NCBI RefSeq assembly: GCF_009749395.1
Contig: NZ_WBIR01000001.1
Span: 62,001 to 126,000 of the forward strand
Length of the DNA stretch: 64,000 nucleotides
Direction of reading: 5' to 3'
From: Agromyces salentinus
GTDB lineage: Bacteria; Actinomycetota; Actinomycetes; Actinomycetales; Microbacteriaceae
Program-made: the position numbers and the translations under genes
Notes under the pieces: generated by a model
Told to the model about the DNA's origin: nothing
Databases searched by the model: none
What the model saw: the letters and a program-made list of their open reading frames with translations, nothing else
In this document: one piece after another, positions 1 to 64,000 of the stretch
Layout of the letters: each line of letters opens with the position of its first letter
How positions within the stretch are numbered: position 1 is the stretch's first letter

Positions 1-170
1 ACGACCTGCTCGAACGCGGGGTACCAGGCCCAGACGCTGACCTGGGTGGCCTCGGCGTTCACGATCTCGTTGGTGCATTCGGTTGCGGAGGACTCGCCTG
101 CGCTGCAGCCGGTGAGGGCTGCGGCCGCGACGGCGACCGTGCCGCCGACGGCGATGAGCTTGCTCTTCAT
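1..170 (-). CDS. ABC transporter sugar-binding lipoprotein (N-terminal part only)
   Basis: Only the first 56 codons lie in the window; the gene runs off the left edge. The N-terminus is a lipoprotein signal: MKSKL, a hydrophobic Ala/Val-rich stretch, then the lipobox LTGC with the lipidated Cys near residue 22. The mature start contains VSVWAWYPAFEQV, which resembles the first beta-strand of CUT1 extracellular sugar-binding proteins. The protein should sit on the outer face of the membrane and pass a carbohydrate to permeases encoded further left. A purine-rich AAAGAG lies upstream of the ATG. Two copies of the CTACAACGTT operator half precede it, so the LacI protein encoded at 422-1444 probably controls it. 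The substrate cannot be told. Confidence 0.8.
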   Translation of the reverse strand, partial: MKSKLIAVGGTVAVAAAALTGCSAGESSATECTNEIVNAEATQVSVWAWYPAFEQV

Positions 171-233
171 CGTGCGGTGCTCTTTCTGTTGCGGTGGACA
201 ACTCTGTCTGGTGTGGCCCGTGTGCTCGGGCTG

Positions 234-259
234 TACAACGTTGTAAAGTAAACGTTGTA
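234..259. promoter_or_regulatory. Paired LacI-type operator upstream of the binding-protein gene
   Basis: Positions 234-245 are the perfect 12-bp palindrome TACAACGTTGTA. A second, imperfect copy, TAAACGTTGTA, follows at 249-259. The same core forms a perfect 14-bp palindrome at 1472-1485 in front of the LacI gene. A central CG within ACGT is typical of LacI-family operators. This spot would let the repressor act on the minus-strand binding-protein promoter. Confidence 0.75.
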
Positions 260-421
260 GAGACATGATGCCCAAGGCGGCCGACGGTGTCAAGTGCAGT
301 CGGGACAGGAGTCCCGGAGCCCCTCGGAGGCGGTCGTCGAACCCTGCGGTAGGCGCCCGACGGTGCTTCCGGGCAGGGGAAGGGCGGGTCTGCCCCGGGC
401 AGCGAGCCGCGCTCGAGGCCG

Positions 422-1444
422 TCAGCGCGCGACGGCCAGCGCGGCGGACTCGCGCTCGGCGATGCGGAAGTCGGCGAGCCGCAGTCGCGGCGGACCGACG
501 ACGTCTCCCCCGGCGATGCGCTCCACGAGCGTGGCCACCGCCGTCTTCGCGATCCACGCGCGACCGGGGTCGACCGTCGTCAGCGACGGGATCGAGTAGC
601 CGGCCTCGTCGAGGTCGTCGAAGCCCATGACGGCGACGTCCTCCGGCACGCGGCGCCCCGAAACCTGCAGCACCCGCATCGCGCCGAGGGCCAGCGTGTC
701 GTTCAGGCCGAACACCGCGTCGAACGGGACCTCCCGCTCGAGCAGCTCGGTCATCGAGCGGGCGCCGTTGGATCGATGCCACAGCGTCGTGTACCCGATG
801 AGCGAGTCGTCGTACGCGATGCCGTGCGCCTCGAGCGCCTCGAGGTACCCCTGCATGCGGAGCGCCGCGGAACCCACCACCTCGCCCTCGTGCGCGCCGA
901 CGACGGCGATGCGACGCCGGCCCGACGAGATGAGGTACTCGGTCGCCGCTCGCGCGGCCTCGACGTTGCGCATGGTCACGTGGTCGGTCGGGCCGCCGAA
1001 GATGCGCTCGCCGAGCAGCACCAGCGGGAAGCCGACCGAGAGGCTCGCGACATCCGCCTCGCTCATGCCGAGCGCGCTGAAGATCAGGCCGTCGGTCATC
1101 TTCAGGCGTGGACTGCGCAACAGCTCGAGTTCGCGCTCGCGATCCCCGCCGGTCTGCTCGACGAGCACCACGAGGCCGGCCGCCTCGGCCGCCTCGATGA
1201 CGGATGCCGCGAGCTCGGCGAAGTACGCCAGGCCGAGGTCGGGCACCGCCAGGGCGATCGCACCGCTGCGCCCGGAGCGCAGGCTCCGCGCCGTGAGGTT
1301 CGGCGTGTAGCCGAGCTCGGCGATCGCCGCCTCGACGCGCTCCTTCGTGGCCGGGCGGATGTGCGGGTAGGCGTTGATGACGTTCGACACGGTCTTGATC
1401 GACACGCCGGCCACGCGCGCCACATCGTGCAACGTCACGGACAT
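422..1444 (-). CDS. LacI-family transcriptional repressor
   Basis: A 340-residue protein of normal LacI length. The N-terminus carries the HTH and hinge (residues 3-55: TLHDVARVAGVSIKTVSNVI, then a hinge helix near NLTARSLRSG). The rest is a periplasmic-binding-protein-like ligand domain. An AGGAGG Shine-Dalgarno sits 5 bases before the ATG. A perfect palindrome, CTACAACGTTGTAG, overlaps a TAGAGT -10 box just upstream, so autorepression is likely. The same motif precedes the minus-strand binding-protein gene at the left edge, which makes that transporter the probable target. The inducing sugar is unknown. Confidence 0.93.
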   Translation of the reverse strand: MSVTLHDVARVAGVSIKTVSNVINAYPHIRPATKERVEAAIAELGYTPNLTARSLRSGRSGAIALAVPDLGLAYFAELAASVIEAAEAAGLVVLVEQTGGDRERELELLRSPRLKMTDGLIFSALGMSEADVASLSVGFPLVLLGERIFGGPTDHVTMRNVEAARAATEYLISSGRRRIAVVGAHEGEVVGSAALRMQGYLEALEAHGIAYDDSLIGYTTLWHRSNGARSMTELLEREVPFDAVFGLNDTLALGAMRVLQVSGRRVPEDVAVMGFDDLDEAGYSIPSLTTVDPGRAWIAKTAVATLVERIAGGDVVGPPRLRLADFRIAERESAALAVAR

Positions 1445-1471
1445 GCGACCTCCTGGGTTCCTGCGGGTACT

Positions 1472-1485
1472 CTACAACGTTGTAG
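1472..1485. promoter_or_regulatory. Perfect 14-bp LacI-type operator (CTACAACGTTGTAG)
   Basis: The palindrome is exact over 14 bases. It lies between a weak -35 region and a TAGAGT -10 box (minus strand) that would drive the LacI gene starting at 1444. The related copy at 234-245 defines a two-site local regulon. Confidence 0.8.
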
Positions 1486-1505
1486 TCGAGGGAGGTCGCC
1501 GTCGT

Positions 1506-2327
1506 TCACCTTCGGGCCGGTGGCGTCACGTGCGCCTGCGCGAACGCGGCGTTCCGCTCCGAGATGCGCGCGAGCCTCGCGAGGCGCTCCCGCTCGAGCG
1601 GAACCGCGAACGCGGCCCACAGCACGAGCGCGACGCCCGCGCCCACGAGGGCCCCGCCGATCGTATCGGTGAACCAATGCACGCCGAGGTACGTCCGACT
1701 CACGGCCATGAGCACGGTGTACACGACCCCCGCGACCCAGACCCACGCGCGCGGGAAGATGATGCCGAGCGCCACCGCGATCGTCGCGGCGTTCGCCACG
1801 TGCCCCGACGGGAACGACCCGAAGTCGCTCGTGACCATCATGTCCTCGGGCCGCGGTCGGCCGACGAGCTCCTTCAGCAGTTGCACGAGGAGGGCGCTCG
1901 CGGCCGAGACCACGGCGAAGTAGAGCGCGGCCCACGGGCGGCGCAGCGCGAGCAGCACGATGATGATCGCGAGCGGGACGACCAGCACCCCGACGATGCC
2001 GCCGCCGAGCATGTTCATGAACAGTGCGAACGCATCGCCGACCGGCCCGTGGATCTCGAGGACGTCCTCGGCCCAGTCCTCGTCGACCTCGAGCGGCAGG
2101 TTGCCGTTGCGCAGGGCGATCACGAGGCCGAGCAGCGCCGCGACCACGACCGCGGCGATCCCGGCGATGAGCGGCGCCCGCCGGCCCACGCGACGCACCT
2201 GGGCCGCGCGCTGCGGCGCGCTCGGGGCCGCGTCGGCCTCCGCGCTCGTCGCCTTCGCGCTCTCGCCGCGCGCGTCGGCGTGGTCGGGGCTCGTGGTCGC
2301 GTCGTCGATCTCGTCTGGCTCGGCCAT
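1506..2327 (-). CDS. PAP2-family membrane phosphatase
   Basis: A 273-residue polytopic membrane protein. After a charged Ala/Glu-rich N-terminus of about 50 residues come about six hydrophobic segments. The three signature motifs of type-2 phosphatidic acid phosphatases are present: KELVGRPRP, then FPSGH, then SRTYLGVHWFTD. These supply the catalytic histidines and the phosphate-binding Lys/Arg residues. Family members dephosphorylate phosphatidic acid, undecaprenyl pyrophosphate or related lipid phosphates at the membrane; which one cannot be told. The gene stands alone between the LacI and drug-transporter genes, and nothing ties it to the sugar genes. Confidence 0.92.
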   Translation of the reverse strand: MAEPDEIDDATTSPDHADARGESAKATSAEADAAPSAPQRAAQVRRVGRRAPLIAGIAAVVVAALLGLVIALRNGNLPLEVDEDWAEDVLEIHGPVGDAFALFMNMLGGGIVGVLVVPLAIIIVLLALRRPWAALYFAVVSAASALLVQLLKELVGRPRPEDMMVTSDFGSFPSGHVANAATIAVALGIIFPRAWVWVAGVVYTVLMAVSRTYLGVHWFTDTIGGALVGAGVALVLWAAFAVPLERERLARLARISERNAAFAQAHVTPPARR

Positions 2328-2344
2328 GGCCCCACGCTAGCGAC

Positions 2345-2385
2345 GGTGACGGATGCCGCGGCGGCGGCACGCGGCATCCGTCGCC
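2345..2385. repeat. Inverted repeat with 16-bp arms
   Basis: The arms GGTGACGGATGCCGCG (2345-2360) and CGCGGCATCCGTCGCC (2370-2385) pair with a single G-T mismatch around a 9-base loop. It lies in the 300-bp gap between the PAP2 start and the transporter stop, and could be a distal terminator for the transporter or a REP-like element. It is built from the GGATGCCGC word that recurs through the window. Confidence 0.6.
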
Positions 2386-2412
2386 GCCGGCACCCGGGAC
2401 GCGCGAGCGACG

Positions 2413-2458
2413 AAGGGGGCGACCAGGGGCGACCAGGGGGCGAACGGGGGCGAACGGG
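2413..2458 (+). repeat. G-rich minisatellite with five G-runs (G-quadruplex-like)
   Basis: Five runs of four or five G are separated by CGACCA or CGAAC spacers of 5-6 bases, so the unit is about 10 bases. The rest of the gap (2459-2631) is GC-rich with no recognisable gene; it contains several short variants of GCGGGACTCC. Confidence 0.7.
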
Positions 2459-2631
2459 GGCGACCGGCAGGACGTCGCTCGCCGGGCCGGCCGCCTCAGG
2501 CGGAGGACTCGGCGAACGTCCGGGTGTCCGCCGAGCGAAGCGAATCCCACTCGCCCGCAGGAGTCCCGTTCGAGCGGGATTCCGCCGCGCCAGCGGGACT
2601 CCGCCGCGTGTGCTCCGCCCGCCGGCCGGCG

Positions 2632-3906
2632 TCAGTCGGTGAGCGGGGGCACCGTCCTCGGCCGCACGAGCAACCAGAGGGCGGCGATCGCGACCACCGC
2701 AGCGGCGGCCTGCACGAACGCCATCGGCACAGCGCTCCCGACGCCCATGAGGCCGATGAGCGGCGAGATGAGTCCCGCGAGGCCGAAGTTCAGCGCACCG
2801 AGCAGCGATGCCGCGGTGCCGGCCTCGGCGCCGTGGTGCGCGAGCGCGAGCACCTGCACCGCGGGGAACGAGAACCCGCAGGCGAGGATGTAGATCCAGA
2901 GCGGGATGGCGGTGCCCCAGAACCCGGCGCCCGACGAGTCGAGCACCAGGATCGCGATGGCCATCGCGAGGTGCACCACCGTGGCGATCGCGAGGATCCA
3001 CTGGGGCTGCACCGGTCCGCGCATGAGCCGGGAACTCGTCTGCACGCCGATGATGATGCCGACGGAGTTGACCGCGAAGAGCAGGCCGTACTGCTGCGCG
3101 GTGAACGCGTAGAGCTCCTGGAAGAGGAACGACGACGTGGAGAGGTAGCCGAAGAGGCCGGTGAACGTCATGCCGCCGATGATCGCGGCGCCGAGGTACA
3201 CGCGGTCGCGGAACAGCGCGGCATAGCGGTCGCGCAGGGTGGAGTGCCCCGCGACGTGCCGGCGCGATTCGGGAAGCGTCTCGATGATGAGGAACGCGAC
3301 GGCGAGCACGACGACGACGCCGTAGATCGCGAGCACGACGAAGATGCCGCGCCAGTCCATGACGTTCAGGAGCTGCGAGCCGATCACCGGCGCGAGCACG
3401 GGCGCGAGGCCGTTGACCAGCGCGAGGCGCGAGAGCATGCGCACGAGCGGCTTGCCGCCGAAGAGGTCGCGCACCATCGCCATCGCGACGACGCCGCCCG
3501 CCGCGGCGCCGAAGCCCTGCAGGAGGCGGAAGATGCTGAGCCAGACGATGTCGGGAGCGAAGGCGGCGCCGACGGATGCCGCGATGTGGAGCAGGGTCGA
3601 CAGGATGAGCGGGAGCCGGCGGCCGACCTTGTCGCTCCAGGGGCCGACGATGAGCTGGCCGAAGCCGAACCCGATCATGGTGCCGGTGAGCGTGAGCTGC
3701 ACGGCCGCGGCCGAGACGCCGAGCTCGGACTGCAGCACGGGGAACGCGGGCAGGTAGAGGTCGACCGTGAACGGCCCGAGCGCCGTGAGCGCACCGAGGA
3801 CGAGCACGTAGACGAGGCGCTGGCGACGCGTGAGGAGGTCGCCCGGATGGGTCGGCGCCGAGTAGTCGTCGGGGCGGATGATGGGGATTGAGGCGGTGGC
3901 AGACAT
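2632..3906 (-). CDS. Bcr/CflA-type MFS multidrug efflux transporter
   Basis: A 424-residue protein with about 12 hydrophobic segments. Early motifs are LGPFTVDLYLPAFP in TM1 and GQLIVGPWSDKVGRR, the MFS loop 2-3 signature, near residues 80-95. GVVAMAMVRDLF near residue 130 also matches the Bcr/CflA branch of drug:proton antiporters. I chose the ATG at 3906 because the N-terminus (MSATASIPII) then gives normal family length; the open frame continues upstream into unconserved Arg-rich sequence. The start is otherwise unsupported, since no clear Shine-Dalgarno is visible. A role in carbohydrate export cannot be excluded, but the fold suggests efflux of toxic compounds. Confidence 0.88.
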   Translation of the reverse strand: MSATASIPIIRPDDYSAPTHPGDLLTRRQRLVYVLVLGALTALGPFTVDLYLPAFPVLQSELGVSAAAVQLTLTGTMIGFGFGQLIVGPWSDKVGRRLPLILSTLLHIAASVGAAFAPDIVWLSIFRLLQGFGAAAGGVVAMAMVRDLFGGKPLVRMLSRLALVNGLAPVLAPVIGSQLLNVMDWRGIFVVLAIYGVVVVLAVAFLIIETLPESRRHVAGHSTLRDRYAALFRDRVYLGAAIIGGMTFTGLFGYLSTSSFLFQELYAFTAQQYGLLFAVNSVGIIIGVQTSSRLMRGPVQPQWILAIATVVHLAMAIAILVLDSSGAGFWGTAIPLWIYILACGFSFPAVQVLALAHHGAEAGTAASLLGALNFGLAGLISPLIGLMGVGSAVPMAFVQAAAAVVAIAALWLLVRPRTVPPLTD

Positions 3907-4015
3907 GCGTGTTCCAGGCGTGCTCGAGTGCGGCGGCGCACGCCCTCGGACGCCGGGAGACAGGAAAGCGGCGCCCCTGGGACGCCGCCGTGATGAGACT
4001 CGGCCTTCGCGCGGC

Positions 4016-4029
4016 TCGAATCGATTCGA
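4016..4029. promoter_or_regulatory. 14-bp palindrome TCGAATCGATTCGA upstream of the MFS gene
   Basis: The palindrome is exact and lies 110 bases before the MFS start, where a promoter would be expected. Near copies occur at 25692-25705 (TCGAATCCATTCGA) and 45324-45335. It resembles the TCGAAGCGCTTCGA operator of the sugar genes but has an AT-rich inner part, so it may belong to a different regulator. Confidence 0.45.
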
Positions 4030-4143
4030 CTGCCTTCGATTGTAGCCGGAACCCCCCTCCCCCTCGCAAGTCCGAACCCCATTCGGGTTTCCCCGGTCGG
4101 GCGCGGCCCGCCCGCACCGCCCTCGCCCGCACCGCCCTCGAAC

Positions 4144-4230
4144 GTCTGCCCGATTCGGAGATTCGGGCGACACGCCGCGCCGAGGACGTCTTCGCCCGGC
4201 GTGTCGGCGACATCTCCGAATCCGGCAGAC
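4144..4230. terminator. Large bipartite inverted repeat, probable terminator of the flavoprotein gene
   Basis: The outer arms GTCTGCCCGATTCGGAGAT (4144-4162) and ATCTCCGAATCCGGCAGAC (4212-4230) pair over 18 of 19 bases. Inside them CGACACGCCG (4168-4177) pairs perfectly with CGGCGTGTCG (4197-4206). No U-tract follows on either strand. It starts about 80 bases after the minus-strand flavoprotein stop. Just left of it, at 4111-4140, a 15-bp unit (CCCGCACCGCCCTCG) is repeated twice in tandem. I see no gene in the 400-bp gap between 3907 and 4308. Confidence 0.65.
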
Positions 4231-4308
4231 GCGACGAGCGAAGTGAGCGGATGCCGCGGCGCTTCGTCGCGGCATCCGCTCGGGTTCGAACGGGGTGATC
4301 CCGGTGCG

Positions 4309-6021
4309 CTACGCGGTCTGCGCCTCGGCGCCGGCATCCGCCCGCGTGGCGCCCGACTCGGCAGCCGCGGGCGACGTCGTGGCGGCATGCATCGCGGCGA
4401 GGTAGCCGAAGACCGCGGCGGGGCCGATCGTCGAACCGGGGCCTGGGTAGGTGCGGCCCATGACCGACGCCGACGTGTTGCCCGCGGCGTAGAGGCCCTC
4501 GATGACCGCGCCCTGCACGTCGATGACGCGCGCGTGCTCGTCGGTGAGGAGTCCGCCCTTGGTGCCGAGGTCGCCCGGCACGAGCTGCACCGCGGTGAAC
4601 GGGCCCTTCTCGAGGGCGCCGAGGTTCGGGTTCGGCTTCACGCGCGGGTCGCTGTAGTAGCGGTCGTACGCGGTGCGACCGCGGCCGAAGTCGACGTCGA
4701 CGCCCGTGCGGGCGAAGCCGTTGAAGCGCTCGACCGTCGCGAGGAAGGTCGCACGGTCGACGCCCATCTTCTCGGCCAGCTCGCCGAGTGTGGCGGCCTT
4801 GACGACCACGCCCTGCTCGACCAGCGCCTTGCCGCCCATGAGCAGCGCGCCGAACATGTACCGCTGCCGGTGCCGGCGGTCGACGACGAGCCATGACGGG
4901 TTCGCGGGCGAGATCGGGTCGCGCTCGAGCAGGTGGTGGCCGAAGTCGATGTAGCTCTCGGACTCGTTGAGGTAGCGACGGCCCGACTGGTCCACGACGA
5001 TGCTGAACGGGTCGGAGCGCTCGTTCAGCACGAACTGCGCCTGCTTGCCCGGGATCGGCACGGAGGCCCCCCACCAGGCGTCGTCCATGAGCGCGACGTC
5101 GGCCCCCGCCGCGATGCCGGCCTCGATGGCGGTGCCGAGGTCGCCCTCGGCCGCCGAGGTGTAGCCCGGGATGCCGTGGTACCGCTGACGCCACTCGGTG
5201 TTGGCGGCGAACCCGCCCGCGCCGAGGATCACGCCGCGGCGGGCGCGGATGCGCTGCGCGCCGGTCGGCGTGGACACGACGGCGCCCACGACGCGGCCCG
5301 CGTCGTCCTTCACGAGTTCGGTGACCGGGCTGTTCAGCTGCAGCTGGACACCGCGCTCCTTCGCGATGAGCCCGAGCTGGAGCATGAGGCCTCCGCCGAA
5401 GCCGTAGAGCTTCTTGCCGGTGACGAGGCCCCCGAGCGTCCGGAACACGAAGCGGGCCCCGCGCACGAATCCCGAGAACGAGGACCACGCGCGCATGAGC
5501 AGCCACACGTCGTCGGTCTGCATGGGCGCGGGGATCGAGTCCCCGGTGCGGGAGGTCTCGCGCCAGTCGCCCAGCCTGCGGGCATCGAACGGCCTGGACT
5601 CGATGCCCCGGCCGATCTTGCCGCCCGGCCGGTCGGGATAGTAGTCGGGGTAGTCCTTCGCGACCGCCCAGCGCACGCCCAGCTGCTCGAGCCGGGTGAC
5701 GAGCTCGGGGATCGTGTCGACGAAGGCGGCCCGTCGCTCGGGCGAGCTGGCCGGCCCGATGGACTCACTCGGACCGATCGCGGACTCGAGGTAGGTCAGC
5801 GCCTCCTCGCGCGAGTCGGCGATGCCCCGTCGTCGCATGACCGGGTTGTTCGGCATCCACAGCCCGCCGCCGCTGCGCATGGTGGTGCCGCCCCAGCGGT
5901 CGGTGCTCTCGACGACGAGCGTGGAGAGCCCCCGATCGGCGGCGGTGATGGCCGCCGTCATGCCAGCCGCGCCGGATCCGGCGACCAGCACGTCGACCTC
6001 GCGGTCCCAGATGTGCGTCAT
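4309..6021 (-). CDS. FAD-dependent dehydrogenase, 3-ketosteroid-delta1-dehydrogenase-like
   Basis: A 570-residue flavoprotein. The N-terminal VDVLVAGSGAAGMTAAITA (about residues 8-26) is the dinucleotide-binding motif, followed by an acidic VVES. RWGGTTMRSGGG and the C-terminal TYPGPGSTIGPAAVFG are typical of KstD/fumarate-reductase-type flavoproteins. Such enzymes remove or add hydrogens at enone systems of steroids or similar compounds; the substrate here is inferred only at class level. The ATG at 6021 has GGAGGA upstream and is preferred over an in-frame ATG at 6075 that would lie inside the operator. It is divergent from a TetR gene and shares a palindromic operator with it. It looks unrelated to the sugar genes. 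Confidence 0.85.
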   Translation of the reverse strand: MTHIWDREVDVLVAGSGAAGMTAAITAADRGLSTLVVESTDRWGGTTMRSGGGLWMPNNPVMRRRGIADSREEALTYLESAIGPSESIGPASSPERRAAFVDTIPELVTRLEQLGVRWAVAKDYPDYYPDRPGGKIGRGIESRPFDARRLGDWRETSRTGDSIPAPMQTDDVWLLMRAWSSFSGFVRGARFVFRTLGGLVTGKKLYGFGGGLMLQLGLIAKERGVQLQLNSPVTELVKDDAGRVVGAVVSTPTGAQRIRARRGVILGAGGFAANTEWRQRYHGIPGYTSAAEGDLGTAIEAGIAAGADVALMDDAWWGASVPIPGKQAQFVLNERSDPFSIVVDQSGRRYLNESESYIDFGHHLLERDPISPANPSWLVVDRRHRQRYMFGALLMGGKALVEQGVVVKAATLGELAEKMGVDRATFLATVERFNGFARTGVDVDFGRGRTAYDRYYSDPRVKPNPNLGALEKGPFTAVQLVPGDLGTKGGLLTDEHARVIDVQGAVIEGLYAAGNTSASVMGRTYPGPGSTIGPAAVFGYLAAMHAATTSPAAAESGATRADAGAEAQTA

Positions 6022-6035
6022 TGCTCCTCCTTCGA

Positions 6036-6053
6036 CCGGACACCATTGTCCGG
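6036..6053. promoter_or_regulatory. TetR operator between divergent genes
   Basis: Positions 6036-6053 read CCGGACA, a 4-base centre CCAT, then TGTCCGG: perfect 7-bp arms. The site sits just upstream of the flavoprotein start and 25 bases before the TetR start, where one repressor could block both promoters. Confidence 0.75.
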
Positions 6054-6077
6054 TTACTGGGTTGTACGCTAACACCC

Positions 6078-6674
6078 GTGTCGGATGCGGGGAAGCGCGA
6101 GTCGGTGAACGGGGCCGACGATGCCGCCCGGACCAAGGCGAACCGGGGGCCGGGCGCCGGCCCGGGCAACCGCCGCGCCCTCATCGCCGCCGCCCGCGAG
6201 ATCTTCGCGGAGTCGGGCCTGAACGCGCCCTTCAGCGCGGTGGCCAAGCGCGCCGGCGTCGGCCAGGGCAGTCTCTACCGGCACTTCCCCGACAAGGTGG
6301 CGCTCGCGATGGCCGTCTTCGACGAGAACTTCGACGCGCTCGAGGCATCCGTCGCCTCCCCTGAGACGACGCTCGACGCGCTCATCGACGACATCATCGA
6401 CCTGGCCGCCGTGTCGACCGCCCTCATCGACCTCATCTGGCAGCACCAGCACGAGGAGCGCATCGCGCACCTCACCACGCGGCTCGCGGCCATCGTCGGC
6501 ACGGTCGCCGCCCGCGAGCGCGCGGCGGGGCGTCTCGGCGAGGAGGTCGCCGACGCGGACGTGCTGCTCGCGATCACGATGCTGACCGACCTGCTGTCGC
6601 GAGCGGATGCCGCGGAGCGACGCCCGCTCGCCGAGCGCGCGTGGGCGATCTTCCGGAGGTCGTTCGCGCCCTAG
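6078..6674 (+). CDS. TetR-family transcriptional regulator
   Basis: A 198-residue protein with a TetR N-terminal HTH at about residues 25-75 (RRALIAAAREIFAESGL, then KRAGVGQGSLYRHFPDK). The C-terminal ligand domain is not conserved with a known subgroup I can name. I chose the GTG at 6078 because a TACGCT -10 box at 6065-6070 ends 7 bases before it, which fits a leaderless transcript; there is no Shine-Dalgarno. The gene is divergent from the KstD-like flavoprotein, with an 18-bp inverted repeat between them, so it probably represses that gene and itself. Confidence 0.9.
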   Translation: MSDAGKRESVNGADDAARTKANRGPGAGPGNRRALIAAAREIFAESGLNAPFSAVAKRAGVGQGSLYRHFPDKVALAMAVFDENFDALEASVASPETTLDALIDDIIDLAAVSTALIDLIWQHQHEERIAHLTTRLAAIVGTVAARERAAGRLGEEVADADVLLAITMLTDLLSRADAAERRPLAERAWAIFRRSFAP

Positions 6675-6729
6675 CGGGCCGAATCGCGGCGCGAGCCCGC
6701 ATTCGCGCGGTCGGGCGCGACCGAGAAGT

Positions 6730-6745
6730 TTCGAGAGCTTTCGAA
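6730..6745. promoter_or_regulatory. Imperfect dyad TTCGAGAG/CTTTCGAA upstream of the bxlE-like gene
   Basis: The 16 bases form an inverted repeat with one mismatched pair. Together with 6902-6912 it gives two TTTCG-containing dyads flanking the promoter of the xylan operon, so it may be an auxiliary operator. Confidence 0.4.
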
Positions 6746-6840
6746 CGGGCGCGCCCTCGGGCGCCGCCCAGCCCTCGTGCGCACGGCGCTCCGGATTCCC
6801 GCCCGGCAAGATCCGTCCCGCCGGGTTCTATTTGTTGCGC

Positions 6841-6869
6841 TTGACGCCAAATCCGTGCCGGGCTAGAGT
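6841..6869 (+). promoter_or_regulatory. Sigma70-type promoter of the bxl-like operon
   Basis: TTGACG at 6841-6846 and TAGAGT at 6864-6869 are separated by 17 bases. The predicted start lies near 6876, leaving a leader of about 50 bases that contains the 6902-6912 operator. Confidence 0.75.
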
Positions 6870-6901
6870 TCCGATGTCCAGATCACTTTCGGCGTTGAGG
6901 C

Positions 6902-6912
6902 CGAAACTTTCG
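6902..6912. promoter_or_regulatory. BxlR-like operator CGAAACTTTCG
   Basis: A perfect 11-bp palindrome around a central C, in the leader of the operon and just before the GAGAGG Shine-Dalgarno. From memory, the Streptomyces BxlR/XlnR-type xylan repressors bind CGAA-N-TTCG sites. A one-mismatch copy (CGCAACTTTCG on the minus strand) lies at 19005-19015 in front of the LacI gene at 17956-18987, which is therefore the likely regulator. Confidence 0.7.
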
Positions 6913-6924
6913 AGAGGTTCAACG

Positions 6925-8223
6925 ATGAACAGACGACGCATCGGCAGGGTCACCGCCATCGGCGCCGCAGCAGCACTCGCCATCGGCGCGCTGGCGGGAT
7001 GCAGCGCCGGCGGCGGCGAGGGGTCCGGCGACGGGGACGTGTCCCTGACGTTCTGGCACAACTCCACCACGGGTGACGGCAAGGCCTACTGGGAGGCGAC
7101 CGCAGCCGCCTTCGAGGAGGAGAACCCGGGCGTGACGATCGACATCCAGGCGATCCAGAACGAGGACATGGACGGCAAGCTCCAGACCGCCCTCAACTCG
7201 GGTGACGCACCCGACATCTTCATGGCGCGCGGCGGCGGCAAGCTCGCGGCCGTCGTCGAGGCCGGCCAGGCCCAGGACCTCAGCTCCGCACTGTCCGAGG
7301 AGACGAAGACCGCTCTCGGCGAAGGCGCCCTCTCCGCGTTCTCGGTCGACGACAAGCTCTACGGCGTGCCGTCCTCGGTGCTCCCCGGCGGCATCTACTA
7401 CAGCAAGGACCTGTTCGAGCAGGCCGGCATCACCGAGACCCCGACCACGTTCGACGAACTCGGCGACGCCGTCGACAAGCTGAAGGCCGCCGGCATCGAC
7501 CCCATCGCGCTCGGCGCGAAGGACGCATGGCCCGCCGCCCACTGGTACTACTTCTTCGCCCTCCGCGAGTGCGGCCAGGACGTCATCACGGGACTCACCG
7601 ACGACCCCAGCTTCTCCGACGAGTGCTGGCTGCGCGCCGGTGAGGACCTCGAGGAGTTCGCGGGCATCGAGCCCTTCAACCAGGGCTTCCTGACCACGAC
7701 CGCCCAGCAGGGCGCCGGCTCCTCCGCCGGACTCGTCGCGAACCACAAGGCGGCCATGGAGCTCATGGGCGCCTGGGACCCGGGAGTGATCGCCTCGCTC
7801 ACGCCCGACGAGAAGCCCCTGGCCGACCTCGGCTGGTTCCCCTTCCCCGAGGTGGACGGCGGCGACGGCGAGCCCGGCGCCCTCATGGGCGGCGTCGACG
7901 GATTCTCCTGCTACGTGGACGCTCCGAAGGAGTGCGGCGAGTTCCTCGAGTTCGCCTCGCAGAAGGAATACCAGGAGGGCTACGCGAACGCGTTCGTGAC
8001 CCTGCCCGCCAACAAGGACGCCCAGGGCGTCGTGACCGACCCCGCCCTGCAGGAGGTGCTCGCCGCCGTGAACGAAGCCCCCTACGTCTCGGTCTGGCTC
8101 GACACGCTCCTCGGCCAGAACGTCGGAAACGCGCTGAACGTCGGCGTGGTCGACCTGCTCGCCGGCAAGGGCTCGCCCCAGGGCATCGTCGACGCGGTCG
8201 ACGACGCGATCAAGAAGGGCTGA
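6925..8223 (+). CDS. bxlE: BxlE-like xylo-oligosaccharide-binding lipoprotein
   Basis: A 432-residue CUT1 solute-binding protein. The signal has an Arg-rich start, a hydrophobic core and the lipobox LAGC, followed by a Gly/Ser/Asp-rich linker. The mature part starts with the usual VSLTFWHNSTTGDGKAYWE-type strand. An ATG with GAGAGG 7 bases upstream is the clear start. The order binding protein, two permeases, GH3 matches the Streptomyces bxlEFGA operon, so xylobiose or a short xylo-oligosaccharide is the best guess. No ATPase gene is linked; the Streptomyces system uses the shared MsiK ATPase. The symbol is assigned from gene order and family, not from a sequence search. Confidence 0.85.
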   Translation: MNRRRIGRVTAIGAAAALAIGALAGCSAGGGEGSGDGDVSLTFWHNSTTGDGKAYWEATAAAFEEENPGVTIDIQAIQNEDMDGKLQTALNSGDAPDIFMARGGGKLAAVVEAGQAQDLSSALSEETKTALGEGALSAFSVDDKLYGVPSSVLPGGIYYSKDLFEQAGITETPTTFDELGDAVDKLKAAGIDPIALGAKDAWPAAHWYYFFALRECGQDVITGLTDDPSFSDECWLRAGEDLEEFAGIEPFNQGFLTTTAQQGAGSSAGLVANHKAAMELMGAWDPGVIASLTPDEKPLADLGWFPFPEVDGGDGEPGALMGGVDGFSCYVDAPKECGEFLEFASQKEYQEGYANAFVTLPANKDAQGVVTDPALQEVLAAVNEAPYVSVWLDTLLGQNVGNALNVGVVDLLAGKGSPQGIVDAVDDAIKKG

Positions 8224-8236
8224 GGCCGAAGTCATC

Positions 8237-9271
8237 ATGAGCGTTCGCACCAGCTCTCCCGTCGAGGGACGAGTCGACGCGGACGACGTCGCGGCCGGAG
8301 GCGGCACGCCGTCTCCGGCCGCCGGCCGGGTCGTCGCGACGTCGCCCGGCGCCCGACGTCGCCCCCGCGACCTTCGCAAGACCATCGAGATCGCCGTGCT
8401 CGTCGGCCCGGCGCTCCTCATCTTCCTGGCCTTCGTCATCTTCCCGGTGATCATGGCCGGCTACTACGGCTTCTTCCGCTGGAAGGGCTTCGGGCCGCCG
8501 ACCGACTTCGTCGGCCTGCAGAACTACGTCACGATCTTCCAGGACCCCACGTTCCACGAAGCCGTCACGCACAACGCGATCATCGTCGTGATGTCGCTCG
8601 TGCTGCAGGGCCCCGCAGCGCTCCTGCTGGCCCTGCTCCTGAACCGCCCGATGCGCGGTCAGTCCGTCATCCGTGTCCTCATCTTCGCGCCGTACGTGAT
8701 CGCCGAGGTCGTCGTCGGCACCGGCTGGAGCCTGATGCTCCAGAGCGAGGGCGCCCTGAACGGGCTCCTCGAGAAGATCGGGCTCGGGGCCTTCACCCAG
8801 GACTGGCTCGCCGACCCCGGCATCGCCATGTGGACCCTGCTCGGCATCATCACCTGGAAGTACATCGGCTTCGCCGTCATCCTCTTCCTCGCAGGGCTGC
8901 AGGGCATCCCGCAGGAGCTCACCGAGGCCGCGCAGATCGACGGTGCGTCGTACTGGCAGATCCAGCGTCGCATCACGCTGCCGCTGCTCGGCCCGACCCT
9001 GCGCATCTGGGCGTTCCTGTCGATCATCGGCGCATTGCAGCTGTTCGACCTCGTCTACATCATCTGGGGCCAGTACGTCGCCTCGACCGCCGGAACCTCG
9101 ACGATGGCGACCTACATGGTCGCGAACGGGCGCAACGCCGGCAATTACGGCTACGGCAATGCCGTCGCGGTCGTGCTCTTCCTCATCTCGCTCGTCGTCG
9201 CCCTCGTCTACCAGCGCTTCGTCCTCCGCCGCGACACGGCCGGAGCCCTCACCGAACGGACGGACCGATGA
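8237..9271 (+). CDS. bxlF: BxlF-like ABC transporter permease
   Basis: A 344-residue integral membrane protein with about six transmembrane segments after a 45-residue hydrophilic N-terminus. The EAA loop (LTEAAQIDGASYWQIQRRITLPLLGP), near residues 230-255, docks the ATPase. It starts 13 bases after the binding-protein gene and its stop overlaps the next permease start by ATGA. It resembles MalF-type (permease 1) subunits of CUT1 systems. Confidence 0.92.
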   Translation: MSVRTSSPVEGRVDADDVAAGGGTPSPAAGRVVATSPGARRRPRDLRKTIEIAVLVGPALLIFLAFVIFPVIMAGYYGFFRWKGFGPPTDFVGLQNYVTIFQDPTFHEAVTHNAIIVVMSLVLQGPAALLLALLLNRPMRGQSVIRVLIFAPYVIAEVVVGTGWSLMLQSEGALNGLLEKIGLGAFTQDWLADPGIAMWTLLGIITWKYIGFAVILFLAGLQGIPQELTEAAQIDGASYWQIQRRITLPLLGPTLRIWAFLSIIGALQLFDLVYIIWGQYVASTAGTSTMATYMVANGRNAGNYGYGNAVAVVLFLISLVVALVYQRFVLRRDTAGALTERTDR

Positions 9272-10137
9272 CCGCATCGATCGCCCTCCCGCGCCCCCCG
9301 CGGCCTCGCCAGACCGGCAGGCTCCCCTGGGGCAGCCCTTCGATCTACTTCGTCGCCATCGTCGTGGTCTCGCTCATGCTCGCGCCGATCGCGTACATCA
9401 TCATCGGCGGCTTCCGCACGAACTCGCAGATCACGACGGACCCCTCGGCGCTCCCGGCACCGTGGGTCTTCACGAACTACGCCGACGTCCTCGTGAGCAC
9501 CACCTTCTGGGGCGAGGTGCTGAACTCGACGGTCGCGGCCGTCGTGACCACGGTCGGCGTCGTCGCGCTCGGGCTCATGGCGAGCTACGTGCTCGCCCGC
9601 TACCAGTTCAAGTCGCGAGGCCTGCTGTATGCGATGTTCGCGGCGGGGCTCATGTTCCCGATGACGGTCGCCATCACGCCGCTGTACCTCGTCGTGCGCA
9701 ACCTCGGGCTGATGAACTCGCTCGGCGGCATCATCCTGCCCCAGATCGCGTTCGCCCTGCCGACGACGATCATCATCCTCGTGCCGTTCCTGCGGGCCAT
9801 CCCCGACGAGATCGAGGAGGCCGCGTCGATCGACGGATGCTCGCGCCTCGGCTTCTTCTGGCGGATGGTGCTGCCCCTCGCCCTCCCGGGCGTCATCACC
9901 GTGGGCATCCTCGCGTTCATCGCGAGCTGGAACAGCTACATCCTGCCCCTGTTCATCCTGAACAACGAGGCCGCGTTCACCCTGCCGCTCGGCGTCCAGG
10001 CGTTCGCATCCCAGTACTCCGTCGATACGGCGAAGGTGCTCGCCTTCACGTCGCTGTCGATGATCCCGGCGCTCGTGTTCTTCAGCATCTTCGAGCGTCG
10101 CATCGTCGGCGGCCTCACGGGAGCGGTCAAGGGATGA
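9268..10137 (+). CDS. bxlG: BxlG-like ABC transporter permease
   Basis: A 289-residue MalG-type permease with six predicted membrane segments and the EAA loop IEEAASIDGCSRLGFF followed by WRMVLPLALPG. It ends in the LTGAVKG tail common to CUT1 permease 2 subunits. The ATG overlaps the stop of the previous permease by four bases (ATGA). The open frame extends further upstream, but the overlap and family length fix this start. Confidence 0.92.
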   Translation: MTASIALPRPPRPRQTGRLPWGSPSIYFVAIVVVSLMLAPIAYIIIGGFRTNSQITTDPSALPAPWVFTNYADVLVSTTFWGEVLNSTVAAVVTTVGVVALGLMASYVLARYQFKSRGLLYAMFAAGLMFPMTVAITPLYLVVRNLGLMNSLGGIILPQIAFALPTTIIILVPFLRAIPDEIEEAASIDGCSRLGFFWRMVLPLALPGVITVGILAFIASWNSYILPLFILNNEAAFTLPLGVQAFASQYSVDTAKVLAFTSLSMIPALVFFSIFERRIVGGLTGAVKG

Positions 10138-12617
10138 CCGAGCCGATCGACACGGATGCCACGACCGACGCCACGACCCACGACACGACCGACGCCACGA
10201 TCACGGATGCCACGATGACGAACGCCACGACCCACCCCGCCGCGACCTGGACGGCGCCCGCCACCGACGCGCCGTGGCGCGACCGGTCGCTTCCGGCCGC
10301 CCGACGCGCCGGCGCGCTGATCGCCGAGCTCACCCTCGAGGAGAAGATCGCCCAGCTCTACGGCATCTGGATCGGCGCCTCCGAGGACGGGGCCGACGTG
10401 GCTCCGCACCAGCACGAGATGAGCGGCGCGATCGACCTGGACGCCCTGCTGCCCAAGGGCCTCGGTCAGATCACGCGGGCGTTCGGCACCGCGCCCATCG
10501 ACGCGGCGGTCGGCGCGCAGTCGCTCGCCCGGCTGCAGGAGCGCATCGTCGACTCCAGCCGCTTCGGCATCCCCGCGCTCGTGCACGAGGAGTGCCTCGC
10601 CGGCTTCGCCGCGCACGGCGCGACCGCCTACCCGGTGCCCCTCTCCTGGGGCGCGACCTTCGACCCCGAGCTCATCGAGCGGATGTCGCGCCGCATCGGC
10701 GAGGACATGCGCTCGGTCGGCGTGCACCAGGGCCTCGCCCCCGTGCTCGACGTCGTGCGCGACGCCCGCTGGGGCCGCGTCGAGGAGACCATCGGGGAGG
10801 ACCCGTACCTCGTGGGCAGCGTCGCCACCGCGTACGTGCGGGGGCTCGAGGCATCAGGGATCGTCGCCACCCTGAAGCACTTCGTCGGCTACTCGGCATC
10901 GCGTGCCGGTCGCAACCTCGCGCCCGTCTCGGTCGGCGCCAGGGAGCTCGCCGACGTGCTGCTGCCGCCGTTCGAGATGGTCGTGCGCGAGGCGGGGCCG
11001 CGCTCCGTGATGAACGCCTACACCGACCTCGACGGCGTGCCGACGGCCGCCGACCGCGACCTCCTGACGGGGCTGCTCCGCGACACCTGGGGCTTCGAGG
11101 GCACCGTCGTCGCCGACTACTTCTCGGTCGCCTTCCTGCAGACCCTGCACGGCACGTCCGGCGACCTGTCCGACGCGGCCGTGGCCGCGCTCGAGGCCGG
11201 CATCGACGTCGAACTGCCGACCGTGCACGCCTTCGGCGAGCCGCTCGTCGCGGCGGTCGCCGACGGCCGCATCGACGAGGCCGTCATCGACCGGGCGCTC
11301 CTGCGCGTGCTCGTGCAGAAGGTCGAGCTGGGCCTGCTCGACGACCCGGCCGCACCCGCGGCCGCCACCGCGGCGAAGGGCGCCGTCGACCTCGACTCCG
11401 CCGAGAACCGCGAGCTCGCGCGCCGCATCGCGGAACGGGCGATCGTGCTGCTCCGCAACGACGGAACGCTGCCGCTCGCCTCCCCCGCCCGCATCGCCGT
11501 CATCGGGCCGACGGCCGACGACCCGCTCGCCGTGCTCGGCTGCTACGGCTTCCCGACGCACGTCGGCGTGCACCACCCCGAGAGCGGACTGGGCATCGAG
11601 CTGCCGACCCTCGTCGAGGCGCTCCGCGAGGAGTTCCCCGGGGCCGAGATCGCACTGGCGCCCGGAACCTCGATCGACGGCGGCGAGACCGACGGCTTCG
11701 CGGAGGCCGTCGAGCTCGCGGCATCCGCCGACGTCGTGGTGCTCGCACTCGGCGACCGCGCCGGCCTCTTCGGCCGCGGCACGAGCGGCGAGGGCTGCGA
11801 CGCGGAGACCCTCGACCTGCCCGGCGCCCAGAAGGACCTGCTCGAGGCCGTGCTCGACGCGGGCACACCGACCGTGCTCACGCTGCTCGCCGGGCGCCCG
11901 TACGTGCTCGGCTCTGCGCCCGACCGCGCCGCCGGCATCCTGCAGGCCTTCTTCCCGGGCGAGGAGGGCACCCGCGCCCTCGCCGCCATCCTCTCGGGTC
12001 GCGTGAACCCGAGCGGCCGGCTGCCCGTGAGCGTGCCGGCCACTCCCGGCGCGCAGCCCTCGACCTACCTGGCGTCGACGCTCGCGCGGAGCAGCGAGGT
12101 GTCGAACATCGACCCCACCGCCAAGTACCCCTTCGGCCACGGCCTCGGCTACGCCCCGTTCGCCTGGGGCGACCTGGACATCGAGATCGCCGAGGCGACC
12201 ACCGGGGGCAGCGTCCGGCTGTCGCTCACGATCGAGAACACCGGCGACCGCACCGGGGCCGAGATCGTGCAGCTCTACGTGCACGACCCCGTGGCCTCGG
12301 TCGTTCGACCGGTGCAGCGGCTCATCGGATTCCAGCGCGTCGAGCTCGAGCCGGGGGCATCCGTCCGGCTGGGCGTCGAGGTGCCCGCCGACCTCGCCTC
12401 GTTCACCGGGCGCGACGGGCTCCGCATCGTCGAACCGGGAACCCTGGTGCTCGGGTTCGGGCGCTCGAGCGGCGACCTGCCCCTGACGGCGACGGTGGAG
12501 CTCTCGGGCCCGGTGCGGGTGGTTGACCACACGCGCGCGCTGCACCCCGTCTGGACGGCCGGGCGCGTCGGCGGCGAGCGGAGCGGCACCGAGCGCATCG
12601 GCACCGATTCGCCGTGA
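10134..12617 (+). CDS. bxlA: GH3 beta-xylosidase (BxlA-like), cytoplasmic
   Basis: An 827-residue GH3 enzyme in the normal order: TIM barrel, alpha/beta sandwich, C-terminal fibronectin-III-like domain. The barrel holds RWGRVEETIGEDPYLVG, KHFVGYSASRAGRN and the nucleophile Asp328 in GTVVADYFS. The sandwich has ERAIVLLRNDGTLPL and FPGEEGT; the end has YPFGHGLGYAPF. No signal peptide is present, so it acts inside the cell on imported xylo-oligosaccharides. It overlaps the permease stop (ATGA) and the next gene (GTGA). The first 40 residues are a low-complexity Asp/Ala/Thr repeat (DATT units), absent from typical GH3 enzymes; some of it may be untranslated if a later ATG (at 10215, TNATT) is used. 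Confidence 0.9.
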   Translation: MTEPIDTDATTDATTHDTTDATITDATMTNATTHPAATWTAPATDAPWRDRSLPAARRAGALIAELTLEEKIAQLYGIWIGASEDGADVAPHQHEMSGAIDLDALLPKGLGQITRAFGTAPIDAAVGAQSLARLQERIVDSSRFGIPALVHEECLAGFAAHGATAYPVPLSWGATFDPELIERMSRRIGEDMRSVGVHQGLAPVLDVVRDARWGRVEETIGEDPYLVGSVATAYVRGLEASGIVATLKHFVGYSASRAGRNLAPVSVGARELADVLLPPFEMVVREAGPRSVMNAYTDLDGVPTAADRDLLTGLLRDTWGFEGTVVADYFSVAFLQTLHGTSGDLSDAAVAALEAGIDVELPTVHAFGEPLVAAVADGRIDEAVIDRALLRVLVQKVELGLLDDPAAPAAATAAKGAVDLDSAENRELARRIAERAIVLLRNDGTLPLASPARIAVIGPTADDPLAVLGCYGFPTHVGVHHPESGLGIELPTLVEALREEFPGAEIALAPGTSIDGGETDGFAEAVELAASADVVVLALGDRAGLFGRGTSGEGCDAETLDLPGAQKDLLEAVLDAGTPTVLTLLAGRPYVLGSAPDRAAGILQAFFPGEEGTRALAAILSGRVNPSGRLPVSVPATPGAQPSTYLASTLARSSEVSNIDPTAKYPFGHGLGYAPFAWGDLDIEIAEATTGGSVRLSLTIENTGDRTGAEIVQLYVHDPVASVVRPVQRLIGFQRVELEPGASVRLGVEVPADLASFTGRDGLRIVEPGTLVLGFGRSSGDLPLTATVELSGPVRVVDHTRALHPVWTAGRVGGERSGTERIGTDSP

Positions 12618-14215
12618 CCGCGGCACGCAACCCGGTGCTGCCGGGGTTCCATCCCGATCCGAGCATCTGCCGCGTGGGCGAGGACTTCTTCGTGGTGACC
12701 TCGACGTTCGAGTACTTCCCCGGCCTGCCGGTGCACCGCTCGCGCGACCTCGTCGAGTGGGAACTCGTCGGGCACGCGCTGCACCGCGAGGAGCAGCTCG
12801 ACCTCTCGACGGTGGCGGCTTCGGGCGGCCTGTTCGCACCGACGGTCCGGTACCACGACGGCCGCTTCCTCGTCGCCTGCACGCTCGTCGGCGGCGAGGG
12901 CCGCCAGGGCAGCTTCGTGGTCACCGCGACGGCCCCGGAGGGCCCGTGGTCCGACCCCGCGTGGATCGACGACGCGCCGGGCATCGATCCGTCGCTGCTC
13001 ATCGACGACGACGGCCGCGCCTGGTGGTGCGGCACCCGGCTCGCCGAACCGGGCGACTGGCCCGAGCAGACCGAGGTCTGGGTGCGCGAGCTCGACCTGG
13101 CCACGATGACGCTCGTCGGCGAGGAGCACGTCGTGTGGCACGGCGCCGTCGAGGGAGCGGTCTGGGCCGAGGGCCCGCACCTCTACCGGCTGGGCGATGA
13201 GGTGCTCCTCCTCGCCAGCGAGGGCGGCACCGAACGCCACCACGCCGTCAGTGCAGCCAGGGGCTCCGGCCCGACGGGCCCGTTCGCCGGATCCAAGGCC
13301 AACCCGCTCCTCACGCACCGCCACCTGGGCGGCGAGGTCGGCGTGGCCAACGTCGGGCACGCCGACCTCGTCGACGACGGCCGCGGCGGCTGGTGGGCGA
13401 CCGTGCTCGCGACGCGGCGGCTCCCGCTCGGCGAGGCGCGCGCCGATGCGCTGCAGGGCCGCGAGACCTGGCTCGTGCCCGTCGCCTTCGAGGACGGGTG
13501 GCCCGTGTTCGCGCCCGGCGAGGGCCGCCTGCGCGACGAGGTCGACGTGCCGTGGTCGGACGCGGGTCCGGTCGCCCCGACCTCGCTCGCCGACGACTTC
13601 GACGGGGCGACGCCGCATCCGGAGCTGCTCACCGTCCGCACGGCGCCCGGAACGACGAGGCTCCGGCTCGGGGCGCGACCGGGCCACCTCAGGCTCGAGG
13701 CGATCTCCCGCGGGCTCGCCGAGCCCGTCCCGCACGCGTTCGCCGGGTTCCGGCTGGAACAGCCCGCCGCGAGGCTCGCGACCGTGCTCGAGACCCCGGA
13801 TGCCGCGCCGGCCGGCCTCGTCGCCGGGCTCGCGCTCCGGCTCACCGATCGCCGGCACCTGCGCTTCGGCGTGCGGATCGGGGGCGGTGCTCCCGCCGAT
13901 GCCCGCCGAGTCGTCGAGCTGGTGCTCCACGTCGACGGCGACGACCGGGTGCTCGCCACCGCCGACGCGCCGGCCGGCCGACTCGGACTCGCCCTCGAGG
14001 TCGACGGGTTCCTGGCGATCGCGCGCCTCGCCGGGACGGCCGTCGGCACCGCCGACGTGTCGCCGCTCAGCCCGAGCGAAGGCGGCGGATTCGTCGGGGT
14101 CGTCGGCGGCGTCTTCGTCGTCCACGAGCCCGATCTCGCCGGGCGCACCGCCCACCCACCATCCGCATGGGCCGACTTCGACCGGCTCGACCTGGAGCAC
14201 GCGCCCGCGCGCTGA
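12614..14215 (+). CDS. GH43 beta-xylosidase / alpha-L-arabinofuranosidase
   Basis: A 533-residue protein starting at a GTG that overlaps the GH3 stop by four bases. The five-bladed propeller begins NPVLPGFHPDPSICRVGEDF, with the general-base Asp at about residue 16. PGIDPSLLIDDDG holds the pKa-modulating Asp, and WAEGPHLYRL the general-acid Glu. The C-terminal 200 residues form a beta-sandwich typical of long GH43 xylosidases (XynB3-like). It lacks a signal peptide. As the last gene of the overlapping operon it would remove xylose or arabinose from imported xylo-oligosaccharides. Confidence 0.9.
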   Translation: MTAARNPVLPGFHPDPSICRVGEDFFVVTSTFEYFPGLPVHRSRDLVEWELVGHALHREEQLDLSTVAASGGLFAPTVRYHDGRFLVACTLVGGEGRQGSFVVTATAPEGPWSDPAWIDDAPGIDPSLLIDDDGRAWWCGTRLAEPGDWPEQTEVWVRELDLATMTLVGEEHVVWHGAVEGAVWAEGPHLYRLGDEVLLLASEGGTERHHAVSAARGSGPTGPFAGSKANPLLTHRHLGGEVGVANVGHADLVDDGRGGWWATVLATRRLPLGEARADALQGRETWLVPVAFEDGWPVFAPGEGRLRDEVDVPWSDAGPVAPTSLADDFDGATPHPELLTVRTAPGTTRLRLGARPGHLRLEAISRGLAEPVPHAFAGFRLEQPAARLATVLETPDAAPAGLVAGLALRLTDRRHLRFGVRIGGGAPADARRVVELVLHVDGDDRVLATADAPAGRLGLALEVDGFLAIARLAGTAVGTADVSPLSPSEGGGFVGVVGGVFVVHEPDLAGRTAHPPSAWADFDRLDLEHAPAR

Positions 14216-14347
14216 GGCCACCGAGCGCACGCCACCACCACCAGACACCACGCACCACTCACGCACCACCAAGCACCACGCACCACCACGCACCGACCCC
14301 CGTGGGCGCTCCGTGCACCCACCAGACAGCGCGAAGGAGCGCTCATC
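14216..14347 (+). repeat. Low-complexity CACCAC/CACGCACC spacer before the xylanase gene
   Basis: From about 14230 to 14300 the + strand is an irregular array of CACCAC, CACGCACC and CACCAAGCACC, almost free of G. It separates the GH43 gene from the GH10 gene. It ends in the AAGGAG Shine-Dalgarno that serves the ATG at 14348. No hairpin terminator or clear promoter is visible, so read-through from the bxl operon is possible. Confidence 0.6.
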
Positions 14348-17300
14348 ATGCAACGACGCACGATATCGGGAACACTCGGGCTCGCAACGGCGGCCGCCCT
14401 AGCCGCCACCCTCGGGCTGGCCGCCGCTCCGGCGAGCGCGGAACCGGTCACGGTCAGCGCGACCGACTTCGAGGACGGCTCGCTCGGCCCATGGGGTCCG
14501 CGCGGCGGGGTGACGCTCGCCGTCACGGACGCCGAGGCGCACGGAGGCGCGAAGAGCCTCTCCGTGTCGGGCCGCACGGCGAACTGGCAGGGCGTGTCGG
14601 CGAATTCGACCGGCCTGCTCGAGCAGGGCGCCTCGTACGATGTCTCGGCGTGGGTGAAGCTGCCCGCGGGAACCGAGGGCACGAGCAGCATCCACTTCAC
14701 CGCGGAGCAGACCCCCGCGGCCGGCGGCTCGAACACGTACACCTGGGTGGGGTCCTCCGTGGACGCGACGGCCGACGGCTGGGTGCGGATCGGCGGCACG
14801 TACGCCTTCCCGGACGATGTCGCGAGCGCGAACATCTACATCGAGGCCGCGGCGGTCGGCACGACGCATCCGTCGTTCCTCGTCGACGACCTGGCGATCA
14901 CGACCGAGGACGACGGCGGAGGGCCCGACCCCGATCCGGTCGGCGAGGTCGTGCTCGACGCCGACTTCGAGGACGGCCTCGACGGCTGGGGTCTCCGCGG
15001 CGGCAGCGGCGACACCACCGCGACCGTCGAGCTCTCAGGCGCGCAGGCGCACGGCGGCACGCAGTCCGCCGTCGTCGCGAACCGCGTCACCCAGGGCGAC
15101 GGCATCGGCCACGACGTGACGGGTCTCCTCGATCCCGCCGTGACCTACGAGCTCACCGCGTGGCTCCGCTTCGGCGACGGCCAGCCCGTCGACGACGTCT
15201 GGCTGAGCCGGGCGAACACCGACGGCGGGAGCACGGCGTTCGCCACGATCGCCCAGTTCGACGGCGTGACGAACGACGGCTGGAAGCAGGTCACCGCCTC
15301 GTTCCAGGGCTCGGACGCCGAGGCCTCGCTGCTGTACTTCGAGACCCGCTGGGACAACGGCGCCGCCGGCAACACGAGCGACCTCCACGTCGACGACGTC
15401 GTGCTGCGCGTGCCCGCACCGCCCGTGGTCGAGGAGCTCACGGGCATCAAGGAGACGGTGGACTTCCCGGTCGGCGTCGCGATCGACAGCCGGGAGACGG
15501 CGGGCGCGGCATCCGAGCTGCTGCTGCGGCACTTCGACCAGGTCACGCCCGAGAACTTCATGAAGCCCGAGGCCTGGTACGACGCCGACGGCGCCTTCGT
15601 CGAGGCGAATGCCGAGAGCGACGCGCTGATGGACTTCGCGCAGGAGCACGACCTCGGCGTCTACGGGCACGTGCTCGTCTGGCACAGCCAGACGCCGGCC
15701 ACCTTCTTCACGGATGCCGCGGGCCGGCCGCTCACGACGTCCGACCCCGACCGCCAGGTGCTCCGCGAACGGCTCCGCACCCACGTGTTCGCCGTCGCCG
15801 AGTACCTCTCGAGCCGCTACGGCGCGTTCGGCGCCGAAACGAACCCCCTGCGCGCGATCGACGTCGTCAACGAGGTCGTCTCCGACGGCGGCGAGTTCGC
15901 CGACGGCCTGCGCCGGAGCGAGTGGTACCGCATCCTCGGCGAGGAGTTCATCGACCTGTCCTTCGCCTACGCGGACGAGGCGTTCAACGACGTCTACGCG
16001 GCCGCGGGCTCGGACCGCCCGGTGACGCTGTTCATCAACGACTACAACACCGAGCAGGGCGGCAAGCAGCAGCGCTACCACGCGCTCGTGTCCCGGCTCA
16101 TCGAGCGCGGCGTGCCGGTCGACGGCGTGGGCCACCAGTTCCACGTGAGCCTCGCGATGCCGGTCTCGGCCCTCGAGGACGCGATCGTCGCATTCGAGGA
16201 CCTGCCCGTCACGCAGGCCGTCACCGAGTTCGACGTGACGACCGGCACGCCCGTCACGCAGGCGAAGCTCGTCGACCAGGGCTACTACTTCCGCGACGCG
16301 TTCCGGGTGTTCCGCGAGCACGCGGACGACCTGTTCTCGGTCACGGTGTGGGGCCTCACCGACGGCCGCAGCTGGCGGGTCGACAACGGTGCACCGCTCG
16401 TCTTCGACGACGCCCTGAAGGCCAAGCCGGCGTACTTCGGCGCGGTGGACGGCGAGCTGCCGGCGCCGTTGCGCACCGCGAACGTGTTCGCGGGCGACGT
16501 GCCCCTCGACGCGGCGGCGACGACCTCGCCCGAGTGGGCCAGGCTGCCGCTGCACGACCTCGAGGGCACGGCGGGCTTCCAGTTGCGCTGGGCCGACGAC
16601 CACCTCACGGCCTACGTATCGGTCGATGACCAGAGCCCGGATGCCGCGGACGGCGTCGAGTTCTCCGTGGGCGACGCGAGCTACCGCGTGGCGCGCGACG
16701 GCTCGGGCGACCCCTCGGCGATCGCCACGGAGCGCGATGGAGGGTACGACCTCGTCGCCCACCTCCCGGTGACGGATGCCGCGGAGGGCGGGACGCTCGG
16801 GTTCGACGTCCGGGTGACCGGCGTCGAGGGCGGCACGGTCGCCTGGAACGCGCCCGGCGTCGCCGGCACGCTCACCCTCGTCGAGCCGCTCTCGTTCGTC
16901 GAGGTCGTCGAGGCGGGCGACGCGCCGGTCGTCGATGCCGCGATCGACGAGGCCTGGTCCGACGCGAACGCCGTCACCACGTCGAAGCAGGTGCAGGGCA
17001 CCGACGGCGCCGTCGCGAACGTGCGGACGCTGTGGAAGGGCGACACCCTCTACGTCCTCGCCGAGGTCGCCGACCCCGTCGTCGACGTGTCGGGATCCGA
17101 CCCGTGGACGCAGGACTCGGTGGAGGTCTACGTCGACCCGGGCAACGCGAAGAACGGCTCGTACCGCTACGACGACACGCAGATCCGCATCAGCGCGGCG
17201 AACGCGGTGTCCTTCGGCACGGGCGACGAGGCCTTCCAGCAGGCGCGCGTGCAGACGGCCACCGCCACCGTCGAGGGCGGCTACCTCGTCGAGGCGTCCG

Positions 17301-17833
17301 TCGATCTCGGCGACTTCGGCGGTGCGGGCTCCATCCACGGCCTGGACTTCCAGGTCAACGACGCGTCGGGCGGGCAGCGCACCTCGATCCGCAACTGGGC
17401 GGACCCGACGGGCGCCGGCTACCAGTCGACCGCCCGCTGGGGCGTCGGCCGCTTCGTGGCCGGGGTCGAGGAGCCAGATCCCGTGCTCGAGAACGTCGTC
17501 GCACCGAGGATCGTGGGCGACGCCGTCAAGGGCACGAGGGTGACCGCCGACCCGGGCGAGTGGTCGCTCGACGGCGCGTCGTTCACGTACCAGTGGTACG
17601 TCGACGGCGTCGCCGTGAAGAAGGGCACGGGCGATGCGTACCAGGTGAAGAAGGCCGATGTGGGCCATCGCCTGACGGTGACCGTGACGGCGACGGTCGA
17701 CGGGCTCGAGCCGGTCTCGGCGACCTCGGAGCCGGTCACGGCGGTCGACAAGAAGCCCGCGAAGACGCCGAAGCAGGTCGTCACCGCGATCCTGGCGTCG
17801 CTGTTCGACTGGCTGCGCGGCCTCTTCGGATAG
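14348..17833 (+). CDS. Secreted multidomain GH10 endo-beta-1,4-xylanase
   Basis: An 1161-residue exoenzyme. A Sec signal peptide ends at APASA (about residue 31). Two CBM22-like beta-sandwiches follow (about 36-190 and 200-352), joined by an Asp/Gly/Pro linker. The GH10 barrel covers about 360-705, with acid/base Glu509 in DVVNEVV and nucleophile Glu627 in VTEFDV; VLVWHSQTP and INDYNTE also fit. Next come a partial CBM9-like region and a clear CBM9 (about 847-1050). An Ig-like domain (about 1052-1130, TYQWYVDG) and a hydrophobic tail end the protein. No LPXTG sorting signal is seen. CBM22 and CBM9 bind xylan chains and chain ends, so the enzyme should attack insoluble arabinoxylan outside the cell. 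AAGGAG precedes the ATG by 8 bases. Confidence 0.95.
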   Translation: MQRRTISGTLGLATAAALAATLGLAAAPASAEPVTVSATDFEDGSLGPWGPRGGVTLAVTDAEAHGGAKSLSVSGRTANWQGVSANSTGLLEQGASYDVSAWVKLPAGTEGTSSIHFTAEQTPAAGGSNTYTWVGSSVDATADGWVRIGGTYAFPDDVASANIYIEAAAVGTTHPSFLVDDLAITTEDDGGGPDPDPVGEVVLDADFEDGLDGWGLRGGSGDTTATVELSGAQAHGGTQSAVVANRVTQGDGIGHDVTGLLDPAVTYELTAWLRFGDGQPVDDVWLSRANTDGGSTAFATIAQFDGVTNDGWKQVTASFQGSDAEASLLYFETRWDNGAAGNTSDLHVDDVVLRVPAPPVVEELTGIKETVDFPVGVAIDSRETAGAASELLLRHFDQVTPENFMKPEAWYDADGAFVEANAESDALMDFAQEHDLGVYGHVLVWHSQTPATFFTDAAGRPLTTSDPDRQVLRERLRTHVFAVAEYLSSRYGAFGAETNPLRAIDVVNEVVSDGGEFADGLRRSEWYRILGEEFIDLSFAYADEAFNDVYAAAGSDRPVTLFINDYNTEQGGKQQRYHALVSRLIERGVPVDGVGHQFHVSLAMPVSALEDAIVAFEDLPVTQAVTEFDVTTGTPVTQAKLVDQGYYFRDAFRVFREHADDLFSVTVWGLTDGRSWRVDNGAPLVFDDALKAKPAYFGAVDGELPAPLRTANVFAGDVPLDAAATTSPEWARLPLHDLEGTAGFQLRWADDHLTAYVSVDDQSPDAADGVEFSVGDASYRVARDGSGDPSAIATERDGGYDLVAHLPVTDAAEGGTLGFDVRVTGVEGGTVAWNAPGVAGTLTLVEPLSFVEVVEAGDAPVVDAAIDEAWSDANAVTTSKQVQGTDGAVANVRTLWKGDTLYVLAEVADPVVDVSGSDPWTQDSVEVYVDPGNAKNGSYRYDDTQIRISAANAVSFGTGDEAFQQARVQTATATVEGGYLVEASVDLGDFGGAGSIHGLDFQVNDASGGQRTSIRNWADPTGAGYQSTARWGVGRFVAGVEEPDPVLENVVAPRIVGDAVKGTRVTADPGEWSLDGASFTYQWYVDGVAVKKGTGDAYQVKKADVGHRLTVTVTATVDGLEPVSATSEPVTAVDKKPAKTPKQVVTAILASLFDWLRGLFG

Positions 17834-17838
17834 CCCGA

Positions 17839-17886
17839 CGGATGTCGCCGGCCGGGGTTCGATCGGACTCCGGCCGGCGGCATCCG
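17839..17886. terminator. Bidirectional terminator between convergent xylanase and LacI genes
   Basis: Arms of 17 bases (17839-17855 and 17870-17886) pair with one G-T wobble around a 14-base loop; the inner GCCGGCCGG/CCGGCCGGC is perfect. It lies just after the xylanase stop. Confidence 0.8.
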
Positions 17887-17955
17887 CCTGCCGTTCGACT
17901 CCCGCCGCCGACCGGCCGTGCCGACCCTGCTGCCGCGGTCAGCGCGCCGAGGCCG

Positions 17956-18987
17956 TCAGGATGCCGGCGGTGCGGTGCTCTCGCGCACGACGAGGTTCGT
18001 CGCGAGGTCCATGCGCGGGGTCGTCGTCGGCTGCTCGCCGCTCAGGCGGATCGCGAGCCGGGCGGCCTCCTCGCCCATGCGTCGGAGCGGCTGGTGCACG
18101 GTCGTGAGCGGCGGGCTGACCCACGGCGCAAGCGTGATGTCGTCGTAGCCGACGATCGAGAGGTCGCGGGGAACCGAGAGTCCCGCGTCCCGCGCCGCAT
18201 CGATGGCGCCGAGCGCCTGCAGGTCGCTGCCCGCGAAGATCGCCGTCGGCCGTCGATCGGCCGGAAGCGCGAGCAGTTCGCGCGCACGGTCGCGGCCGCC
18301 GCCGACCTCGAAGTTGCCGTAGCTGACCCACGCCGGGTCGATCTCGAGACCAGCGGAGTTCATCGCGCTGCGATACCCGTCGAGCCGGGCGAGCGAGCAC
18401 ATCATGTCCTCAGGCCCGGTGACGGCGGCGATGCGCCGGTGCCCGAGCTCGATGAGGTGCCGGGTCGCGGCGAGCCCGCCCGACCAGTTCGCCGAGCCCA
18501 CGCTCGGCACGTCGGGCGACGGGTCGCCGGCGGGATCCACGATCACGAACGAGATGGCTCTCGCGCGCAGCCGTTCTCGGTACTCGGGCGAGAGCTCGGA
18601 GAACACGAGGACCACGCCGACGGGCCGGCGCCGGATGACGCCCTCGATCCAGTCGGGGTCCGGTGCGTGCCGGTCGCCGCTCACGGTGAGCACGACGCTC
18701 AGTCCGTGTTCCTTGGCCACGGCCTCGACGCCGCCGATGAGCTCCATCGACCAGATCGGATCGAGGCCGTGGAAGACGAGCTCGAGCAGTTCGGGCCGGG
18801 ATTCGGACCGGCCCGCGCCGCGGCGCACGTATCCGCGCTCGTGCAGCACGCGCTCGACGCGCTCCCTCGTGTTCCTCGACACGTCGGTGCGGCCGTTGAG
18901 CACCTTCGAGATCGTGGACAGGCTCGCGCCGGTCTCCTCGGCGATCTCGGCGAGGGTGACCCGCTCGCCCGCGGCATCCGTCTTCAT
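17956..18987 (-). CDS. LacI-family repressor of xylan genes (BxlR-like)
   Basis: A 343-residue LacI protein. The HTH is at residues 10-30 (VTLAEIAEETGASLSTISKV), with LNGRTDVSRNTRERV following. The ligand domain ends with ATNLVVRESTAPP. I chose the ATG at 18987 because a TATGAT -10 box ends 7 bases upstream, which suits a leaderless mRNA; an in-frame ATG at 18999 would lie inside that box. Between its promoter elements is CGCAACTTTCG, one base off the perfect CGAAACTTTCG at 6902-6912. It is divergent from a GH43 gene and lies beside the xylanase, so it probably senses xylobiose or xylose and controls both itself and the bxl-like operon. Confidence 0.9.
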   Translation of the reverse strand: MKTDAAGERVTLAEIAEETGASLSTISKVLNGRTDVSRNTRERVERVLHERGYVRRGAGRSESRPELLELVFHGLDPIWSMELIGGVEAVAKEHGLSVVLTVSGDRHAPDPDWIEGVIRRRPVGVVLVFSELSPEYRERLRARAISFVIVDPAGDPSPDVPSVGSANWSGGLAATRHLIELGHRRIAAVTGPEDMMCSLARLDGYRSAMNSAGLEIDPAWVSYGNFEVGGGRDRARELLALPADRRPTAIFAGSDLQALGAIDAARDAGLSVPRDLSIVGYDDITLAPWVSPPLTTVHQPLRRMGEEAARLAIRLSGEQPTTTPRMDLATNLVVRESTAPPAS

Positions 18988-18994
18988 GTTTCGA

Positions 18995-19015
18995 ATCATA
19001 ATCACGAAAGTTGCG
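18995..19015 (-). promoter_or_regulatory. Leaderless promoter and BxlR-like operator of the LacI gene
   Basis: On the minus strand TATGAT (19000-18995) is a good -10 box, 7 bases before the ATG at 18987. CGCAACTTTCG (19015-19005) lies just upstream and matches the bxl operon operator in 10 of 11 bases. Confidence 0.6.
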
Positions 19016-19053
19016 TAAAGCGAGCGCATTCACGCGAACGTCGGACCTTTCTT

Positions 19054-19067
19054 TCGAAACGCTTCGA
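19054..19067. promoter_or_regulatory. TCGAAACGCTTCGA operator upstream of the second GH43 gene
   Basis: This 14-bp site differs by one base from the perfect TCGAAGCGCTTCGA palindromes of the xyloglucan block. A CATACT -10-like box follows at 19071-19076. It links this GH43 gene to that regulon even though the BxlR-like LacI gene is its neighbour. Confidence 0.65.
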
Positions 19068-19109
19068 CGACATACTGGACCGGACCACGTCCACGAATCC
19101 GGGAACAGC

Positions 19110-19185
19110 CATGCCGATGACCACGCAACCCGCCCAGCCGCTGCTCGGCGATCATCCTCGCGACTCCCGGCCGGCCGCAGCATGA
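19110..19185 (+). CDS. Possible leader peptide overlapping the GH43 start
   Basis: A 24-codon open frame begins ATGCCGATGACC and ends at a TGA that overlaps the GH43 ATG by four bases (ATGA). The GH43 start has no Shine-Dalgarno of its own, while GGGA lies about 7 bases before the leader ATG. Two better examples of the same arrangement occur at 25597-25638 and 29790-29843. It could couple translation of GH43 to that of the leader. Coding status is uncertain. Confidence 0.35.
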
Positions 19186-20603
19186 GCGGCACGGCAGAGG
19201 TCGTCCCGGTCGTCCCCGGGTTCCACCCCGACCCCAGCGTGTGCCGTGTCGGCGAGGACTACTACCTCGCGAACTCCTCGTTCGAGTACGTGCCCGCGGT
19301 GCCGATCTGGCACTCGCGGGACCTCGTGAGGTGGACGCAGATCGGCAACGCGCTCGTGCGCGACACCCAGTTCCCGGCGGGCCGGGCGCGCGACAGCGGC
19401 GGCATCTACGCGCCCACGCTGCGCCACCACGACGGCTGGTTCTGGCTGATCACGTCCGACGTCGGCGACGCGCACGGCGGACAACGGCTGTTCCGGGCCG
19501 CCGACGCCGCCGGACCCTGGTCCGACGCGATCGAACTGCCCGAGCTCCGCGGCATCGACCCCGACCTCTGCTGGACCGACGACGGCGAGTGCCTGGTCAG
19601 CTACTGCTCCTGGTCGAGCGGTCCGTCCGCCATCTGGCAGGCCGCCATCGACCCCGAGACGGGGCGGGTGCTGGAGGAGCCGCGGCTCCTCTGGACCGGT
19701 ACCGACCTCGGGCACACGGAGGGCCCGCATCTGCTCCGCCACGGGGACTGGTGGTACCTGGTGGCCGCCGAGGGCGGCACCGAACGGGGGCACGGGGTCT
19801 CCGTCGCGCGCTCGCGCGACCCGCGCGGCCCCTTCGAGGCTGCGCCGTCCACCCCGGTCTACTCCCACCGCAGCACCGAGCACCGCGTGCAGAACATCGG
19901 CCATGCCGACCTGGTCGAGCGGCCCGACGGAACCTGGGCGGCCGTGCACCTCGGGGTGCGCCCGCGCGGCATGACGCCGTCGTTCCACGTCAACGGGCGC
20001 GAGACCTTCCTCGCCGAGGTCGACTGGGTCGACGACTGGCCGGTGTTCCGGCCGTCGGAGGCCGTGCCGCCCGAGCGGGCCTGGGACGTCGACGACGCCT
20101 TCGATCGCCTGCATCCGCGCTGGATCTCGCCGCGCGCACGGATCGAGACCTTCGCGAACACCGTACCGGGCGGACTCGAGGTGGCGGCAGCCGATGGAGC
20201 GGGCGTGTACGCCCGGCTCCAGGCGATGCACTGGGGGTCCGTGTTCGAGCTCGACCCCCGCCGCGACGCGGTCGTGCACGCCGAGGTGCGGTTCGACGAC
20301 CGCAACCGGGTCGGCGTGCGCATCGCCGACGGCGGGGCCACCGCCGTCTGGACGGTGGGCGGCCGCGTCGTCGAACTCGGTCATGTCGATGCGTTCGACG
20401 GGCGGGTGGAGATCGCCTCGGTGCCGGCTTCGGCCATGGGACCCGACGACCTCGTGCTCTCGGCCGGCGGGCGAGCGCTCGGCACGATCGACGGCCGCTA
20501 CCTCTCGACCGAGGTCGCGACGGGCTTCACCGGCCGTGTGGCGGGGGTGCGCGTCGAGCGGGGCATCGCCCTCGTGCGGCGCATCTCGATCAGCGAGGCG
20601 TGA
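19182..20603 (+). CDS. GH43 glycosidase (xylosidase/arabinofuranosidase type)
   Basis: A 473-residue cytoplasmic protein. The catalytic signature GFHPDPSVCRVGEDYYLANS is at about residues 10-30, with GIDPDLCWTDDGE and HTEGPHLLRHG supplying the other two acidic residues. A C-terminal beta-sandwich of about 150 residues follows the propeller. It is related to but shorter than the GH43 at 12614-14215 and differs in the active-site loops (FEYVPAVPIWHSRDL), so the linkage removed may differ. The start at 19182 matches the beginning of homology; an in-frame ATG at 19011 lies upstream of the operator and promoter. Confidence 0.88.
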   Translation: MSGTAEVVPVVPGFHPDPSVCRVGEDYYLANSSFEYVPAVPIWHSRDLVRWTQIGNALVRDTQFPAGRARDSGGIYAPTLRHHDGWFWLITSDVGDAHGGQRLFRAADAAGPWSDAIELPELRGIDPDLCWTDDGECLVSYCSWSSGPSAIWQAAIDPETGRVLEEPRLLWTGTDLGHTEGPHLLRHGDWWYLVAAEGGTERGHGVSVARSRDPRGPFEAAPSTPVYSHRSTEHRVQNIGHADLVERPDGTWAAVHLGVRPRGMTPSFHVNGRETFLAEVDWVDDWPVFRPSEAVPPERAWDVDDAFDRLHPRWISPRARIETFANTVPGGLEVAAADGAGVYARLQAMHWGSVFELDPRRDAVVHAEVRFDDRNRVGVRIADGGATAVWTVGGRVVELGHVDAFDGRVEIASVPASAMGPDDLVLSAGGRALGTIDGRYLSTEVATGFTGRVAGVRVERGIALVRRISISEA

Positions 20604-20604
20604 C

Positions 20605-20636
20605 GGGTGCCCGTGCGCGAAACCGCACGGGCACCC
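20605..20636. terminator. Bidirectional terminator between convergent GH43 and GH74 genes
   Basis: GGGTGCCCGTGCG (20605-20617) and CGCACGGGCACCC (20624-20636) form a perfect 13-bp stem with a 6-base loop, in the 41-base gap between two convergent stops. Confidence 0.9.
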
Positions 20637-20644
20637 TGACCAGC

Positions 20645-23287
20645 TCAGCCGAGGCGCTCCCACGGGCCGTTCCGGTCGCCCGGACGGTCGCCGCGCGACC
20701 ACCACTCGGCGCGCCAGAGCTCGCCGTCGTGCTCGACGACGTCGCCGGAGCCGAAGATGCGCGACGACGTCCACTGGGAGACCCCGCTCGACGCCGTGGC
20801 GATCTCCTGCCACGGGCCGCGCGCGGCGCCGGGCTCGTCGTCGCGGCTCCACCAGGTGGCGACCCACGGCGAGCCGTCGAAGGTCACGACGTCCCCCTCG
20901 CCGTAGGTGGCGGAGGCACTCCACGCCGCGGGTTCCGACGGCGACGCATCGTCGCCGACGACGATGCCTCGCCCATTGGTCGCGACGTAGACCCGGCCGA
21001 AGACGTCCGGATCGCCCTCGATGTCGGCCCCGATCCAGCCCCACTGGTGATCGTCGTCATTGATGCGCGTCCAGCTCGCACCCCCGTCGGTCGAACGGAA
21101 CACGCCGCGCACCCCGTCACGTCGCGCGGCCGTGAAGATCGTGGGATGCGTCGAGCCCGGGGCGGCCATGCCGAAGCCGACGGTGTCGGCCTGGTCGAAG
21201 CCGCTGACGCGCTCCCACTCGCCGCCGCCGTCGACGGAGCGCCACAGCCCGTACGCGCCGTCGGCGTCGCCGCCCGCGAGCCAGACCTCGCCGATGCGGC
21301 CGGGCATCGCGGCGAAGCGGACGTTCCCTTCGACCGGGAGGGTCGCGGAATCGAGTGCCGTGAAGCTCGAACCACCGTCAACGGAGCGGTAGAACGTCCC
21401 GCCGGCGAAGCCGTAGACGGCGTCCGCGTCGACGCGATCGGCCTCCACGCGCGCCCCGTCCGGGAGGCCGGAGACCGGCGACCAGCTCGCGCCGCCATCC
21501 GCGGTGACCTGCGGCGTCGCATCCGCCGGAGCCCAGACCGCTCCCCCGCCCTCGGCCGTCACCGCAACGGTGCCGCCGCCGGTGGCGCCGTCGACCACGG
21601 GCGAGGAGGCCCAGGTCGCGCCGCCGTCGCCCGAGAACGCGGCCCGGTGCGCGCCCGCGCCGTCGGTTCCCGCACGCGCGATGGCGCCCTCGGCGAGGCC
21701 GGCCGCGTCGACCGCGGTGGCACCGCCGAAGTACGGCTCCTGGAACGTGTTCGTCACCCGGCCGATGTCCTCGTGGACGAAGCCGCCGAGATCGAGCATG
21801 GCCGAGACGAGGTCGACGTCCCCGAGCGGGGCGACGAGATCCTGGATCGCGGTCTCCTCGATGCCGTCGGCCGCCGGTGCGAGGTGGATGCGGCCGTCGG
21901 GGCGATCCCACTCGGTGAGGTCGTTCGCCCGGTAGATCGTCGCGCCGGTGCCGTACATGAGCTCATCCGAGTTGTGGGGGTCGATCTCGAGCGAGGAGAC
22001 CATCCAGCCGAGCTTCGGCGTCGGTTCGCTCCACGGGACGGGTTCGCCCGGCTCCTTGCCGAACGCGAGCCAGGGCACGTCGTCGATCGACTGCTCGTAC
22101 CGGCGCTCGACCGAGGCGGCGCCGTCGCCGCCGTAGGCGTAGTCCCAGATCGGCGACCAGGTCTCGCCGCGGTCCGTGCTGCGGAAGATCAGGATGTCCG
22201 GCCACCACTGGATCTGCGTGGCGACCATGATCGTGTCGGGATCGTTGCGATCGACGGTCAGGCCGCCGAACCCGAAGTCGCCGCCCACCGGCCGCTGCAT
22301 CGGCGTGATCTCGGTCCATTTCCCGTCGTCGAGGCCGTACCGCCAGACCTCCCCGTCGGACCCGTCGTAGGGTCCGCTGGTGTCCGTCGTGGTGATGTAG
22401 AGGACGCGGGCCTCCTCGTCGATGACGCCGCGCTGCGGGATGAACCCGGTCGGTGCCCCCTCCACCTCGGACCAGGTCGCGCCGGCGTCGTCGGAGCGGT
22501 AGAGGATGTGGTCCTTGTCGGCGACGGCCGTGAAGATCGTCGACGTCGCACTGCCCGACGGCGAGGATGCCGTGTCGAAGGCGCTCCACAGCACGCCGAG
22601 TTCGCTCGTGAGGTACGAGTTCTCGGAGGCCGGGTCGGGTGCGTAGTCGCCGACGTTCGGGAAGCTCCCCACCTGCTCGAACGTCGCACCCGCGTCGGTC
22701 GAGCGCCACAGGCCCTGGCCCTGCTCGGCACCGAAGTAGAGCACGTCGTTGTCGTTCGGGTCGACCTGCAGGCGTTCGCCGATGCCGCGGCCGGGCATGT
22801 TGCCGCCGACCTTGAACGGCAGCTCCGCCGCCTGCCAGGTCTCGCCGTGGTCCGAGGATCGGAGGATCGCGCCGGCGTTCGGGTCCCAGTCGTTCGTGTA
22901 CATGCCGACGGCGGCGTACACCCGTGCGGTGTCGACGGGGTCGGTCGCGAGGCTCAGGACGCCCAGCCGATTCCAGTCGTCCCAGCCGACGTGGTCGAGC
23001 AGCGGCACCCAGCGCTCGGTGTCGCGGTCGAGCCGGTACGCGCCGCCGATGTCGGTCCTGGCGTAGACGAGGCCCTCCTCGGTGGGGTTGTAGACGATCC
23101 CCGGGACGTACCCGCCGCCCGAGATCGCCGCGTTCGACCACTCGTACCCGGCGGCGACGGTGGCGGCATCCTCCACCGCGGATGCCGCGGGCACGGCGCC
23201 GGCCGTGACCGCGGCCCCCGCGACGAGCATCACCCCCGCGGCGAGGGACGCGGTCCCGGTCCTGGTTCGTGTCCTGCCATGCAGCAT
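20645..23287 (-). CDS. Secreted GH74 xyloglucanase with two C-terminal CBM5/12-like modules
   Basis: An 880-residue exoenzyme. The signal peptide (residues 1-37) ends at PAASA. Two seven-bladed propellers carry repeated Asp-box-like STDGG and SDDAGATW motifs. One catalytic Asp is in ARTDIGGAYR near the N-terminus, and the other is likely in LDLGGFVHED in the second half, both matching GH74 endo-xyloglucanases. Two short modules of about 45 residues end the protein (W-ATWWSRDDEP and WRAEWWSRGDRP), resembling CBM5/12. The ATG at 23287 has AAGGAG 7 bases upstream. A perfect TCGAAGCGCTTCGA operator lies 53 bases before the start. It would cut xyloglucan outside the cell and feed the GH31, GH3, GH42 and GH95 enzymes. 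Confidence 0.95.
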   Translation of the reverse strand: MLHGRTRTRTGTASLAAGVMLVAGAAVTAGAVPAASAVEDAATVAAGYEWSNAAISGGGYVPGIVYNPTEEGLVYARTDIGGAYRLDRDTERWVPLLDHVGWDDWNRLGVLSLATDPVDTARVYAAVGMYTNDWDPNAGAILRSSDHGETWQAAELPFKVGGNMPGRGIGERLQVDPNDNDVLYFGAEQGQGLWRSTDAGATFEQVGSFPNVGDYAPDPASENSYLTSELGVLWSAFDTASSPSGSATSTIFTAVADKDHILYRSDDAGATWSEVEGAPTGFIPQRGVIDEEARVLYITTTDTSGPYDGSDGEVWRYGLDDGKWTEITPMQRPVGGDFGFGGLTVDRNDPDTIMVATQIQWWPDILIFRSTDRGETWSPIWDYAYGGDGAASVERRYEQSIDDVPWLAFGKEPGEPVPWSEPTPKLGWMVSSLEIDPHNSDELMYGTGATIYRANDLTEWDRPDGRIHLAPAADGIEETAIQDLVAPLGDVDLVSAMLDLGGFVHEDIGRVTNTFQEPYFGGATAVDAAGLAEGAIARAGTDGAGAHRAAFSGDGGATWASSPVVDGATGGGTVAVTAEGGGAVWAPADATPQVTADGGASWSPVSGLPDGARVEADRVDADAVYGFAGGTFYRSVDGGSSFTALDSATLPVEGNVRFAAMPGRIGEVWLAGGDADGAYGLWRSVDGGGEWERVSGFDQADTVGFGMAAPGSTHPTIFTAARRDGVRGVFRSTDGGASWTRINDDDHQWGWIGADIEGDPDVFGRVYVATNGRGIVVGDDASPSEPAAWSASATYGEGDVVTFDGSPWVATWWSRDDEPGAARGPWQEIATASSGVSQWTSSRIFGSGDVVEHDGELWRAEWWSRGDRPGDRNGPWERLG

Positions 23288-23339
23288 GCGCACACTCCTT
23301 CGTGTCGTCGTGGATCGCGGTGATCCGTGGGTGACGCTA

Positions 23340-23353
23340 TCGAAGCGCTTCGA
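23340..23353. promoter_or_regulatory. TCGAAGCGCTTCGA operator of the GH74 gene
   Basis: A perfect 14-bp palindrome. On the minus strand a TAGCGT -10-like box follows it directly. The other sites of the set are at 19054, 25716, 27065, 29722 and 37708. Confidence 0.85.
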
Positions 23354-23470
23354 GCCGCACAAGGGGCCGGGCCGTCCGGCGAAGCGAGGGCGCTCGGGAC
23401 GGCCGGCCGCCGGCGGCCGCGGCCGAGCCGACCACGCCTCGACGCGGCCTCGGCCAGGGTGGTGCGACGC

Positions 23471-25600
23471 TCAGCCCTGAACTTCGCCGGCCGCGCCGTC
23501 CTCGCCCGTGATCGGGATCACGGCGCCCTCGCGGATCCACAGCGGCACCGTGTCGAAGCCGTGCGTCTCGCGGCGCCACGCGCCGCCCTCGACCACCTCG
23601 CGCGTGAACCAGTTGGTCCAGCGCCCGGCCGGCAGGTAGTACTCGACGTCGCCGGCGTCCGAGAAGACCGGCGCCACGAGCAGGTCGGGTCCGAGGAGGT
23701 ACTGCCGGTCGAGATGCGCGACCGCCGGGTCGTCGGGGAACTCGAGCACCATCGGCCGCATGACCGGACGCCCCGTGCGGTGCGCCTCCTCCCCCGCCGC
23801 GACGAGGTAGGGCCTGAGCGACCGCTTCAGCTTCGCGAAGCGGCGTGCCACCTCCACCGCGCTCTGGCCCGGCGCCTCGTCGCCCGTGTCGAATGCCCAC
23901 GGCACCCGGTAGCTCGTCGATCCATGCAACCGGGAGTGGCTGGAGAGCAGCCCGAAGGCGAGCCAGCGCTTGAACACGGCCGCGTCGGGGTCGCCCTCGA
24001 AGCCGCCGATGTCATGGCTCCAGTATCCGAACCCGCTGAGGGCGAGCGACAGCCCACCCCGCAGGCTCTCGGCCATCGAGACGAAGCTGGACGAGTTGTC
24101 GCCGCCCCAGTGGACGGGCATCGACTGCCCCCCGACCGTCGCCGAGCGGGCGAACAGCACCGCCTCCCCCGGGCCGCGCACCTCCTCGAGCACCTCGAAG
24201 ACGGCCCGGTTGTAGAGCTGGGTGTAGCGGTGGTGCATGGCTTCGGGGTCGCTGCCGTCGTGCCAGACGAGGTCGGCCGGAACACGCTCGCCGAAATCGG
24301 TCTTGATCGCGTCGACGCCCTGCGCGAGCAGCCCGCGCACGTGCTCCTGGAACCAGGCGGTCGCGGCCGGATTCGTGAAGTCGACGAGGGCCATGCCCGC
24401 CTGCCAGAGGTCCCACTGCCACACCGAGCCATCTCGCCGCTTGACGAGGTAGCCGGCCTCGAGCCCCGAGTCGAACAGCGAGGAGCGCTGCGCGATGTAC
24501 GGGTTGAGCCAGGCGCTGACGCGGAGTCCGCGATCGTGCAGGCGCCCGAGCATGCCCTCGGGATCGGGGAAGACGCGCGGGTCCCATTCGAAGTCGGTCC
24601 AGTGGAACTCGCGCATCCAGAAGCAGTCGAAGTGGAAGACCTCGAGCGGGATGTCGCGCTCGGCCATGCCGTCGATGAACGCGTTCACGGTCTGCTCGTC
24701 GTACTCGGTCGTGAAGCTCGTCGAGAGCCACAGCCCGTACGACCAGTCGGGCACGAGCGCCGGGCGCCCGGTGAGGCGGGTGTATCGATCGAGCACCTCG
24801 GCGGGGGTCGGCCCGGCGATCACGAAGAACTCCAGGGCCTCCCCGGCGACCGAGAACTGCACCTGTTCGACCGCCTCCGAGCCCACCTCGAACGAGACAT
24901 GGCCGGCGTGGTTCACGAGTACGCCGTAGCCTCGGCTCGAGAGGTAGAACGGCACGTTCTTGTACGACTGCTCACTGGAGGTGCCGCCGTCGGCATTCCA
25001 CACGTCGACCGCCTGGCCGTTCTTCACCATGGGCCCGAACCGCTCGCCGAGGCCGTAGACGAGCTCGCCGACGTCGAGTCCGAGCTGGGCGTGCAGGTAG
25101 TGCTCGGCCCACGGCCGGCCGTCGGGCGAGACGCCGGCGGGACCGACCGGTTCGGCCGACACGGCCGCGCCGGGCGAGAGCGTGAGCGAGCCGATCGACT
25201 TGTGGCCGCTCCGCGTGTACGTGCCGCCGTCGTGCTCGAACGACAGCGACCAGGGCGTGCGCCGCGAGAGCCGCGCCCGCAGCGCGCCGGCGTCGACCAC
25301 GCCGTCGTCGCCCTCGACCGAGACCACGGCACGGTGCGAGGCATCCGTCACGACCTCGAAGCCCGGATCGGCCTGGCGCCCGCGGTGGCGCTCGACGCGC
25401 ACCCGAACGACGCCCTCGGCGGGGCTGCCGATCGTGACGGTCAGCGCCCCGCGGTTGAGCACGTCGCCGCGGTCCCGGATCACCCGCGTGGGTGCGAGGG
25501 CGACCAGTTCGTCGTCGTGCGCCTCGAGCTCGTAGGCCTCCTGCGCGTACTGCGCCTCCACCCCGGGACGCAACTGCCAGAACCCGTCGGTGAACTTCAT
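23471..25600 (-). CDS. GH31 alpha-xylosidase (YicI-like), cytoplasmic
   Basis: A 709-residue GH31 enzyme without a signal peptide. The specificity loop DCFWMREFHWTDFEWD is typical of alpha-xylosidases. The nucleophile is Asp435 in KTDFGERVP and the acid/base Asp501 in HWGGDNSSS. It would remove xylose from the non-reducing end of imported xyloglucan oligosaccharides. The ATG at 25600 has no Shine-Dalgarno, but it overlaps by ATGA the stop of a 13-codon leader ORF that has a good one. A perfect operator and a TTGCGC-N18-TACGCT promoter lie upstream. The ROK regulator gene is also on the minus strand, upstream. Confidence 0.94.
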   Translation of the reverse strand: MKFTDGFWQLRPGVEAQYAQEAYELEAHDDELVALAPTRVIRDRGDVLNRGALTVTIGSPAEGVVRVRVERHRGRQADPGFEVVTDASHRAVVSVEGDDGVVDAGALRARLSRRTPWSLSFEHDGGTYTRSGHKSIGSLTLSPGAAVSAEPVGPAGVSPDGRPWAEHYLHAQLGLDVGELVYGLGERFGPMVKNGQAVDVWNADGGTSSEQSYKNVPFYLSSRGYGVLVNHAGHVSFEVGSEAVEQVQFSVAGEALEFFVIAGPTPAEVLDRYTRLTGRPALVPDWSYGLWLSTSFTTEYDEQTVNAFIDGMAERDIPLEVFHFDCFWMREFHWTDFEWDPRVFPDPEGMLGRLHDRGLRVSAWLNPYIAQRSSLFDSGLEAGYLVKRRDGSVWQWDLWQAGMALVDFTNPAATAWFQEHVRGLLAQGVDAIKTDFGERVPADLVWHDGSDPEAMHHRYTQLYNRAVFEVLEEVRGPGEAVLFARSATVGGQSMPVHWGGDNSSSFVSMAESLRGGLSLALSGFGYWSHDIGGFEGDPDAAVFKRWLAFGLLSSHSRLHGSTSYRVPWAFDTGDEAPGQSAVEVARRFAKLKRSLRPYLVAAGEEAHRTGRPVMRPMVLEFPDDPAVAHLDRQYLLGPDLLVAPVFSDAGDVEYYLPAGRWTNWFTREVVEGGAWRRETHGFDTVPLWIREGAVIPITGEDGAAGEVQG

Positions 25601-25638
25601 CGCCCGACCGCCGTCGCGTGAGGGGTGGTGCTCGTCAT
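25597..25638 (-). CDS. Short leader ORF translationally coupled to GH31
   Basis: An ATG at 25638 with GGAGG five bases upstream opens the frame MTSTTPHATAVGR, then TGA. The stop overlaps the GH31 ATG as ATGA. GH31 itself lacks a Shine-Dalgarno, so ribosomes probably load at the leader and restart. The leader is too short to be seen by usual gene callers. No run of one amino acid suggests classical attenuation. Confidence 0.6.
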   Translation of the reverse strand: MTSTTPHATAVGR

Positions 25639-25691
25639 TGATGCCTCCGTGGTGCCCGGACGCGTCCGGGATGTGCTGGTGGGAAGCGCGG

Positions 25692-25737
25692 TCGAATCCA
25701 TTCGAATCGAACGGATCGAAGCGCTTCGATGCAGCGT
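25692..25737 (-). promoter_or_regulatory. Promoter and operators of the GH31 gene
   Basis: ATCGAAGCGCTTCGAT is a perfect 16-bp palindrome at 25715-25730. On the minus strand TACGCT (25737-25732) is a -10 box immediately upstream of it, with TTGCGC 18 bases further up. A second dyad, TCGAATCCATTCGA, is at 25692-25705. Repressor here would block the start site. Confidence 0.8.
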
Positions 25738-25807
25738 AGACGGAATTCGCGCGGCCGCGCAAGTCCGGTTGGCCGCGCGGCTCGCCTGGGTTCTCGAGCC
25801 GAACGGC

Positions 25808-26986
25808 TCAGGCGGGCGCGATCCCCGATTCGGGGTCGTCGAGCAACGGTGCGAAGGCCAGTTCGGCGGCGCCGATGGCGAGCCGGCCCTCGCCGAGCGC
25901 CGCGACCCGCAGCTGCACCCCCTCGGCGGCAGGGCTCATCGCCTGGGCGACGACCGCGTCGACGAGGGCGTCGTGATCCCGCTCGGCGATCGTCGCCAGG
26001 AAGCCGCCGAGCACCACGACGGCGGGGTTCAGGACGTTGATCGCATTGGCCAGCGCGGTCGACAGGATGCGGCGCTGCCTCGCGAGCTCGTTCGCGACCT
26101 CGGGCGAATCGGATGCCTCGAGCGCGGCCTTGAGCGTCGGCTCGTCGGCGCCGGCGAGGCCGACGACCTGGAGCAGCCTGGCGCGGGCGACCTCGTCCTC
26201 GAGCACTCCGCCTTCGGCGCGCCGATCGCCGGCCGCGGCGATTCCCGGCCGGTTCTGGCCGAACTCGCCCGCGTAGCCGCCCGCACCGGACACGACGATG
26301 CCCCCGATCACGAGACCGCCGCCGATGCCGCTCGCGCCGCCGTTCAGGTAGACGAGGTCGTCGACGCCGCGGCCGGCGCCGAAGAGGTGCTCGGCGAGGG
26401 CGCCGAGGCTGGCGTCGTTGCCGACCGCCACCGGCAGCCCGGTGGCGGACTCGACGATCTCGCGGAGCGGCACCTCTCGCCATTCCAGGTGGGGTGCGGC
26501 GCGGACGAGTCCGTCGGCCGCGCGCACGAGGCCGGGCACGGCCAGGCCGATGCCGACGATCCGCGCCGACCGGAGGAGGTCGGCGCGCCAGTGCTCGAGC
26601 GTCGTGGCCACGAGCTGCGCGACCTCTTCGGGCGAGACCAGGTGATCCACCTCGACCCGTTCGGACACCGGGATGCGGCCGTCGAGGCCCACCGCCGCGA
26701 TCGTGACGGCATCGACCTCGGGATTGACCGCGATCGCCATGACCCCGGGATGCGCGGCGACCACGGGCGACGGGCGGCCGACGCGATTGGTGGGATCGGG
26801 GGCGCGCTCCTCGACGAGACCGGCTTCGACGAGCTCGCCGACGAGCGCCGCGACGGTCGAGCGATTGAGGCCGGTGGACGTGGTCAGCGCGGCCCGCGAC
26901 CGCGGCCCGTCGAGGTGCACGAGACCGAGGACCTTCGCCAGGTTCCGACGGTGCACCCCGTCGAAGGTGCCGCTGCGCTCTGCCAT
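25808..26986 (-). CDS. ROK-family transcriptional regulator
   Basis: A 392-residue protein with an N-terminal winged HTH (about residues 10-70, SRAALTTSTGLNRSTVAALV) and a ROK sugar-kinase-like domain. GNDASLGALAEHLFGAG and VYLNGGASGIGGGLVIGG fit the ROK fold. The usual zinc-binding CxCGxxGCxE segment is replaced by Cys-free sequence after AGEFGQNRPG, so the protein likely has no structural zinc. The ATG at 26986 is 6 bases after a TAGAGT -10 box, with no Shine-Dalgarno, so the mRNA is probably leaderless. It is divergent from the GH3 gene at 27121 and may be a second regulator of the xyloglucan genes. Confidence 0.9.
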   Translation of the reverse strand: MAERSGTFDGVHRRNLAKVLGLVHLDGPRSRAALTTSTGLNRSTVAALVGELVEAGLVEERAPDPTNRVGRPSPVVAAHPGVMAIAVNPEVDAVTIAAVGLDGRIPVSERVEVDHLVSPEEVAQLVATTLEHWRADLLRSARIVGIGLAVPGLVRAADGLVRAAPHLEWREVPLREIVESATGLPVAVGNDASLGALAEHLFGAGRGVDDLVYLNGGASGIGGGLVIGGIVVSGAGGYAGEFGQNRPGIAAAGDRRAEGGVLEDEVARARLLQVVGLAGADEPTLKAALEASDSPEVANELARQRRILSTALANAINVLNPAVVVLGGFLATIAERDHDALVDAVVAQAMSPAAEGVQLRVAALGEGRLAIGAAELAFAPLLDDPESGIAPA

Positions 26987-27059
26987 TCGATCACTCTAGG
27001 GGGCTCGCCAGTCGCCTCCGCAGATGTGTCGCGGTCAGCGCGGAACCCGCTGCACGGCG

Positions 27060-27078
27060 TATCCTCGAAGCGCTTCGA
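27060..27078 (+). promoter_or_regulatory. -10 box and TCGAAGCGCTTCGA operator of the domain-swapped GH3 gene
   Basis: TATCCT (27060-27065) runs directly into the perfect palindrome at 27065-27078. GGAGG lies before the ATG at 27121. No convincing -35 is visible. Confidence 0.8.
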
Positions 27079-27120
27079 CTTCCACTCGCTCGAGGCATCC
27101 GTCTCTCACTGGAGGACCCC

Positions 27121-29583
27121 ATGACCACGACGCCGTCCGTCGACTCCGGCGACCGCTCGCACGCCCTCGCACCGATCGAGTCCGTCGCCCAGATCTCGAG
27201 CGCCCTGCGGGACACCGACCCGACGCTCGATCCACGGCTCGCAGCGAAGGCGCGGCAGGCGGCGGCCGACGGCGTCGTGCTCCTGCGGAACGACGGCGTA
27301 CTGCCCTTCGGCGAGCGGACGGTGGCCGTGTTCGGGCGGGTCCAACTCGACTGGTTCGCGGTGGGGTACGGCTCCGGCGGCGACGTGAAGGTGCCCTACG
27401 TGTGGAACCTGCTCGCCGGCCTCCGCGACGCCGGTGTGCGGGTCGACGACGCGCTCGCCGACCGGTACGCGAGCTGGACCGCCGCGAACCGCCCCGAGAT
27501 CTCGACCGAGTGGGGGCGCTGGCCGCACCACTTCGCCGAGATGCCGGTGGAGGCCACGGTCGCCGAGGCGGCCGCCGAGCGGGCCGAGGTCGCGGTCGTG
27601 GTCCTCGGGCGGGCGGCCGGCGAGGCGCGGGACAGCCTCCTCGAGCCCGGCAGCTACTTCCTCGCCGCCGAGGAGACCGAGCTGCTCGACCGGGTCACGG
27701 CCGCCTTCGAGCGCACGGTGGTCGTCATCGACGCGGGCAACGTGATGGACCTCGGCTGGCTCGACCGCTATGGCGACCGCATCGCCGGCCTCCTGTACGC
27801 CTGGCAGGGCGGCATGGAGGGGGCGCGCGCCGTCGCCGGCGTCCTCGCCGGGGAGATCGCTCCGAGCGGCAGGCTGACCGACACGATCGCCACGCGCTAC
27901 GACGATTACCCGAGCGCCGAGAACTTCGGAGACGCCGAGGTCACGGTCTACGCCGAGGACATCTTCGTCGGCTACCGCTACTTCGAGACCTTCGCGCCGG
28001 AGCGGGTGCTGTTCCCCTTCGGCTTCGGGCTCGGGTACGCCGAGTTCGAGGAGAGGGTGGTGGATGCCTCGGTGACGGCGGATCGCGTCGAGGTGATCGT
28101 CGAGGTCGCCAACGTCGGCACGCGGCATCCCGGCAGGCAGACCGTGCAGCTCTACGTGGCGAAGCCCGGACGGGCGCTCGCCCAGCCGGCACGCGAGCTC
28201 GCCGGCTTCGCCAAGACCTCGCTCCTCGCGCCCGGCGATCGCGAGCGCGTGACGATCACCGTCGAGCTCGCCGAGCTCGCCTCGTACGATGACGCCGGCT
28301 CCACCGGTCACCGCAACTGCTGGGTGCTCGAGGCGGGCGAGTACGACTTCCTCATGGGCACCGACGTGCGCCGGGCGACATCCGCCGCGTCCGTCACCCT
28401 CGACGACCTCCGCGTCGTGCGCCGCGTCCAGGAGGCGGCGGCCGTCGACCCCCGGACGCCCTTCCGGAAGATGACCGCGGCGCGCGACGGCGAGGGGCGG
28501 GTGCGCGTCGCGTGGGAGGACGCGCCGACCTCGACGGTCGATCGGCGTGCGCGCGTGCTCTCGGACCCGCTGCGGCTCGTCCCGCCGACGGGCGACCGGG
28601 GCATCCGCCTCGATGCGGTCGCAGCGGGGACCGCGACGCTGGACGACTTCATCGCCCAGTTGACGATCGACGAACTCGCAGACCTCGCGCGCGGCGACGT
28701 GATCATGGACAGCCCGCTCGGCACGCCGGGCAACGCCGGCGTGCTCGGCGGGGTGTCCGCCTCACTCCGAGCCAAGGGTGTGCTGCCCGTGACGACGGCA
28801 GACGGGCCGAGCGGCATCCGGTTGTCCGCATACGCCTCGCTCCTGCCGTCGGGGACAGCCCTCGCCTCGACCTGGGACCCGGAACTGGTGCGGGAACTCG
28901 CCGAGCTCCACGGCCGGGAGATGGTGCGCAAGGGCGCCCATGTGCTCCTCGGCCCCGGCATGAACCTGCACCGGAACCCGCTCTGCGGGCGCAACTTCGA
29001 GTACTTCTCCGAGGACCCGCTGATCACCGGCCGGCTCGCGACGGCCGTCGTGGCCGGCCTCCAGTCGCAGGGCGTCGCGGCCTGCCCCAAGCACTTCGCG
29101 GCGAACAACCAGGAGGAGTCGCGCACGCTCAACGATTCCCGGGTGTCGGAGCGCGCGCTCCGGGAGCTGTACCTGCGCGGCTTCGAGATCTGCGTGCGCG
29201 AGGCACGGCCGTTGGCGATGATGACCTCGTACAACAAGGTCAACGGCGTCTGGTCCCACTACCACCGCGACCTCGTCACCACGATCCTGCGCGAGGAATG
29301 GGGCTTCGAGGGGTGCGTCATGACCGACTGGTGGATGGAGTCGGCGGTGGATCCCGACTTCCCCGCGCTCGAGGACAACGCGTACCGCGTCCGCGCCCAG
29401 GTCGACGTGCTGATGCCGGGCGGCGTGAAGGACGAGGGCGGCCGGCAGTCGTACGTCGACCGCACGATCCAGGACTCCGTCGCGCGCGAGGGCGGGCTGA
29501 GCCTCGAGGAACTGCAGCGCGGGGCGCGCAACGTCCTGCGCCTGGTCCTGGCGCTCGCGCCCGTGATCACCGCGCGGGCGTGA
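27121..29583 (+). CDS. GH3 beta-glycosidase with swapped domain order
   Basis: An 820-residue GH3 enzyme in which the alpha/beta sandwich comes first (AADGVVLLRNDGVLPFG, residues 49-65) and the fibronectin-III-like domain next (FPFGFGLGYAEF near residue 300). The TIM barrel comes last. The barrel holds TADGPSGIRL, CPKHFAANNQEESR and nucleophile Asp736 in EGCVMTDWWME. There is no signal peptide. The order is a known circular arrangement in some GH3 beta-glucosidases. In this setting a role in removing glucose from the xyloglucan backbone after GH31 is likely. The ATG has GGAGG five bases upstream. Confidence 0.9.
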   Translation: MTTTPSVDSGDRSHALAPIESVAQISSALRDTDPTLDPRLAAKARQAAADGVVLLRNDGVLPFGERTVAVFGRVQLDWFAVGYGSGGDVKVPYVWNLLAGLRDAGVRVDDALADRYASWTAANRPEISTEWGRWPHHFAEMPVEATVAEAAAERAEVAVVVLGRAAGEARDSLLEPGSYFLAAEETELLDRVTAAFERTVVVIDAGNVMDLGWLDRYGDRIAGLLYAWQGGMEGARAVAGVLAGEIAPSGRLTDTIATRYDDYPSAENFGDAEVTVYAEDIFVGYRYFETFAPERVLFPFGFGLGYAEFEERVVDASVTADRVEVIVEVANVGTRHPGRQTVQLYVAKPGRALAQPARELAGFAKTSLLAPGDRERVTITVELAELASYDDAGSTGHRNCWVLEAGEYDFLMGTDVRRATSAASVTLDDLRVVRRVQEAAAVDPRTPFRKMTAARDGEGRVRVAWEDAPTSTVDRRARVLSDPLRLVPPTGDRGIRLDAVAAGTATLDDFIAQLTIDELADLARGDVIMDSPLGTPGNAGVLGGVSASLRAKGVLPVTTADGPSGIRLSAYASLLPSGTALASTWDPELVRELAELHGREMVRKGAHVLLGPGMNLHRNPLCGRNFEYFSEDPLITGRLATAVVAGLQSQGVAACPKHFAANNQEESRTLNDSRVSERALRELYLRGFEICVREARPLAMMTSYNKVNGVWSHYHRDLVTTILREEWGFEGCVMTDWWMESAVDPDFPALEDNAYRVRAQVDVLMPGGVKDEGGRQSYVDRTIQDSVAREGGLSLEELQRGARNVLRLVLALAPVITARA

Positions 29584-29688
29584 CGACGGCGGCATCCGCC
29601 CGTGAGCAGGCGGGCATCCGTCCGTGCGCTCCGAGCACCCGTCCGCACCCCCGGCCGTCCAGGCCGCGAGCACCGCGGCTCGAAAGGT

Positions 29689-29735
29689 TTGACGGATCGC
29701 CGTGCGTCTGACTATCCTCAGTCGAAGCGGTTCGA
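29689..29735 (+). promoter_or_regulatory. Promoter and operator of the LplABC-like transporter operon
   Basis: TTGACG (29689-29694), an 18-base spacer and TATCCT (29713-29718) form a good promoter. The operator TCGAAGCGGTTCGA (29722-29735), one base off the perfect palindrome, begins three bases after the -10 box. A further CGAA-containing stretch (GTTTCGAACAAATACTCGAA) follows at about 29744-29763. Confidence 0.8.
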
Positions 29736-29789
29736 TAGTTGGAGTTTCGAACAAATACTCGAACCGCGTTTGTCCCACAAAGGAGTGAC

Positions 29790-29843
29790 ATGAAAGAGTG
29801 TGCGATCGCCCGTCGGTCGGCGCCGGGAACGGCGACCCGATGA
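29790..29843 (+). CDS. Short leader ORF coupled to the transporter operon
   Basis: AAGGAG at 29780 serves an ATG at 29790 that encodes MKECAIARRSAPGTATR and stops at TGA 29841-29843. That stop overlaps the permease ATG (29840) as ATGA. The permease has no Shine-Dalgarno of its own. An in-frame GTG for the permease at 29798 is the rival start but lies 12 bases from AAGGAG, which is too far. Confidence 0.6.
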   Translation: MKECAIARRSAPGTATR

Positions 29844-30835
29844 CCACGTCAGGCGTCATCCAGGAGCTCACGGCCACCGGCCTCGAGGAGAGCCCGAAGG
29901 CCGAGCAGGCCGAGCGCAGGCGCAAGCAGCGGGGCGGACGGCGGCCCTCCTTCACCATGTTCCTCGTGATCGTGCCGTTCCTGGTGCTGATCTTCCTCTT
30001 CTCCTACTTCCCGCTGTACGGCTGGATCTACTCGCTCTACGACTACAAGCCGGCACTCGGGCTGCAGGGCAGCGAGTTCGTCGGACTGCAGTGGTTCCAA
30101 CTGCTCGTCGGATCGCCGACCCAGGTCGCCCAGATCGGCCAGGTGCTGCTCAACACCCTCGCGATCAGCTTCCTGGGCATCGCGACCTCGGTCCTGCCGC
30201 TCGCCTTCGCGATCTTCCTCAACGAGGTCAAGGCGCCCTGGTTCCGAGGCGCCGTGCAGACGCTGACCACCCTGCCGAACTTCATCTCGTGGGTGCTCGT
30301 CTACATGATCGCGTTCTCGCTCTTCTCGAGCACCGGTCTCGTGAACGGCGTGCTCTCGGACATGGGCCTCATCACCGTTCCGGTCAAGTTCCTCGACAGC
30401 GACGAGAACGTCTGGATCACCATGACCCTGTGGAGCGTCTGGAAGGGACTCGGCTGGGGCGCGATCATCTACCTCGCGGCCATCAGCGGCATCGACCGCG
30501 AGCTCTACGAGGCGGCGGAGATCGACGGCGCGGGGCGCTTCCAGCGGATGTGGTACATCACGGTCCCGCAGCTGATGCCGACGTACATCGTGCTGCTCCT
30601 GCTCTCCGTCGCGAACCTCCTGAACAACGGCATGGAGCAGTACTACGTGTTCCAGAACGCCTTCAACAAGGAGCACATCCAGGTGCTCGACCTGTACGTC
30701 TACAACATCGGCATGACCGGCAACAACCTGTCGATGGCCACCGCGATCGGCATGCTCAAGAGCCTCATCTCGGTCGCACTCCTGTTCACCGTCAACGGCA
30801 TCGCGAAGCGTGTTCGCGGCCAGTCGATCGTCTGA
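29840..30835 (+). CDS. ABC transporter permease, LplB-like
   Basis: A 331-residue membrane protein with a hydrophilic N-terminus of about 35 residues and about six transmembrane segments. The EAA loop is ELYEAAEIDGAGRFQRMWYI. The early SYFPLYGWIYSLYDYKP and the late NGMEQYYVFQN are typical of the LplB/YtcP-type group of CUT1 permeases for complex oligosaccharides. It is first of three transporter genes, with permease and binding protein following. It is probably translated by coupling to the leader ORF at 29790. Confidence 0.9.
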   Translation: MTTSGVIQELTATGLEESPKAEQAERRRKQRGGRRPSFTMFLVIVPFLVLIFLFSYFPLYGWIYSLYDYKPALGLQGSEFVGLQWFQLLVGSPTQVAQIGQVLLNTLAISFLGIATSVLPLAFAIFLNEVKAPWFRGAVQTLTTLPNFISWVLVYMIAFSLFSSTGLVNGVLSDMGLITVPVKFLDSDENVWITMTLWSVWKGLGWGAIIYLAAISGIDRELYEAAEIDGAGRFQRMWYITVPQLMPTYIVLLLLSVANLLNNGMEQYYVFQNAFNKEHIQVLDLYVYNIGMTGNNLSMATAIGMLKSLISVALLFTVNGIAKRVRGQSIV

Positions 30836-30845
30836 GGGGGCCGAG

Positions 30846-31811
30846 ATGACCACCACCACCTCCACCACCGCGCTCACCGCCGTCAACCCGACGCAGCAGC
30901 CGCGGACCCCCGCTCCCCGCCGCACCCCGGGCTCGATCGCCTTCACGATGCTGAACGCCCTCGTGTTCGTCCTGCTCGCGTTCGTGTGCGCGTACCCCTT
31001 CTACTACCTCATCATCAACTCGGTCAGTGCCAACGATCTGGCCGCCCTCGGCGAGGTGCGCTGGTTCCCGCAGGGCTTCCACCTCTCCAACTACGAGCAG
31101 GTGTTCCAGCTGAACGGCCTGCCGATGGCGGCGATCGTGACCGTCGCCCGCACCGTGATCGGCACCGCCGCGACCGTGCTCGCCTCGGCGTTCCTCGGCT
31201 TCATGTTCACGCAGGAGCGCATGTGGGCCAGGCAGTTCTGGTACCGGTTCACGATCATCACGATGTACTTCAGCGCCGGACTCATCCCCGTGTTCATCGT
31301 CATGAAGAACCTCGGGCTGACGAACAACTTCTGGGTCTACGTGCTGCCGTTCATCGTGCAGCCGTTCTTCATCATCCTCGTGAAGACCTACGTGGAGTCG
31401 ATGCCGGCGTCGTTGCAGGAGGCCGCCGAGGTCGACGGTGCGAACATCGTGCAGATCTTCTTCCGCATCTACCTGCCGAACATGACCCCGATCCTCGCGA
31501 CGGTCGCCATCTTCTCCGGCGTCGCCCAGTGGAACAGCTTCCAGGACACGCTGATCTACATCACCGACCAGAGCCTGTACACGCTGCAGTACCTGCTCTA
31601 CATGTTCATCAACCAGGCGAACAGCCTCGCCCAGGCGATGGCCAACTCGGGCGGCAATGTGGGCGCGATCGTGGATGCCGCGACCTCGCAGACGCCGACC
31701 TCGATCCGCATGACGATCTCGGTCATCGTCGTGCTGCCCATCATCTTCATCTACCCGCTGTTCCAGCGCTTCTTCGTCAAGGGCATCATGCTCGGCGCGG
31801 TCAAGGGCTGA
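30846..31811 (+). CDS. ABC transporter permease, LplC/YtcP-like
   Basis: A 321-residue permease with six membrane segments and the EAA loop LQEAAEVDGANIVQIFFRIY. The N-terminus is Thr-rich (MTTTTSTT). The C-terminus IYPLFQRFFVKGIMLGAVKG is typical of this CUT1 subgroup. It starts 10 bases after the first permease. Confidence 0.92.
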   Translation: MTTTTSTTALTAVNPTQQPRTPAPRRTPGSIAFTMLNALVFVLLAFVCAYPFYYLIINSVSANDLAALGEVRWFPQGFHLSNYEQVFQLNGLPMAAIVTVARTVIGTAATVLASAFLGFMFTQERMWARQFWYRFTIITMYFSAGLIPVFIVMKNLGLTNNFWVYVLPFIVQPFFIILVKTYVESMPASLQEAAEVDGANIVQIFFRIYLPNMTPILATVAIFSGVAQWNSFQDTLIYITDQSLYTLQYLLYMFINQANSLAQAMANSGGNVGAIVDAATSQTPTSIRMTISVIVVLPIIFIYPLFQRFFVKGIMLGAVKG

Positions 31812-31851
31812 CCGGCACCCCTGCACCATCACACCACCAGAGAGGAAAGCA

Positions 31852-33600
31852 ATGAAGCTCCGAAAGAAGGTCGCCGCAGTGGCGTCGGCTCTGGCCACGA
31901 TCGGCATGTTGGCCGCCTGCACCCCCGGCGCCGCCCAGGAGGACCGCGCCGCGGTCTCCGAGTTCCCCACGAGCTGGGACGAGGAGATCACGATCGACGT
32001 CTTCGACGGGCTCGCGAACTACCAGGGCATGCAGGAGGGGTGGTTCGGCAAGCTCGTCAAGGACAAGTTCAACATGAAGCTGAACATCATCGCCCCGAAC
32101 GTGGCCGGTGGTGGCGACACCCTCTTCAACACGAGGGTGACCGCAGGGGACCTCGGCGACCTGATCATCACCGACCAGGGCGAGAAGCTGGACGAGCTCA
32201 TCGCGGGCGGCCTGGTCCTCGACTCGGCGCCGTACTACGGCGCCATGGACGACGCCGCCCGCTTCGATGCCGCCGTCGCCCGCATCAACGAGGAGAGCGG
32301 CGGCACGTACGCCTTCCCCTCGCAGGTCTCCTCCATCAAGCCGACGGAGCCCTCGGAGGGCCTCGACCCCACGTTCGGCCCCTACGTGCGCTGGGACCTC
32401 TACAAGGAGGCCGGCTACCCCCAGCTCGACACGCTCGAGGACCTGCTTCCCGCCCTGCAGAAGATGCAGGAGATCCAGCCGACCGCCCCGAACGGCCAGA
32501 AGACGTACGCCATCTCGCTCTTCAAGGACTGGGACGGCAACATGATGAACAACGCGAAGCAGCCGACGACGTTCTACGGCTACGACGAGCTGGGCTTCGT
32601 GCTGGCGAAGGCCGACGGCGAGGACTACCAGGGCATCCTCGACGAGGACGGCGAGTACTTCCGCGCGCTGAAGTTCTACCACGACGCCAACGCGCTCGGC
32701 CTGGTCGACCCCGATTCGACCACCCAGAACTACGACACGCTCTGGACGAAGTACCAGAACGGACAGGTGCTGTTCTCGTTCTGGCCGTGGCTCGGGCAGG
32801 CCGCCTACAACACCGAGGAGAACACGGCCGCCGGCCGGGGCTTCATGATCGCCCCGCTGCAGGACCAGACCATCTTCTCGTACGGCGCTCCGGCGTACGG
32901 CGGCAAGCAGGTGCTCGCCATCGGCTCGAAGGCGGAGGACCCCGAGCGCATCGCGGCCTTCATCGACTGGCTCTACTCCCCCGAGGGCACGCTCTCGAAC
33001 AACAGCCAGACCATGGGCGCCGCCGGCCCCGAGGGCCTCACCTGGGAGATGGACGGAGACGAGCCGGTCCTGACCGACTTCGGCAAGGAGGTCTTCCTCA
33101 ACGGTGACGCCGAAGTGCCGGCCGAGTGGGGCGGTGGCAGCTACATCGACGGCACGTCGGCCCTGAACATCAGCGCGGTCCTGCCCATCGACGTCGACCC
33201 CGAGCGCGGCTTCCCGTACAGCTACAAGCTGTGGCCGTCCTACCAGGCGCTGATCGAGACGCCGCTGAGCACGGACTGGTCGACCAACATGGACGACGCC
33301 TCGACCACGATCGACTACCTCACGAAGAACGAGCAGATCATGGTCGCCCCCGGTGCGAGCTACACGGCCCCCGCCGACAGCTCCGAGATCGAGACCCTGC
33401 GCAACCAGGTGAAGGCCACGGTCGTGCAGTACTCGTGGCAGATGATCTTCGCCGAGAGCGAGGCGGAGTTCGACTCGCTGAAGGCGAAGCTGCAGGAGAC
33501 GGCCGACGGCCTCGGGTACGAGCAGGTGCTCGAGTTCGACATGGCGAACGCCGAGGACCAGAACGACCTGCGCGTCGAGGTCGCGAAGGAGTTCGGCTGA
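31852..33600 (+). CDS. Large oligosaccharide-binding lipoprotein, LplA/YtcQ-like
   Basis: A 582-residue binding protein, longer than ordinary CUT1 proteins and typical of the LplA/YtcQ branch. The lipobox is LAAC at about residue 23. The mature start is ITIDVFDGLANYQG. AGAGGAAAG precedes the ATG. It is the last gene of its operon and is followed by a strong terminator. With the GH74, GH31, GH3, GH95 and GH42 genes around it, a xyloglucan oligosaccharide is the likely ligand; this is inferred from context only. No ATPase gene is linked. Confidence 0.9.
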   Translation: MKLRKKVAAVASALATIGMLAACTPGAAQEDRAAVSEFPTSWDEEITIDVFDGLANYQGMQEGWFGKLVKDKFNMKLNIIAPNVAGGGDTLFNTRVTAGDLGDLIITDQGEKLDELIAGGLVLDSAPYYGAMDDAARFDAAVARINEESGGTYAFPSQVSSIKPTEPSEGLDPTFGPYVRWDLYKEAGYPQLDTLEDLLPALQKMQEIQPTAPNGQKTYAISLFKDWDGNMMNNAKQPTTFYGYDELGFVLAKADGEDYQGILDEDGEYFRALKFYHDANALGLVDPDSTTQNYDTLWTKYQNGQVLFSFWPWLGQAAYNTEENTAAGRGFMIAPLQDQTIFSYGAPAYGGKQVLAIGSKAEDPERIAAFIDWLYSPEGTLSNNSQTMGAAGPEGLTWEMDGDEPVLTDFGKEVFLNGDAEVPAEWGGGSYIDGTSALNISAVLPIDVDPERGFPYSYKLWPSYQALIETPLSTDWSTNMDDASTTIDYLTKNEQIMVAPGASYTAPADSSEIETLRNQVKATVVQYSWQMIFAESEAEFDSLKAKLQETADGLGYEQVLEFDMANAEDQNDLRVEVAKEFG

Positions 33601-33613
33601 TCACGATGCGGCG

Positions 33614-33652
33614 ATGAGGAAGCCCGGGGCAGGCGCCCCGGGCTTTCCTCAT
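33614..33652. terminator. Bidirectional terminator between the binding-protein and DUF624 genes
   Basis: GAGGAAGCCCGGGGC (33616-33630) pairs with GCCCCGGGCTTTCCTC (33635-33650), with one bulged base and a 4-base loop. It lies between convergent genes. Confidence 0.9.
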
Positions 33653-33670
33653 GTCCGCGCCAGGCGCGCG

Positions 33671-34276
33671 TCAGTCGCGGTGTCGTGCGTGGACCGCGCG
33701 GAACAGGAACGCACTGCCGTAGGCGCCGAGCGAGCAGCCGATGGTCGCGACCACCAGGACGAACGGCGGGAAGATCACCGCGAGGCATCCGATGGTCACC
33801 GGGATGAGCAGCAGCCCCAGGGTGCGGATCGGCTCCGCGGCCGGCAGGAGCAACGCGTTCTTGAGCGTCTGGCGGAACGAGTTGCGGTACGCGGCCACCA
33901 GCGCCATGGCGTGCAGGAACGCGGCGAACGCGTACGCCGCAGCCAGGAAGGCGATCGCGGCGAGCGCCGTGACGAACGGCTCGGGGTTGAAGAGCCAGAA
34001 GAGTCCGCTGAAGACGAGCGCGGCGGCCGGCACGAGCAGGCACAGCATCAGCAGCGTGGCTTGGACGAAGTTGCGGCCGAACGCCGGGAAGTAGCCGGCG
34101 ACGGGCCGGCCGCGCTCCTCGTCGGCATAGCGGATCGTCACCTCGTCGAGCGCGCTCACCGCGGCGCCGATCGTCACGATCGGCACGCAGCTCACGAGGA
34201 AGATCACGTTGAGCGCGATGAACGCGAGGAAGGTCGTGAGGCCGTCGAGCGCCTTGTTCTCGGGGTCGATGCGCAC
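33671..34276 (-). CDS. DUF624 (YesL-type) membrane protein
   Basis: A 201-residue protein with about five membrane segments. The N-terminal DPENKALDGLTTFLAFIALNVIFLVSCVPIVTIG is typical of DUF624 proteins, which are commonly encoded beside LplABC-type sugar transporters in Firmicutes and Actinobacteria; their role is unproven. It starts with GTG 4 bases after the LacI stop, with a GAGG 9 bases upstream, so it is the last gene of the GH95-LacI-DUF624 operon and converges on the transporter operon. A second, more distant relative is at 53696-54391. Confidence 0.85.
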   Translation of the reverse strand: MRIDPENKALDGLTTFLAFIALNVIFLVSCVPIVTIGAAVSALDEVTIRYADEERGRPVAGYFPAFGRNFVQATLLMLCLLVPAAALVFSGLFWLFNPEPFVTALAAIAFLAAAYAFAAFLHAMALVAAYRNSFRQTLKNALLLPAAEPIRTLGLLLIPVTIGCLAVIFPPFVLVVATIGCSLGAYGSAFLFRAVHARHRD

Positions 34277-34280
34277 GCCG

Positions 34281-35285
34281 TCAGGCCTCGTCCACGGCGA
34301 GCTTCGAGGTCACCAGACGAGGCGCGAGCAGGTTGACCCGTTCGGTCGGCTCGCCCGCCAGGAGCGCCTCGAGGACCCGTGTCGCGGCGGCGCCGATCTC
34401 CTCGGCCGGAAGGTCGATGACCTCCGTGAGCCCGCCGACCGCGTGCGCGACCTCGGGCGGGCACAGGGCGATGAGGTCGATCGCCGCGGCGGCGGGCGCC
34501 CCGACCGCACGCGCACGGAGCCGATCGGCCACATGGGGAAGCGCGCCCTCGTTGTGCACGAAGAGACCGCTGATCGAGGAGTCGTGATCGAGCACCTCGT
34601 CGAGCAGTCGGGCGGCATCGGCACCGCTCGGCGACGGGTGGATGCTCCCCTCGACCCCGAAGGCCGCGCAGGCCTCGGTGAAGCCCCTGGCGAGCCGGTC
34701 GGCGTACGACGTGTGGCGGGTCACCACCTCGGGCGGCGACCCGACGAGTGCGATCCGCCGATGCCCGCGCTCGACGAGTCGCTCGACGGCGAGCGCCCCG
34801 GCGGCCTGGAAGTCGAAGTCGACGCAGGTCAGGTCCTCGGCGCCGGCCGGCAGGCCGATGAGCACCGCCGGCGCACCGAGCGCCGCGATCGTGGCGAGCC
34901 TCGTGTCGTCGGATTCGACGTCCATCACGAGGAAGGCGTCCACGCTCGACGAGCGGTCGGCGCGCTCGAGCCCGCTCGCGTCGTCGCTCGCGAGCAGCAG
35001 GATGTCGTACTCCTGCTTGCGCGCCTCGCTCACGACGCCCGCGACGATCTGCATGACGACCTGCACGTCGACGCCCGCGCGCAGCGGCGCCTGCAGGCCG
35101 ATCACGTGGCTCGCCTGCGAGGCCAGGGATCGTGCGCCGGCATGCGGCCGGAAGTCGAGCTCCTCGATCGCGCGGGCGACCCGCTCCTGCGTCTTGACCG
35201 AGATGGTGCGCTTGCCGCTCATCACGTAGGACACGGTGGAGATCGAGACCCCCGCTGCCTTCGCGACATCCGCGATCGTCGTCAT
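34281..35285 (-). CDS. LacI-family repressor, probable regulator of the xyloglucan genes
   Basis: A 334-residue LacI protein with a textbook HTH (TTIADVAKAAGVSISTVSYVMSGKRTISVKT) and hinge (HAGARSLASQASHVIGL). The ATG overlaps the GH95 stop by four bases, so it is the second gene of that operon and is controlled by the operator at 37708. Because that operator belongs to the TCGAAGCGCTTCGA set, this protein is the best candidate to bind all six sites. A fucose-, galactose- or xylose-containing oligosaccharide could be the inducer. Confidence 0.92.
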   Translation of the reverse strand: MTTIADVAKAAGVSISTVSYVMSGKRTISVKTQERVARAIEELDFRPHAGARSLASQASHVIGLQAPLRAGVDVQVVMQIVAGVVSEARKQEYDILLLASDDASGLERADRSSSVDAFLVMDVESDDTRLATIAALGAPAVLIGLPAGAEDLTCVDFDFQAAGALAVERLVERGHRRIALVGSPPEVVTRHTSYADRLARGFTEACAAFGVEGSIHPSPSGADAARLLDEVLDHDSSISGLFVHNEGALPHVADRLRARAVGAPAAAAIDLIALCPPEVAHAVGGLTEVIDLPAEEIGAAATRVLEALLAGEPTERVNLLAPRLVTSKLAVDEA

Positions 35286-37684
35286 GACACCCCTTCTGCT
35301 AGATGACCGACCGGTTGGAGTCGGGTGACCGCGCCGGGGCGGAGCTCGCACCCGAGCGCCTCGATGCCGGGCCCCAGCACGTCGATCCGGCACGGGCCCT
35401 CGGCGTGGAGCTCGACGGTGAGGATCCGTCCTTCGGACCAGTGCAGGTCCACCGTAACGCCCCCGCGGGCCCGGATCCCGTGGACGCGCCCCTCGACCCA
35501 GCCGGGCGGCAGGGCGGGCAGCAGGCGGAGCACCCCGCCGTGCGACTGCACGAGCGCCTCGGCGATCGCGGCCGTGAGCCCCAGGTTGCCGTCGACCTGG
35601 AACGGCGGATGCGCGCTGAACAGGTTGCCGTAGAGCCCGCCGCGGTGCTCGCCGGCGACGTGGCCGTGCCCGTCGGCGGCCGGAGGTCCGTCGCCGTCGG
35701 CGGGACGCAGCGCGAGCGCGAGCTGGCGCTCCACGCGATCGCCGTCGCCGAGGCGAGCCCACATCGCCGCCCGCCAGGCGAGCGCCCACCCGGTGGACTC
35801 CTCGCCGCGGCCGAGGATCGACGCCCTGGCCGCATCGGCGAGCTCGGGAGTGCGCTCCGGGGTGATGCGGGCGAAGGGGAAGAGGCCGACGAGGTGCGAG
35901 AGGTGCCGGTGGCCGGGCTCGGCCTCGGCGAGGTCGCGCGACCACTCGGCGAGGGTCCCGTCGCCCCTGACGCGCAGGCTCGGCAGGAGCCCGGTCGTCT
36001 CGACGAGTTCGGCGATGAGCGCGGTGACCTCCTGGTCGCGCTCGTCGAGCACCGCGGCGGCGGAGGCGCAGACGTCGCCGAGTTCGCGCAGCAGTTCGCA
36101 GTCCATGGTCGACGACTCGTCGACCGAGCGCATGGCGCCCGTGGCATCGAGGTAGTGGTTCTCGGGCGAGGTCGACGGGCTCGTGCGGGCGCCCGCTCGG
36201 TCGCGCTGGATCCAGGAGCGGGCGAAGCGCGCCGCGCCGACGACGGCCGGCCATGACGCCCGCAGCTCGGCGACGTCGGCATCGGTGCCCGGGCTGAAGG
36301 CGAAGTGCTCCCACGCGTGCAGCGCGAGCCACACTCCGCCCATGGGCCAGAACGCCCACGCGGGGTCGCCGGCTCCCGCTCCCACCGGTGCGGCGTGGCC
36401 CCAGACGTCGGAGTTGTGGTGCATGGCCCAGCCGTCGGCGCCGTGCAGGTCTCGCGCGACGACGGCCCCGGGCCCGGCGGCAACCTCGCGCACGAAGCGC
36501 AGGAGCGGTTCGTGGCACTCCCCCAGCGCCGTCACCTCGGCGGGCCAGTAGGCCATCTGGAGGTTGATGTTCGTCGTGTACGCGCTCGACCAGGGGCCGG
36601 GCAGTTCGGCGTTCCAGAGCCCTTGGAGGGTGAGCGGTCGGCCCCCGGGCTGCGATCCGGCCATGAGCAGGTACCGGCCGTAGTGGAAGGCGAGCGCGGC
36701 GAGCCCCGGATCGGGCCGCTCGGAGGCGCGCCGCACGCGTTCGTCGGTGTCGAGCATCGCGACGTCGGGGTGGGAGGGCAGTTCCAGCGAGCAGCGCAGG
36801 TACTGCTCGCGATGCACCGCGATGTGGGCCTCGCGCAGCGCCGCGCCGTCGCGCTCCCGTCGCGGCGCCGCGACCGTCGTCGACGCGGCGTGCGCCTCCG
36901 GGGCGGCGGGTCCGACTCGCGTGAGCACGCGCACGAGGTGCTCGGTCGCAGGCGGGGTCAGGACGCCGTCGTCGGATGCCTCGCAGCGGGCGCCGACGGA
37001 CACGGTGACGGTCGCGACGCGGCCGCGCTCGACGTCGTAGCGGATCGGCTCGGCGGGTTGCTCGTGCCCGGGCGCGACGTCGACGGGCAGCCACCACTCG
37101 GCCTCGAAGCCGTCGCCGGTCGGCGTGTTCGCCCGGCGGCGCCTGAGCCGCGCGTCATGCGCGAGGCGCAGCCGCACGGGCCGGGAGGCGACGACCCGGT
37201 GGAGGATCGCCCCGGTCGGGCGATCGGCCCAGGTCTCGTGCTGCACGCGGCATCCGTCGATCCCGTAGTGCTGGCTCGCGATGCCGGTCGTGAGGTCGAG
37301 CGCCCGGTGGTAGCCGCTCGCCTCGCCGGTCGGGCCGGCGACCTCGACGTCGACCCGTCCGAGCGGCAGGAATGCCTGCACCCACGGCGTCTGCTGGCGC
37401 TGGAGCAGGCGCTCGGCCTCAGCCGCGTCGCCGTCGTCGACCGCGCGCCGGACCGCGGCGAGCGCGTCGGCTGCGCGGTCCTCGACACCGGCGAGCGGGT
37501 CGGCCCCTGGGAGCCCCGACCACGCCTCCAGGTCGTTGAGCCAGAGTCGTTCGTACCCGGCACCGCCGGCGCACATCGCACCCCGTCGCCCGTTGCCGAC
37601 GGGAAGCGCGTCGGTCCAGGCGCGGGAAGGATGCGCGTACTGCAGCGTGTGCAGCGACGCGCGGGCCTGCGTGGACATGGTCAC
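35282..37684 (-). CDS. GH95 alpha-L-fucosidase, cytoplasmic
   Basis: An 800-residue GH95 enzyme without a signal peptide. The N-terminal beta-sandwich starts with DALPVGNGRRGAMCAGG and WLNDLEAWSG. The alpha6/alpha6 barrel has NINLQMAYWPAEVT, the Asn pair in MHHNSDVWG, the general-acid Glu in SPENHYLDATG and the Asp in FQVDGNLGLTAAI, all matching AfcA-type 1,2-alpha-L-fucosidases. Fucose in plant xyloglucan is alpha-1,2-linked to galactose, so the enzyme would act before GH42. The GTG at 37684 lies 6 bases after a TATACT -10 box (minus strand), fitting a leaderless mRNA; an in-frame ATG at 37678 is the alternative. Its stop overlaps the LacI start. Confidence 0.92.
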   Translation of the reverse strand: MTMSTQARASLHTLQYAHPSRAWTDALPVGNGRRGAMCAGGAGYERLWLNDLEAWSGLPGADPLAGVEDRAADALAAVRRAVDDGDAAEAERLLQRQQTPWVQAFLPLGRVDVEVAGPTGEASGYHRALDLTTGIASQHYGIDGCRVQHETWADRPTGAILHRVVASRPVRLRLAHDARLRRRRANTPTGDGFEAEWWLPVDVAPGHEQPAEPIRYDVERGRVATVTVSVGARCEASDDGVLTPPATEHLVRVLTRVGPAAPEAHAASTTVAAPRRERDGAALREAHIAVHREQYLRCSLELPSHPDVAMLDTDERVRRASERPDPGLAALAFHYGRYLLMAGSQPGGRPLTLQGLWNAELPGPWSSAYTTNINLQMAYWPAEVTALGECHEPLLRFVREVAAGPGAVVARDLHGADGWAMHHNSDVWGHAAPVGAGAGDPAWAFWPMGGVWLALHAWEHFAFSPGTDADVAELRASWPAVVGAARFARSWIQRDRAGARTSPSTSPENHYLDATGAMRSVDESSTMDCELLRELGDVCASAAAVLDERDQEVTALIAELVETTGLLPSLRVRGDGTLAEWSRDLAEAEPGHRHLSHLVGLFPFARITPERTPELADAARASILGRGEESTGWALAWRAAMWARLGDGDRVERQLALALRPADGDGPPAADGHGHVAGEHRGGLYGNLFSAHPPFQVDGNLGLTAAIAEALVQSHGGVLRLLPALPPGWVEGRVHGIRARGGVTVDLHWSEGRILTVELHAEGPCRIDVLGPGIEALGCELRPGAVTRLQPVGHLAEGVS

Positions 37685-37721
37685 CCGAGTAGTATATGTT
37701 CGCGATGTTGAAGCGCTTCGA
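37672..37721. promoter_or_regulatory. Divergent promoters and shared operator, GH95 and GH42
   Basis: TTGAAGCGCTTCGA at 37708-37721 matches the consensus palindrome in 13 of 14 bases. Rightward, TGGACA (37672-37677), 17 bases, then TATGTT (37695-37700) lead to GH42. Leftward, TATACT (37696-37691) leads to GH95. One bound repressor could cover both. Confidence 0.75.
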
Positions 37722-37746
37722 CACGTCCAGCAGTGAGGCTCACGTC

Positions 37747-39828
37747 ATGTCATCATCGTCACCCCGGCAGGGGCATCACGCCTTCTCGGCCCTGACCGCC
37801 GACCGGGGCATCCTCTTCGGCGGGGACTACAACCCGGAGCAGTGGCCTCGCGAGGTGTGGCGCGAGGATGTCGCGCTCATGCAACGGGCGGGGGTCAACT
37901 TCGTCACGGTCGGCGTCTTCAGCTGGGCGCTCATCGAACCGCGCCCCGGGGCCCGCGAGTTCGCCTGGCTCGACGAGGTGCTCGAGCTGCTCCACGGTGC
38001 CGGCATCGCCGTCGACCTCGCCACGCCGACCGCCTCGCCTCCCCCGTGGCTCGGGGTGCACCATCCCGAGGTCCTCCCGGTCGATGCCGACGGCGTACGG
38101 CTCGTCGCCGGATCGCGCAACCAGTTCTCGCCCGCCTCGCGGGTGTACCGCGAGCGTGCGCTCGCGATCACCCGCGACCTCGCCGCTCGCTACGCGGGGC
38201 ACCCGGCGGTGCGCATGTGGCACGTCGGCAACGAGTTCGGCCAGGTCGACTTCGGCGATGAGGCGGCGCGCGAGTTCCGCGACTGGCTGCGCGCCCGCTA
38301 CCGCACGGTCGACCGACTGAACGAGGCCTGGGCGACGAGCTTCTGGTCGCAGCGGTACGACGACTTCGACGAGGTCCTTCCCCCACGCCGCATGCCCTAC
38401 GTCGTGAACCCGACGCAGTCGCTCGACTTCCGCCGCTACACCTCCGACCAACTGCTCGCCTGCCACCGCGAACTCCGCGACGCGATCCGCGCGAGCGGGG
38501 CGACCCAGCCCGTCACGACGAACTTCATGGGCCTGTTCCCGCTCGTGGACTACCGCTCCTGGGCGGATTCGGTCGACGTCGTCGCCGACGACCAGTACCC
38601 CGACCCCGCCGATCCGCGCTCGCACGCCGACGTCGCACTCGTGCAGGACCTGATGCGCTCGCTCGGCCACGGCAGGCCGTGGATGCTCATGGAGCAGGCC
38701 GTCAGCGCGGCCTCGTGGCGTGCGCACAACCTGCCCAAGTCGCCGGCGCAGGCGCGCCTGGACTCGCTGCAGGCCGTCGCCCGCGGAGCCGACGCGATCT
38801 GCTACTTCCAGTGGCGGCAGTCGAAGGCCGGTTCGGAGCGGTTCCACTCGGCGATGCTGCCGATCGCGGGGCCCGACACCGAGGTGTTCCAGGGCGTCGT
38901 CCGCCAGGGCGCAGAACTCGCCTCGCTGCGCCCTGTCGCGGGCTCGACCGTCGAGACCGAGGTGGCGGTGCTCTTCGACTGGCCCAGCTGGTGGGCCGGC
39001 GAGGAGTCCAGCCGTCCGACGGAGCGCCTCTCGACGCTCGAGCAGCTGCGTCGCTGGTATCGAGAGCTCTGGCGTCGTGGCGTCACGCCCGACATCCTCG
39101 CCCCCGGCGACGACCTCTCGGGGTACCGCGCGATCCTGATGCCGCACAGCTACCTCGTCGAGCCGGGCGCGGCCGAGTCGTTGCGATCCGCGGTCGCGGC
39201 GGGCGCGCACCTCGTCGTCGGCCCGTTCAGCGGGGTCGCGGATGCCGACGCGCACCTGCTCCCAGGACGCTCGCCCGTGCTGCTGCGCGACCTGGTCGGC
39301 GTGAGCGGCGAGGAGTGGTGCCCGCTGCCCGACGGGACGACGCGGTTGGACCTCAGCCGGGACTGGGCCGTCGGCGACGACGTCTCGGCGTCGTCCTCGG
39401 CGTCGATCCTCGGCGAGAAGCTGCGCAGCGACGGTGCGGAGGTGCGCGCGACGTTCGCCGAGGGCCTGCTCGCCGGCCGCCCGGCGATCACCCGCAACCC
39501 CGTCGGGGCGGGTGCGGCGTGGTACCTCGGCACCGTGGCGAGCGATGCCCTCCTCTCGACCGTGATCGGCACGGCGCTCGGCGACGCCGGCGTGCGCGGG
39601 ACGATGGGGCCGGCAGGCGCGGCATCCGCCCTGCCCATCGGCCTCGAGGCCGTGCGCCGGGGCCGGCTGCTCTTCCTGCTGAACCACGGAGATGCCCCCG
39701 CGTCGGTCGACGTGGCCGCCGGCGCGGTCGACCTGCTGAGCGGCGAGCGCAGCGCCGGCACCGTCGTCGTCGCCCCGGGCGACGCCGTGATCCTGAACGA
39801 ATCCCCGAGCGAAGGACTCCCCGCGTGA
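37747..39828 (+). CDS. GH42 beta-galactosidase
   Basis: A 693-residue cytoplasmic GH42 enzyme. GGDYNPEQWPREVWREDVALM starts the barrel. The acid/base is Glu163 in WHVGNEFG and the nucleophile Glu316 in LMEQAVSA. A trimerisation domain and a C-terminal beta domain complete the usual length. I chose the ATG at 37747 (GAGG 8 bases upstream); an in-frame ATG at 37696 lies inside the promoter. It overlaps the next GH3 gene by GTGA. In this setting it would release galactose from xyloglucan side chains after GH95 removes fucose. Confidence 0.93.
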   Translation: MSSSSPRQGHHAFSALTADRGILFGGDYNPEQWPREVWREDVALMQRAGVNFVTVGVFSWALIEPRPGAREFAWLDEVLELLHGAGIAVDLATPTASPPPWLGVHHPEVLPVDADGVRLVAGSRNQFSPASRVYRERALAITRDLAARYAGHPAVRMWHVGNEFGQVDFGDEAAREFRDWLRARYRTVDRLNEAWATSFWSQRYDDFDEVLPPRRMPYVVNPTQSLDFRRYTSDQLLACHRELRDAIRASGATQPVTTNFMGLFPLVDYRSWADSVDVVADDQYPDPADPRSHADVALVQDLMRSLGHGRPWMLMEQAVSAASWRAHNLPKSPAQARLDSLQAVARGADAICYFQWRQSKAGSERFHSAMLPIAGPDTEVFQGVVRQGAELASLRPVAGSTVETEVAVLFDWPSWWAGEESSRPTERLSTLEQLRRWYRELWRRGVTPDILAPGDDLSGYRAILMPHSYLVEPGAAESLRSAVAAGAHLVVGPFSGVADADAHLLPGRSPVLLRDLVGVSGEEWCPLPDGTTRLDLSRDWAVGDDVSASSSASILGEKLRSDGAEVRATFAEGLLAGRPAITRNPVGAGAAWYLGTVASDALLSTVIGTALGDAGVRGTMGPAGAASALPIGLEAVRRGRLLFLLNHGDAPASVDVAAGAVDLLSGERSAGTVVVAPGDAVILNESPSEGLPA

Positions 39829-42434
39829 CCGACGAGACCGAGCCGAACGAGGCGACGACCGAGGCGACGACCGAGGCGATGACGGCCGCCGCGTTCCGCG
39901 ATCCGAGCCGGCCGAGCGCCGAACGCGCCGCCGACCTCGCGGGCCGGCTGACCCGCGAGGAGCGCATCGCGATGCTGCACCAGGTGGCGCCCGCGATCGA
40001 TCGCCTGGGCGTGGGCGCGTTCCACACCGGGTGCGAGGCGCTGCACGGGGTGGCCTGGCTCGGCACGGCGACCGTCTTCCCCCAGCCGGTCGGGCTCGCC
40101 GCGAGTTGGGACCCCGAGCTCCTGCGCCGCGTCGCCGAGGTCGCCTCGACCGAGGTGCGCGCCAAGCGCGCGGCCGATCCGAGCGTGAGCCTGAACACGT
40201 GGGCCCCGGTCGTGAACGTGCTGCGGCACCCGCTGTGGGGCCGCAACGAGGAGGGCTACTCCGAGGACCCGCACCTGACCGCGCATCTCGCCACCGGCTA
40301 CTGCCGCGGCCTCCGCGGGGACCACGAGCGCGTGTGGCGCACGGTGCCCTCGCTCAAGCACTTCCTCGGCTACGGCAACGAGACCGACCGCTCGGCGACA
40401 TCCTCCGAGCTGTCCCTGCGCACCCTCCACGAAGAGGAGCTGCCCGCGTTCCGGGAGCCCATCGAGGTCGGCGTCGCCGGGAGCATGATGCTCTCCTACA
40501 ACCGGGTCAACGGCGTGCCCGCGCACACCCAGCCCGAGCTCGTCGCCGAGGCGCGCAGCTGGACCGACGATTCGCTGGCGATCGTGTCGGATGCCGGTGC
40601 GCCGACCTTCCTCGTCACGGTGCAGCGTGCCCAGCCCGACGCGACGCACGCCGCCGCCGCCCTGCTGCGCTCGGGGGTGGACTCGTTCACCGACGACAAC
40701 GCGGATGCCGGGCCCACCGTCCGCAACGTGAACGCGGCCCTCGAGGCGGGCCTCGTCCACCAGGACGACGTCGATCGCGCCGTCCTGCGCCTGCTCGAAC
40801 TGCGCGTGCGCACGGGCGAGTTCGACGGCGCCGCAGACCCGTACGCGACGATCGGCGCCGAGGCCGTCGACGAACCCGCGTCGCGCGAACTCGCCCGGGA
40901 GGCCGTCGCTCGCTCGGTCGTCCTGCTGCGCAACGAGCTCGGCGTGCTCCCGCTGCGAGCGCCGTCCTCGATCGCCGTCGTCGGCCCGCTGGCCGACGCC
41001 GTGCTCACCGACTGGTACTCGGGCACGCCGCCGTACTCGGTCGGCATCGCCGCCGGCCTCGCCGACCGGTATCCGGAGGCTGCCGTCGAGGTCGTCACGG
41101 GCGCCGACACGGTCGGGCTGCGCGCCCGATCGGCCGGGCGGTTCGTCGTCAGCGACGCGGACGGCCTCGTCGTCGCCGCGTCGGGCGAGGCATCCGACGG
41201 CGAGCCGGTGCCCACCGAGGCGCGCTTCGACGTCACCGACTGGGGCGACGGCATCCTCACGCTCCGGTCGCAGGCGAGCGGCCGGCTCCTCACGGGCGGC
41301 GCCTGGCCGATGAGGGCCGACGCCGGACGGGTCGGCGGGTGGGTGGCGCAGGAGACCTTCATGCGCCACGTGCACGCCGACGGCACCTGGTCGCTCCTGC
41401 ACCGCGGGTCCGGTCGCTGGGTTCGCGTGGCCCGCGAGGTGGGCCTGCTCGTCGCCGAGGCGCCGACGCTCGTCGAGGCCGAGCGCTTCGAGCCGGTCGT
41501 CGTGCGCGACGGCCTCGCCGCGGTCGCGGAGGCGGCATCGCGAGCCGAGGTCGTCGTCGTGGCCGTCGGCAACGACCCCCACATCGCCGGTCGCGAGACC
41601 GAGGACCGCCCGCACCTGATGCTGCCCGATGCCGCCGTCGCGGTGTGGAAGGCAGCCCGCGGAACCGGTGCAGGCGCCGAGCGCGCGGTGCTCGCGATCG
41701 TCTCGAGCTATCCGTACGTCCTCGGCGAGGCGGACGACGCGGCGACCGTGGTGTGGTCGAGCCATGGCGGGCAGGAGCTCGGGCACGGCGTCGCCGACGT
41801 GCTCTCGGGAGCACGTGAACCTGAGGGCCGGCTCGCCCAGTCCTGGCCGGCCGATCCGACGCAACCGGGCGACCTGTTCGACTACGACACGCTGCGCCAG
41901 CAGGCGACGTACCGCCACCGTCCGGGCCGGGCGGCGTTCGCATTCGGTCACGGCCTGACCTACTCGAGCGTCGTCTACGACGACGTGCAGCTCGGCACCG
42001 CGGAGGGGACCGCCCCGCCGCCGACGCATCGGCACGCGCCGCTCGGCGCCGTGCTGCGGGGTGCGGAGGATCGAGGCCCGGCGGCCGAGGGCCTTGTGCG
42101 CGCACGCGTGACGGTGCGCAACACCGGCGATCGCGACGCCGAGGAACTGGTGCAGCTCTACGCCCTGCCCGACCCCGACCTGCCGCTGCCCACGCCCCTC
42201 CGGCTGCTGGTGGCCTTCGAGCGGGTGCGGCTCGCGCCGGGCGAGCGTCGCGAGCTCGACCTCTCCTTCGCGATCGACCGCCTCGCGGTGTGGGATGACG
42301 CGCTGCGCATCGACGGCGCCCCCGACGACTGGCTGCATGCCGGGGCGCTGCGGGTGCAGGCCGGCGAGTACCGGATCGCGGCCGGGCCCTCGTCGGAGGA
42401 CCTTCCCGCCTCCACCCTGCTCCTGGTCTCCTGA
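39825..42434 (+). CDS. GH3 beta-glycosidase with inserted beta-trefoil-like domain
   Basis: An 869-residue GH3 enzyme in normal order. The barrel has [41 protein letters not shown] and nucleophile Asp256 in [10 protein letters not shown]. The sandwich has [14 protein letters not shown] and SSHGGQELG; the end has [12 protein letters not shown]. Between two strands of the sandwich, about residues 420-560, lies an extra domain with [16 protein letters not shown] and [11 protein letters not shown] repeats that looks like a fascin/ricin-type beta-trefoil. The first 20 residues are a Thr/Glu/Ala repeat ([12 protein letters not shown]). No signal peptide. The GTG start overlaps the GH42 stop. It may act on xylose or glucose links of oligosaccharides. 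Confidence 0.9.
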
Positions 42435-42459
42435 CACGTCTCCGCCCCCGGTCGAGGGG

Positions 42460-42502
42460 TTGCGAGTTCGGCCTGCTCCGCGTTATGTTGTCGTGACCAA
42501 CA
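42460..42502 (+). promoter_or_regulatory. xylA promoter and dyad
   Basis: TTGCGA (42460-42465), 18 bases, then TATGTT (42484-42489). An inverted repeat with TGTTG and CAACA arms spans 42486-42502 over the -10 and start site. Its pattern differs from the LacI operators and could suit the ROK regulator or an unlinked XylR. Confidence 0.55.
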
Positions 42503-42546
42503 AATCACTCGACGTTTCATCGATGACGCTGAAAGGCAGCCCCACC

Positions 42547-43737
42547 ATGGCTCTCGCGCCCACCCGCGACGACAAGTTCTCCTTCGGCCTCTGGACGGTC
42601 GGCTACAACGGCACCGACCCGTTCGGCGGCCCGACCCGGAAGCCCCTCGACGTCGTGCACGCCGTCGAGAAGCTCGCTGAGCTCGGCGCCTACGGCCTCA
42701 CGTTCCACGACGACGACCTGTTCGCGTTCGGCTCGAGCGACGCCGAGCGCCAGACCCAGATCGACCGCCTGAAGGGCGCCCTCGAGTCGACCGGGCTCAT
42801 CATCCCGATGGTGACCACGAACCTGTTCAGCGCGCCCGTGTTCAAGGACGGCGGCTTCACCGCCAACGACCGCGACGTGCGCCGCTACGCCCTGCGCAAG
42901 GTGTTCCGCCAGCTCGACCTCGGCGCCGAGCTCGGTGCGAAGACCTTCGTCATGTGGGGCGGTCGCGAGGGCGCCGAGTACGACGCCGCCAAGGACATCC
43001 GCCAGGCGCTCGAGCGCTACCGCGAGGCCGTGAACCTGCTGGGCGACTACGTCACCGACAAGGGCTACGAGATCAGGTTCGCGATCGAGCCGAAGCCCAA
43101 CGAGCCCCGCGGCGACATCCTGCTGCCGACGCTCGGCCACGCGATCGCGTTCATCGACTCCCTCGAGCGCCCCGAGCTCGTCGGCCTGAACCCCGAGGTC
43201 GGGCACGAGCAGATGGCGGGCCTGAACTTCGCCGCCGGCATCGCGCAGGCGCTGTTCCACGGCAAGCTCTTCCACATCGACCTCAACGGCCAGCGCGGCA
43301 TCAAGTACGACCAGGACCTCGTCTTCGGCCACGGCGACCTGCACAACGCGTTCGCGCTCGTCGACCTGCTCGAGAACGGCGGCCCCGGCGGCGTGCCCGC
43401 CTACGAGGGCCCGCGCCACTTCGACTACAAGCCCTCGCGCACCGAGGACGAGAAGGGCGTGTGGGAGTCGGCGGCGGCCAACATGCGCACCTACCTGCTG
43501 CTGAAGGAGCGTGCCGCGGCCTTCCGCGCCGACCCCGAGGTGCAGGAGGCGCTCGAGGCCGCCCGCGTGCCCGAGCTCGCGGTGCCGACGCTGAACGAGG
43601 GCGAGACCTACGCGGAGTTCCTCGCCGACCGCTCGGCCTACGAGGAGTTCGACGCCGACGCCTACTACGGCGGCAAGGGCGGCGGCTTCGTGCGGCTGCA
43701 GCAGCTCGCGACCGAGCACCTGCTGGGCGCGCGCTAG
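42547..43737 (+). CDS. xylA: Xylose isomerase
   Basis: A 396-residue class I xylose isomerase, converting D-xylose to D-xylulose in the cytoplasm. The opening [19 protein letters not shown], the catalytic His54 and Asp57 in FHDDDL, and Glu181 and Lys183 in [10 protein letters not shown] sit at the positions known from Streptomyces enzymes. [10 protein letters not shown] and HIDLNGQ supply further metal ligands. AAAGG lies 10 bases before the ATG; an in-frame ATG at 42523 is possible but adds unconserved residues. A strong hairpin follows the gene, and xylB comes next. Confidence 0.97.
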
Positions 43738-43854
43738 CCTCGCGAACGCGGGGGGCAGTCGAGGCCCATGGAGGCGCGTCAGCACCGAAGGGCGTGCTAC
43801 GGCAGCCTCGGGATCGCGACGGATGGGCCCGCCTCGGAAAGCCCCTCGATGACC

Positions 43855-43890
43855 ACCCCTGCGCCGCGTTCGACGACGCGGCGCAGGGGT
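43855..43890. terminator. Strong hairpin between xylA and xylB
   Basis: ACCCCTGCGCCGCGT (43855-43869) and ACGCGGCGCAGGGGT (43876-43890) form a perfect 15-bp stem with a 6-base loop and no U-tract. It would reduce but may not abolish read-through into xylB, for which no separate promoter is obvious. Confidence 0.75.
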
Positions 43891-43931
43891 CGACCCGGTT
43901 CAGGAACACCTCAGAGAAAAGGGGGCGGGCG

Positions 43932-45386
43932 ATGCCGCTCGTCGCAGGAGTCGACTCGTCGACGCAGTCGTGCAAGATCGTGATCCGGGATGCCGCGACC
44001 GGCGCCCTCGTGCGGTCGGGCCGCGCTCCCCATCCCGACGGCACCGAGGTCGATCCCGCCGCGTGGTGGGGTGCCCTGCTCTCGGCGATCGGCGACGCCG
44101 GCGGACTCGAGGGCGTCGAGGCCATCGCGATCGGCGGCCAGCAGCACGGCATGGTCGCCCTCGACGCCGACGGGCGCGTCATCCGCGACGCCCTCCTCTG
44201 GAACGACACGCGCTCGGCGCAGGCCGCGCTCGACCTCATCGCCGAGGTCGGGGCTGGCGAATACGCCCGGCGCACGGGCGTCGTGCCGGTCGCCTCGTTC
44301 ACCGCGACGAAGCTGCGCTGGCTCCGCGACGCCGAGCCCGAGAACGCCGCTCGGGTCGCGGCCGTGGCGCTCCCCCACGACTGGTTGACCTGGCGCCTGC
44401 GGGGCTACGGTCCGACCGGCGAGTCGGTGCTCGGCCCGGTGCTCGACGAGCTCACCACCGACCGCTCCGATGCGAGCGGAACCGGGTACTGGGGCGCCGA
44501 CGGCTACGACCGGGACCTCCTCGTGCAGGCCCTGGGCCACGATGCCGTGCTGCCGAGGGTGCTCGGCCCCGCCGAGGCGGCCGGCCGCACCCCCGACGGG
44601 ATCCTCGTCGGCGCCGGCGCGGGCGACAATGCCGCGGCGGCGCTCGGCCTGGACGCGGCATCCGGCGACGTCGTCGTCTCGATCGGCACGAGCGGAACCG
44701 TCTTCGCCGTGACGGATGACGCGATCGCCGACGCCTCGGGCACCGTGGCGGGGTTCGCCGACGCGACCGGGCGCTCGCTGCCCCTCGTCGCCACACTGAA
44801 CGCCGCACGGGTCCTCGACGCCTTCGCGCGCGTGCTGGGCGTCGACCACGACGAGCTCGGCCGGCTGGCGCTCGAGGCCGGGCCCGGGGCATCCGGTGCC
44901 GTGCTCGTGCCCTACTTCGAGGGCGAGCGGACGCCCAACCTGCCCGACGCGACGGCCCGCCTCGAGGGCCTCACCCTGGCGAGCACGACGCGGCCCAACC
45001 TCGCGAGGGCCGCCATCGAGGGCATGCTCTGCGGGCTCGCCGACGGACTCGACGCGGTGACCTCGCTCGGCGTCGTCGCCGACCGGATCCTGCTCATCGG
45101 CGGAGCCGCCCAGAACCCCGCGGTCCGCACGGTCGCGTCGCAGGTGTTCGACGCCCCCGTCGTCGTACCCGCCCCCGGCGAGTACGTCGCCGACGGTGCG
45201 GCGCGGCAGGCGGCATGGGCGCTCACCGGGACCCGCCCGACGTGGCCGATCGAGGTCGCGGCGCACCTGCCGAGCGACCACCGCGCGCACATCCGCGAGC
45301 GCTACGCGAGGGCCGCTGCCGACCGAATCGATTCGACTTCCGCAGACCGCCGAACCCGTCGAGAGGAGTCCCCTTCGAGCATGTGA
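43932..45386 (+). CDS. xylB: Xylulokinase
   Basis: A 484-residue FGGY-family kinase that makes xylulose 5-phosphate. The N-terminal [15 protein letters not shown] is the first phosphate motif; [10 protein letters not shown] and ALLWNDTRS bind the sugar. The catalytic base is Asp232 in GAGDNAAAA, and [10 protein letters not shown] and [10 protein letters not shown] form the ATP site. GGGGGCGGG precedes the ATG. The last 20 residues are unconserved, Arg/Ser-rich, and their DNA holds the CGAATCGATTCG palindrome at 45324-45335, so the 3' end may double as a regulatory site for the next operon. Confidence 0.95.
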
Positions 45387-45430
45387 CAGGGCCATCGTTG
45401 CCAGCACTGACGAAGACCGCTTTCCGCCTC

Positions 45431-45450
45431 TGATGTGACGTGTCACATCA
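45431..45450. promoter_or_regulatory. 20-bp inverted repeat upstream of the XylF-like operon
   Basis: TGATGTGAC and GTCACATCA are perfect 9-bp arms around a 2-base centre. TGTGA and TCACA resemble CRP/GlxR half-sites, but the gap is four bases, not six. Downstream are a small stem (45489-45509, CCGCTCT/AGAGCGG) and a TATCCT -10-like box at 45512-45517. The rest of the 200-bp gap shows no gene. Confidence 0.65.
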
Positions 45451-45586
45451 CTCCCGGTGTTACCCGATCGTTATCGAATCCGGACTACCGCTCTCCTTAC
45501 AGAGCGGTCAGTATCCTCATGCCGCAGTCAGTGCAGACACGGCAGCAGTGAATGTCCTGCACACTCACAACGAGAAGGGGAGAACG

Positions 45587-46648
45587 ATGAAGAAGTCTTC
45601 ATTGATCTCGATCACAGCCCTCGCCGGAGCATCGATGCTGATGCTCGCCGGGTGCTCCAGCAACAGCGGCGGCGAAGGCGAGGGCGGCGGAGAGGCTGCC
45701 ACCCGTGCCTGCGTCATCCTCCCCGATGCGGCATCATCGCCGCGCTGGGAGAACGGCGACCGCCCCGCCCTCGAGAAGGCCATCACCGACGCCGGCTTCG
45801 AGGCCGACATCCAGAACGCCCAGGGTGACACCAGCAAGTACGCCACCATCGCCGACCAGCAGCTCAGCAAGGGCTGCGGCGTGATGCTCCTCGTCGACTA
45901 CAACGGCGCCGCCGTCGCCGTCACGTCCAAGGCGCAGGACCAGGGCATCCCGGTCATCGCCTACGACCGCCCGATCGAGGGCGCCGACTACTACGTCTCC
46001 TTCGACAACGAGCAGGTCGGCGCGCTCGAGGGGCAGTCGATCCTCGACGGCCTCGAGGCCGCCGGCAAGGACCCGGCCAGCGCGGTCGTGGTCTACATGG
46101 GCGGCGACCCCGCCGACGGCAACGCGAAGATGTTCCACGACGGAGCCGTCGGCGTCATGGAGCCCGCCGGCATCACGCCCGCGCAGGAGCCGCCCGGAGT
46201 CTGGGACGGCGACAAGTCCGCGACGAACTTCGAGCAGGCCCTCACCGCCCTCGGCGGCAAGGTCGACGCCGTCTGGGTCGCCAACGACACGAACGCCGCG
46301 GGCGTCATCACGATCCTCGACAAGAACGGCCTCACCGTTCCCGTCTCGGGTCAGGACGCCTCGATCGCCGGCCTGCAGAACGTGCTCCTCGGCAAGCAGA
46401 CGGCCACGGTCTACAAGCCGTTCGCACTCGAGGCCGACGCCGCCTCGGAGCTGGCCATCCAGCTCCTGAACGGTGAGAAGCCCTCGGTCGACAAGCAGCT
46501 CGAGGACGGCACGCCGTACATCGCGGTCACGCCGATCCTCGTCGGACCCGACGACGTGCAGAAGGTCGTCGACGACGGCAACGCCGACGCCGCCGAGATC
46601 TGCACCGACGAGGTCGCCGAGGCCTGCACGACCCACGGCGTGGGATAG
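45587..46648 (+). CDS. XylF-like monosaccharide-binding lipoprotein
   Basis: A 353-residue CUT2-type binding protein with the lipobox LAGC at about residue 23 and a Ser/Gly/Glu-rich linker. The mature protein has IPVIAYDRPIEGADYYVSFDNEQVG, the ribose/xylose-binding-protein hallmark. Placed directly after xylA and xylB, D-xylose is the likely ligand. GAGAAGGGGAG precedes the ATG. A strong hairpin follows before the ATPase gene, which probably raises the level of the binding protein over its membrane partners. Confidence 0.9.
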   Translation: MKKSSLISITALAGASMLMLAGCSSNSGGEGEGGGEAATRACVILPDAASSPRWENGDRPALEKAITDAGFEADIQNAQGDTSKYATIADQQLSKGCGVMLLVDYNGAAVAVTSKAQDQGIPVIAYDRPIEGADYYVSFDNEQVGALEGQSILDGLEAAGKDPASAVVVYMGGDPADGNAKMFHDGAVGVMEPAGITPAQEPPGVWDGDKSATNFEQALTALGGKVDAVWVANDTNAAGVITILDKNGLTVPVSGQDASIAGLQNVLLGKQTATVYKPFALEADAASELAIQLLNGEKPSVDKQLEDGTPYIAVTPILVGPDDVQKVVDDGNADAAEICTDEVAEACTTHGVG

Positions 46649-46663
46649 CACCACACCACCAGA

Positions 46664-46703
46664 CGGGAGGCTCCGGGACGAACGATCGTCCCGGAGCCTC
46701 CCG
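46664..46703. terminator. 18-bp stem-loop between binding-protein and ATPase genes
   Basis: CGGGAGGCTCCGGGACGA (46664-46681) and TCGTCCCGGAGCCTCCCG (46686-46703) pair perfectly around a 4-base loop, with no U-tract. A similar hairpin follows another binding-protein gene at 56340. It may be a leaky terminator or a 3'-end mRNA stabiliser. Confidence 0.8.
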
Positions 46704-46757
46704 CTCCCGCTTGACGACATCCCGGGACAGCGCAGTTCCCCAGAGAAAGGACCCGGC

Positions 46758-47510
46758 ATGGACATGCCGATCATCGAGCTGAAGGGGGTTGTGAAGAGCT
46801 TCGGCCCCGTCGATGTGCTGAAGGGCGTGAACTTCACGGCGTATCCCGGAAAGATCACCGCCCTCGTCGGCGACAACGGCGCCGGCAAGTCGACGCTCAT
46901 CAAGGGCCTCGCCGGCGTGCAGCCCTACGACGGCGGCGAGGTGCTCTTCAACGGCTCCCCCGTGCACCTGCACAGCCCTCGCGACGCGGGCGCGCTCGGC
47001 ATCGAGGTCGTCTACCAGGACCTCGCGCTGTGCGACAACCTCGACATCGTGCAGAACATGTTCCTCGGTCGCGAGGAGCTCTCGGCCGGCACCTTCGACG
47101 AGGGCCGCATGGAGCGCGAGGCGGCCGAGACGCTGCGCCAGCTCTCCGTGCGCACCGTGAAGTCGGTGCGCCAGAAGGTCTCCTCACTCTCGGGCGGCCA
47201 GCGCCAGACGGTGGCCATCGCCCGGTCGGTGCTGAAGAAGGCGAAGGTCGTCATCCTCGACGAGCCCACCGCCGCCCTCGGCGTCGCCCAGACGGCGCAG
47301 GTGCTCGCCCTCGTGAAGCGCCTCGCCGAGCAGGGCGTCTCGGTCATCATCATCAGCCACAACCTCGTGGACGTCTTCGAGGTCGCCGACTACATCAGCG
47401 TGCTCTACCTCGGCCAGATGGTCGCCTCCGTCAAGACGAGCGAGACGAACAACGAGGACGTCATCGGCTACATCACCGGCGTGAAGACCTACGAGGGGAC
47501 CTCCGCATGA
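46758..47510 (+). CDS. ABC transporter ATPase, XylG-like single domain
   Basis: A 250-residue protein with one nucleotide-binding domain: Walker A GDNGAGKST, Q-loop YQDLALCD, signature SLSGGQRQ, Walker B VVILDEPTAALG, and switch His in IIISHN. Most CUT2 sugar importers use a fused ATPase of about 500 residues; here only one domain is present, so a homodimer is expected. AAAGGA precedes the ATG by 8 bases. Its stop overlaps the permease start by ATGA. Confidence 0.93.
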   Translation: MDMPIIELKGVVKSFGPVDVLKGVNFTAYPGKITALVGDNGAGKSTLIKGLAGVQPYDGGEVLFNGSPVHLHSPRDAGALGIEVVYQDLALCDNLDIVQNMFLGREELSAGTFDEGRMEREAAETLRQLSVRTVKSVRQKVSSLSGGQRQTVAIARSVLKKAKVVILDEPTAALGVAQTAQVLALVKRLAEQGVSVIIISHNLVDVFEVADYISVLYLGQMVASVKTSETNNEDVIGYITGVKTYEGTSA

Positions 47511-48802
47511 GCGCGGCCGACGGCGGCGCTCCGGCGACCGAGTCGACGACGGTGCTCTCCGCCCTCAGCACCGAGCAGCTGATCGGCAGCGGCCAGGAGG
47601 GCGGACTGATGGACCAGGTCCGCGCCTGGGTGCAGCGGGTGCGCGGCGGCGACATGGGCGCGCTTCCGGCCGTCGCCGGGTTCGTCGTGCTCAGCGTCCT
47701 GTTCACGGCGCTCAGCCCGTTCTTCTTCACCGAGCGGAACTTCGCGAACCTCCTGACCCAGGCGGCCACGCTCGTCATGCTCGGCATGGCGCTCGTGTTC
47801 GTGCTGCTCCTCGGCGAGATCGACCTCTCGGCCGGCGTCACCGCGGGCCTCACGATGGTCATCTTCGTGGTGCTCGTGGCGGTCGTGAACCTGAACTGGA
47901 TCCTGGCCCTCGCGATCGCGTTCCTCACCGGCATCGCGATCGGCACGTTCATCGGCTTCTTCGTCGCGAAGGTCGGCATCCCATCGTTCGTGGTGACACT
48001 CGGCCTGTTCCTCGGGTTCCAGGGCCTCGAGCTCATCATCATCGGAGCGGGCGGCCTGTACCGCGTCGAGACGCCCGAGATCCTCGCGATCCAGAACGGC
48101 ACGCTGCCCACGTGGGGCGGCTGGGTGATGCTCGTGGTGATGCTCGCCGTCTCGGCGACGACGTCGTGGATCGACCGCTCCCGGCGCACGCGCGCCGGGG
48201 TCCCGAACCGCACGATCGCCCTCGTCTGGGCGAAGCTCATCACGATCGCCGTGCTCGGCGGCGTCGTCGTGCTGATCCTCAACCAGAACCGCGGCACCGG
48301 ATTCAAGGCGATCGAGGGCGTCCCGATCGTCGTGCCGATCACGCTCGCGATCCTCTGGCTCGGCACGTTCGTGCTCGACCGCACGAAGTTCGGCCGCTAC
48401 ATCTACGCCGTCGGCGGCAACGCCGAGGCGGCGCGGCGCTCGGGCGTCAAGGTCGCCGCGATCCGGTGGTCAGCGTTCATCGTGTGCTCCTCGCTCGCGG
48501 TCGTCGCGGGCCTGTTCAGCATCAGCAAGGTCGGATCGGTGGATGCCGCGGCCGGGCGCGACATCGTCCTCAGCGGCGTGGCGGCGGCCGTCGTCGGCGG
48601 AGTCAGCCTGTTCGGCGGCCGCGGTCGCCTGATCCACGCCGCCATCGGCGCGCTGGTCATCGCGGTCATCACGAACGGCCTCGGCCTGCTGAACCTGCCG
48701 GCCGGCGTGAACTACGCCGTCACGGGCGGCGTGCTCATCCTCGCCGCGACGATCGACGCGGTCTCGCGCAAGCGCGCCGGCGGGTCGATCCTGCGCACCT
48801 GA
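47507..48802 (+). CDS. ABC transporter permease, XylH-like
   Basis: A 431-residue BPD_transp_2-type permease with about ten membrane segments after a 50-residue hydrophilic start. GEIDLSAGVTAGLTMV and KVGIPSFVVTLGLFLGFQGL are hallmarks of RbsC/XylH proteins, and YAVGGNAEAARRSGVKV is the cytoplasmic loop that meets the ATPase. It is last in the operon and is followed by a perfect 18-bp terminator. Confidence 0.93.
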   Translation: MSAADGGAPATESTTVLSALSTEQLIGSGQEGGLMDQVRAWVQRVRGGDMGALPAVAGFVVLSVLFTALSPFFFTERNFANLLTQAATLVMLGMALVFVLLLGEIDLSAGVTAGLTMVIFVVLVAVVNLNWILALAIAFLTGIAIGTFIGFFVAKVGIPSFVVTLGLFLGFQGLELIIIGAGGLYRVETPEILAIQNGTLPTWGGWVMLVVMLAVSATTSWIDRSRRTRAGVPNRTIALVWAKLITIAVLGGVVVLILNQNRGTGFKAIEGVPIVVPITLAILWLGTFVLDRTKFGRYIYAVGGNAEAARRSGVKVAAIRWSAFIVCSSLAVVAGLFSISKVGSVDAAAGRDIVLSGVAAAVVGGVSLFGGRGRLIHAAIGALVIAVITNGLGLLNLPAGVNYAVTGGVLILAATIDAVSRKRAGGSILRT

Positions 48803-48814
48803 CCAGCTGACGGC

Positions 48815-48862
48815 GAACGTGGAACGGGCCCGTGCGGATGTCGCCGGGCCCGTTCCACGTTC
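48815..48862. terminator. Bidirectional terminator after the XylH-like gene
   Basis: GAACGTGGAACGGGCCCG (48815-48832) pairs perfectly with CGGGCCCGTTCCACGTTC (48845-48862), loop 12 bases. It separates convergent transcripts. Confidence 0.92.
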
Positions 48863-48880
48863 CGCGTCCGCGAGACGCGC

Positions 48881-49963
48881 TCAGGGGAGGTCGCGGGCCA
48901 GTCGTGCCCCGGCCTCCTCGAGCCAGCGCACGCCGTCGGCCATGGCGCCGGCGGCACCGCCCGCGAGCTCGGTCAGCGAGACGGATGCCGCGAAGCGGGC
49001 CGGTTCGGCCGTGATCGCCCCGGCGACGAGCGCCACCGGCACCCCGGCCTGCTCGGCGAGGCAGGCGACCTCGGTCGGGGCCTTGCCCGCCTCGGACTGC
49101 CCGTCGTAGCGGCCCTCCCCCGTGATGACCAGGTCGGCGTCGGCAAGCGCGCCCGGCAGGCCGATGGTTCGGGCGATGAGCTCGGCGCCGCCGCCGAGCC
49201 GGGCACCCCATGCGAGCATGGCGAAGCCCGTGCCGCCCGCGGCGCCCGTGCCGGGCGCGCCGGCGTCGGCGTCGACGAGGCCGGCCAGCCGGGCGAGGTT
49301 CGCCTCGAGGAACTCGACGGTCGCGGCATCCGCTCCCTTCTGCGGCCCGAAGACCGCCGCGGCTCCGGTGGGTCCGAGCAGCGGGTTCGTCACGTCGCCG
49401 AGCACGACGGCGCCCCCGGGCGGCAGGGCGCGAAGCGAGCCGAGGTCGACGGCGGCCAGGTCCGCGAGGCCGCGGTTGCCGGGCCGGACGGGCTCGCCCG
49501 CGGGATCCGCAAACCTCGCGCCGAGCGCTGCGAGGGCGCCGGCACCGCCGTCGGTCGTCGCGCTGCCGCCGAGCCCGAGCAGCAGTCGCTCGACCCCATG
49601 ATCGAGGGCCGCCGCGATCGCCTCGCCGAACCCGACCGTGTGCGCGTCGAGCGGCTGCAGCGGATCGAGCATCGTGATGCCCGAGGTCGACGCCAGCTCG
49701 ACGACGCCCGTGCCGTCGGGCAGGAGCACCCAGTTGGAGGGCACCAGCCGGGAGTCGGGGCCGAGCACCTCGACGGGCACGCGCGTCGCACCGGGGACCG
49801 CGGCGAGGAAGGCGTCGAGCGTGCCCTCGCCACCGTCGGCCATCGGCATCTCCACGAGTTCGTCACCCGGCCGGGCCCGCGCCCAGCCGCGGGCCAGCGC
49901 CGCGGCGACATCGGTCGCCTCGACGGTGCCCTTGAACGAGTCGGGCGCGATGACCACGCGCAT
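48881..49963 (-). CDS. Glycerate kinase (GarK type)
   Basis: A 360-residue protein of the glycerate kinase type-1 fold. The start MRVVIAPDSFKGTVEATDVAAALARGW and the motifs MADGGEGTLDAF, GLGGSATTDGGAGAL and ITGEGRYDGQSEAGKAP are diagnostic. It phosphorylates D-glycerate with ATP. The ATG at 49963 lies one base after the GH42 stop, so the two are co-transcribed. Glycerate is not a usual product of beta-galactoside breakdown, so the pairing suggests a glycerate- or glyceryl-linked substrate, or simple co-location; this is inference. Confidence 0.93.
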   Translation of the reverse strand: MRVVIAPDSFKGTVEATDVAAALARGWARARPGDELVEMPMADGGEGTLDAFLAAVPGATRVPVEVLGPDSRLVPSNWVLLPDGTGVVELASTSGITMLDPLQPLDAHTVGFGEAIAAALDHGVERLLLGLGGSATTDGGAGALAALGARFADPAGEPVRPGNRGLADLAAVDLGSLRALPPGGAVVLGDVTNPLLGPTGAAAVFGPQKGADAATVEFLEANLARLAGLVDADAGAPGTGAAGGTGFAMLAWGARLGGGAELIARTIGLPGALADADLVITGEGRYDGQSEAGKAPTEVACLAEQAGVPVALVAGAITAEPARFAASVSLTELAGGAAGAMADGVRWLEEAGARLARDLP

Positions 49964-49964
49964 G

Positions 49965-52058
49965 TCAGCGGGCCGCCGGGTTGCGGTCGGTCCGGTCTTC
50001 AGGGGCGGGCGCGGCCTCGGGGGCGGACGCGGCCTCCGCGCCCGACGTGGCATCCGCCGCGGTGAGCACGAGCGCCCAGTCGTAGGCGCCGAGCGTCACG
50101 CCGTCGATCGGGCGCCCGCTCACGGCATCCGTGCCGACGATGGCCACCTCGACGAGGTCCGCGCCACCGTGGTTGATGAGCGTCAGCAGTTCGCCTCGGC
50201 GCGCGGCCTCGACGTGCTCGGGCAGTCCGGCGACGACGGGCTCGACACCCGCGTCGGCGAGGACGTGGTCGACGACCGCCTGCACGCCGGCTTCGTCGGG
50301 CACCGTCGCGAGGTAGCGGGCCGCCCCCGCCCCGCTGGGGCCCGAGCGGCGCAGCGTGAGCGCGGGATCGCCGTCGCGGCGTCCGCCGGAGAACGCGGCC
50401 TCGACCGTGGCATCCGTCACGTGGATCTCCTCGGCGAGCAGCGTGCCGACCGACTCGGGCAGTGGGGAGGATCCGCCGCCGAAGTGCGCTCGCCTGGCCC
50501 CCGGCTCGGACTCGGGCGCATCGGGCGCGACGAGCGCGCCGAAGTCCTCGAGCCGCACGCCGAAGGTCGCGCCCAGTTGGGTCAGGAACCCGCCCACGCG
50601 GAACCGGTCGACCTCGTCGACGACGTCGGTGTAGGGGCCCGCCAGGAGGTGACCGCCACCCTCGACGAACGCGGCGAGCGCCGCGGCATCCGCCTCGCGC
50701 ACGAGGCCGAGCAACGGCGCGATCGCCACCTGGTAGCGGTCGTCGACGCGGGCTGCCGGCACGATGTCGACCTGCACGTGGCGCCGGTGCAGCGCGCGGT
50801 ACCAGCGCTGCACGACGGCGAGGTAGTCGACGCCGTTCATCGGGTGGTCGGATGCCTCGACGGCCCACCAGTTCTCCCAGTCGAAGACGAGCGCGACGCG
50901 GGCGTCACGGCCGCCCACGGGCAGCTCGGGCAGGGCCCCGAGCGCGTCGCCGAGGGCGGTGACCTCGCGCCAGGTGCGCGTGTCGGTGCCCGCGTGCGGC
51001 AGCATCGCCGAGTGGAACTTCTCGGCCCCGGCACGGGACTGCCGCCACTGGAAGAAGAGGATGCCGTCGGCGCCGCGCCCGATCGCCTGGGCGCTGAGCG
51101 CGGCCATCTGCCCGGGAGCCTTCGGCGCGTTCGACGGGCGCCAGTTGAGCGCGTTCGTCGCCTGCTCCATGAGGTACCAGGGCACGTCGGGCTTGAAGGA
51201 GCGCACGAGGTCGCGCTGGAACGCCGCGGCGCGGAAGCTCTCGGGATCGTTCGGGTCGGGGTAGCAGTCGTCGCTGATGACGTCGAGGTGCGGCGCCCAC
51301 TGCTCGTAGTTCGCCGGCTTGAACGCACCCATGAAGTTCGTCGTGATGGGCTGCGTGGCGCCCGCGGCGCGGATCAGGTCGCGTTCCATGAGGTAGCACT
51401 CGAGGAGCATGTCGCTCGTGAACCGCCGGTAGTCGAGCATCTGCCCGGGGTTCAGGCTGTACGGCGCCTTGCGCGGCGGGAACACCTCGTCGAAGGACTG
51501 GTAGCGCTGCGCCCAGAAGTTCGTGCCCCATGCCGCGTTCAGCGCGTCGACGTCTCCGTAGCGATCGGCGAGCCACCGCCGGAACGCGTCGCGCGCGGCA
51601 TCCGAGAAGTCCATGTTCAGGTGGCAGCCGTACTCGTTGTTGACGTGCCACATGACGACGGCCGGATGCTGCGCATAGCGCTCCGCGATCGCGCTCACGA
51701 GTTCGCCGGCGAGGCGCCGGTACACGGGCGAGGACGGCGCGAACTGCTGGCGGCTCCCGGGCCAGTACGTGGCCCCGTTCTCGTCCTGCGGCAGCAGTTC
51801 GGGGTACGCGGCGCTCGCCCACGGCGGCGGCGAGGCGGTCGCCGTGGCCAGGTCGACGGCGATGCCGCCCTCGTGCAGCAGGTCGATCACGCGGTCGAGC
51901 CAGCCGAAGTCGAACTCGCCCTCGCGCGGCTGGAGGCGCGCCCACGAGAAGATGCCGAGGCTGACCGTCGTGACCCCGGCCTCGCGCATGCGCGCCACGT
52001 CATCGGGCCAGATCTCCTCGGGCCACTGCTCGGGGTTGTAGTCGGCGCCGTAGTGCAC
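49965..52058 (-). CDS. GH42 beta-galactosidase (second copy)
   Basis: A 697-residue cytoplasmic GH42 enzyme starting at a GTG with GGAGG six bases upstream. HYGADYNPEQWPEEIW opens the barrel; acid/base Glu142 is in WHVNNEYG and nucleophile Glu298 in LMEQATNAL. The C-terminal 25 residues are an Ala/Pro/Glu-rich tail not typical of the family. It is clearly a paralogue of the protein at 37747 but diverged. A TAGACT -10 box followed by the GGGAAAGCG-type operator lies upstream. It is grouped by that operator with the GH29 operon and the PmoA-like operon. Confidence 0.93.
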   Translation of the reverse strand: MHYGADYNPEQWPEEIWPDDVARMREAGVTTVSLGIFSWARLQPREGEFDFGWLDRVIDLLHEGGIAVDLATATASPPPWASAAYPELLPQDENGATYWPGSRQQFAPSSPVYRRLAGELVSAIAERYAQHPAVVMWHVNNEYGCHLNMDFSDAARDAFRRWLADRYGDVDALNAAWGTNFWAQRYQSFDEVFPPRKAPYSLNPGQMLDYRRFTSDMLLECYLMERDLIRAAGATQPITTNFMGAFKPANYEQWAPHLDVISDDCYPDPNDPESFRAAAFQRDLVRSFKPDVPWYLMEQATNALNWRPSNAPKAPGQMAALSAQAIGRGADGILFFQWRQSRAGAEKFHSAMLPHAGTDTRTWREVTALGDALGALPELPVGGRDARVALVFDWENWWAVEASDHPMNGVDYLAVVQRWYRALHRRHVQVDIVPAARVDDRYQVAIAPLLGLVREADAAALAAFVEGGGHLLAGPYTDVVDEVDRFRVGGFLTQLGATFGVRLEDFGALVAPDAPESEPGARRAHFGGGSSPLPESVGTLLAEEIHVTDATVEAAFSGGRRDGDPALTLRRSGPSGAGAARYLATVPDEAGVQAVVDHVLADAGVEPVVAGLPEHVEAARRGELLTLINHGGADLVEVAIVGTDAVSGRPIDGVTLGAYDWALVLTAADATSGAEAASAPEAAPAPEDRTDRNPAAR

Positions 52059-52078
52059 GTGGTTCCTCCGTCACTGGT

Positions 52079-52101
52079 GGGAAAGCGTATTCCAAGTCTA
52101 C
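52079..52101 (-). promoter_or_regulatory. GGGAAAGCG-type operator and -10 box of the second GH42 gene
   Basis: GGGAAAGCGTATTCCAA on the + strand (52079-52095) is immediately downstream of TAGACT (minus strand, 52101-52096). The left half GGGAAAGCG is identical at 57770 and 61869. Confidence 0.75.
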
Positions 52102-52207
52102 GGGACGACCGCCCCGGTGCCGCGATGTCGCTCTCGGCGGTCGGGCCCAGGCGACGAGCCGGCACGCGTCCAGCGCCCGGATGCCACCCACCCTGCCACG
52201 CCGACCG

Positions 52208-52351
52208 GCGCGATGTCGCACGGGGCGAGCTGATGCGGGGCCGACGCGCCGCGTGGCGCGATGTCGCACGGTGCGAGCTCATGCGGGGCCGACGCGCCGG
52301 GTGGCGCGATGTCGCACGGCGCGAGTTGATGCGGGCGCGACACGGCGGGTG
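52208..52351. repeat. Three tandem 48-bp repeats in an intergenic gap
   Basis: The unit starts GCGCGATGTCGCACGG at 52208, 52256 and 52304, then diverges at 52352; unit sequences differ at only a few positions. A degenerate part copy is near 52120. The 400-bp gap (52059-52457) between GH29 and GH42 otherwise shows only the GH42 promoter. Because 48 is a multiple of three the frames stay open, giving a 16-residue repeat on the minus strand, but no start site or homology supports a gene. Confidence 0.85.
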
Positions 52352-52457
52352 GCGCGCGCGAGTGGTCGCGAATGGTCGCCATCCGCGCGGAATGCCGACC
52401 GATTGCGACCTCTCGCCGGCGTGTCGCGCGAGCAGCCCCACCACCCCCTGCCACCCG

Positions 52458-53699
52458 CTACTCGGGCAGCGCCACCACGGTCACCGGCCGCCCGTCCGCG
52501 CTGCGAGCGGATGCCGCGGGCCCGTCGACGACGACCACGATGCGCTCCCCGGCCGCCCACGCGCGCCACCACGCGGCATCCGTCACCTCGAGCGCCTCGA
52601 GCTCGTCGGGGCCGAGCATGCGACGCCCGATCGTGTGCGGCTTGACCGACGTCATCCAGCCGGCGACGCCCTCGAGCGTGCGGCGCTGCACGGGCGGGAT
52701 CTCGCCGGATGCGGTCGGCCCGACGTTCAGCAGCAGGCGCCCGCCGCGCGAGACCACGTCGGCGTAGAGGCGTGCGAGCTCGCGAGGCGACAGGGTCAGC
52801 GACTCGTCTTCAGCGCGGTTGTAGCCGAACGAGAAGCCGAGGCCGCGGCAGTGCTCCCATCCGGCGCCGGACTCGTGGTCGGCGTCGTGTGCGTACTCGC
52901 TCGTGGCGTAGTCGCCGACGGGCGCGCCCCAGCGATCGTTGACGACGCCGTCGGGCACCGCTGCGCGGTACGCGTCGAGCAGCGCCTCGATCGAGTGCGG
53001 GCCGGGTGACTTGCCGGCGTCGGGCCAGTCGATGTCGTTCCAGATCAGGTCGGGCGCGTACCGGTCGACGAGGTCGGCGACCTGCGCGAACGCGTAGGCG
53101 TTGTACGCGGCATCCTTGGGTCGCTGCCGCTCGATGTCCTCGCTCGAGCGGTGCGGCGGATGCCCCGCGAAGGCCCAGTCGAGCCCGCCGGAGTAGTACA
53201 CGCCGAAGCGCAGGCCCTCGGCGCGCACGGCGTCGGCGAGCGGGCCGATGAGGTCGCGGCGCGGGCCGCGCGCCACGGTCGTGAGGTCGCCGGCTGCGGG
53301 GGCGTCCCAGAGCGCGATGCCGTCGTGGTGCTTCGTCGTGGGCACGACGTAGTCGGCGCCCACGTCACGGAACAACCGCGCCCAGTCGGCCGGGTCGTAG
53401 GCCTCGGCACGCCACTCGTCGAGGAACGCCTCGTACGGCCTTCCGCCGTGCTCGCGGGCATGGTGCAGCGCGGCGGGCGAGCCCTCGATGCGGGTGGTGT
53501 TCGCGTACCATTCCGCGTAGGCGTTGTGCGCGAACCACTCGTCGTCGGGCACCGTGCCGAGCGCGCCCGTCGGCTCGGCCCAGGCCGGTACCGAATAGGC
53601 GCCCCAGTGCACGAAGATGCCGAGGCTCGCCTCCCGCGCCCATTCAGGAAGCGGGCGGGTGGGCGACGATGCCTCGACCAGCGCGCGCTCGCTGCTCAC
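52458..53699 (-). CDS. GH29 alpha-L-fucosidase
   Basis: A 413-residue GH29 enzyme without a signal peptide. LGIFVHWGAYSVPAWAE and AEWY open the barrel; DYVVPTTKHHDGIALWDA and the nucleophile Asp222 in LIWNDIDWPDAG are diagnostic. SRGGRLLLNVGPTASGEIPP ends the catalytic domain. The GTG at 53699 overlaps the stop of the upstream membrane-protein gene by four bases. It differs from GH95 in mechanism (retaining) and may cut a different fucose link, such as alpha-1,3 or 1,4. Confidence 0.93.
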   Translation of the reverse strand: MSSERALVEASSPTRPLPEWAREASLGIFVHWGAYSVPAWAEPTGALGTVPDDEWFAHNAYAEWYANTTRIEGSPAALHHAREHGGRPYEAFLDEWRAEAYDPADWARLFRDVGADYVVPTTKHHDGIALWDAPAAGDLTTVARGPRRDLIGPLADAVRAEGLRFGVYYSGGLDWAFAGHPPHRSSEDIERQRPKDAAYNAYAFAQVADLVDRYAPDLIWNDIDWPDAGKSPGPHSIEALLDAYRAAVPDGVVNDRWGAPVGDYATSEYAHDADHESGAGWEHCRGLGFSFGYNRAEDESLTLSPRELARLYADVVSRGGRLLLNVGPTASGEIPPVQRRTLEGVAGWMTSVKPHTIGRRMLGPDELEALEVTDAAWWRAWAAGERIVVVVDGPAASARSADGRPVTVVALPE

Positions 53700-54391
53700 G
53701 CGCGTGGATCCCCGCGCTCGATCTCCACGTCGGCTTCGCCGTGACCGCGCCGAGGGCGCTCGGGCACCGCGACGATCGCGAGCGCGATGCAGCCGAGCGC
53801 CGGGATCACGAGCGGGAACAGCTGCCACGTCACGACGCCCGCGAAGCCCGCGGTCGCCAGCAGGTACGCGGCACCGGCCGGGTCGGCGCGCAGCGCACCC
53901 GGCACGGCCTTCAGCGCCGCGAGCCACCCCGACTCGGGGCTCCACAGGCCGGATGCCGTGAACAGCGCGAGCGCGAGGGCGGCGAGCCCGGCCCAGCCGA
54001 CGACCGCGATGAGCGGTCCGCCGGGCAGGGCGCCGGAGCCGGCGAGGTCGATGTCGAGCACGAGCACGAGGGCGACGACGACGGATGCCGCGCCGATCGC
54101 CGTCCCGCCGAGGAGCGCCGAGCGCACGTCGCGCCAGAACCACCCGAGCGACGAGTCGTCGGCGGTGAGGAACCGCCGCAGGTGCCGCACTCCGGCGGCG
54201 AGCGCCGCCGGGAGCGTGATGATCGGCACCGACACGACCGCGATCAGCACGCCGATGACGAGCACCTCGCCGAGCAGGCCGAACGCGCTCTTCGCCCCGG
54301 GGAACCGGGCCCGCCCGGCCGCGTCGTCGCGCGTGGGACCGCTGCCCGTCGCCGCGGCGTGACGGGCGGCCCGGTCGGTTGCTCGCGACAT
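53696..54391 (-). CDS. DUF624/YesL-like membrane protein
   Basis: A 231-residue protein with about five hydrophobic segments after a charged N-terminus. VVSVPIITLPAALAAGVRHLRRFLTADDSSLGWFWRDVRSALLGG resembles the DUF624 pattern. It sits between the permease gene (7-base gap) and GH29 (GTGA overlap), the same transporter-linked context as the DUF624 gene at 33671-34276. Function unknown; family placement is moderate. Confidence 0.65.
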   Translation of the reverse strand: MSRATDRAARHAAATGSGPTRDDAAGRARFPGAKSAFGLLGEVLVIGVLIAVVSVPIITLPAALAAGVRHLRRFLTADDSSLGWFWRDVRSALLGGTAIGAASVVVALVLVLDIDLAGSGALPGGPLIAVVGWAGLAALALALFTASGLWSPESGWLAALKAVPGALRADPAGAAYLLATAGFAGVVTWQLFPLVIPALGCIALAIVAVPERPRRGHGEADVEIERGDPRA

Positions 54392-54398
54392 CCGGGAC

Positions 54399-55316
54399 CT
54401 AGCCCTTCAGGCCCTGGGTCGCGACGCCGTCGACCAGGAACCGCTGGAAGACGATGAAGAAGATCAGGATCGGCAGCAGCGCCAGGAACGACACGGCCAT
54501 GGTCGCCCCGTAGTCGGACGTCGAGGTCTGGTCGTTGTAGAGCTTCAGCGCGATCGGGAGCGGGTACTCCTCTGGCGTGTTGATGTAGAGCAGTGGCCCG
54601 AGGAAGTCGTTCCACGTCCAGATGAACGTGAAGATCGCCGAGGTGATCAGGGCCGGCTTGATGAGCGGGAGGATGATCGAGAAGAAGATGCGGAGGTGTC
54701 CGGCACCGTCGATGCGCGCCGCCTCGTCCATGTCGCGCGGGATGTTGCGGATGAACTGCACGATCAGGAACACGAAGAACGCCTCGGTCGCGAGGAACTT
54801 CGGCAGGATCAGCGGCCAGTACGTGTCGACCAGCTCGAGCTTGTTGAACATGATGTACTGCGGAATGATGATGACGTGGAACGGCAGGAGCAGCGTTCCG
54901 ATCATCGCCGCGAACAGCAGCCCGACGCCGCGGAACTTGATGCGGGCGAACGCGTACGCCGCGAGGGCCGATGAGAACAGCGTGCCGATCACGGCCATCA
55001 CCGCGATGAACAGCGAGTTCGCGAAGAACCGCCAGAGCGGGGTTCCGGCGATGCCCTCGACGACCTTGACGTAGTTGTCGACCGTCGGGTTCTCGGGCAT
55101 CAGGCCGGGGTTCTGGCCGAACTCGCTCGACGGCTTGAAGGTCGCGAACAGCATCCACACGAGCGGGTAGAGCACGATCGCGGTGAGCGCGAGCAGCGCG
55201 ACCATCCAGATGACGGTGTTGACGGTCTTGCGCTTGATGCGGCGCCGACGCGGCTGGGCGGGCTGATCGGTGGAGATCTCGAGGAACTCGGCCCTGGGGA
55301 CTTCGATCGTGCTCAT
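54399..55316 (-). CDS. CUT1 ABC transporter permease 2
   Basis: A 305-residue MalG-type permease with six membrane segments and the EAA loop MDEAARIDGAGHLRIFFSIILPL. The C-terminus FQRFLVDGVATQGLKG is usual for the family. Its ATG overlaps the stop of permease 1 by ATGA, which also rejects the longer open frame. Confidence 0.93.
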   Translation of the reverse strand: MSTIEVPRAEFLEISTDQPAQPRRRRIKRKTVNTVIWMVALLALTAIVLYPLVWMLFATFKPSSEFGQNPGLMPENPTVDNYVKVVEGIAGTPLWRFFANSLFIAVMAVIGTLFSSALAAYAFARIKFRGVGLLFAAMIGTLLLPFHVIIIPQYIMFNKLELVDTYWPLILPKFLATEAFFVFLIVQFIRNIPRDMDEAARIDGAGHLRIFFSIILPLIKPALITSAIFTFIWTWNDFLGPLLYINTPEEYPLPIALKLYNDQTSTSDYGATMAVSFLALLPILIFFIVFQRFLVDGVATQGLKG

Positions 55317-56311
55317 CGGTTCTCTCCTGCGTAGTGCACCCAGCGCGTGGACGTCTTGAAGAGGATGAAGGCGATGATCGCGACCACGATCACCAGCACC
55401 CAGGCCATCGCCGACGCGTACCCCATCTGCAGGTCGGCGAAGCCGCGCTTGTAGAGGTAGACGGTGTAGAAGTTGGTCATGCCGGCGGGGCCGCCGGAGC
55501 CGTTCGAGATGATGTACGCCGAGGCGAAGATCTGGAACGCGTTGATCAGCTCGAGCAGCAGGTTGAAGAAGATGACGCTCGAGAGCATCGGGATGGTGAC
55601 CGAGCGGAACTTGCGCACCGGGCCGGCACCGTCCATCTCGGCGGCCTCGTAGAGTTCCTGCGGGATCTGCTTGAGCCCGGCCAGGAAGATCACCATCGGG
55701 GCGCCGAACTGCCAGACGGCGAGCAGGATCATCATCGGCACGACGAGGGCGACGTTGCCGACCCATCCGCCGAGGTCGATGCCGAAGAAGCTCAGGCTGT
55801 TGTCGACGGGGCCGTCGGTGGAGAACATGGCCCGCCACACGATCGCGACGGAGACCGAGGCGCCGATGAGCGACGGGGCGTAGAACGAGGAGCGGAAGAA
55901 GCCCGACCCCTTGTTGCGGTAGTTCAGCAGCATCGCGATGCCGAGCGCCGCGGCGAGCTTGATCGGCGTGCCGACGAGCACGTAGACCAGGGTGATCTGC
56001 ACCGACTGCATGAACTGCGGGTCGTCGGTGAACATGCGCACGAAGTTGTCGAACCCGACCCACTCGGGGTCCTTGAACAGGTTGTACTTCGTGAACGCCA
56101 GGTAGAGGGAGTACAGCATCGGGCCGAGCGTGAGGCCGAGGAACCCGATGAGCCACGGCACGAGGAACCCGTACCCGGCGACCGACTCGCGCCTCGCGGC
56201 GCGGCGTCTGCCCGGACTCATCGAGGGCCCGCCGCGTTCGGCGCGGCGCAGCTCTCGGCGCATGGCCTTCGCGTCGGCTCCCGCCGTCACGATGGACTGG
56301 GTGGTGGTCAC
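55313..56311 (-). CDS. CUT1 ABC transporter permease 1
   Basis: A 332-residue MalF-type permease starting at GTG with GGAG six bases upstream. After a basic N-terminus come six membrane segments, and the EAA loop is LYEAAEMDGAGPVRKFRSVTIP. It follows the binding-protein gene after a hairpin at 56340-56373. Confidence 0.93.
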   Translation of the reverse strand: MTTTQSIVTAGADAKAMRRELRRAERGGPSMSPGRRRAARRESVAGYGFLVPWLIGFLGLTLGPMLYSLYLAFTKYNLFKDPEWVGFDNFVRMFTDDPQFMQSVQITLVYVLVGTPIKLAAALGIAMLLNYRNKGSGFFRSSFYAPSLIGASVSVAIVWRAMFSTDGPVDNSLSFFGIDLGGWVGNVALVVPMMILLAVWQFGAPMVIFLAGLKQIPQELYEAAEMDGAGPVRKFRSVTIPMLSSVIFFNLLLELINAFQIFASAYIISNGSGGPAGMTNFYTVYLYKRGFADLQMGYASAMAWVLVIVVAIIAFILFKTSTRWVHYAGENR

Positions 56312-56339
56312 GTGGAACTCCGATCTTCCCGAGATGGGA

Positions 56340-56373
56340 ACTCCGGGCGGGGTCTGCCTTCCCCGCCCGGAGT
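56340..56373. terminator. 13-bp stem-loop after the binding-protein gene
   Basis: ACTCCGGGCGGGG (56340-56352) pairs with CCCCGCCCGGAGT (56361-56373), 8-base loop, no U-tract. It lies between the binding-protein stop and the permease start of one operon, as does the hairpin at 46664. Confidence 0.85.
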
Positions 56374-56390
56374 CGCGGCGCGAGCGCCGA

Positions 56391-57704
56391 CTACTGGTTC
56401 AGGACGACGTCCATCTCGCTGAAGAACTGCGAGACCGCGTCATCGACCGTGAGCGTGCCGTAGCCGAGCTCCTGGCCGATCAGGCGGAACTTCTCCTCGA
56501 GGGTGCCGTAGCCGACGATCGGCACGGGCGGGGCGTCGCCGAGACGGTCGGCGATGGAGGCCTCGTAGTCGGCGATCTGCTGGCTCAGCGGGTCGAGGTC
56601 CGCGCCCTCGAGCGCGGTCGTCGACGCCGGGAGGCCGCGGTTGGTGCCGAACGCGGCACCCGACTCGGGGCTGTTGACGAGGAAGTTCACGAGCGTCGCC
56701 GCAGCCTCGGGGTGCTCGGTCTTCGCCGAGATCGAGTGCAGCATGGAGGGCTTGAGGTAGAGGTCCTTGGCGCCCTCCTCCGTCACGGGGGGCTCGAACA
56801 GGCCGAGCTCGGTGAAGTCGGTGCCCAGGTTGCCGAGGTAGCCGGCGCCGAAGTTGTCCCACGTCAGCTCGCTCGCGGTGAGCGCCGAGTCGAAGCCCGA
56901 GAGAGGGTAGATCTCCTCGAGCCGCTGCTGGCCGATGACGCTGCCATCGGTGCGGACGGCGTCGCCCTGCTCCCAGAACGCGGCGAGGTCCTCTTCGGTG
57001 AAGTTGGGCTCGCCGTCCTCGGTGAAGAGGTCTTCACCCTTGGCGCGCTGCTGCACCTCGAAGTTCTGGATGCGACCGGTCCAGTCGGTGCCGCCCCAGA
57101 GCTCGACGCCGGCTGCGGTCGCCGCGTCGGTGACCTCCTTCATCCAGGCGTCGTAGTCCTCCCAGTCGCCGCCGGCGAACTCCTCGACGCCGACCTGTTC
57201 GAGCAGCTTGGGGTTGGTGTACATGCCCCAGGCGTTCGTGGAGGTCGGGATGCCGGTGGTCTCGTCGCCGACCACGCCGATGTCGAGGATGTTCTGCGCG
57301 AGCGGCTCGGTGTCGATGACGTTGCCGAGGTAGGGCTCGAGGTCGAGCAGGAGCCCGTTCTCGGAGTACTGCCGCAGGTAGGAGTAGTCGAACTGCATGA
57401 CGTCGGGCAGGCCGCCGCCGGCCGCCTCGGTCTGCCGCTTCTCCCAGTACTCGGGGAAGCCGAGGAACGAGGTGTTCACCGTGATGTTCGGGTACTCCTC
57501 GTTGAAGGACGCGATGGCCGCGTCGTAGAGCTCGGCGCGCACGTCGTTGCCCCAGAACGCGAGGTCGAGGGTGACCTTCTCGTCGGGGTCGTAGGTGGCT
57601 GCCGTCTCGGCGCCGCCGCCGGAGCACCCAGTGAGCACGAGCGCTGCGCTCGCGGTCAATGCCGCTGCGGCGAGCGCCGTGCGTCGCGTACGAATGTTGA
57701 ACAT
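56391..57704 (-). CDS. CUT1 sugar-binding lipoprotein
   Basis: A 437-residue binding protein with the lipobox LTGC near residue 26 and a Ser/Gly linker. The mature start VTLDLAFWGNDVRAELYDAA and the LPDVMQFDYSYLRQY segment are typical of CUT1 proteins. The ATG at 57704 has GGAGG six bases upstream; longer in-frame starts lie upstream of the mapped -10 box. It leads the operon SBP-permease-permease-membrane protein-GH29, so a fucosylated oligosaccharide is a fair guess. No linked ATPase. Confidence 0.92.
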   Translation of the reverse strand: MFNIRTRRTALAAAALTASAALVLTGCSGGGAETAATYDPDEKVTLDLAFWGNDVRAELYDAAIASFNEEYPNITVNTSFLGFPEYWEKRQTEAAGGGLPDVMQFDYSYLRQYSENGLLLDLEPYLGNVIDTEPLAQNILDIGVVGDETTGIPTSTNAWGMYTNPKLLEQVGVEEFAGGDWEDYDAWMKEVTDAATAAGVELWGGTDWTGRIQNFEVQQRAKGEDLFTEDGEPNFTEEDLAAFWEQGDAVRTDGSVIGQQRLEEIYPLSGFDSALTASELTWDNFGAGYLGNLGTDFTELGLFEPPVTEEGAKDLYLKPSMLHSISAKTEHPEAAATLVNFLVNSPESGAAFGTNRGLPASTTALEGADLDPLSQQIADYEASIADRLGDAPPVPIVGYGTLEEKFRLIGQELGYGTLTVDDAVSQFFSEMDVVLNQ

Positions 57705-57769
57705 CGTTGTCCTCCCGGAAACGTCAGTGTCTGCCTGGTGCCTGCAGCGCTCGCCATTGCCTTGCCTGC

Positions 57770-57815
57770 GGGAAAGCGCTTGCCCAAATGTAACCGAGCG
57801 ATGCCGGGCGGTCAA
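57770..57815 (-). promoter_or_regulatory. Promoter and operator of the SBP-GH29 operon
   Basis: On the minus strand TTGACC (57815-57810), 17 bases, then TACATT (57792-57787) form a strong promoter. The dyad GGGAAAGCGCTTGCCC at 57770-57785 matches itself in 14 of 16 bases and covers the expected start site. AT-rich DNA with CGAAATCG words (57815-57845) lies upstream and may be an UP element. The rest of the gap to 57938 shows nothing. Confidence 0.85.
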
Positions 57816-57938
57816 CCGAAATCGCAAAATCGTTTCAATTCGTGATCATCCACGGATGCCGCGACCGGCGCCATTCCACGAGAAACCCAGATCAGCGCAA
57901 GATCGGGGGTCGAAACTGGGGTGTCCTGCGAGTCTCGC

Positions 57939-58934
57939 TCAGGCCTCGGGCAGGGCCGAGACCGGCGCGTCGCGGTCGCATACCAGCCTGCCATGCTCCA
58001 CACGCAGCTCCGCCGCGAAGATCGCGCTCAGTCGCGCGTCGGATGCCTCGGAGGTACCGAGCTCGCTGCCGTCCCAGTGCGGATGCGTGAAGTAGTAGAG
58101 CACTCCGCGGTCGCCGTCGACCACCACGTCGCCGTGCCGGCCGAACGTCGCGTCGCCGCGACGACGACCCGGCTCGCCGAGGATCACATCGTCGGGACCG
58201 CCCTGCCTGCGCCAGGTCCGCGCGTCCCGCGAACGGTGCACGCCCATGCCGCGCCACTCGTCGACGAGCATCCACCACCAGCCGCCGAGCTCGAACACGT
58301 TCGGGCCCTCGTGCGGACGACCGCCGATGACGCGTCCCTCGACCCGCCACGACGCGAGGTCCTCGCTGACGGCGGACCAGGTCGAAGAGTCGTCGGCCTC
58401 GTCCTTGACCCAGAGTCGCCACCGGTCGTCGGGGGAACGCGCGACGCAGGCGTCGATGACCCGGTCGGAACCGAACGGCACGTCGCCGACGCGGCGCCAG
58501 CCGACGAGGTCGTCGCTCACGTACTCGACGATGCGTCGGGGGTGGTCCCAGTCGGCGAACACGCCGTCGATGACCGTGAGGTACATGCGGTAGCGCTCGC
58601 CGTCGTCGATCACCTCGGGCGCCCAGTGCGTCTCGCGCACCGCGGCGGCATCCGCCTCGAGTCCGTCGACCGTGCCCGCGTACCGCCAGTCGAGTCCGTC
58701 GCGCGATCGGGCGACGCCGATGCGGGTGCCGTGCACCCAGGCGACGCCGGGCTCGTCGACCGTGGCGCGGCGCTGGGTGAAGAACATCCACCACTCCCCC
58801 GTGTCGCGGTGGCGGATCACGGTCGGATCCGTCGCGCCGTCGTGGACGGGGTCGTGGAAGATCGCGTCGTCGATGGCCGGTCCTCCGCGATCGCCGTCGA
58901 CGGATGCCGCGAGCCCGCGTCCCGGGTCGGCCAT
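57939..58934 (-). CDS. GH43-like five-bladed propeller glycosidase
   Basis: A 331-residue cytoplasmic protein. HDPVHDGATDPTVIRHRDTGEWWMFFTQR at the N-terminus, APEVIDDGERYRMYLT in the middle and RPHEGPNVFELGGWWWMLV later give the Asp...Asp...Glu-Gly-Pro pattern of the GH43/GH32/GH117 clan. The exact family cannot be set by eye. It is last of four genes (PmoA-like, cupin, Gfo/Idh/MocA, this one), 7 bases after the oxidoreductase. The ATG at 58934 is preferred, since upstream in-frame sequence overlaps the previous gene and is Arg/Ser-rich. Confidence 0.8.
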   Translation of the reverse strand: MADPGRGLAASVDGDRGGPAIDDAIFHDPVHDGATDPTVIRHRDTGEWWMFFTQRRATVDEPGVAWVHGTRIGVARSRDGLDWRYAGTVDGLEADAAAVRETHWAPEVIDDGERYRMYLTVIDGVFADWDHPRRIVEYVSDDLVGWRRVGDVPFGSDRVIDACVARSPDDRWRLWVKDEADDSSTWSAVSEDLASWRVEGRVIGGRPHEGPNVFELGGWWWMLVDEWRGMGVHRSRDARTWRRQGGPDDVILGEPGRRRGDATFGRHGDVVVDGDRGVLYYFTHPHWDGSELGTSEASDARLSAIFAAELRVEHGRLVCDRDAPVSALPEA

Positions 58935-58941
58935 TCGCCCG

Positions 58942-60075
58942 TCAGGCCCGGCGCAGGTCGGCGACGGGGCTCTCGAGGCTGCGGCGGTGCGCGGCATCCG
59001 CCCGGAGCGTCTCGGGGGTGACGACCGCACCCGACGTGGCCGAGGAGTAGATGGCGGTGACGATCTCGAACGACGTGGCGACCTCGGTCGCCGTCGCCGG
59101 CAGCGGCTCGCCCGAGCGCAGGGCCGCGTAGATGTCACGGACGAGGGGGTCGTGTCCGCTGCCCTCCTCGACCTCGGGCAGCGCCCAGGCCGCCTGCACC
59201 TCGGGTGCGACGTCTGGCGCGGGCGTGATGCGCCAGTGCTCGTGGGCGTGCCCGTAGAGGTGGTCGACGGTGATCGTCGCGAGCTCGGTGTCGATGCGGA
59301 TCGAACTCGTCTGGCGGGGTGACAGCGCACTCGTGACGACGGACGCGACGACGCCGCCCTCGAACGTGACGACCGCGGTGGAGACGTCCTCCATCTGGGT
59401 CTCGCGGTCGAGGCGCCAGAGCTGGCCCTGCACGCTCGTCCAGTCACCGAGGAGCCACGCGAGCAGGTCGATCTGGTGGATGGCGAGGCCGAGCGTCGGC
59501 CCACCGCCCTCGGTGGCCCACTTGCCGCGCCACGGCACTGCGAAGTAGGCGGGGTCGCGGTACCAGAGCGTGTTGCAGTTCGCCACGAGCGGGCGACCCA
59601 GCGCTCCCGAGTGCAGCAGTTCGCGCACGTGTGCGGCCGCGGAGCCGGTGCGCTGCTGGAAGACGACCGCGAGGCGGCGATCGTTGCGCGTCGCGGCATC
59701 CGTCATCGCGTCCAGCTCGTCGAGGCTCAGCGCCGCGGGCTTCTCGCAGACGACGTGCAGGCCGGCGTCGAGCGCGGCGATCGCCTGCTCGGCGTGCACC
59801 CCCGGCGGCGTGAGCACGTGCAGCACGTCGAGGTCGCCGCGGGCGAGCAGGTCGGTCAGGGATGCCTCGACCTCCGGCACGTCCCAGCGCTCGGCGAAGC
59901 GGCGGGCGTGCTCGGGGTCGCGGTCGGTCACCGCCACCAGCTCGGCGTCCGGAGTCGCGGCGAGGGCCGCCGCGTGGGCGTCGGCGATCGCGCCGGTGCC
60001 GATCAGGGCCGCGCGGAACGGTGCGGTCGCCGTGCGCTCGACGGGGCGGCGCTCGGCGTTCGGGGTCTCGGTCAT
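58942..60075 (-). CDS. Gfo/Idh/MocA-family sugar oxidoreductase
   Basis: A 377-residue NAD(P)-dependent dehydrogenase. RAALIGTGAIADAHAAALAA is the Rossmann motif; VCEKPAALSLDEL holds the conserved Glu-Lys-Pro, and GGGPTLGLAIHQIDLLAWLLG the catalytic His region. It would oxidise a sugar or sugar acid or aid a redox-assisted glycoside cleavage. The ATG overlaps the cupin gene stop by four bases. Confidence 0.93.
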   Translation of the reverse strand: MTETPNAERRPVERTATAPFRAALIGTGAIADAHAAALAATPDAELVAVTDRDPEHARRFAERWDVPEVEASLTDLLARGDLDVLHVLTPPGVHAEQAIAALDAGLHVVCEKPAALSLDELDAMTDAATRNDRRLAVVFQQRTGSAAAHVRELLHSGALGRPLVANCNTLWYRDPAYFAVPWRGKWATEGGGPTLGLAIHQIDLLAWLLGDWTSVQGQLWRLDRETQMEDVSTAVVTFEGGVVASVVTSALSPRQTSSIRIDTELATITVDHLYGHAHEHWRITPAPDVAPEVQAAWALPEVEEGSGHDPLVRDIYAALRSGEPLPATATEVATSFEIVTAIYSSATSGAVVTPETLRADAAHRRSLESPVADLRRA

Positions 60076-60826
60076 CGGGTTCCTTCCGCGGGGCGGGATT
60101 CGAGGTCGTAGCGGCCGAGGACGCCGCACATGCCGAGGCTCGACGGCTCGGGCCGCGCGCTCGACACGCGTGCGGCGGCGAGCCCGGGATCGCGCCCGGC
60201 CAGCAGTGCATCGAGGCGTGCCCCGGTCGCCGCGGCGTCGGCGAGCGCGCCGCGCCGCCACCGCGCGCGCCAGTCGTCCGCCCTCGGCGCGACGAGGGCG
60301 ACCGCCCTGGCGTACAGCCGCTCGAGGCGGTCGTGGTCGAGGCGGTCGGGGCTCGGCACTCCGCCGTCGAAGAGGTCGAGGAAGCCGCGCACGGCGAGGT
60401 CGCGACGGGCCATGGCTGCGGCGAGGCGCTCGGCGGCCGGCACGTCGGGGCCGGGAAGGGCGGCGGCGGCGGCGTACGCGTCCGAGCTGGCGAGCACGTC
60501 GTCCGGGAACGTCATCACGGCATCGCCCGCCTCGGGCAGCCCCGCGTTCGACATGATCACACGCACGTCCAGCCCGCCGCCGTTCACGGCCCGGTGGATC
60601 ACGCCCGGCTCGAACCACACGAGCGCCCCCGGCTCGAGCGGATGCTGCGCGAAGCCCGACGCGTCGACCGTCTGCAGGAGGCCCGCGCCGGCGACGACGA
60701 GATACGCCTCGCTCGACACGGTGTGCAGGTGCGGGGTTCCGCCGGCGAGGCCGTCGGGCGCGGCATCCGCGTACGCCTCGAGGCGGCTCACCGAGGTCGA
60801 GCCGGGGAACGATCTCCGCGCGGTGT

Positions 60827-60830
<4 letters not shown>
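60072..60830 (-). CDS. Cupin-domain protein
   Basis: A 252-residue protein with an N-terminal cupin: GGTPHLHTVSSEAYLVVAG (metal-binding His-x-His and Glu) and PGALVWFEPGVIHRAVN (second His), about residues 30-95. The remaining 150 residues are helical and Ala/Arg-rich without a clear family. Such proteins can be sugar isomerases or sensors. Its start and stop both overlap neighbours by ATGA, so it is tightly co-translated with the PmoA-like and Gfo/Idh/MocA genes. The frame continues upstream, but the overlap fixes the start. Confidence 0.75.
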
Positions 60831-61816
<986 letters not shown>

Positions 61817-61868
61817 CGGTCTCCTTCGGTCGTCGTCGATCCGGGTGGCGCTCGGCGCGCAGCGCGCC

Positions 61869-61890
61869 GGGAAAGCGTTATCCAAGCGTA
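61869..61890 (-). promoter_or_regulatory. GGGAAAGCG-type operator and -10 box of the PmoA-like operon
   Basis: GGGAAAGCGTTATCCAA (61869-61885, + strand) abuts TACGCT (minus strand, 61890-61885). The layout is the same as at 52079 and 57770. Confidence 0.75.
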
Positions 61891-62045
61891 CACGGGGTGC
61901 CCGTCCCGCTCCAGCCCGAAGCGGGGCGTTCCGTCAGGCTCCTGCGCCTTCGGCGCTCCTGCGCCGCGGCGGCGACGGCACCCCGGCCGGTCCTGCCCTC
62001 ACTGATGCGGCTGCCCGGCCCCTTCTCCTGCGACCGCCGCTCTTG

Positions 62046-62345
62046 TCACTCCTGCTCCTGCCGCCCCTGCTGCTCCTGCCGCCCCCGGCCGAGCGCGAAT
62101 CCGAGCGCGCCGGCGAGCGCGACGAATCCGAGCGCCGCGGCCGCCGCACCGATCAGCACCGGCGTGGTGACCATGACTCCCCCGCCCGGCGGGAACACCG
62201 CGCCGGCCAGCGGCTGGTACGCGAACCAGCCGATCGTCGCCGTCGGCTGCGCGAAGCCGGCGACGAGCATCGTCACGACCCCGCCGACGACGAGCACGGC
62301 GGCGATGACCAGCACGATCACGAGGAGACGAGGCGTCCGTTGCAC
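62046..62345 (-). CDS. Small two-helix membrane protein
   Basis: A 99-residue protein starting at a GTG 6 bases after a TACGCT -10 box, so probably leaderless. Two hydrophobic helices (LLVIVLVIAAVLVVGGVV and PVLIGAAAAALGFVALAGA) flank a short outer loop; the C-terminus is Gln/Glu/Arg-rich. Unknown function. Longer in-frame ATG starts (62387, 62432) exist but add unconserved Arg-rich sequence. Between 61891 and 62045 I see no gene. Confidence 0.6.
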   Translation of the reverse strand: MQRTPRLLVIVLVIAAVLVVGGVVTMLVAGFAQPTATIGWFAYQPLAGAVFPPGGGVMVTTPVLIGAAAAALGFVALAGALGFALGRGRQEQQGRQEQE

Positions 62346-62484
62346 CCTCGCAGCGTATCGTTCGGCGCCTCGTCGCGGCCGCGACATCCGCCGGTCGCCC
62401 CTCGTCGAGGGCGCCTGCCCGAAACGGCGCATCCGCTCGAACCGTGGGGTCCGGCGGAACGATCACAGCCGCTACCCTGTGGCC

Positions 62485-62709
62485 ATGACCGCACCTGCCG
62501 CACGTCGCCCCTGGCTCGCGTTCACGCTCGTCGGTGCCGTCGCCGTGCTGACCGGTGTCCTGTCGGCGCTCGTCTTCGGTCGGCCCACGCTCATCGCGAT
62601 CGTGGCCGTTCCCGTGCTGCTCCTGCTGAGCGTGCTCTGGGTCTTCGGCCGCGGGCTCGAGCGCTCACCCGAGCGCTCATCCGAGCGCTCGTCCGAGCAC
62701 TCGCCGTGA
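62485..62709 (+). CDS. Small membrane protein
   Basis: A 74-residue protein with two hydrophobic helices (LAFTLVGAVAVLTGVL and LIAIVAVPVLLLLSVLWVF). Its tail is built of the repeated tetrapeptide ERSS/ERSP, encoded by about four GAGCGCTCATCC-like 12-bp units. TACCCT (62473-62478) ends 6 bases before the ATG, so the mRNA is probably leaderless. Its TGA overlaps the next gene start (GTGA). Function unknown. Confidence 0.7.
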   Translation: MTAPAARRPWLAFTLVGAVAVLTGVLSALVFGRPTLIAIVAVPVLLLLSVLWVFGRGLERSPERSSERSSEHSP

Positions 62710-63350
62710 GCGCACGCGGAGTCGGCGCGGTTCGTCTTGGCGGCGGCATGCTCTGCATCGCCATCCTCGGCTACGCGTATGCGCTGCGCATCGCCGTCGG
62801 CGACACGAGCGCGTTCGACTACTTCGGCTACTTCACCAACCAGACGAGCCTGCTCACGAGCATCGTGCTCCTCTTCGCCGGCGTCATCGGCATCGCCGGC
62901 CGCACGGCGCCCCGCGGGCTGCCGGGGGCACGGGCCATCGCCACGACCTGCCTCCTGGTCGTCGCCGTCGTCTACAACGTGCTGGTGCCGGGCACCGGCT
63001 CGGCGCCCGTCTGGGTGAGCGCGTTCCTGCATGTCGTGTTCCCCGTCGCCGTGGCGCTCGACTGGCTCCTCGTCGGCGACCGCCCGGCCCTTCCCTGGCA
63101 GCGGCTCTGGATCGTCCTGCCGTACCCCGTCCTGTGGGTCGCGGTCGTCCTCTTCCGTGGCGTCACGGACGGATGGGTCCCGTACGGCTTCCTGCTGCTC
63201 GAGCGTGGGCTCATCTCCCTCGCCGCCCATGTGGCCGGCCTCCTCGCGGCTCTCCTCGCCGCCGGAGCCCTCGTCTGGGCGGCGAGCAGGCTGACGCCGT
63301 TCCCCGCACCCTCACCTTCATCCGCATCCGACCGGTCGATGTCCGGCTGA
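62706..63350 (+). CDS. Pr6Pr-family membrane protein
   Basis: A 214-residue protein with about six membrane segments. FDYFGYFTNQTSLLTSIVLLFAG and FLHVVFPVAVALDWLLVGD are typical of the Pr6Pr membrane family of Actinobacteria, whose function is unknown. The GTG start overlaps the preceding stop by GTGA. Confidence 0.8.
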   Translation: MSARGVGAVRLGGGMLCIAILGYAYALRIAVGDTSAFDYFGYFTNQTSLLTSIVLLFAGVIGIAGRTAPRGLPGARAIATTCLLVVAVVYNVLVPGTGSAPVWVSAFLHVVFPVAVALDWLLVGDRPALPWQRLWIVLPYPVLWVAVVLFRGVTDGWVPYGFLLLERGLISLAAHVAGLLAALLAAGALVWAASRLTPFPAPSPSSASDRSMSG

Positions 63351-63471
63351 CCCCCCGCCCGCGCACGGATGCCGCAGCCGACGCCCTGGCAACCTTCCAC
63401 CCGCGGCCATTCCAGCCTTCGACGCGCAGAGAACCCGTGCGTCGCCGTCACGCCGACGCTAGGTTCGATCC

Positions 63472-63678
63472 ATGTACGCAACCGACTTCAGCGCCTACGG
63501 CGTGATCTGGCTGGTCTTCGCCCTCGCCCTGCTGACGGCACTCGTCTGCCTGATCGTGTTCCTCATCTCGGCGACGAAGGCCTTCTCCGCCACCGCCAGG
63601 TACCGCCGCGTCCAGACGGAACTCCTACTCGCGGATGCCGCGGCTGGCGGCCCGGCGGGCGACGACCTCAGGGCGTAG
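63472..63678 (+). CDS. Small single-pass membrane protein
   Basis: A 68-residue protein: one strong hydrophobic helix ([21 protein letters not shown]) followed by a basic/Ala-rich tail. TAGGTT (63460-63465) ends 6 bases before the ATG, suggesting a leaderless transcript. No family is recognised. Confidence 0.65.
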
Positions 63679-63743
63679 GCGCTGGGCCGCGGCATCCGTC
63701 ATCGGCTGACCGCGGTGTCGCACGTTGGTCATAGGTTGGACGC

Positions 63744-64000
63744 GTGAGCGGGTTCGAGACGGTTCGCGGATCGCAGGTCGAGATCGCGTACGAGCGGCAC
63801 GGCGACGCCGAGGGGTGGCCAGTCGTGCTGCTCCACGGATTCCCGTACGACCCGCGATGCTACGACGAGGTCGCCGCGCGGCTCGCAGCCTCCGGCGCTG
63901 ACGTCGTCGTCCCGTACCTGCGAGGCTACGGTCCGTCGACCTACCTCGCTCCCGACGTTCCGCGCTCGGGTCAGCAGGCGGCGCTGGCCGGCGATCTGTG
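63744..64000 (+). CDS. Alpha/beta hydrolase (N-terminal part)
   Basis: Eighty-five codons lie in the window; the gene continues to the right. VEIAYERHGDAEGWPVVLLHGFPYDPRCYDEVAARL gives the first strands and the oxyanion HGFP motif; YLRGYGPSTYL matches epoxide-hydrolase/haloalkane-dehalogenase-type alpha/beta hydrolases. The catalytic Ser is not reached. The GTG is 6 bases after a TAGGTT -10 box (63732-63737), so probably leaderless. Confidence 0.85.
   Translation, partial: MSGFETVRGSQVEIAYERHGDAEGWPVVLLHGFPYDPRCYDEVAARLAASGADVVVPYLRGYGPSTYLAPDVPRSGQQAALAGDL

Follow-up and report, generated by a model that had tools for sequence, protein, structure and literature searches.

Gene content and palindromic sites of the xyloglucan locus

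The window (the whole 64-kb stretch of DNA analyzed here, in which all positions are counted) carries a full xyloglucan gene set, comprising GH74, GH31 alpha-xylosidase, GH3, GH95, GH42, and GH43 genes and an ABC importer (Table 1). A first-pass annotation had named GH43, GH74, GH31, GH3, a transporter, a LacI regulator, GH95, and GH42, and these identities were borne out on checking; the transporter genes were called as two permeases and a candidate solute-binding protein (under the Pfam cut-off), and a DUF624 gene was called as well. It had also placed six palindromes along the cluster, three perfect and three with one mismatch, and all six were found. The perfect 14-mer is TCGAAGCGCTTCGA; TCGAAACGCTTCGA, TCGAAGCGGTTCGA, and TTGAAGCGCTTCGA each deviate from it at one position. 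At the 19054 site, a 24-aa leader ORF follows 43 bp on and the GH43 start 114 bp on, and the likely start codon of LacI-A (18987) lies 66 bp away.

Table 1. Genes, predicted operators, and promoters at the xyloglucan locus (positions in the window).
Feature	Position	Strand	Remark
LacI-A	17956..18987	-	divergent from GH43; unlikely reader of the motif
predicted operator TCGAAACGCTTCGA	19054..19067		between LacI-A and GH43 genes
GH43 family enzyme	19182..20603	+	BoGH43A and BoGH43B arabinofuranosidases among its PDB relatives
GH74 xyloglucanase with CBM5/12	20645..23287	-	best PDB match is a xyloglucanase, E 1.8e-247
predicted operator TCGAAGCGCTTCGA	23340..23353		GH74 start 52 bp further on
GH31 alpha-xylosidase	23471..25600 (start inferred)	-	NCBIfam alpha-xylosidase, 1099 bits (cut-off 606)
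predicted operator TCGAAGCGCTTCGA	25716..25729		before GH31; 13-aa leader ORF 77 bp on, overlapping GH31 start
ROK regulator	25808..26986	-	probable target; operator on each flank
predicted operator TCGAAGCGCTTCGA	27065..27078		between divergent ROK and GH3
GH3 beta-glucosidase family	27121..29583	+	gene call checked
sigma-70-like promoter, TTGACG-18-TATCCT	29689..29718	+	ends 3 bp before 29722 operator
predicted operator TCGAAGCGGTTCGA	29722..29735		before ABC importer operon
ABC permease 1	29840..30835	+	start inferred; ATGA-coupled to 17-aa leader ORF at 29790
ABC permease 2	30810..31811	+	
candidate solute-binding protein	31852..33600	+	SBP_bac_1 22.3 bits, under the 26-bit cut-off
DUF624 membrane protein	33671..34276	-	last gene of LacI-B operon
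LacI-B, proposed repressor	34281..35285	-	recognition helix ISTVSY
GH95 alpha-L-fucosidase family	35282..37678	-	first gene of LacI-B operon
sigma-70-like promoter	37672..37700	+	ends 7 bp before 37708 operator
predicted operator TTGAAGCGCTTCGA	37708..37721		between divergent GH95-LacI-B-DUF624 and GH42
GH42 beta-galactosidase family	37747..39828	+	
stretch with GH3-family gene after GH42	39780..42434	+	bounds are those of the stretch, not of a gene start

LacI-family sites are typically even palindromes with a central CG (PMC4052901), and the six-site motif has this form. With up to three mismatches allowed, the 64 kb contained 18 matches vs. 7.7 expected. Two sigma-70-like promoters were called in the region (0.4 expected), and both abut sites. 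Elsewhere in the window, another regulator gene, LacI-D (422-1444), is accompanied by a separate palindrome at 1471.

Distribution of the motif in the genome and the family

In the whole genome (4.23 Mb), nine sites were found at ≤1 mismatch, against two for a reversed-pattern control, and six of the nine fall within the 18.7 kb of the cluster (binomial P ∼6e-13). The remaining three, on contigs C15, C23, and C37, lie inside Pfam-supported ORFs (SnoaL-like, urease beta, and E1-E2 ATPase [P-type ATPase], respectively), and the intergenic sites at this stringency therefore all belong to the xyloglucan cluster. A motif common at unrelated loci, which by the first-pass annotation would have told against the regulon, was not seen at ≤1 mismatch. 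At ≤2 mismatches the selectivity was gone (78 sites vs. 49 for the control), and extension of the regulon by a two-mismatch scan was dropped as too unspecific.

For comparison across 60 genomes, motif presence was scored as an exact 14-mer. The "non-coding" set leaves out five genomes. In G015, G019, and G030 the exact site lies within coding sequence (in G030 by Pfam B3_4/B5). The flanking sequence in G056 is almost the reverse complement of that in G030, so this site was also called coding; the single G056 frame searched against Pfam gave no match. In G034 all three sites sit in an apparent dispersed repeat, judged by eye. An exact scan of the family matched 92 of 398 genomes (20 for the reversed control). 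Among the 25 non-Agromyces loci listed (among L232-L257), 14 have an (I/L)STVSY LacI nearby and 11 do not; seven of these 11 are in long coding-like frames, the others being L245, L246, L256, and L257.

LacI-B as the proposed regulator

LacI-B is a LacI-family protein, with an N-terminal LacI HTH and a periplasmic-binding-protein-like sugar domain (PF00356, 63.4 bits, cut-off 27; PF13377, 57 bits, cut-off 26.5). Its recognition helix, ISTVSY, is the only one of its kind among the 28 LacI HTHs of this genome; in two further LacIs (TAVISY and TATVSY) this position of the helix is likewise occupied by Tyr. LacI-B is also the nearest protein of this genome to the LacI-C group of other Agromyces (180 bits vs. 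≤81 for the rest). Protein search recovered 24 ISTVSY LacI-C proteins in other Agromyces, and an exact 14-mer lies within 1.5 kb in 23 of the 24; the 24th (G006) has a one-mismatch form. LacI-B or LacI-C was present in 25/32 genomes with the exact motif and in 1/28 without (Fisher 1.4e-9, relatedness uncorrected), and after removal of the five coding or repeat genomes in 25/27 vs. 1/33 (1.7e-13, relatedness likewise uncorrected). No ISTVSY LacI was detected in G021 and G051 despite a non-coding exact site, in both cases near a contig end. In a tree whose root is uncertain, LacI-B and the better-sampled LacI-C fall on separate branches, and the sharing of the motif thus rests on the identical helix and on five genomes, three of which also have LacI-C.

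LacI-B orthologues occur in five of the 60 genomes, and the sites at GH3, the importer, and GH95/GH42 are kept in all five. The GH3 site is exact throughout; the importer site reads TCGAAGCGGTTCGA in three and TCGAAGCGATTCGA in two; the GH95/GH42 site is identical in sequence, orientation, and single deviation. For the GH74, GH31, and GH43 sites, the stretches covered in the other four genomes gave no equivalent immediately upstream of the respective genes, and GH74 was not found there; in G002 and G003, GH31 is within an operon that has its own upstream site. The promoter of the LacI-B operon itself, before GH95, has a site in 5/5 genomes with the gene. By sequence only, LacI-B is predicted to be a local regulator, autoregulated and controlling neighboring operons.

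The first-pass annotation had proposed this protein as the best candidate regulator, and the unique helix and the helix/motif pairing in relatives support that choice. It had also called LacI-B the only LacI gene of the set; here LacI-A was overlooked.

We propose, with a probability of about 0.85, that LacI-B is a local, autoregulated repressor of the xyloglucan genes that binds the six 14-bp palindromes and is released by sugar. Bound to palindromes that adjoin or overlap promoters, it would block transcription of GH43; GH74; GH31; ROK and GH3; the ABC importer; and GH95-LacI-B-DUF624 and GH42. Xyloglucan oligosaccharides would be imported, a breakdown product would bind the sugar-binding domain, and LacI-B would leave the DNA. 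Binding by LacI-B, its action as a repressor and not as an activator, and the nature of the inducer are what we infer from these patterns.

Other candidate readers of the motif

LacI-A was considered seriously because its gene adjoins the 19054 site, to which it is the nearest regulator gene; as reader of the motif it would link xylan and xyloglucan use. A LacI-A orthologue lies beside an exact GH3 site in G028, and the 14-mer is close to LacI-A in that genome and in this one. LacI-A also correlates with the non-coding exact motif (26/27 genomes vs. 16/33 without; 3.5e-5), but those 16 genomes have the gene and lack the motif. Moreover, the 14-mer (≤1 mismatch) was found in the 300 bp upstream of 0/80 LacI-A relatives, whereas CGAANNTTTCG, which PMC12772271 gives as the BxlR motif, was found there in one or the other orientation in 21/80 (0.15 expected in shuffles). 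None of these 21 is an Agromyces locus; Agromyces LacI-A genes, including that of the window, are preceded by separated CTTTCG and CGAAA half-sites only, by eye. The LacI-A helix, LSTISK, is unlike ISTVSY. Taken together, LacI-A is unlikely to read the motif.

It is more improbable still that LacI-B binds the sites as an activator, or acts with another regulator that shares them. Site placement does vary: at the importer and GH42 the site closely follows the -10, and at GH43 and at GH3 of relatives it lies in the spacer separating -35 from -10 (by eye). However, wherever a promoter is readable the site adjoins or overlaps it, and the genome holds no second ISTVSY protein.

The ROK protein, suggested in the first-pass annotation as the rival regulator, is the least credible reader: two perfect sites flank it and homologues of at least 69% identity are weakly commoner with the non-coding exact motif (23/27 vs. 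18/33; 0.011), but homologues at E ≤ 1e-60 occur in 52/60 genomes with or without that motif (26/27 vs. 26/33), ROK and the motif do not coincide in occurrence among the 60, its form is typical of LacI-family sites (PMC4052901), and G002, G003, and G048 have a two-mismatch site ∼100 bp before ROK, as for a target. With its homologues so widespread and sites on both flanks, ROK looks regulated rather than regulating.

Helix residue and half-site

A variant palindrome, TCGAACCGGTTCGA, is absent from this genome and present in eight of the 60 (three already known from an earlier step of the analysis and five new), and an RST(V/A)SY LacI is close by in 8/8. Ile at AA-15 (Leu once, in G119) goes with TCGAAGC half-sites and Arg with TCGAACC, i.e., a change of base -2 from G to C. 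In G002, G003, and G048, LacI-B and LacI-C are in one xyloglucan cluster with the same helix; they would share operators, so the regulon could have two simultaneous sugar-sensor readers. We lean slightly toward the view that the xST(V/A)SY LacIs (Tyr at AA-20, LacI-B included) form a natural one-residue recognition switch at AA-15, and that the regulon of these three genomes may be readable by two sugar sensors. In the LacI code, AA-20 was linked to NT-6, and AA-15 was among the NT-2-linked residues (Camas et al., 2010; PMC2978694). Both links match the switch described here, although the quoted code was derived on the TVSR group and the proteins considered here have TVSY or TASY. Through the helix/motif pairing, the recognition rules would come to cover a TVSY group, and single-residue specificity becomes easy to test.

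Comparison with known systems

No match to the 14-mer was found in the open-license literature searched, and none of the literature matches listed names a xyloglucan LacI regulon for Agromyces or for the family to which it belongs. In Ruminiclostridium cellulolyticum, XygS/XygR controls the same kinds of target, xyloglucan enzymes and their ABC importer, but is described as a two-component system with positive control (PMC8576529). BxlR of Streptomyces, a LacI regulator for xylan/xylobiose (PMC12772271), likewise represents LacI-family control of hemicellulose genes in Actinobacteria; the motif given for it, CGAANNTTTCG, fits LacI-A relatives and not LacI-B, whose target sites are CGAA-N4-TTCG palindromes and lack the BxlR-type operator.

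Closer parallels are GloR and CelR. In Thermotoga maritima, the xyloglucan-oligosaccharide cluster gloEFGKL-cel74-fucA is predicted to be under local control by GloR, a member of the LacI family (PMC3750489). By its description this cluster resembles the present one in encoding an ABC importer together with a fucosidase and a Cel74 enzyme; GloR belongs to another phylum, and the glo promoter is described as also having CelR sites. The LacI-family protein CelR, described from Thermobifida fusca and further Actinobacteria, has a 14-bp palindrome with central CG, and a xyloglucanase is among its predicted targets in A. mirum; for CelR-like regulators, palindromes altered by a single base in each half-site are reported (PMC3377646). 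LacI-B shares the family, the type of palindrome, and the predicted xyloglucanase target, but the quoted CelR variants (e.g., of the TGGGAGCGCTCC type) are unlike TCGAAGCGCTTCGA, and CelR is described as acting mainly on cellulases and a cellobiose transporter. Xyloglucan genes in Thermotoga (GloR) and the A. mirum xyloglucanase (CelR) had thus already been predicted to be under LacI control. Here, in an actinobacterial genus, a full set of side-chain and backbone xyloglucan enzymes and their importer is tied to a single predicted repressor. The control of sugar genes proposed for LacI-B is clean but of an ordinary type, and LacI-B may be a tidy example of one amino acid tuning the DNA letters read by a repressor.

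Distribution of the 14-bp palindrome

A motif search of the window recovered all six palindromes that the first-pass annotation had reported. The genome scan that it named as a check (4.23 Mb, 40 contigs) gave nine sites at ≤1 mismatch vs. two for the reversed-pattern control. Six of these fall in 18.7 kb, in the xyloglucan cluster (binomial probability ∼6e-13), and the remaining three are intragenic (a SnoaL-like, a urease-beta and an E1-E2 ATPase gene). Selectivity was lost at two mismatches (78 genome sites vs. 49 in the control).

Gene calls were backed by Pfam, NCBIfam and PDB sequence comparisons. The distance from site to nearest start codon is 25–78 bp, leader ORFs counted. Two sigma-70-like promoters were called in the region (0.4 expected), each directly 5' of one site. 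By visual inspection, a -35 and a CATACT -10 flank the GH43 site and, in relatives, the GH3 sites. The short leader ORFs possibly serve translational coupling or attenuation; the arginine-containing permease leader (16–17 aa) is kept in all five genomes with LacI-B, the proposed repressor. The neighbouring xylan-type cluster at 6607-17833 (SBP, permease, GH3, GH43, GH10) carries no 14-mer at ≤1 mismatch and thus apparently lies outside the predicted LacI-B regulon.

Features of the cluster and palindromes elsewhere in the window
Feature	Coordinates (strand)	Remarks
14-bp sites	19054, 23340, 25716, 27065, 29722, 37708	
GH43		BoGH43A and BoGH43B among its PDB relatives
GH74		xyloglucanase (E 1.8e-247, PDB sequence comparison)
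GH31		alpha-xylosidase
GH3		
Two ABC permeases, solute-binding protein		
DUF624, GH95, GH42		
LacI (LacI-B)	34281-35285 (-)	
Further GH3		3' of GH42
LacI-A	17956-18987 (-)	66 bp off the 19054 site
ROK	25808-26986 (-)	between two sites
Leader ORF, 17 aa	29790-29843	ATGA overlap with permease 1
Leader ORF, 13 aa	25597-25638	ATGA overlap with GH31
Leader ORF, 24 aa	19111-19185	ATGA overlap with GH43
TCGAATCCATTCGA	25692-25705	24 bp off the 14-bp site of GH31; may be an additional weak site
Related palindrome TCGAATCGATTCGA (and CCGAATCGATTCGA)	4016-4029, 45323-45336	near MFS gene, and ahead of Peripla_BP_4/ABC transporter set; exact form also at C16:48905 (genome) and L259:9239
TCTACAACGTTGTAGT	1471-1486	immediately upstream of LacI 422-1444, possibly its own operator

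Conservation across Agromyces

LacI-B orthologues were found in five of 60 genomes: the window's, G028 (81%), and G002, G003 and G048 (62%). All five have an exact GH3 site and an importer site, and at GH95/GH42 they share the identical single deviation. In the stretches read from the other LacI-B genomes, the other three window sites have no counterpart directly ahead of the same genes.

The exact motif is present in 32 of the 60 genomes. It lies ≤1.6 kb from a LacI gene with the helix ISTVSY in 23, in LacI-B's cluster in two (the window's and G028), at contig ends ahead of a permease-GH31 operon in two (G021, G051), and in coding sequence or a repeat in five. In G034 the 14-mer sits inside an apparent dispersed GAGCTTGTCGAAGCG-type repeat (L135:9474 and 10913, L134:7045), a source of false operator calls.

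The regulator

The first-pass choice of LacI-B as best candidate regulator is supported by its helix, ISTVSY being found only there among the 28 LacI HTHs of the genome, and by the helix/14-mer pairing in relatives. A LacI-C protein search of the 60 genomes reached 24 ISTVSY proteins of this related group. The window's genome yielded no detected LacI-C, LacI-B being by far the closest relative there; a tree, its root uncertain, sets LacI-B and LacI-C apart. The exact 14-mer lies ≤1.5 kb from 23 of the 24 genes, most of which adjoin a transporter-GH31 operon, and the 24th (G006) has a one-mismatch form. LacI-B/C occurs in 25/32 genomes with the exact motif vs. 1/28 without (Fisher's 1.4e-9, kinship not corrected). 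With the five genomes of coding or repeat-borne motifs set aside, the figures are 25/27 vs. 1/33 (1.7e-13, kinship again uncorrected).

LacI-A was overlooked when LacI-B was called the only LacI gene inside the set. With the same genomes set aside, it occurs in 26/27 vs. 16/33 (3.5e-5, kinship not corrected). The 14-mer, even with one mismatch, was found in the 300 bp upstream of 0/80 LacI-A relatives; the reported BxlR motif (PMC12772271), CGAANNTTTCG in either orientation, was found there in 21/80 (0.15 expected from shuffles), none of them Agromyces loci. G028 is an exception, like the window: its LacI-A orthologue adjoins an exact GH3 site. The ROK protein, with homologues in 52/60 genomes, showed 26/27 vs. 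26/33 at E≤1e-60 (0.05) and 23/27 vs. 18/33 at ≥69% identity (0.011), kinship uncorrected in both; a two-mismatch site lies 5' of ROK in G002, G003 and G048, and ROK is most plausibly a target that may act as a second-tier regulator.

A possible switch of helix and motif

In the four RSTVSY/RSTASY LacIs examined first (L141, L070, L264, L265), TCGAACCGGTTCGA takes the place of the 14-mer. A scan of the genus gave 16 TCGAACCGGTTCGA sites in 8/60 genomes (three already among those examined first, five new) and no site in the window's genome. In 8/8 genomes, one site or more has an RST(V/A)SY LacI in its 3-kb locus; the LacI is visible in 11/16 loci and 3.3–6.1 kb away for the other five sites. 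The LacI recognition code, worked out on TVSR proteins, links residue AA-20 to base NT-6 and AA-15 to NT-2, with AA-55 and AA-5 also tied to NT-2 (PMC2978694). The proposed switch fits the AA-20/NT-6 and AA-15/NT-2 links, the code being for TVSR proteins. Of these results, the pairing of helix with motif is the one most readily transferred.

We concluded that the sequence evidence supports LacI-B as the predicted regulator of the six sites. LacI-B would sit on the promoters, repressing the operon that encodes it along with the remaining units, and would be released by an imported xyloglucan fragment. Regulation of this kind is already known; the closest described parallels are GloR of Thermotoga, itself predicted (PMC3750489), and CelR of Actinobacteria (PMC3377646).
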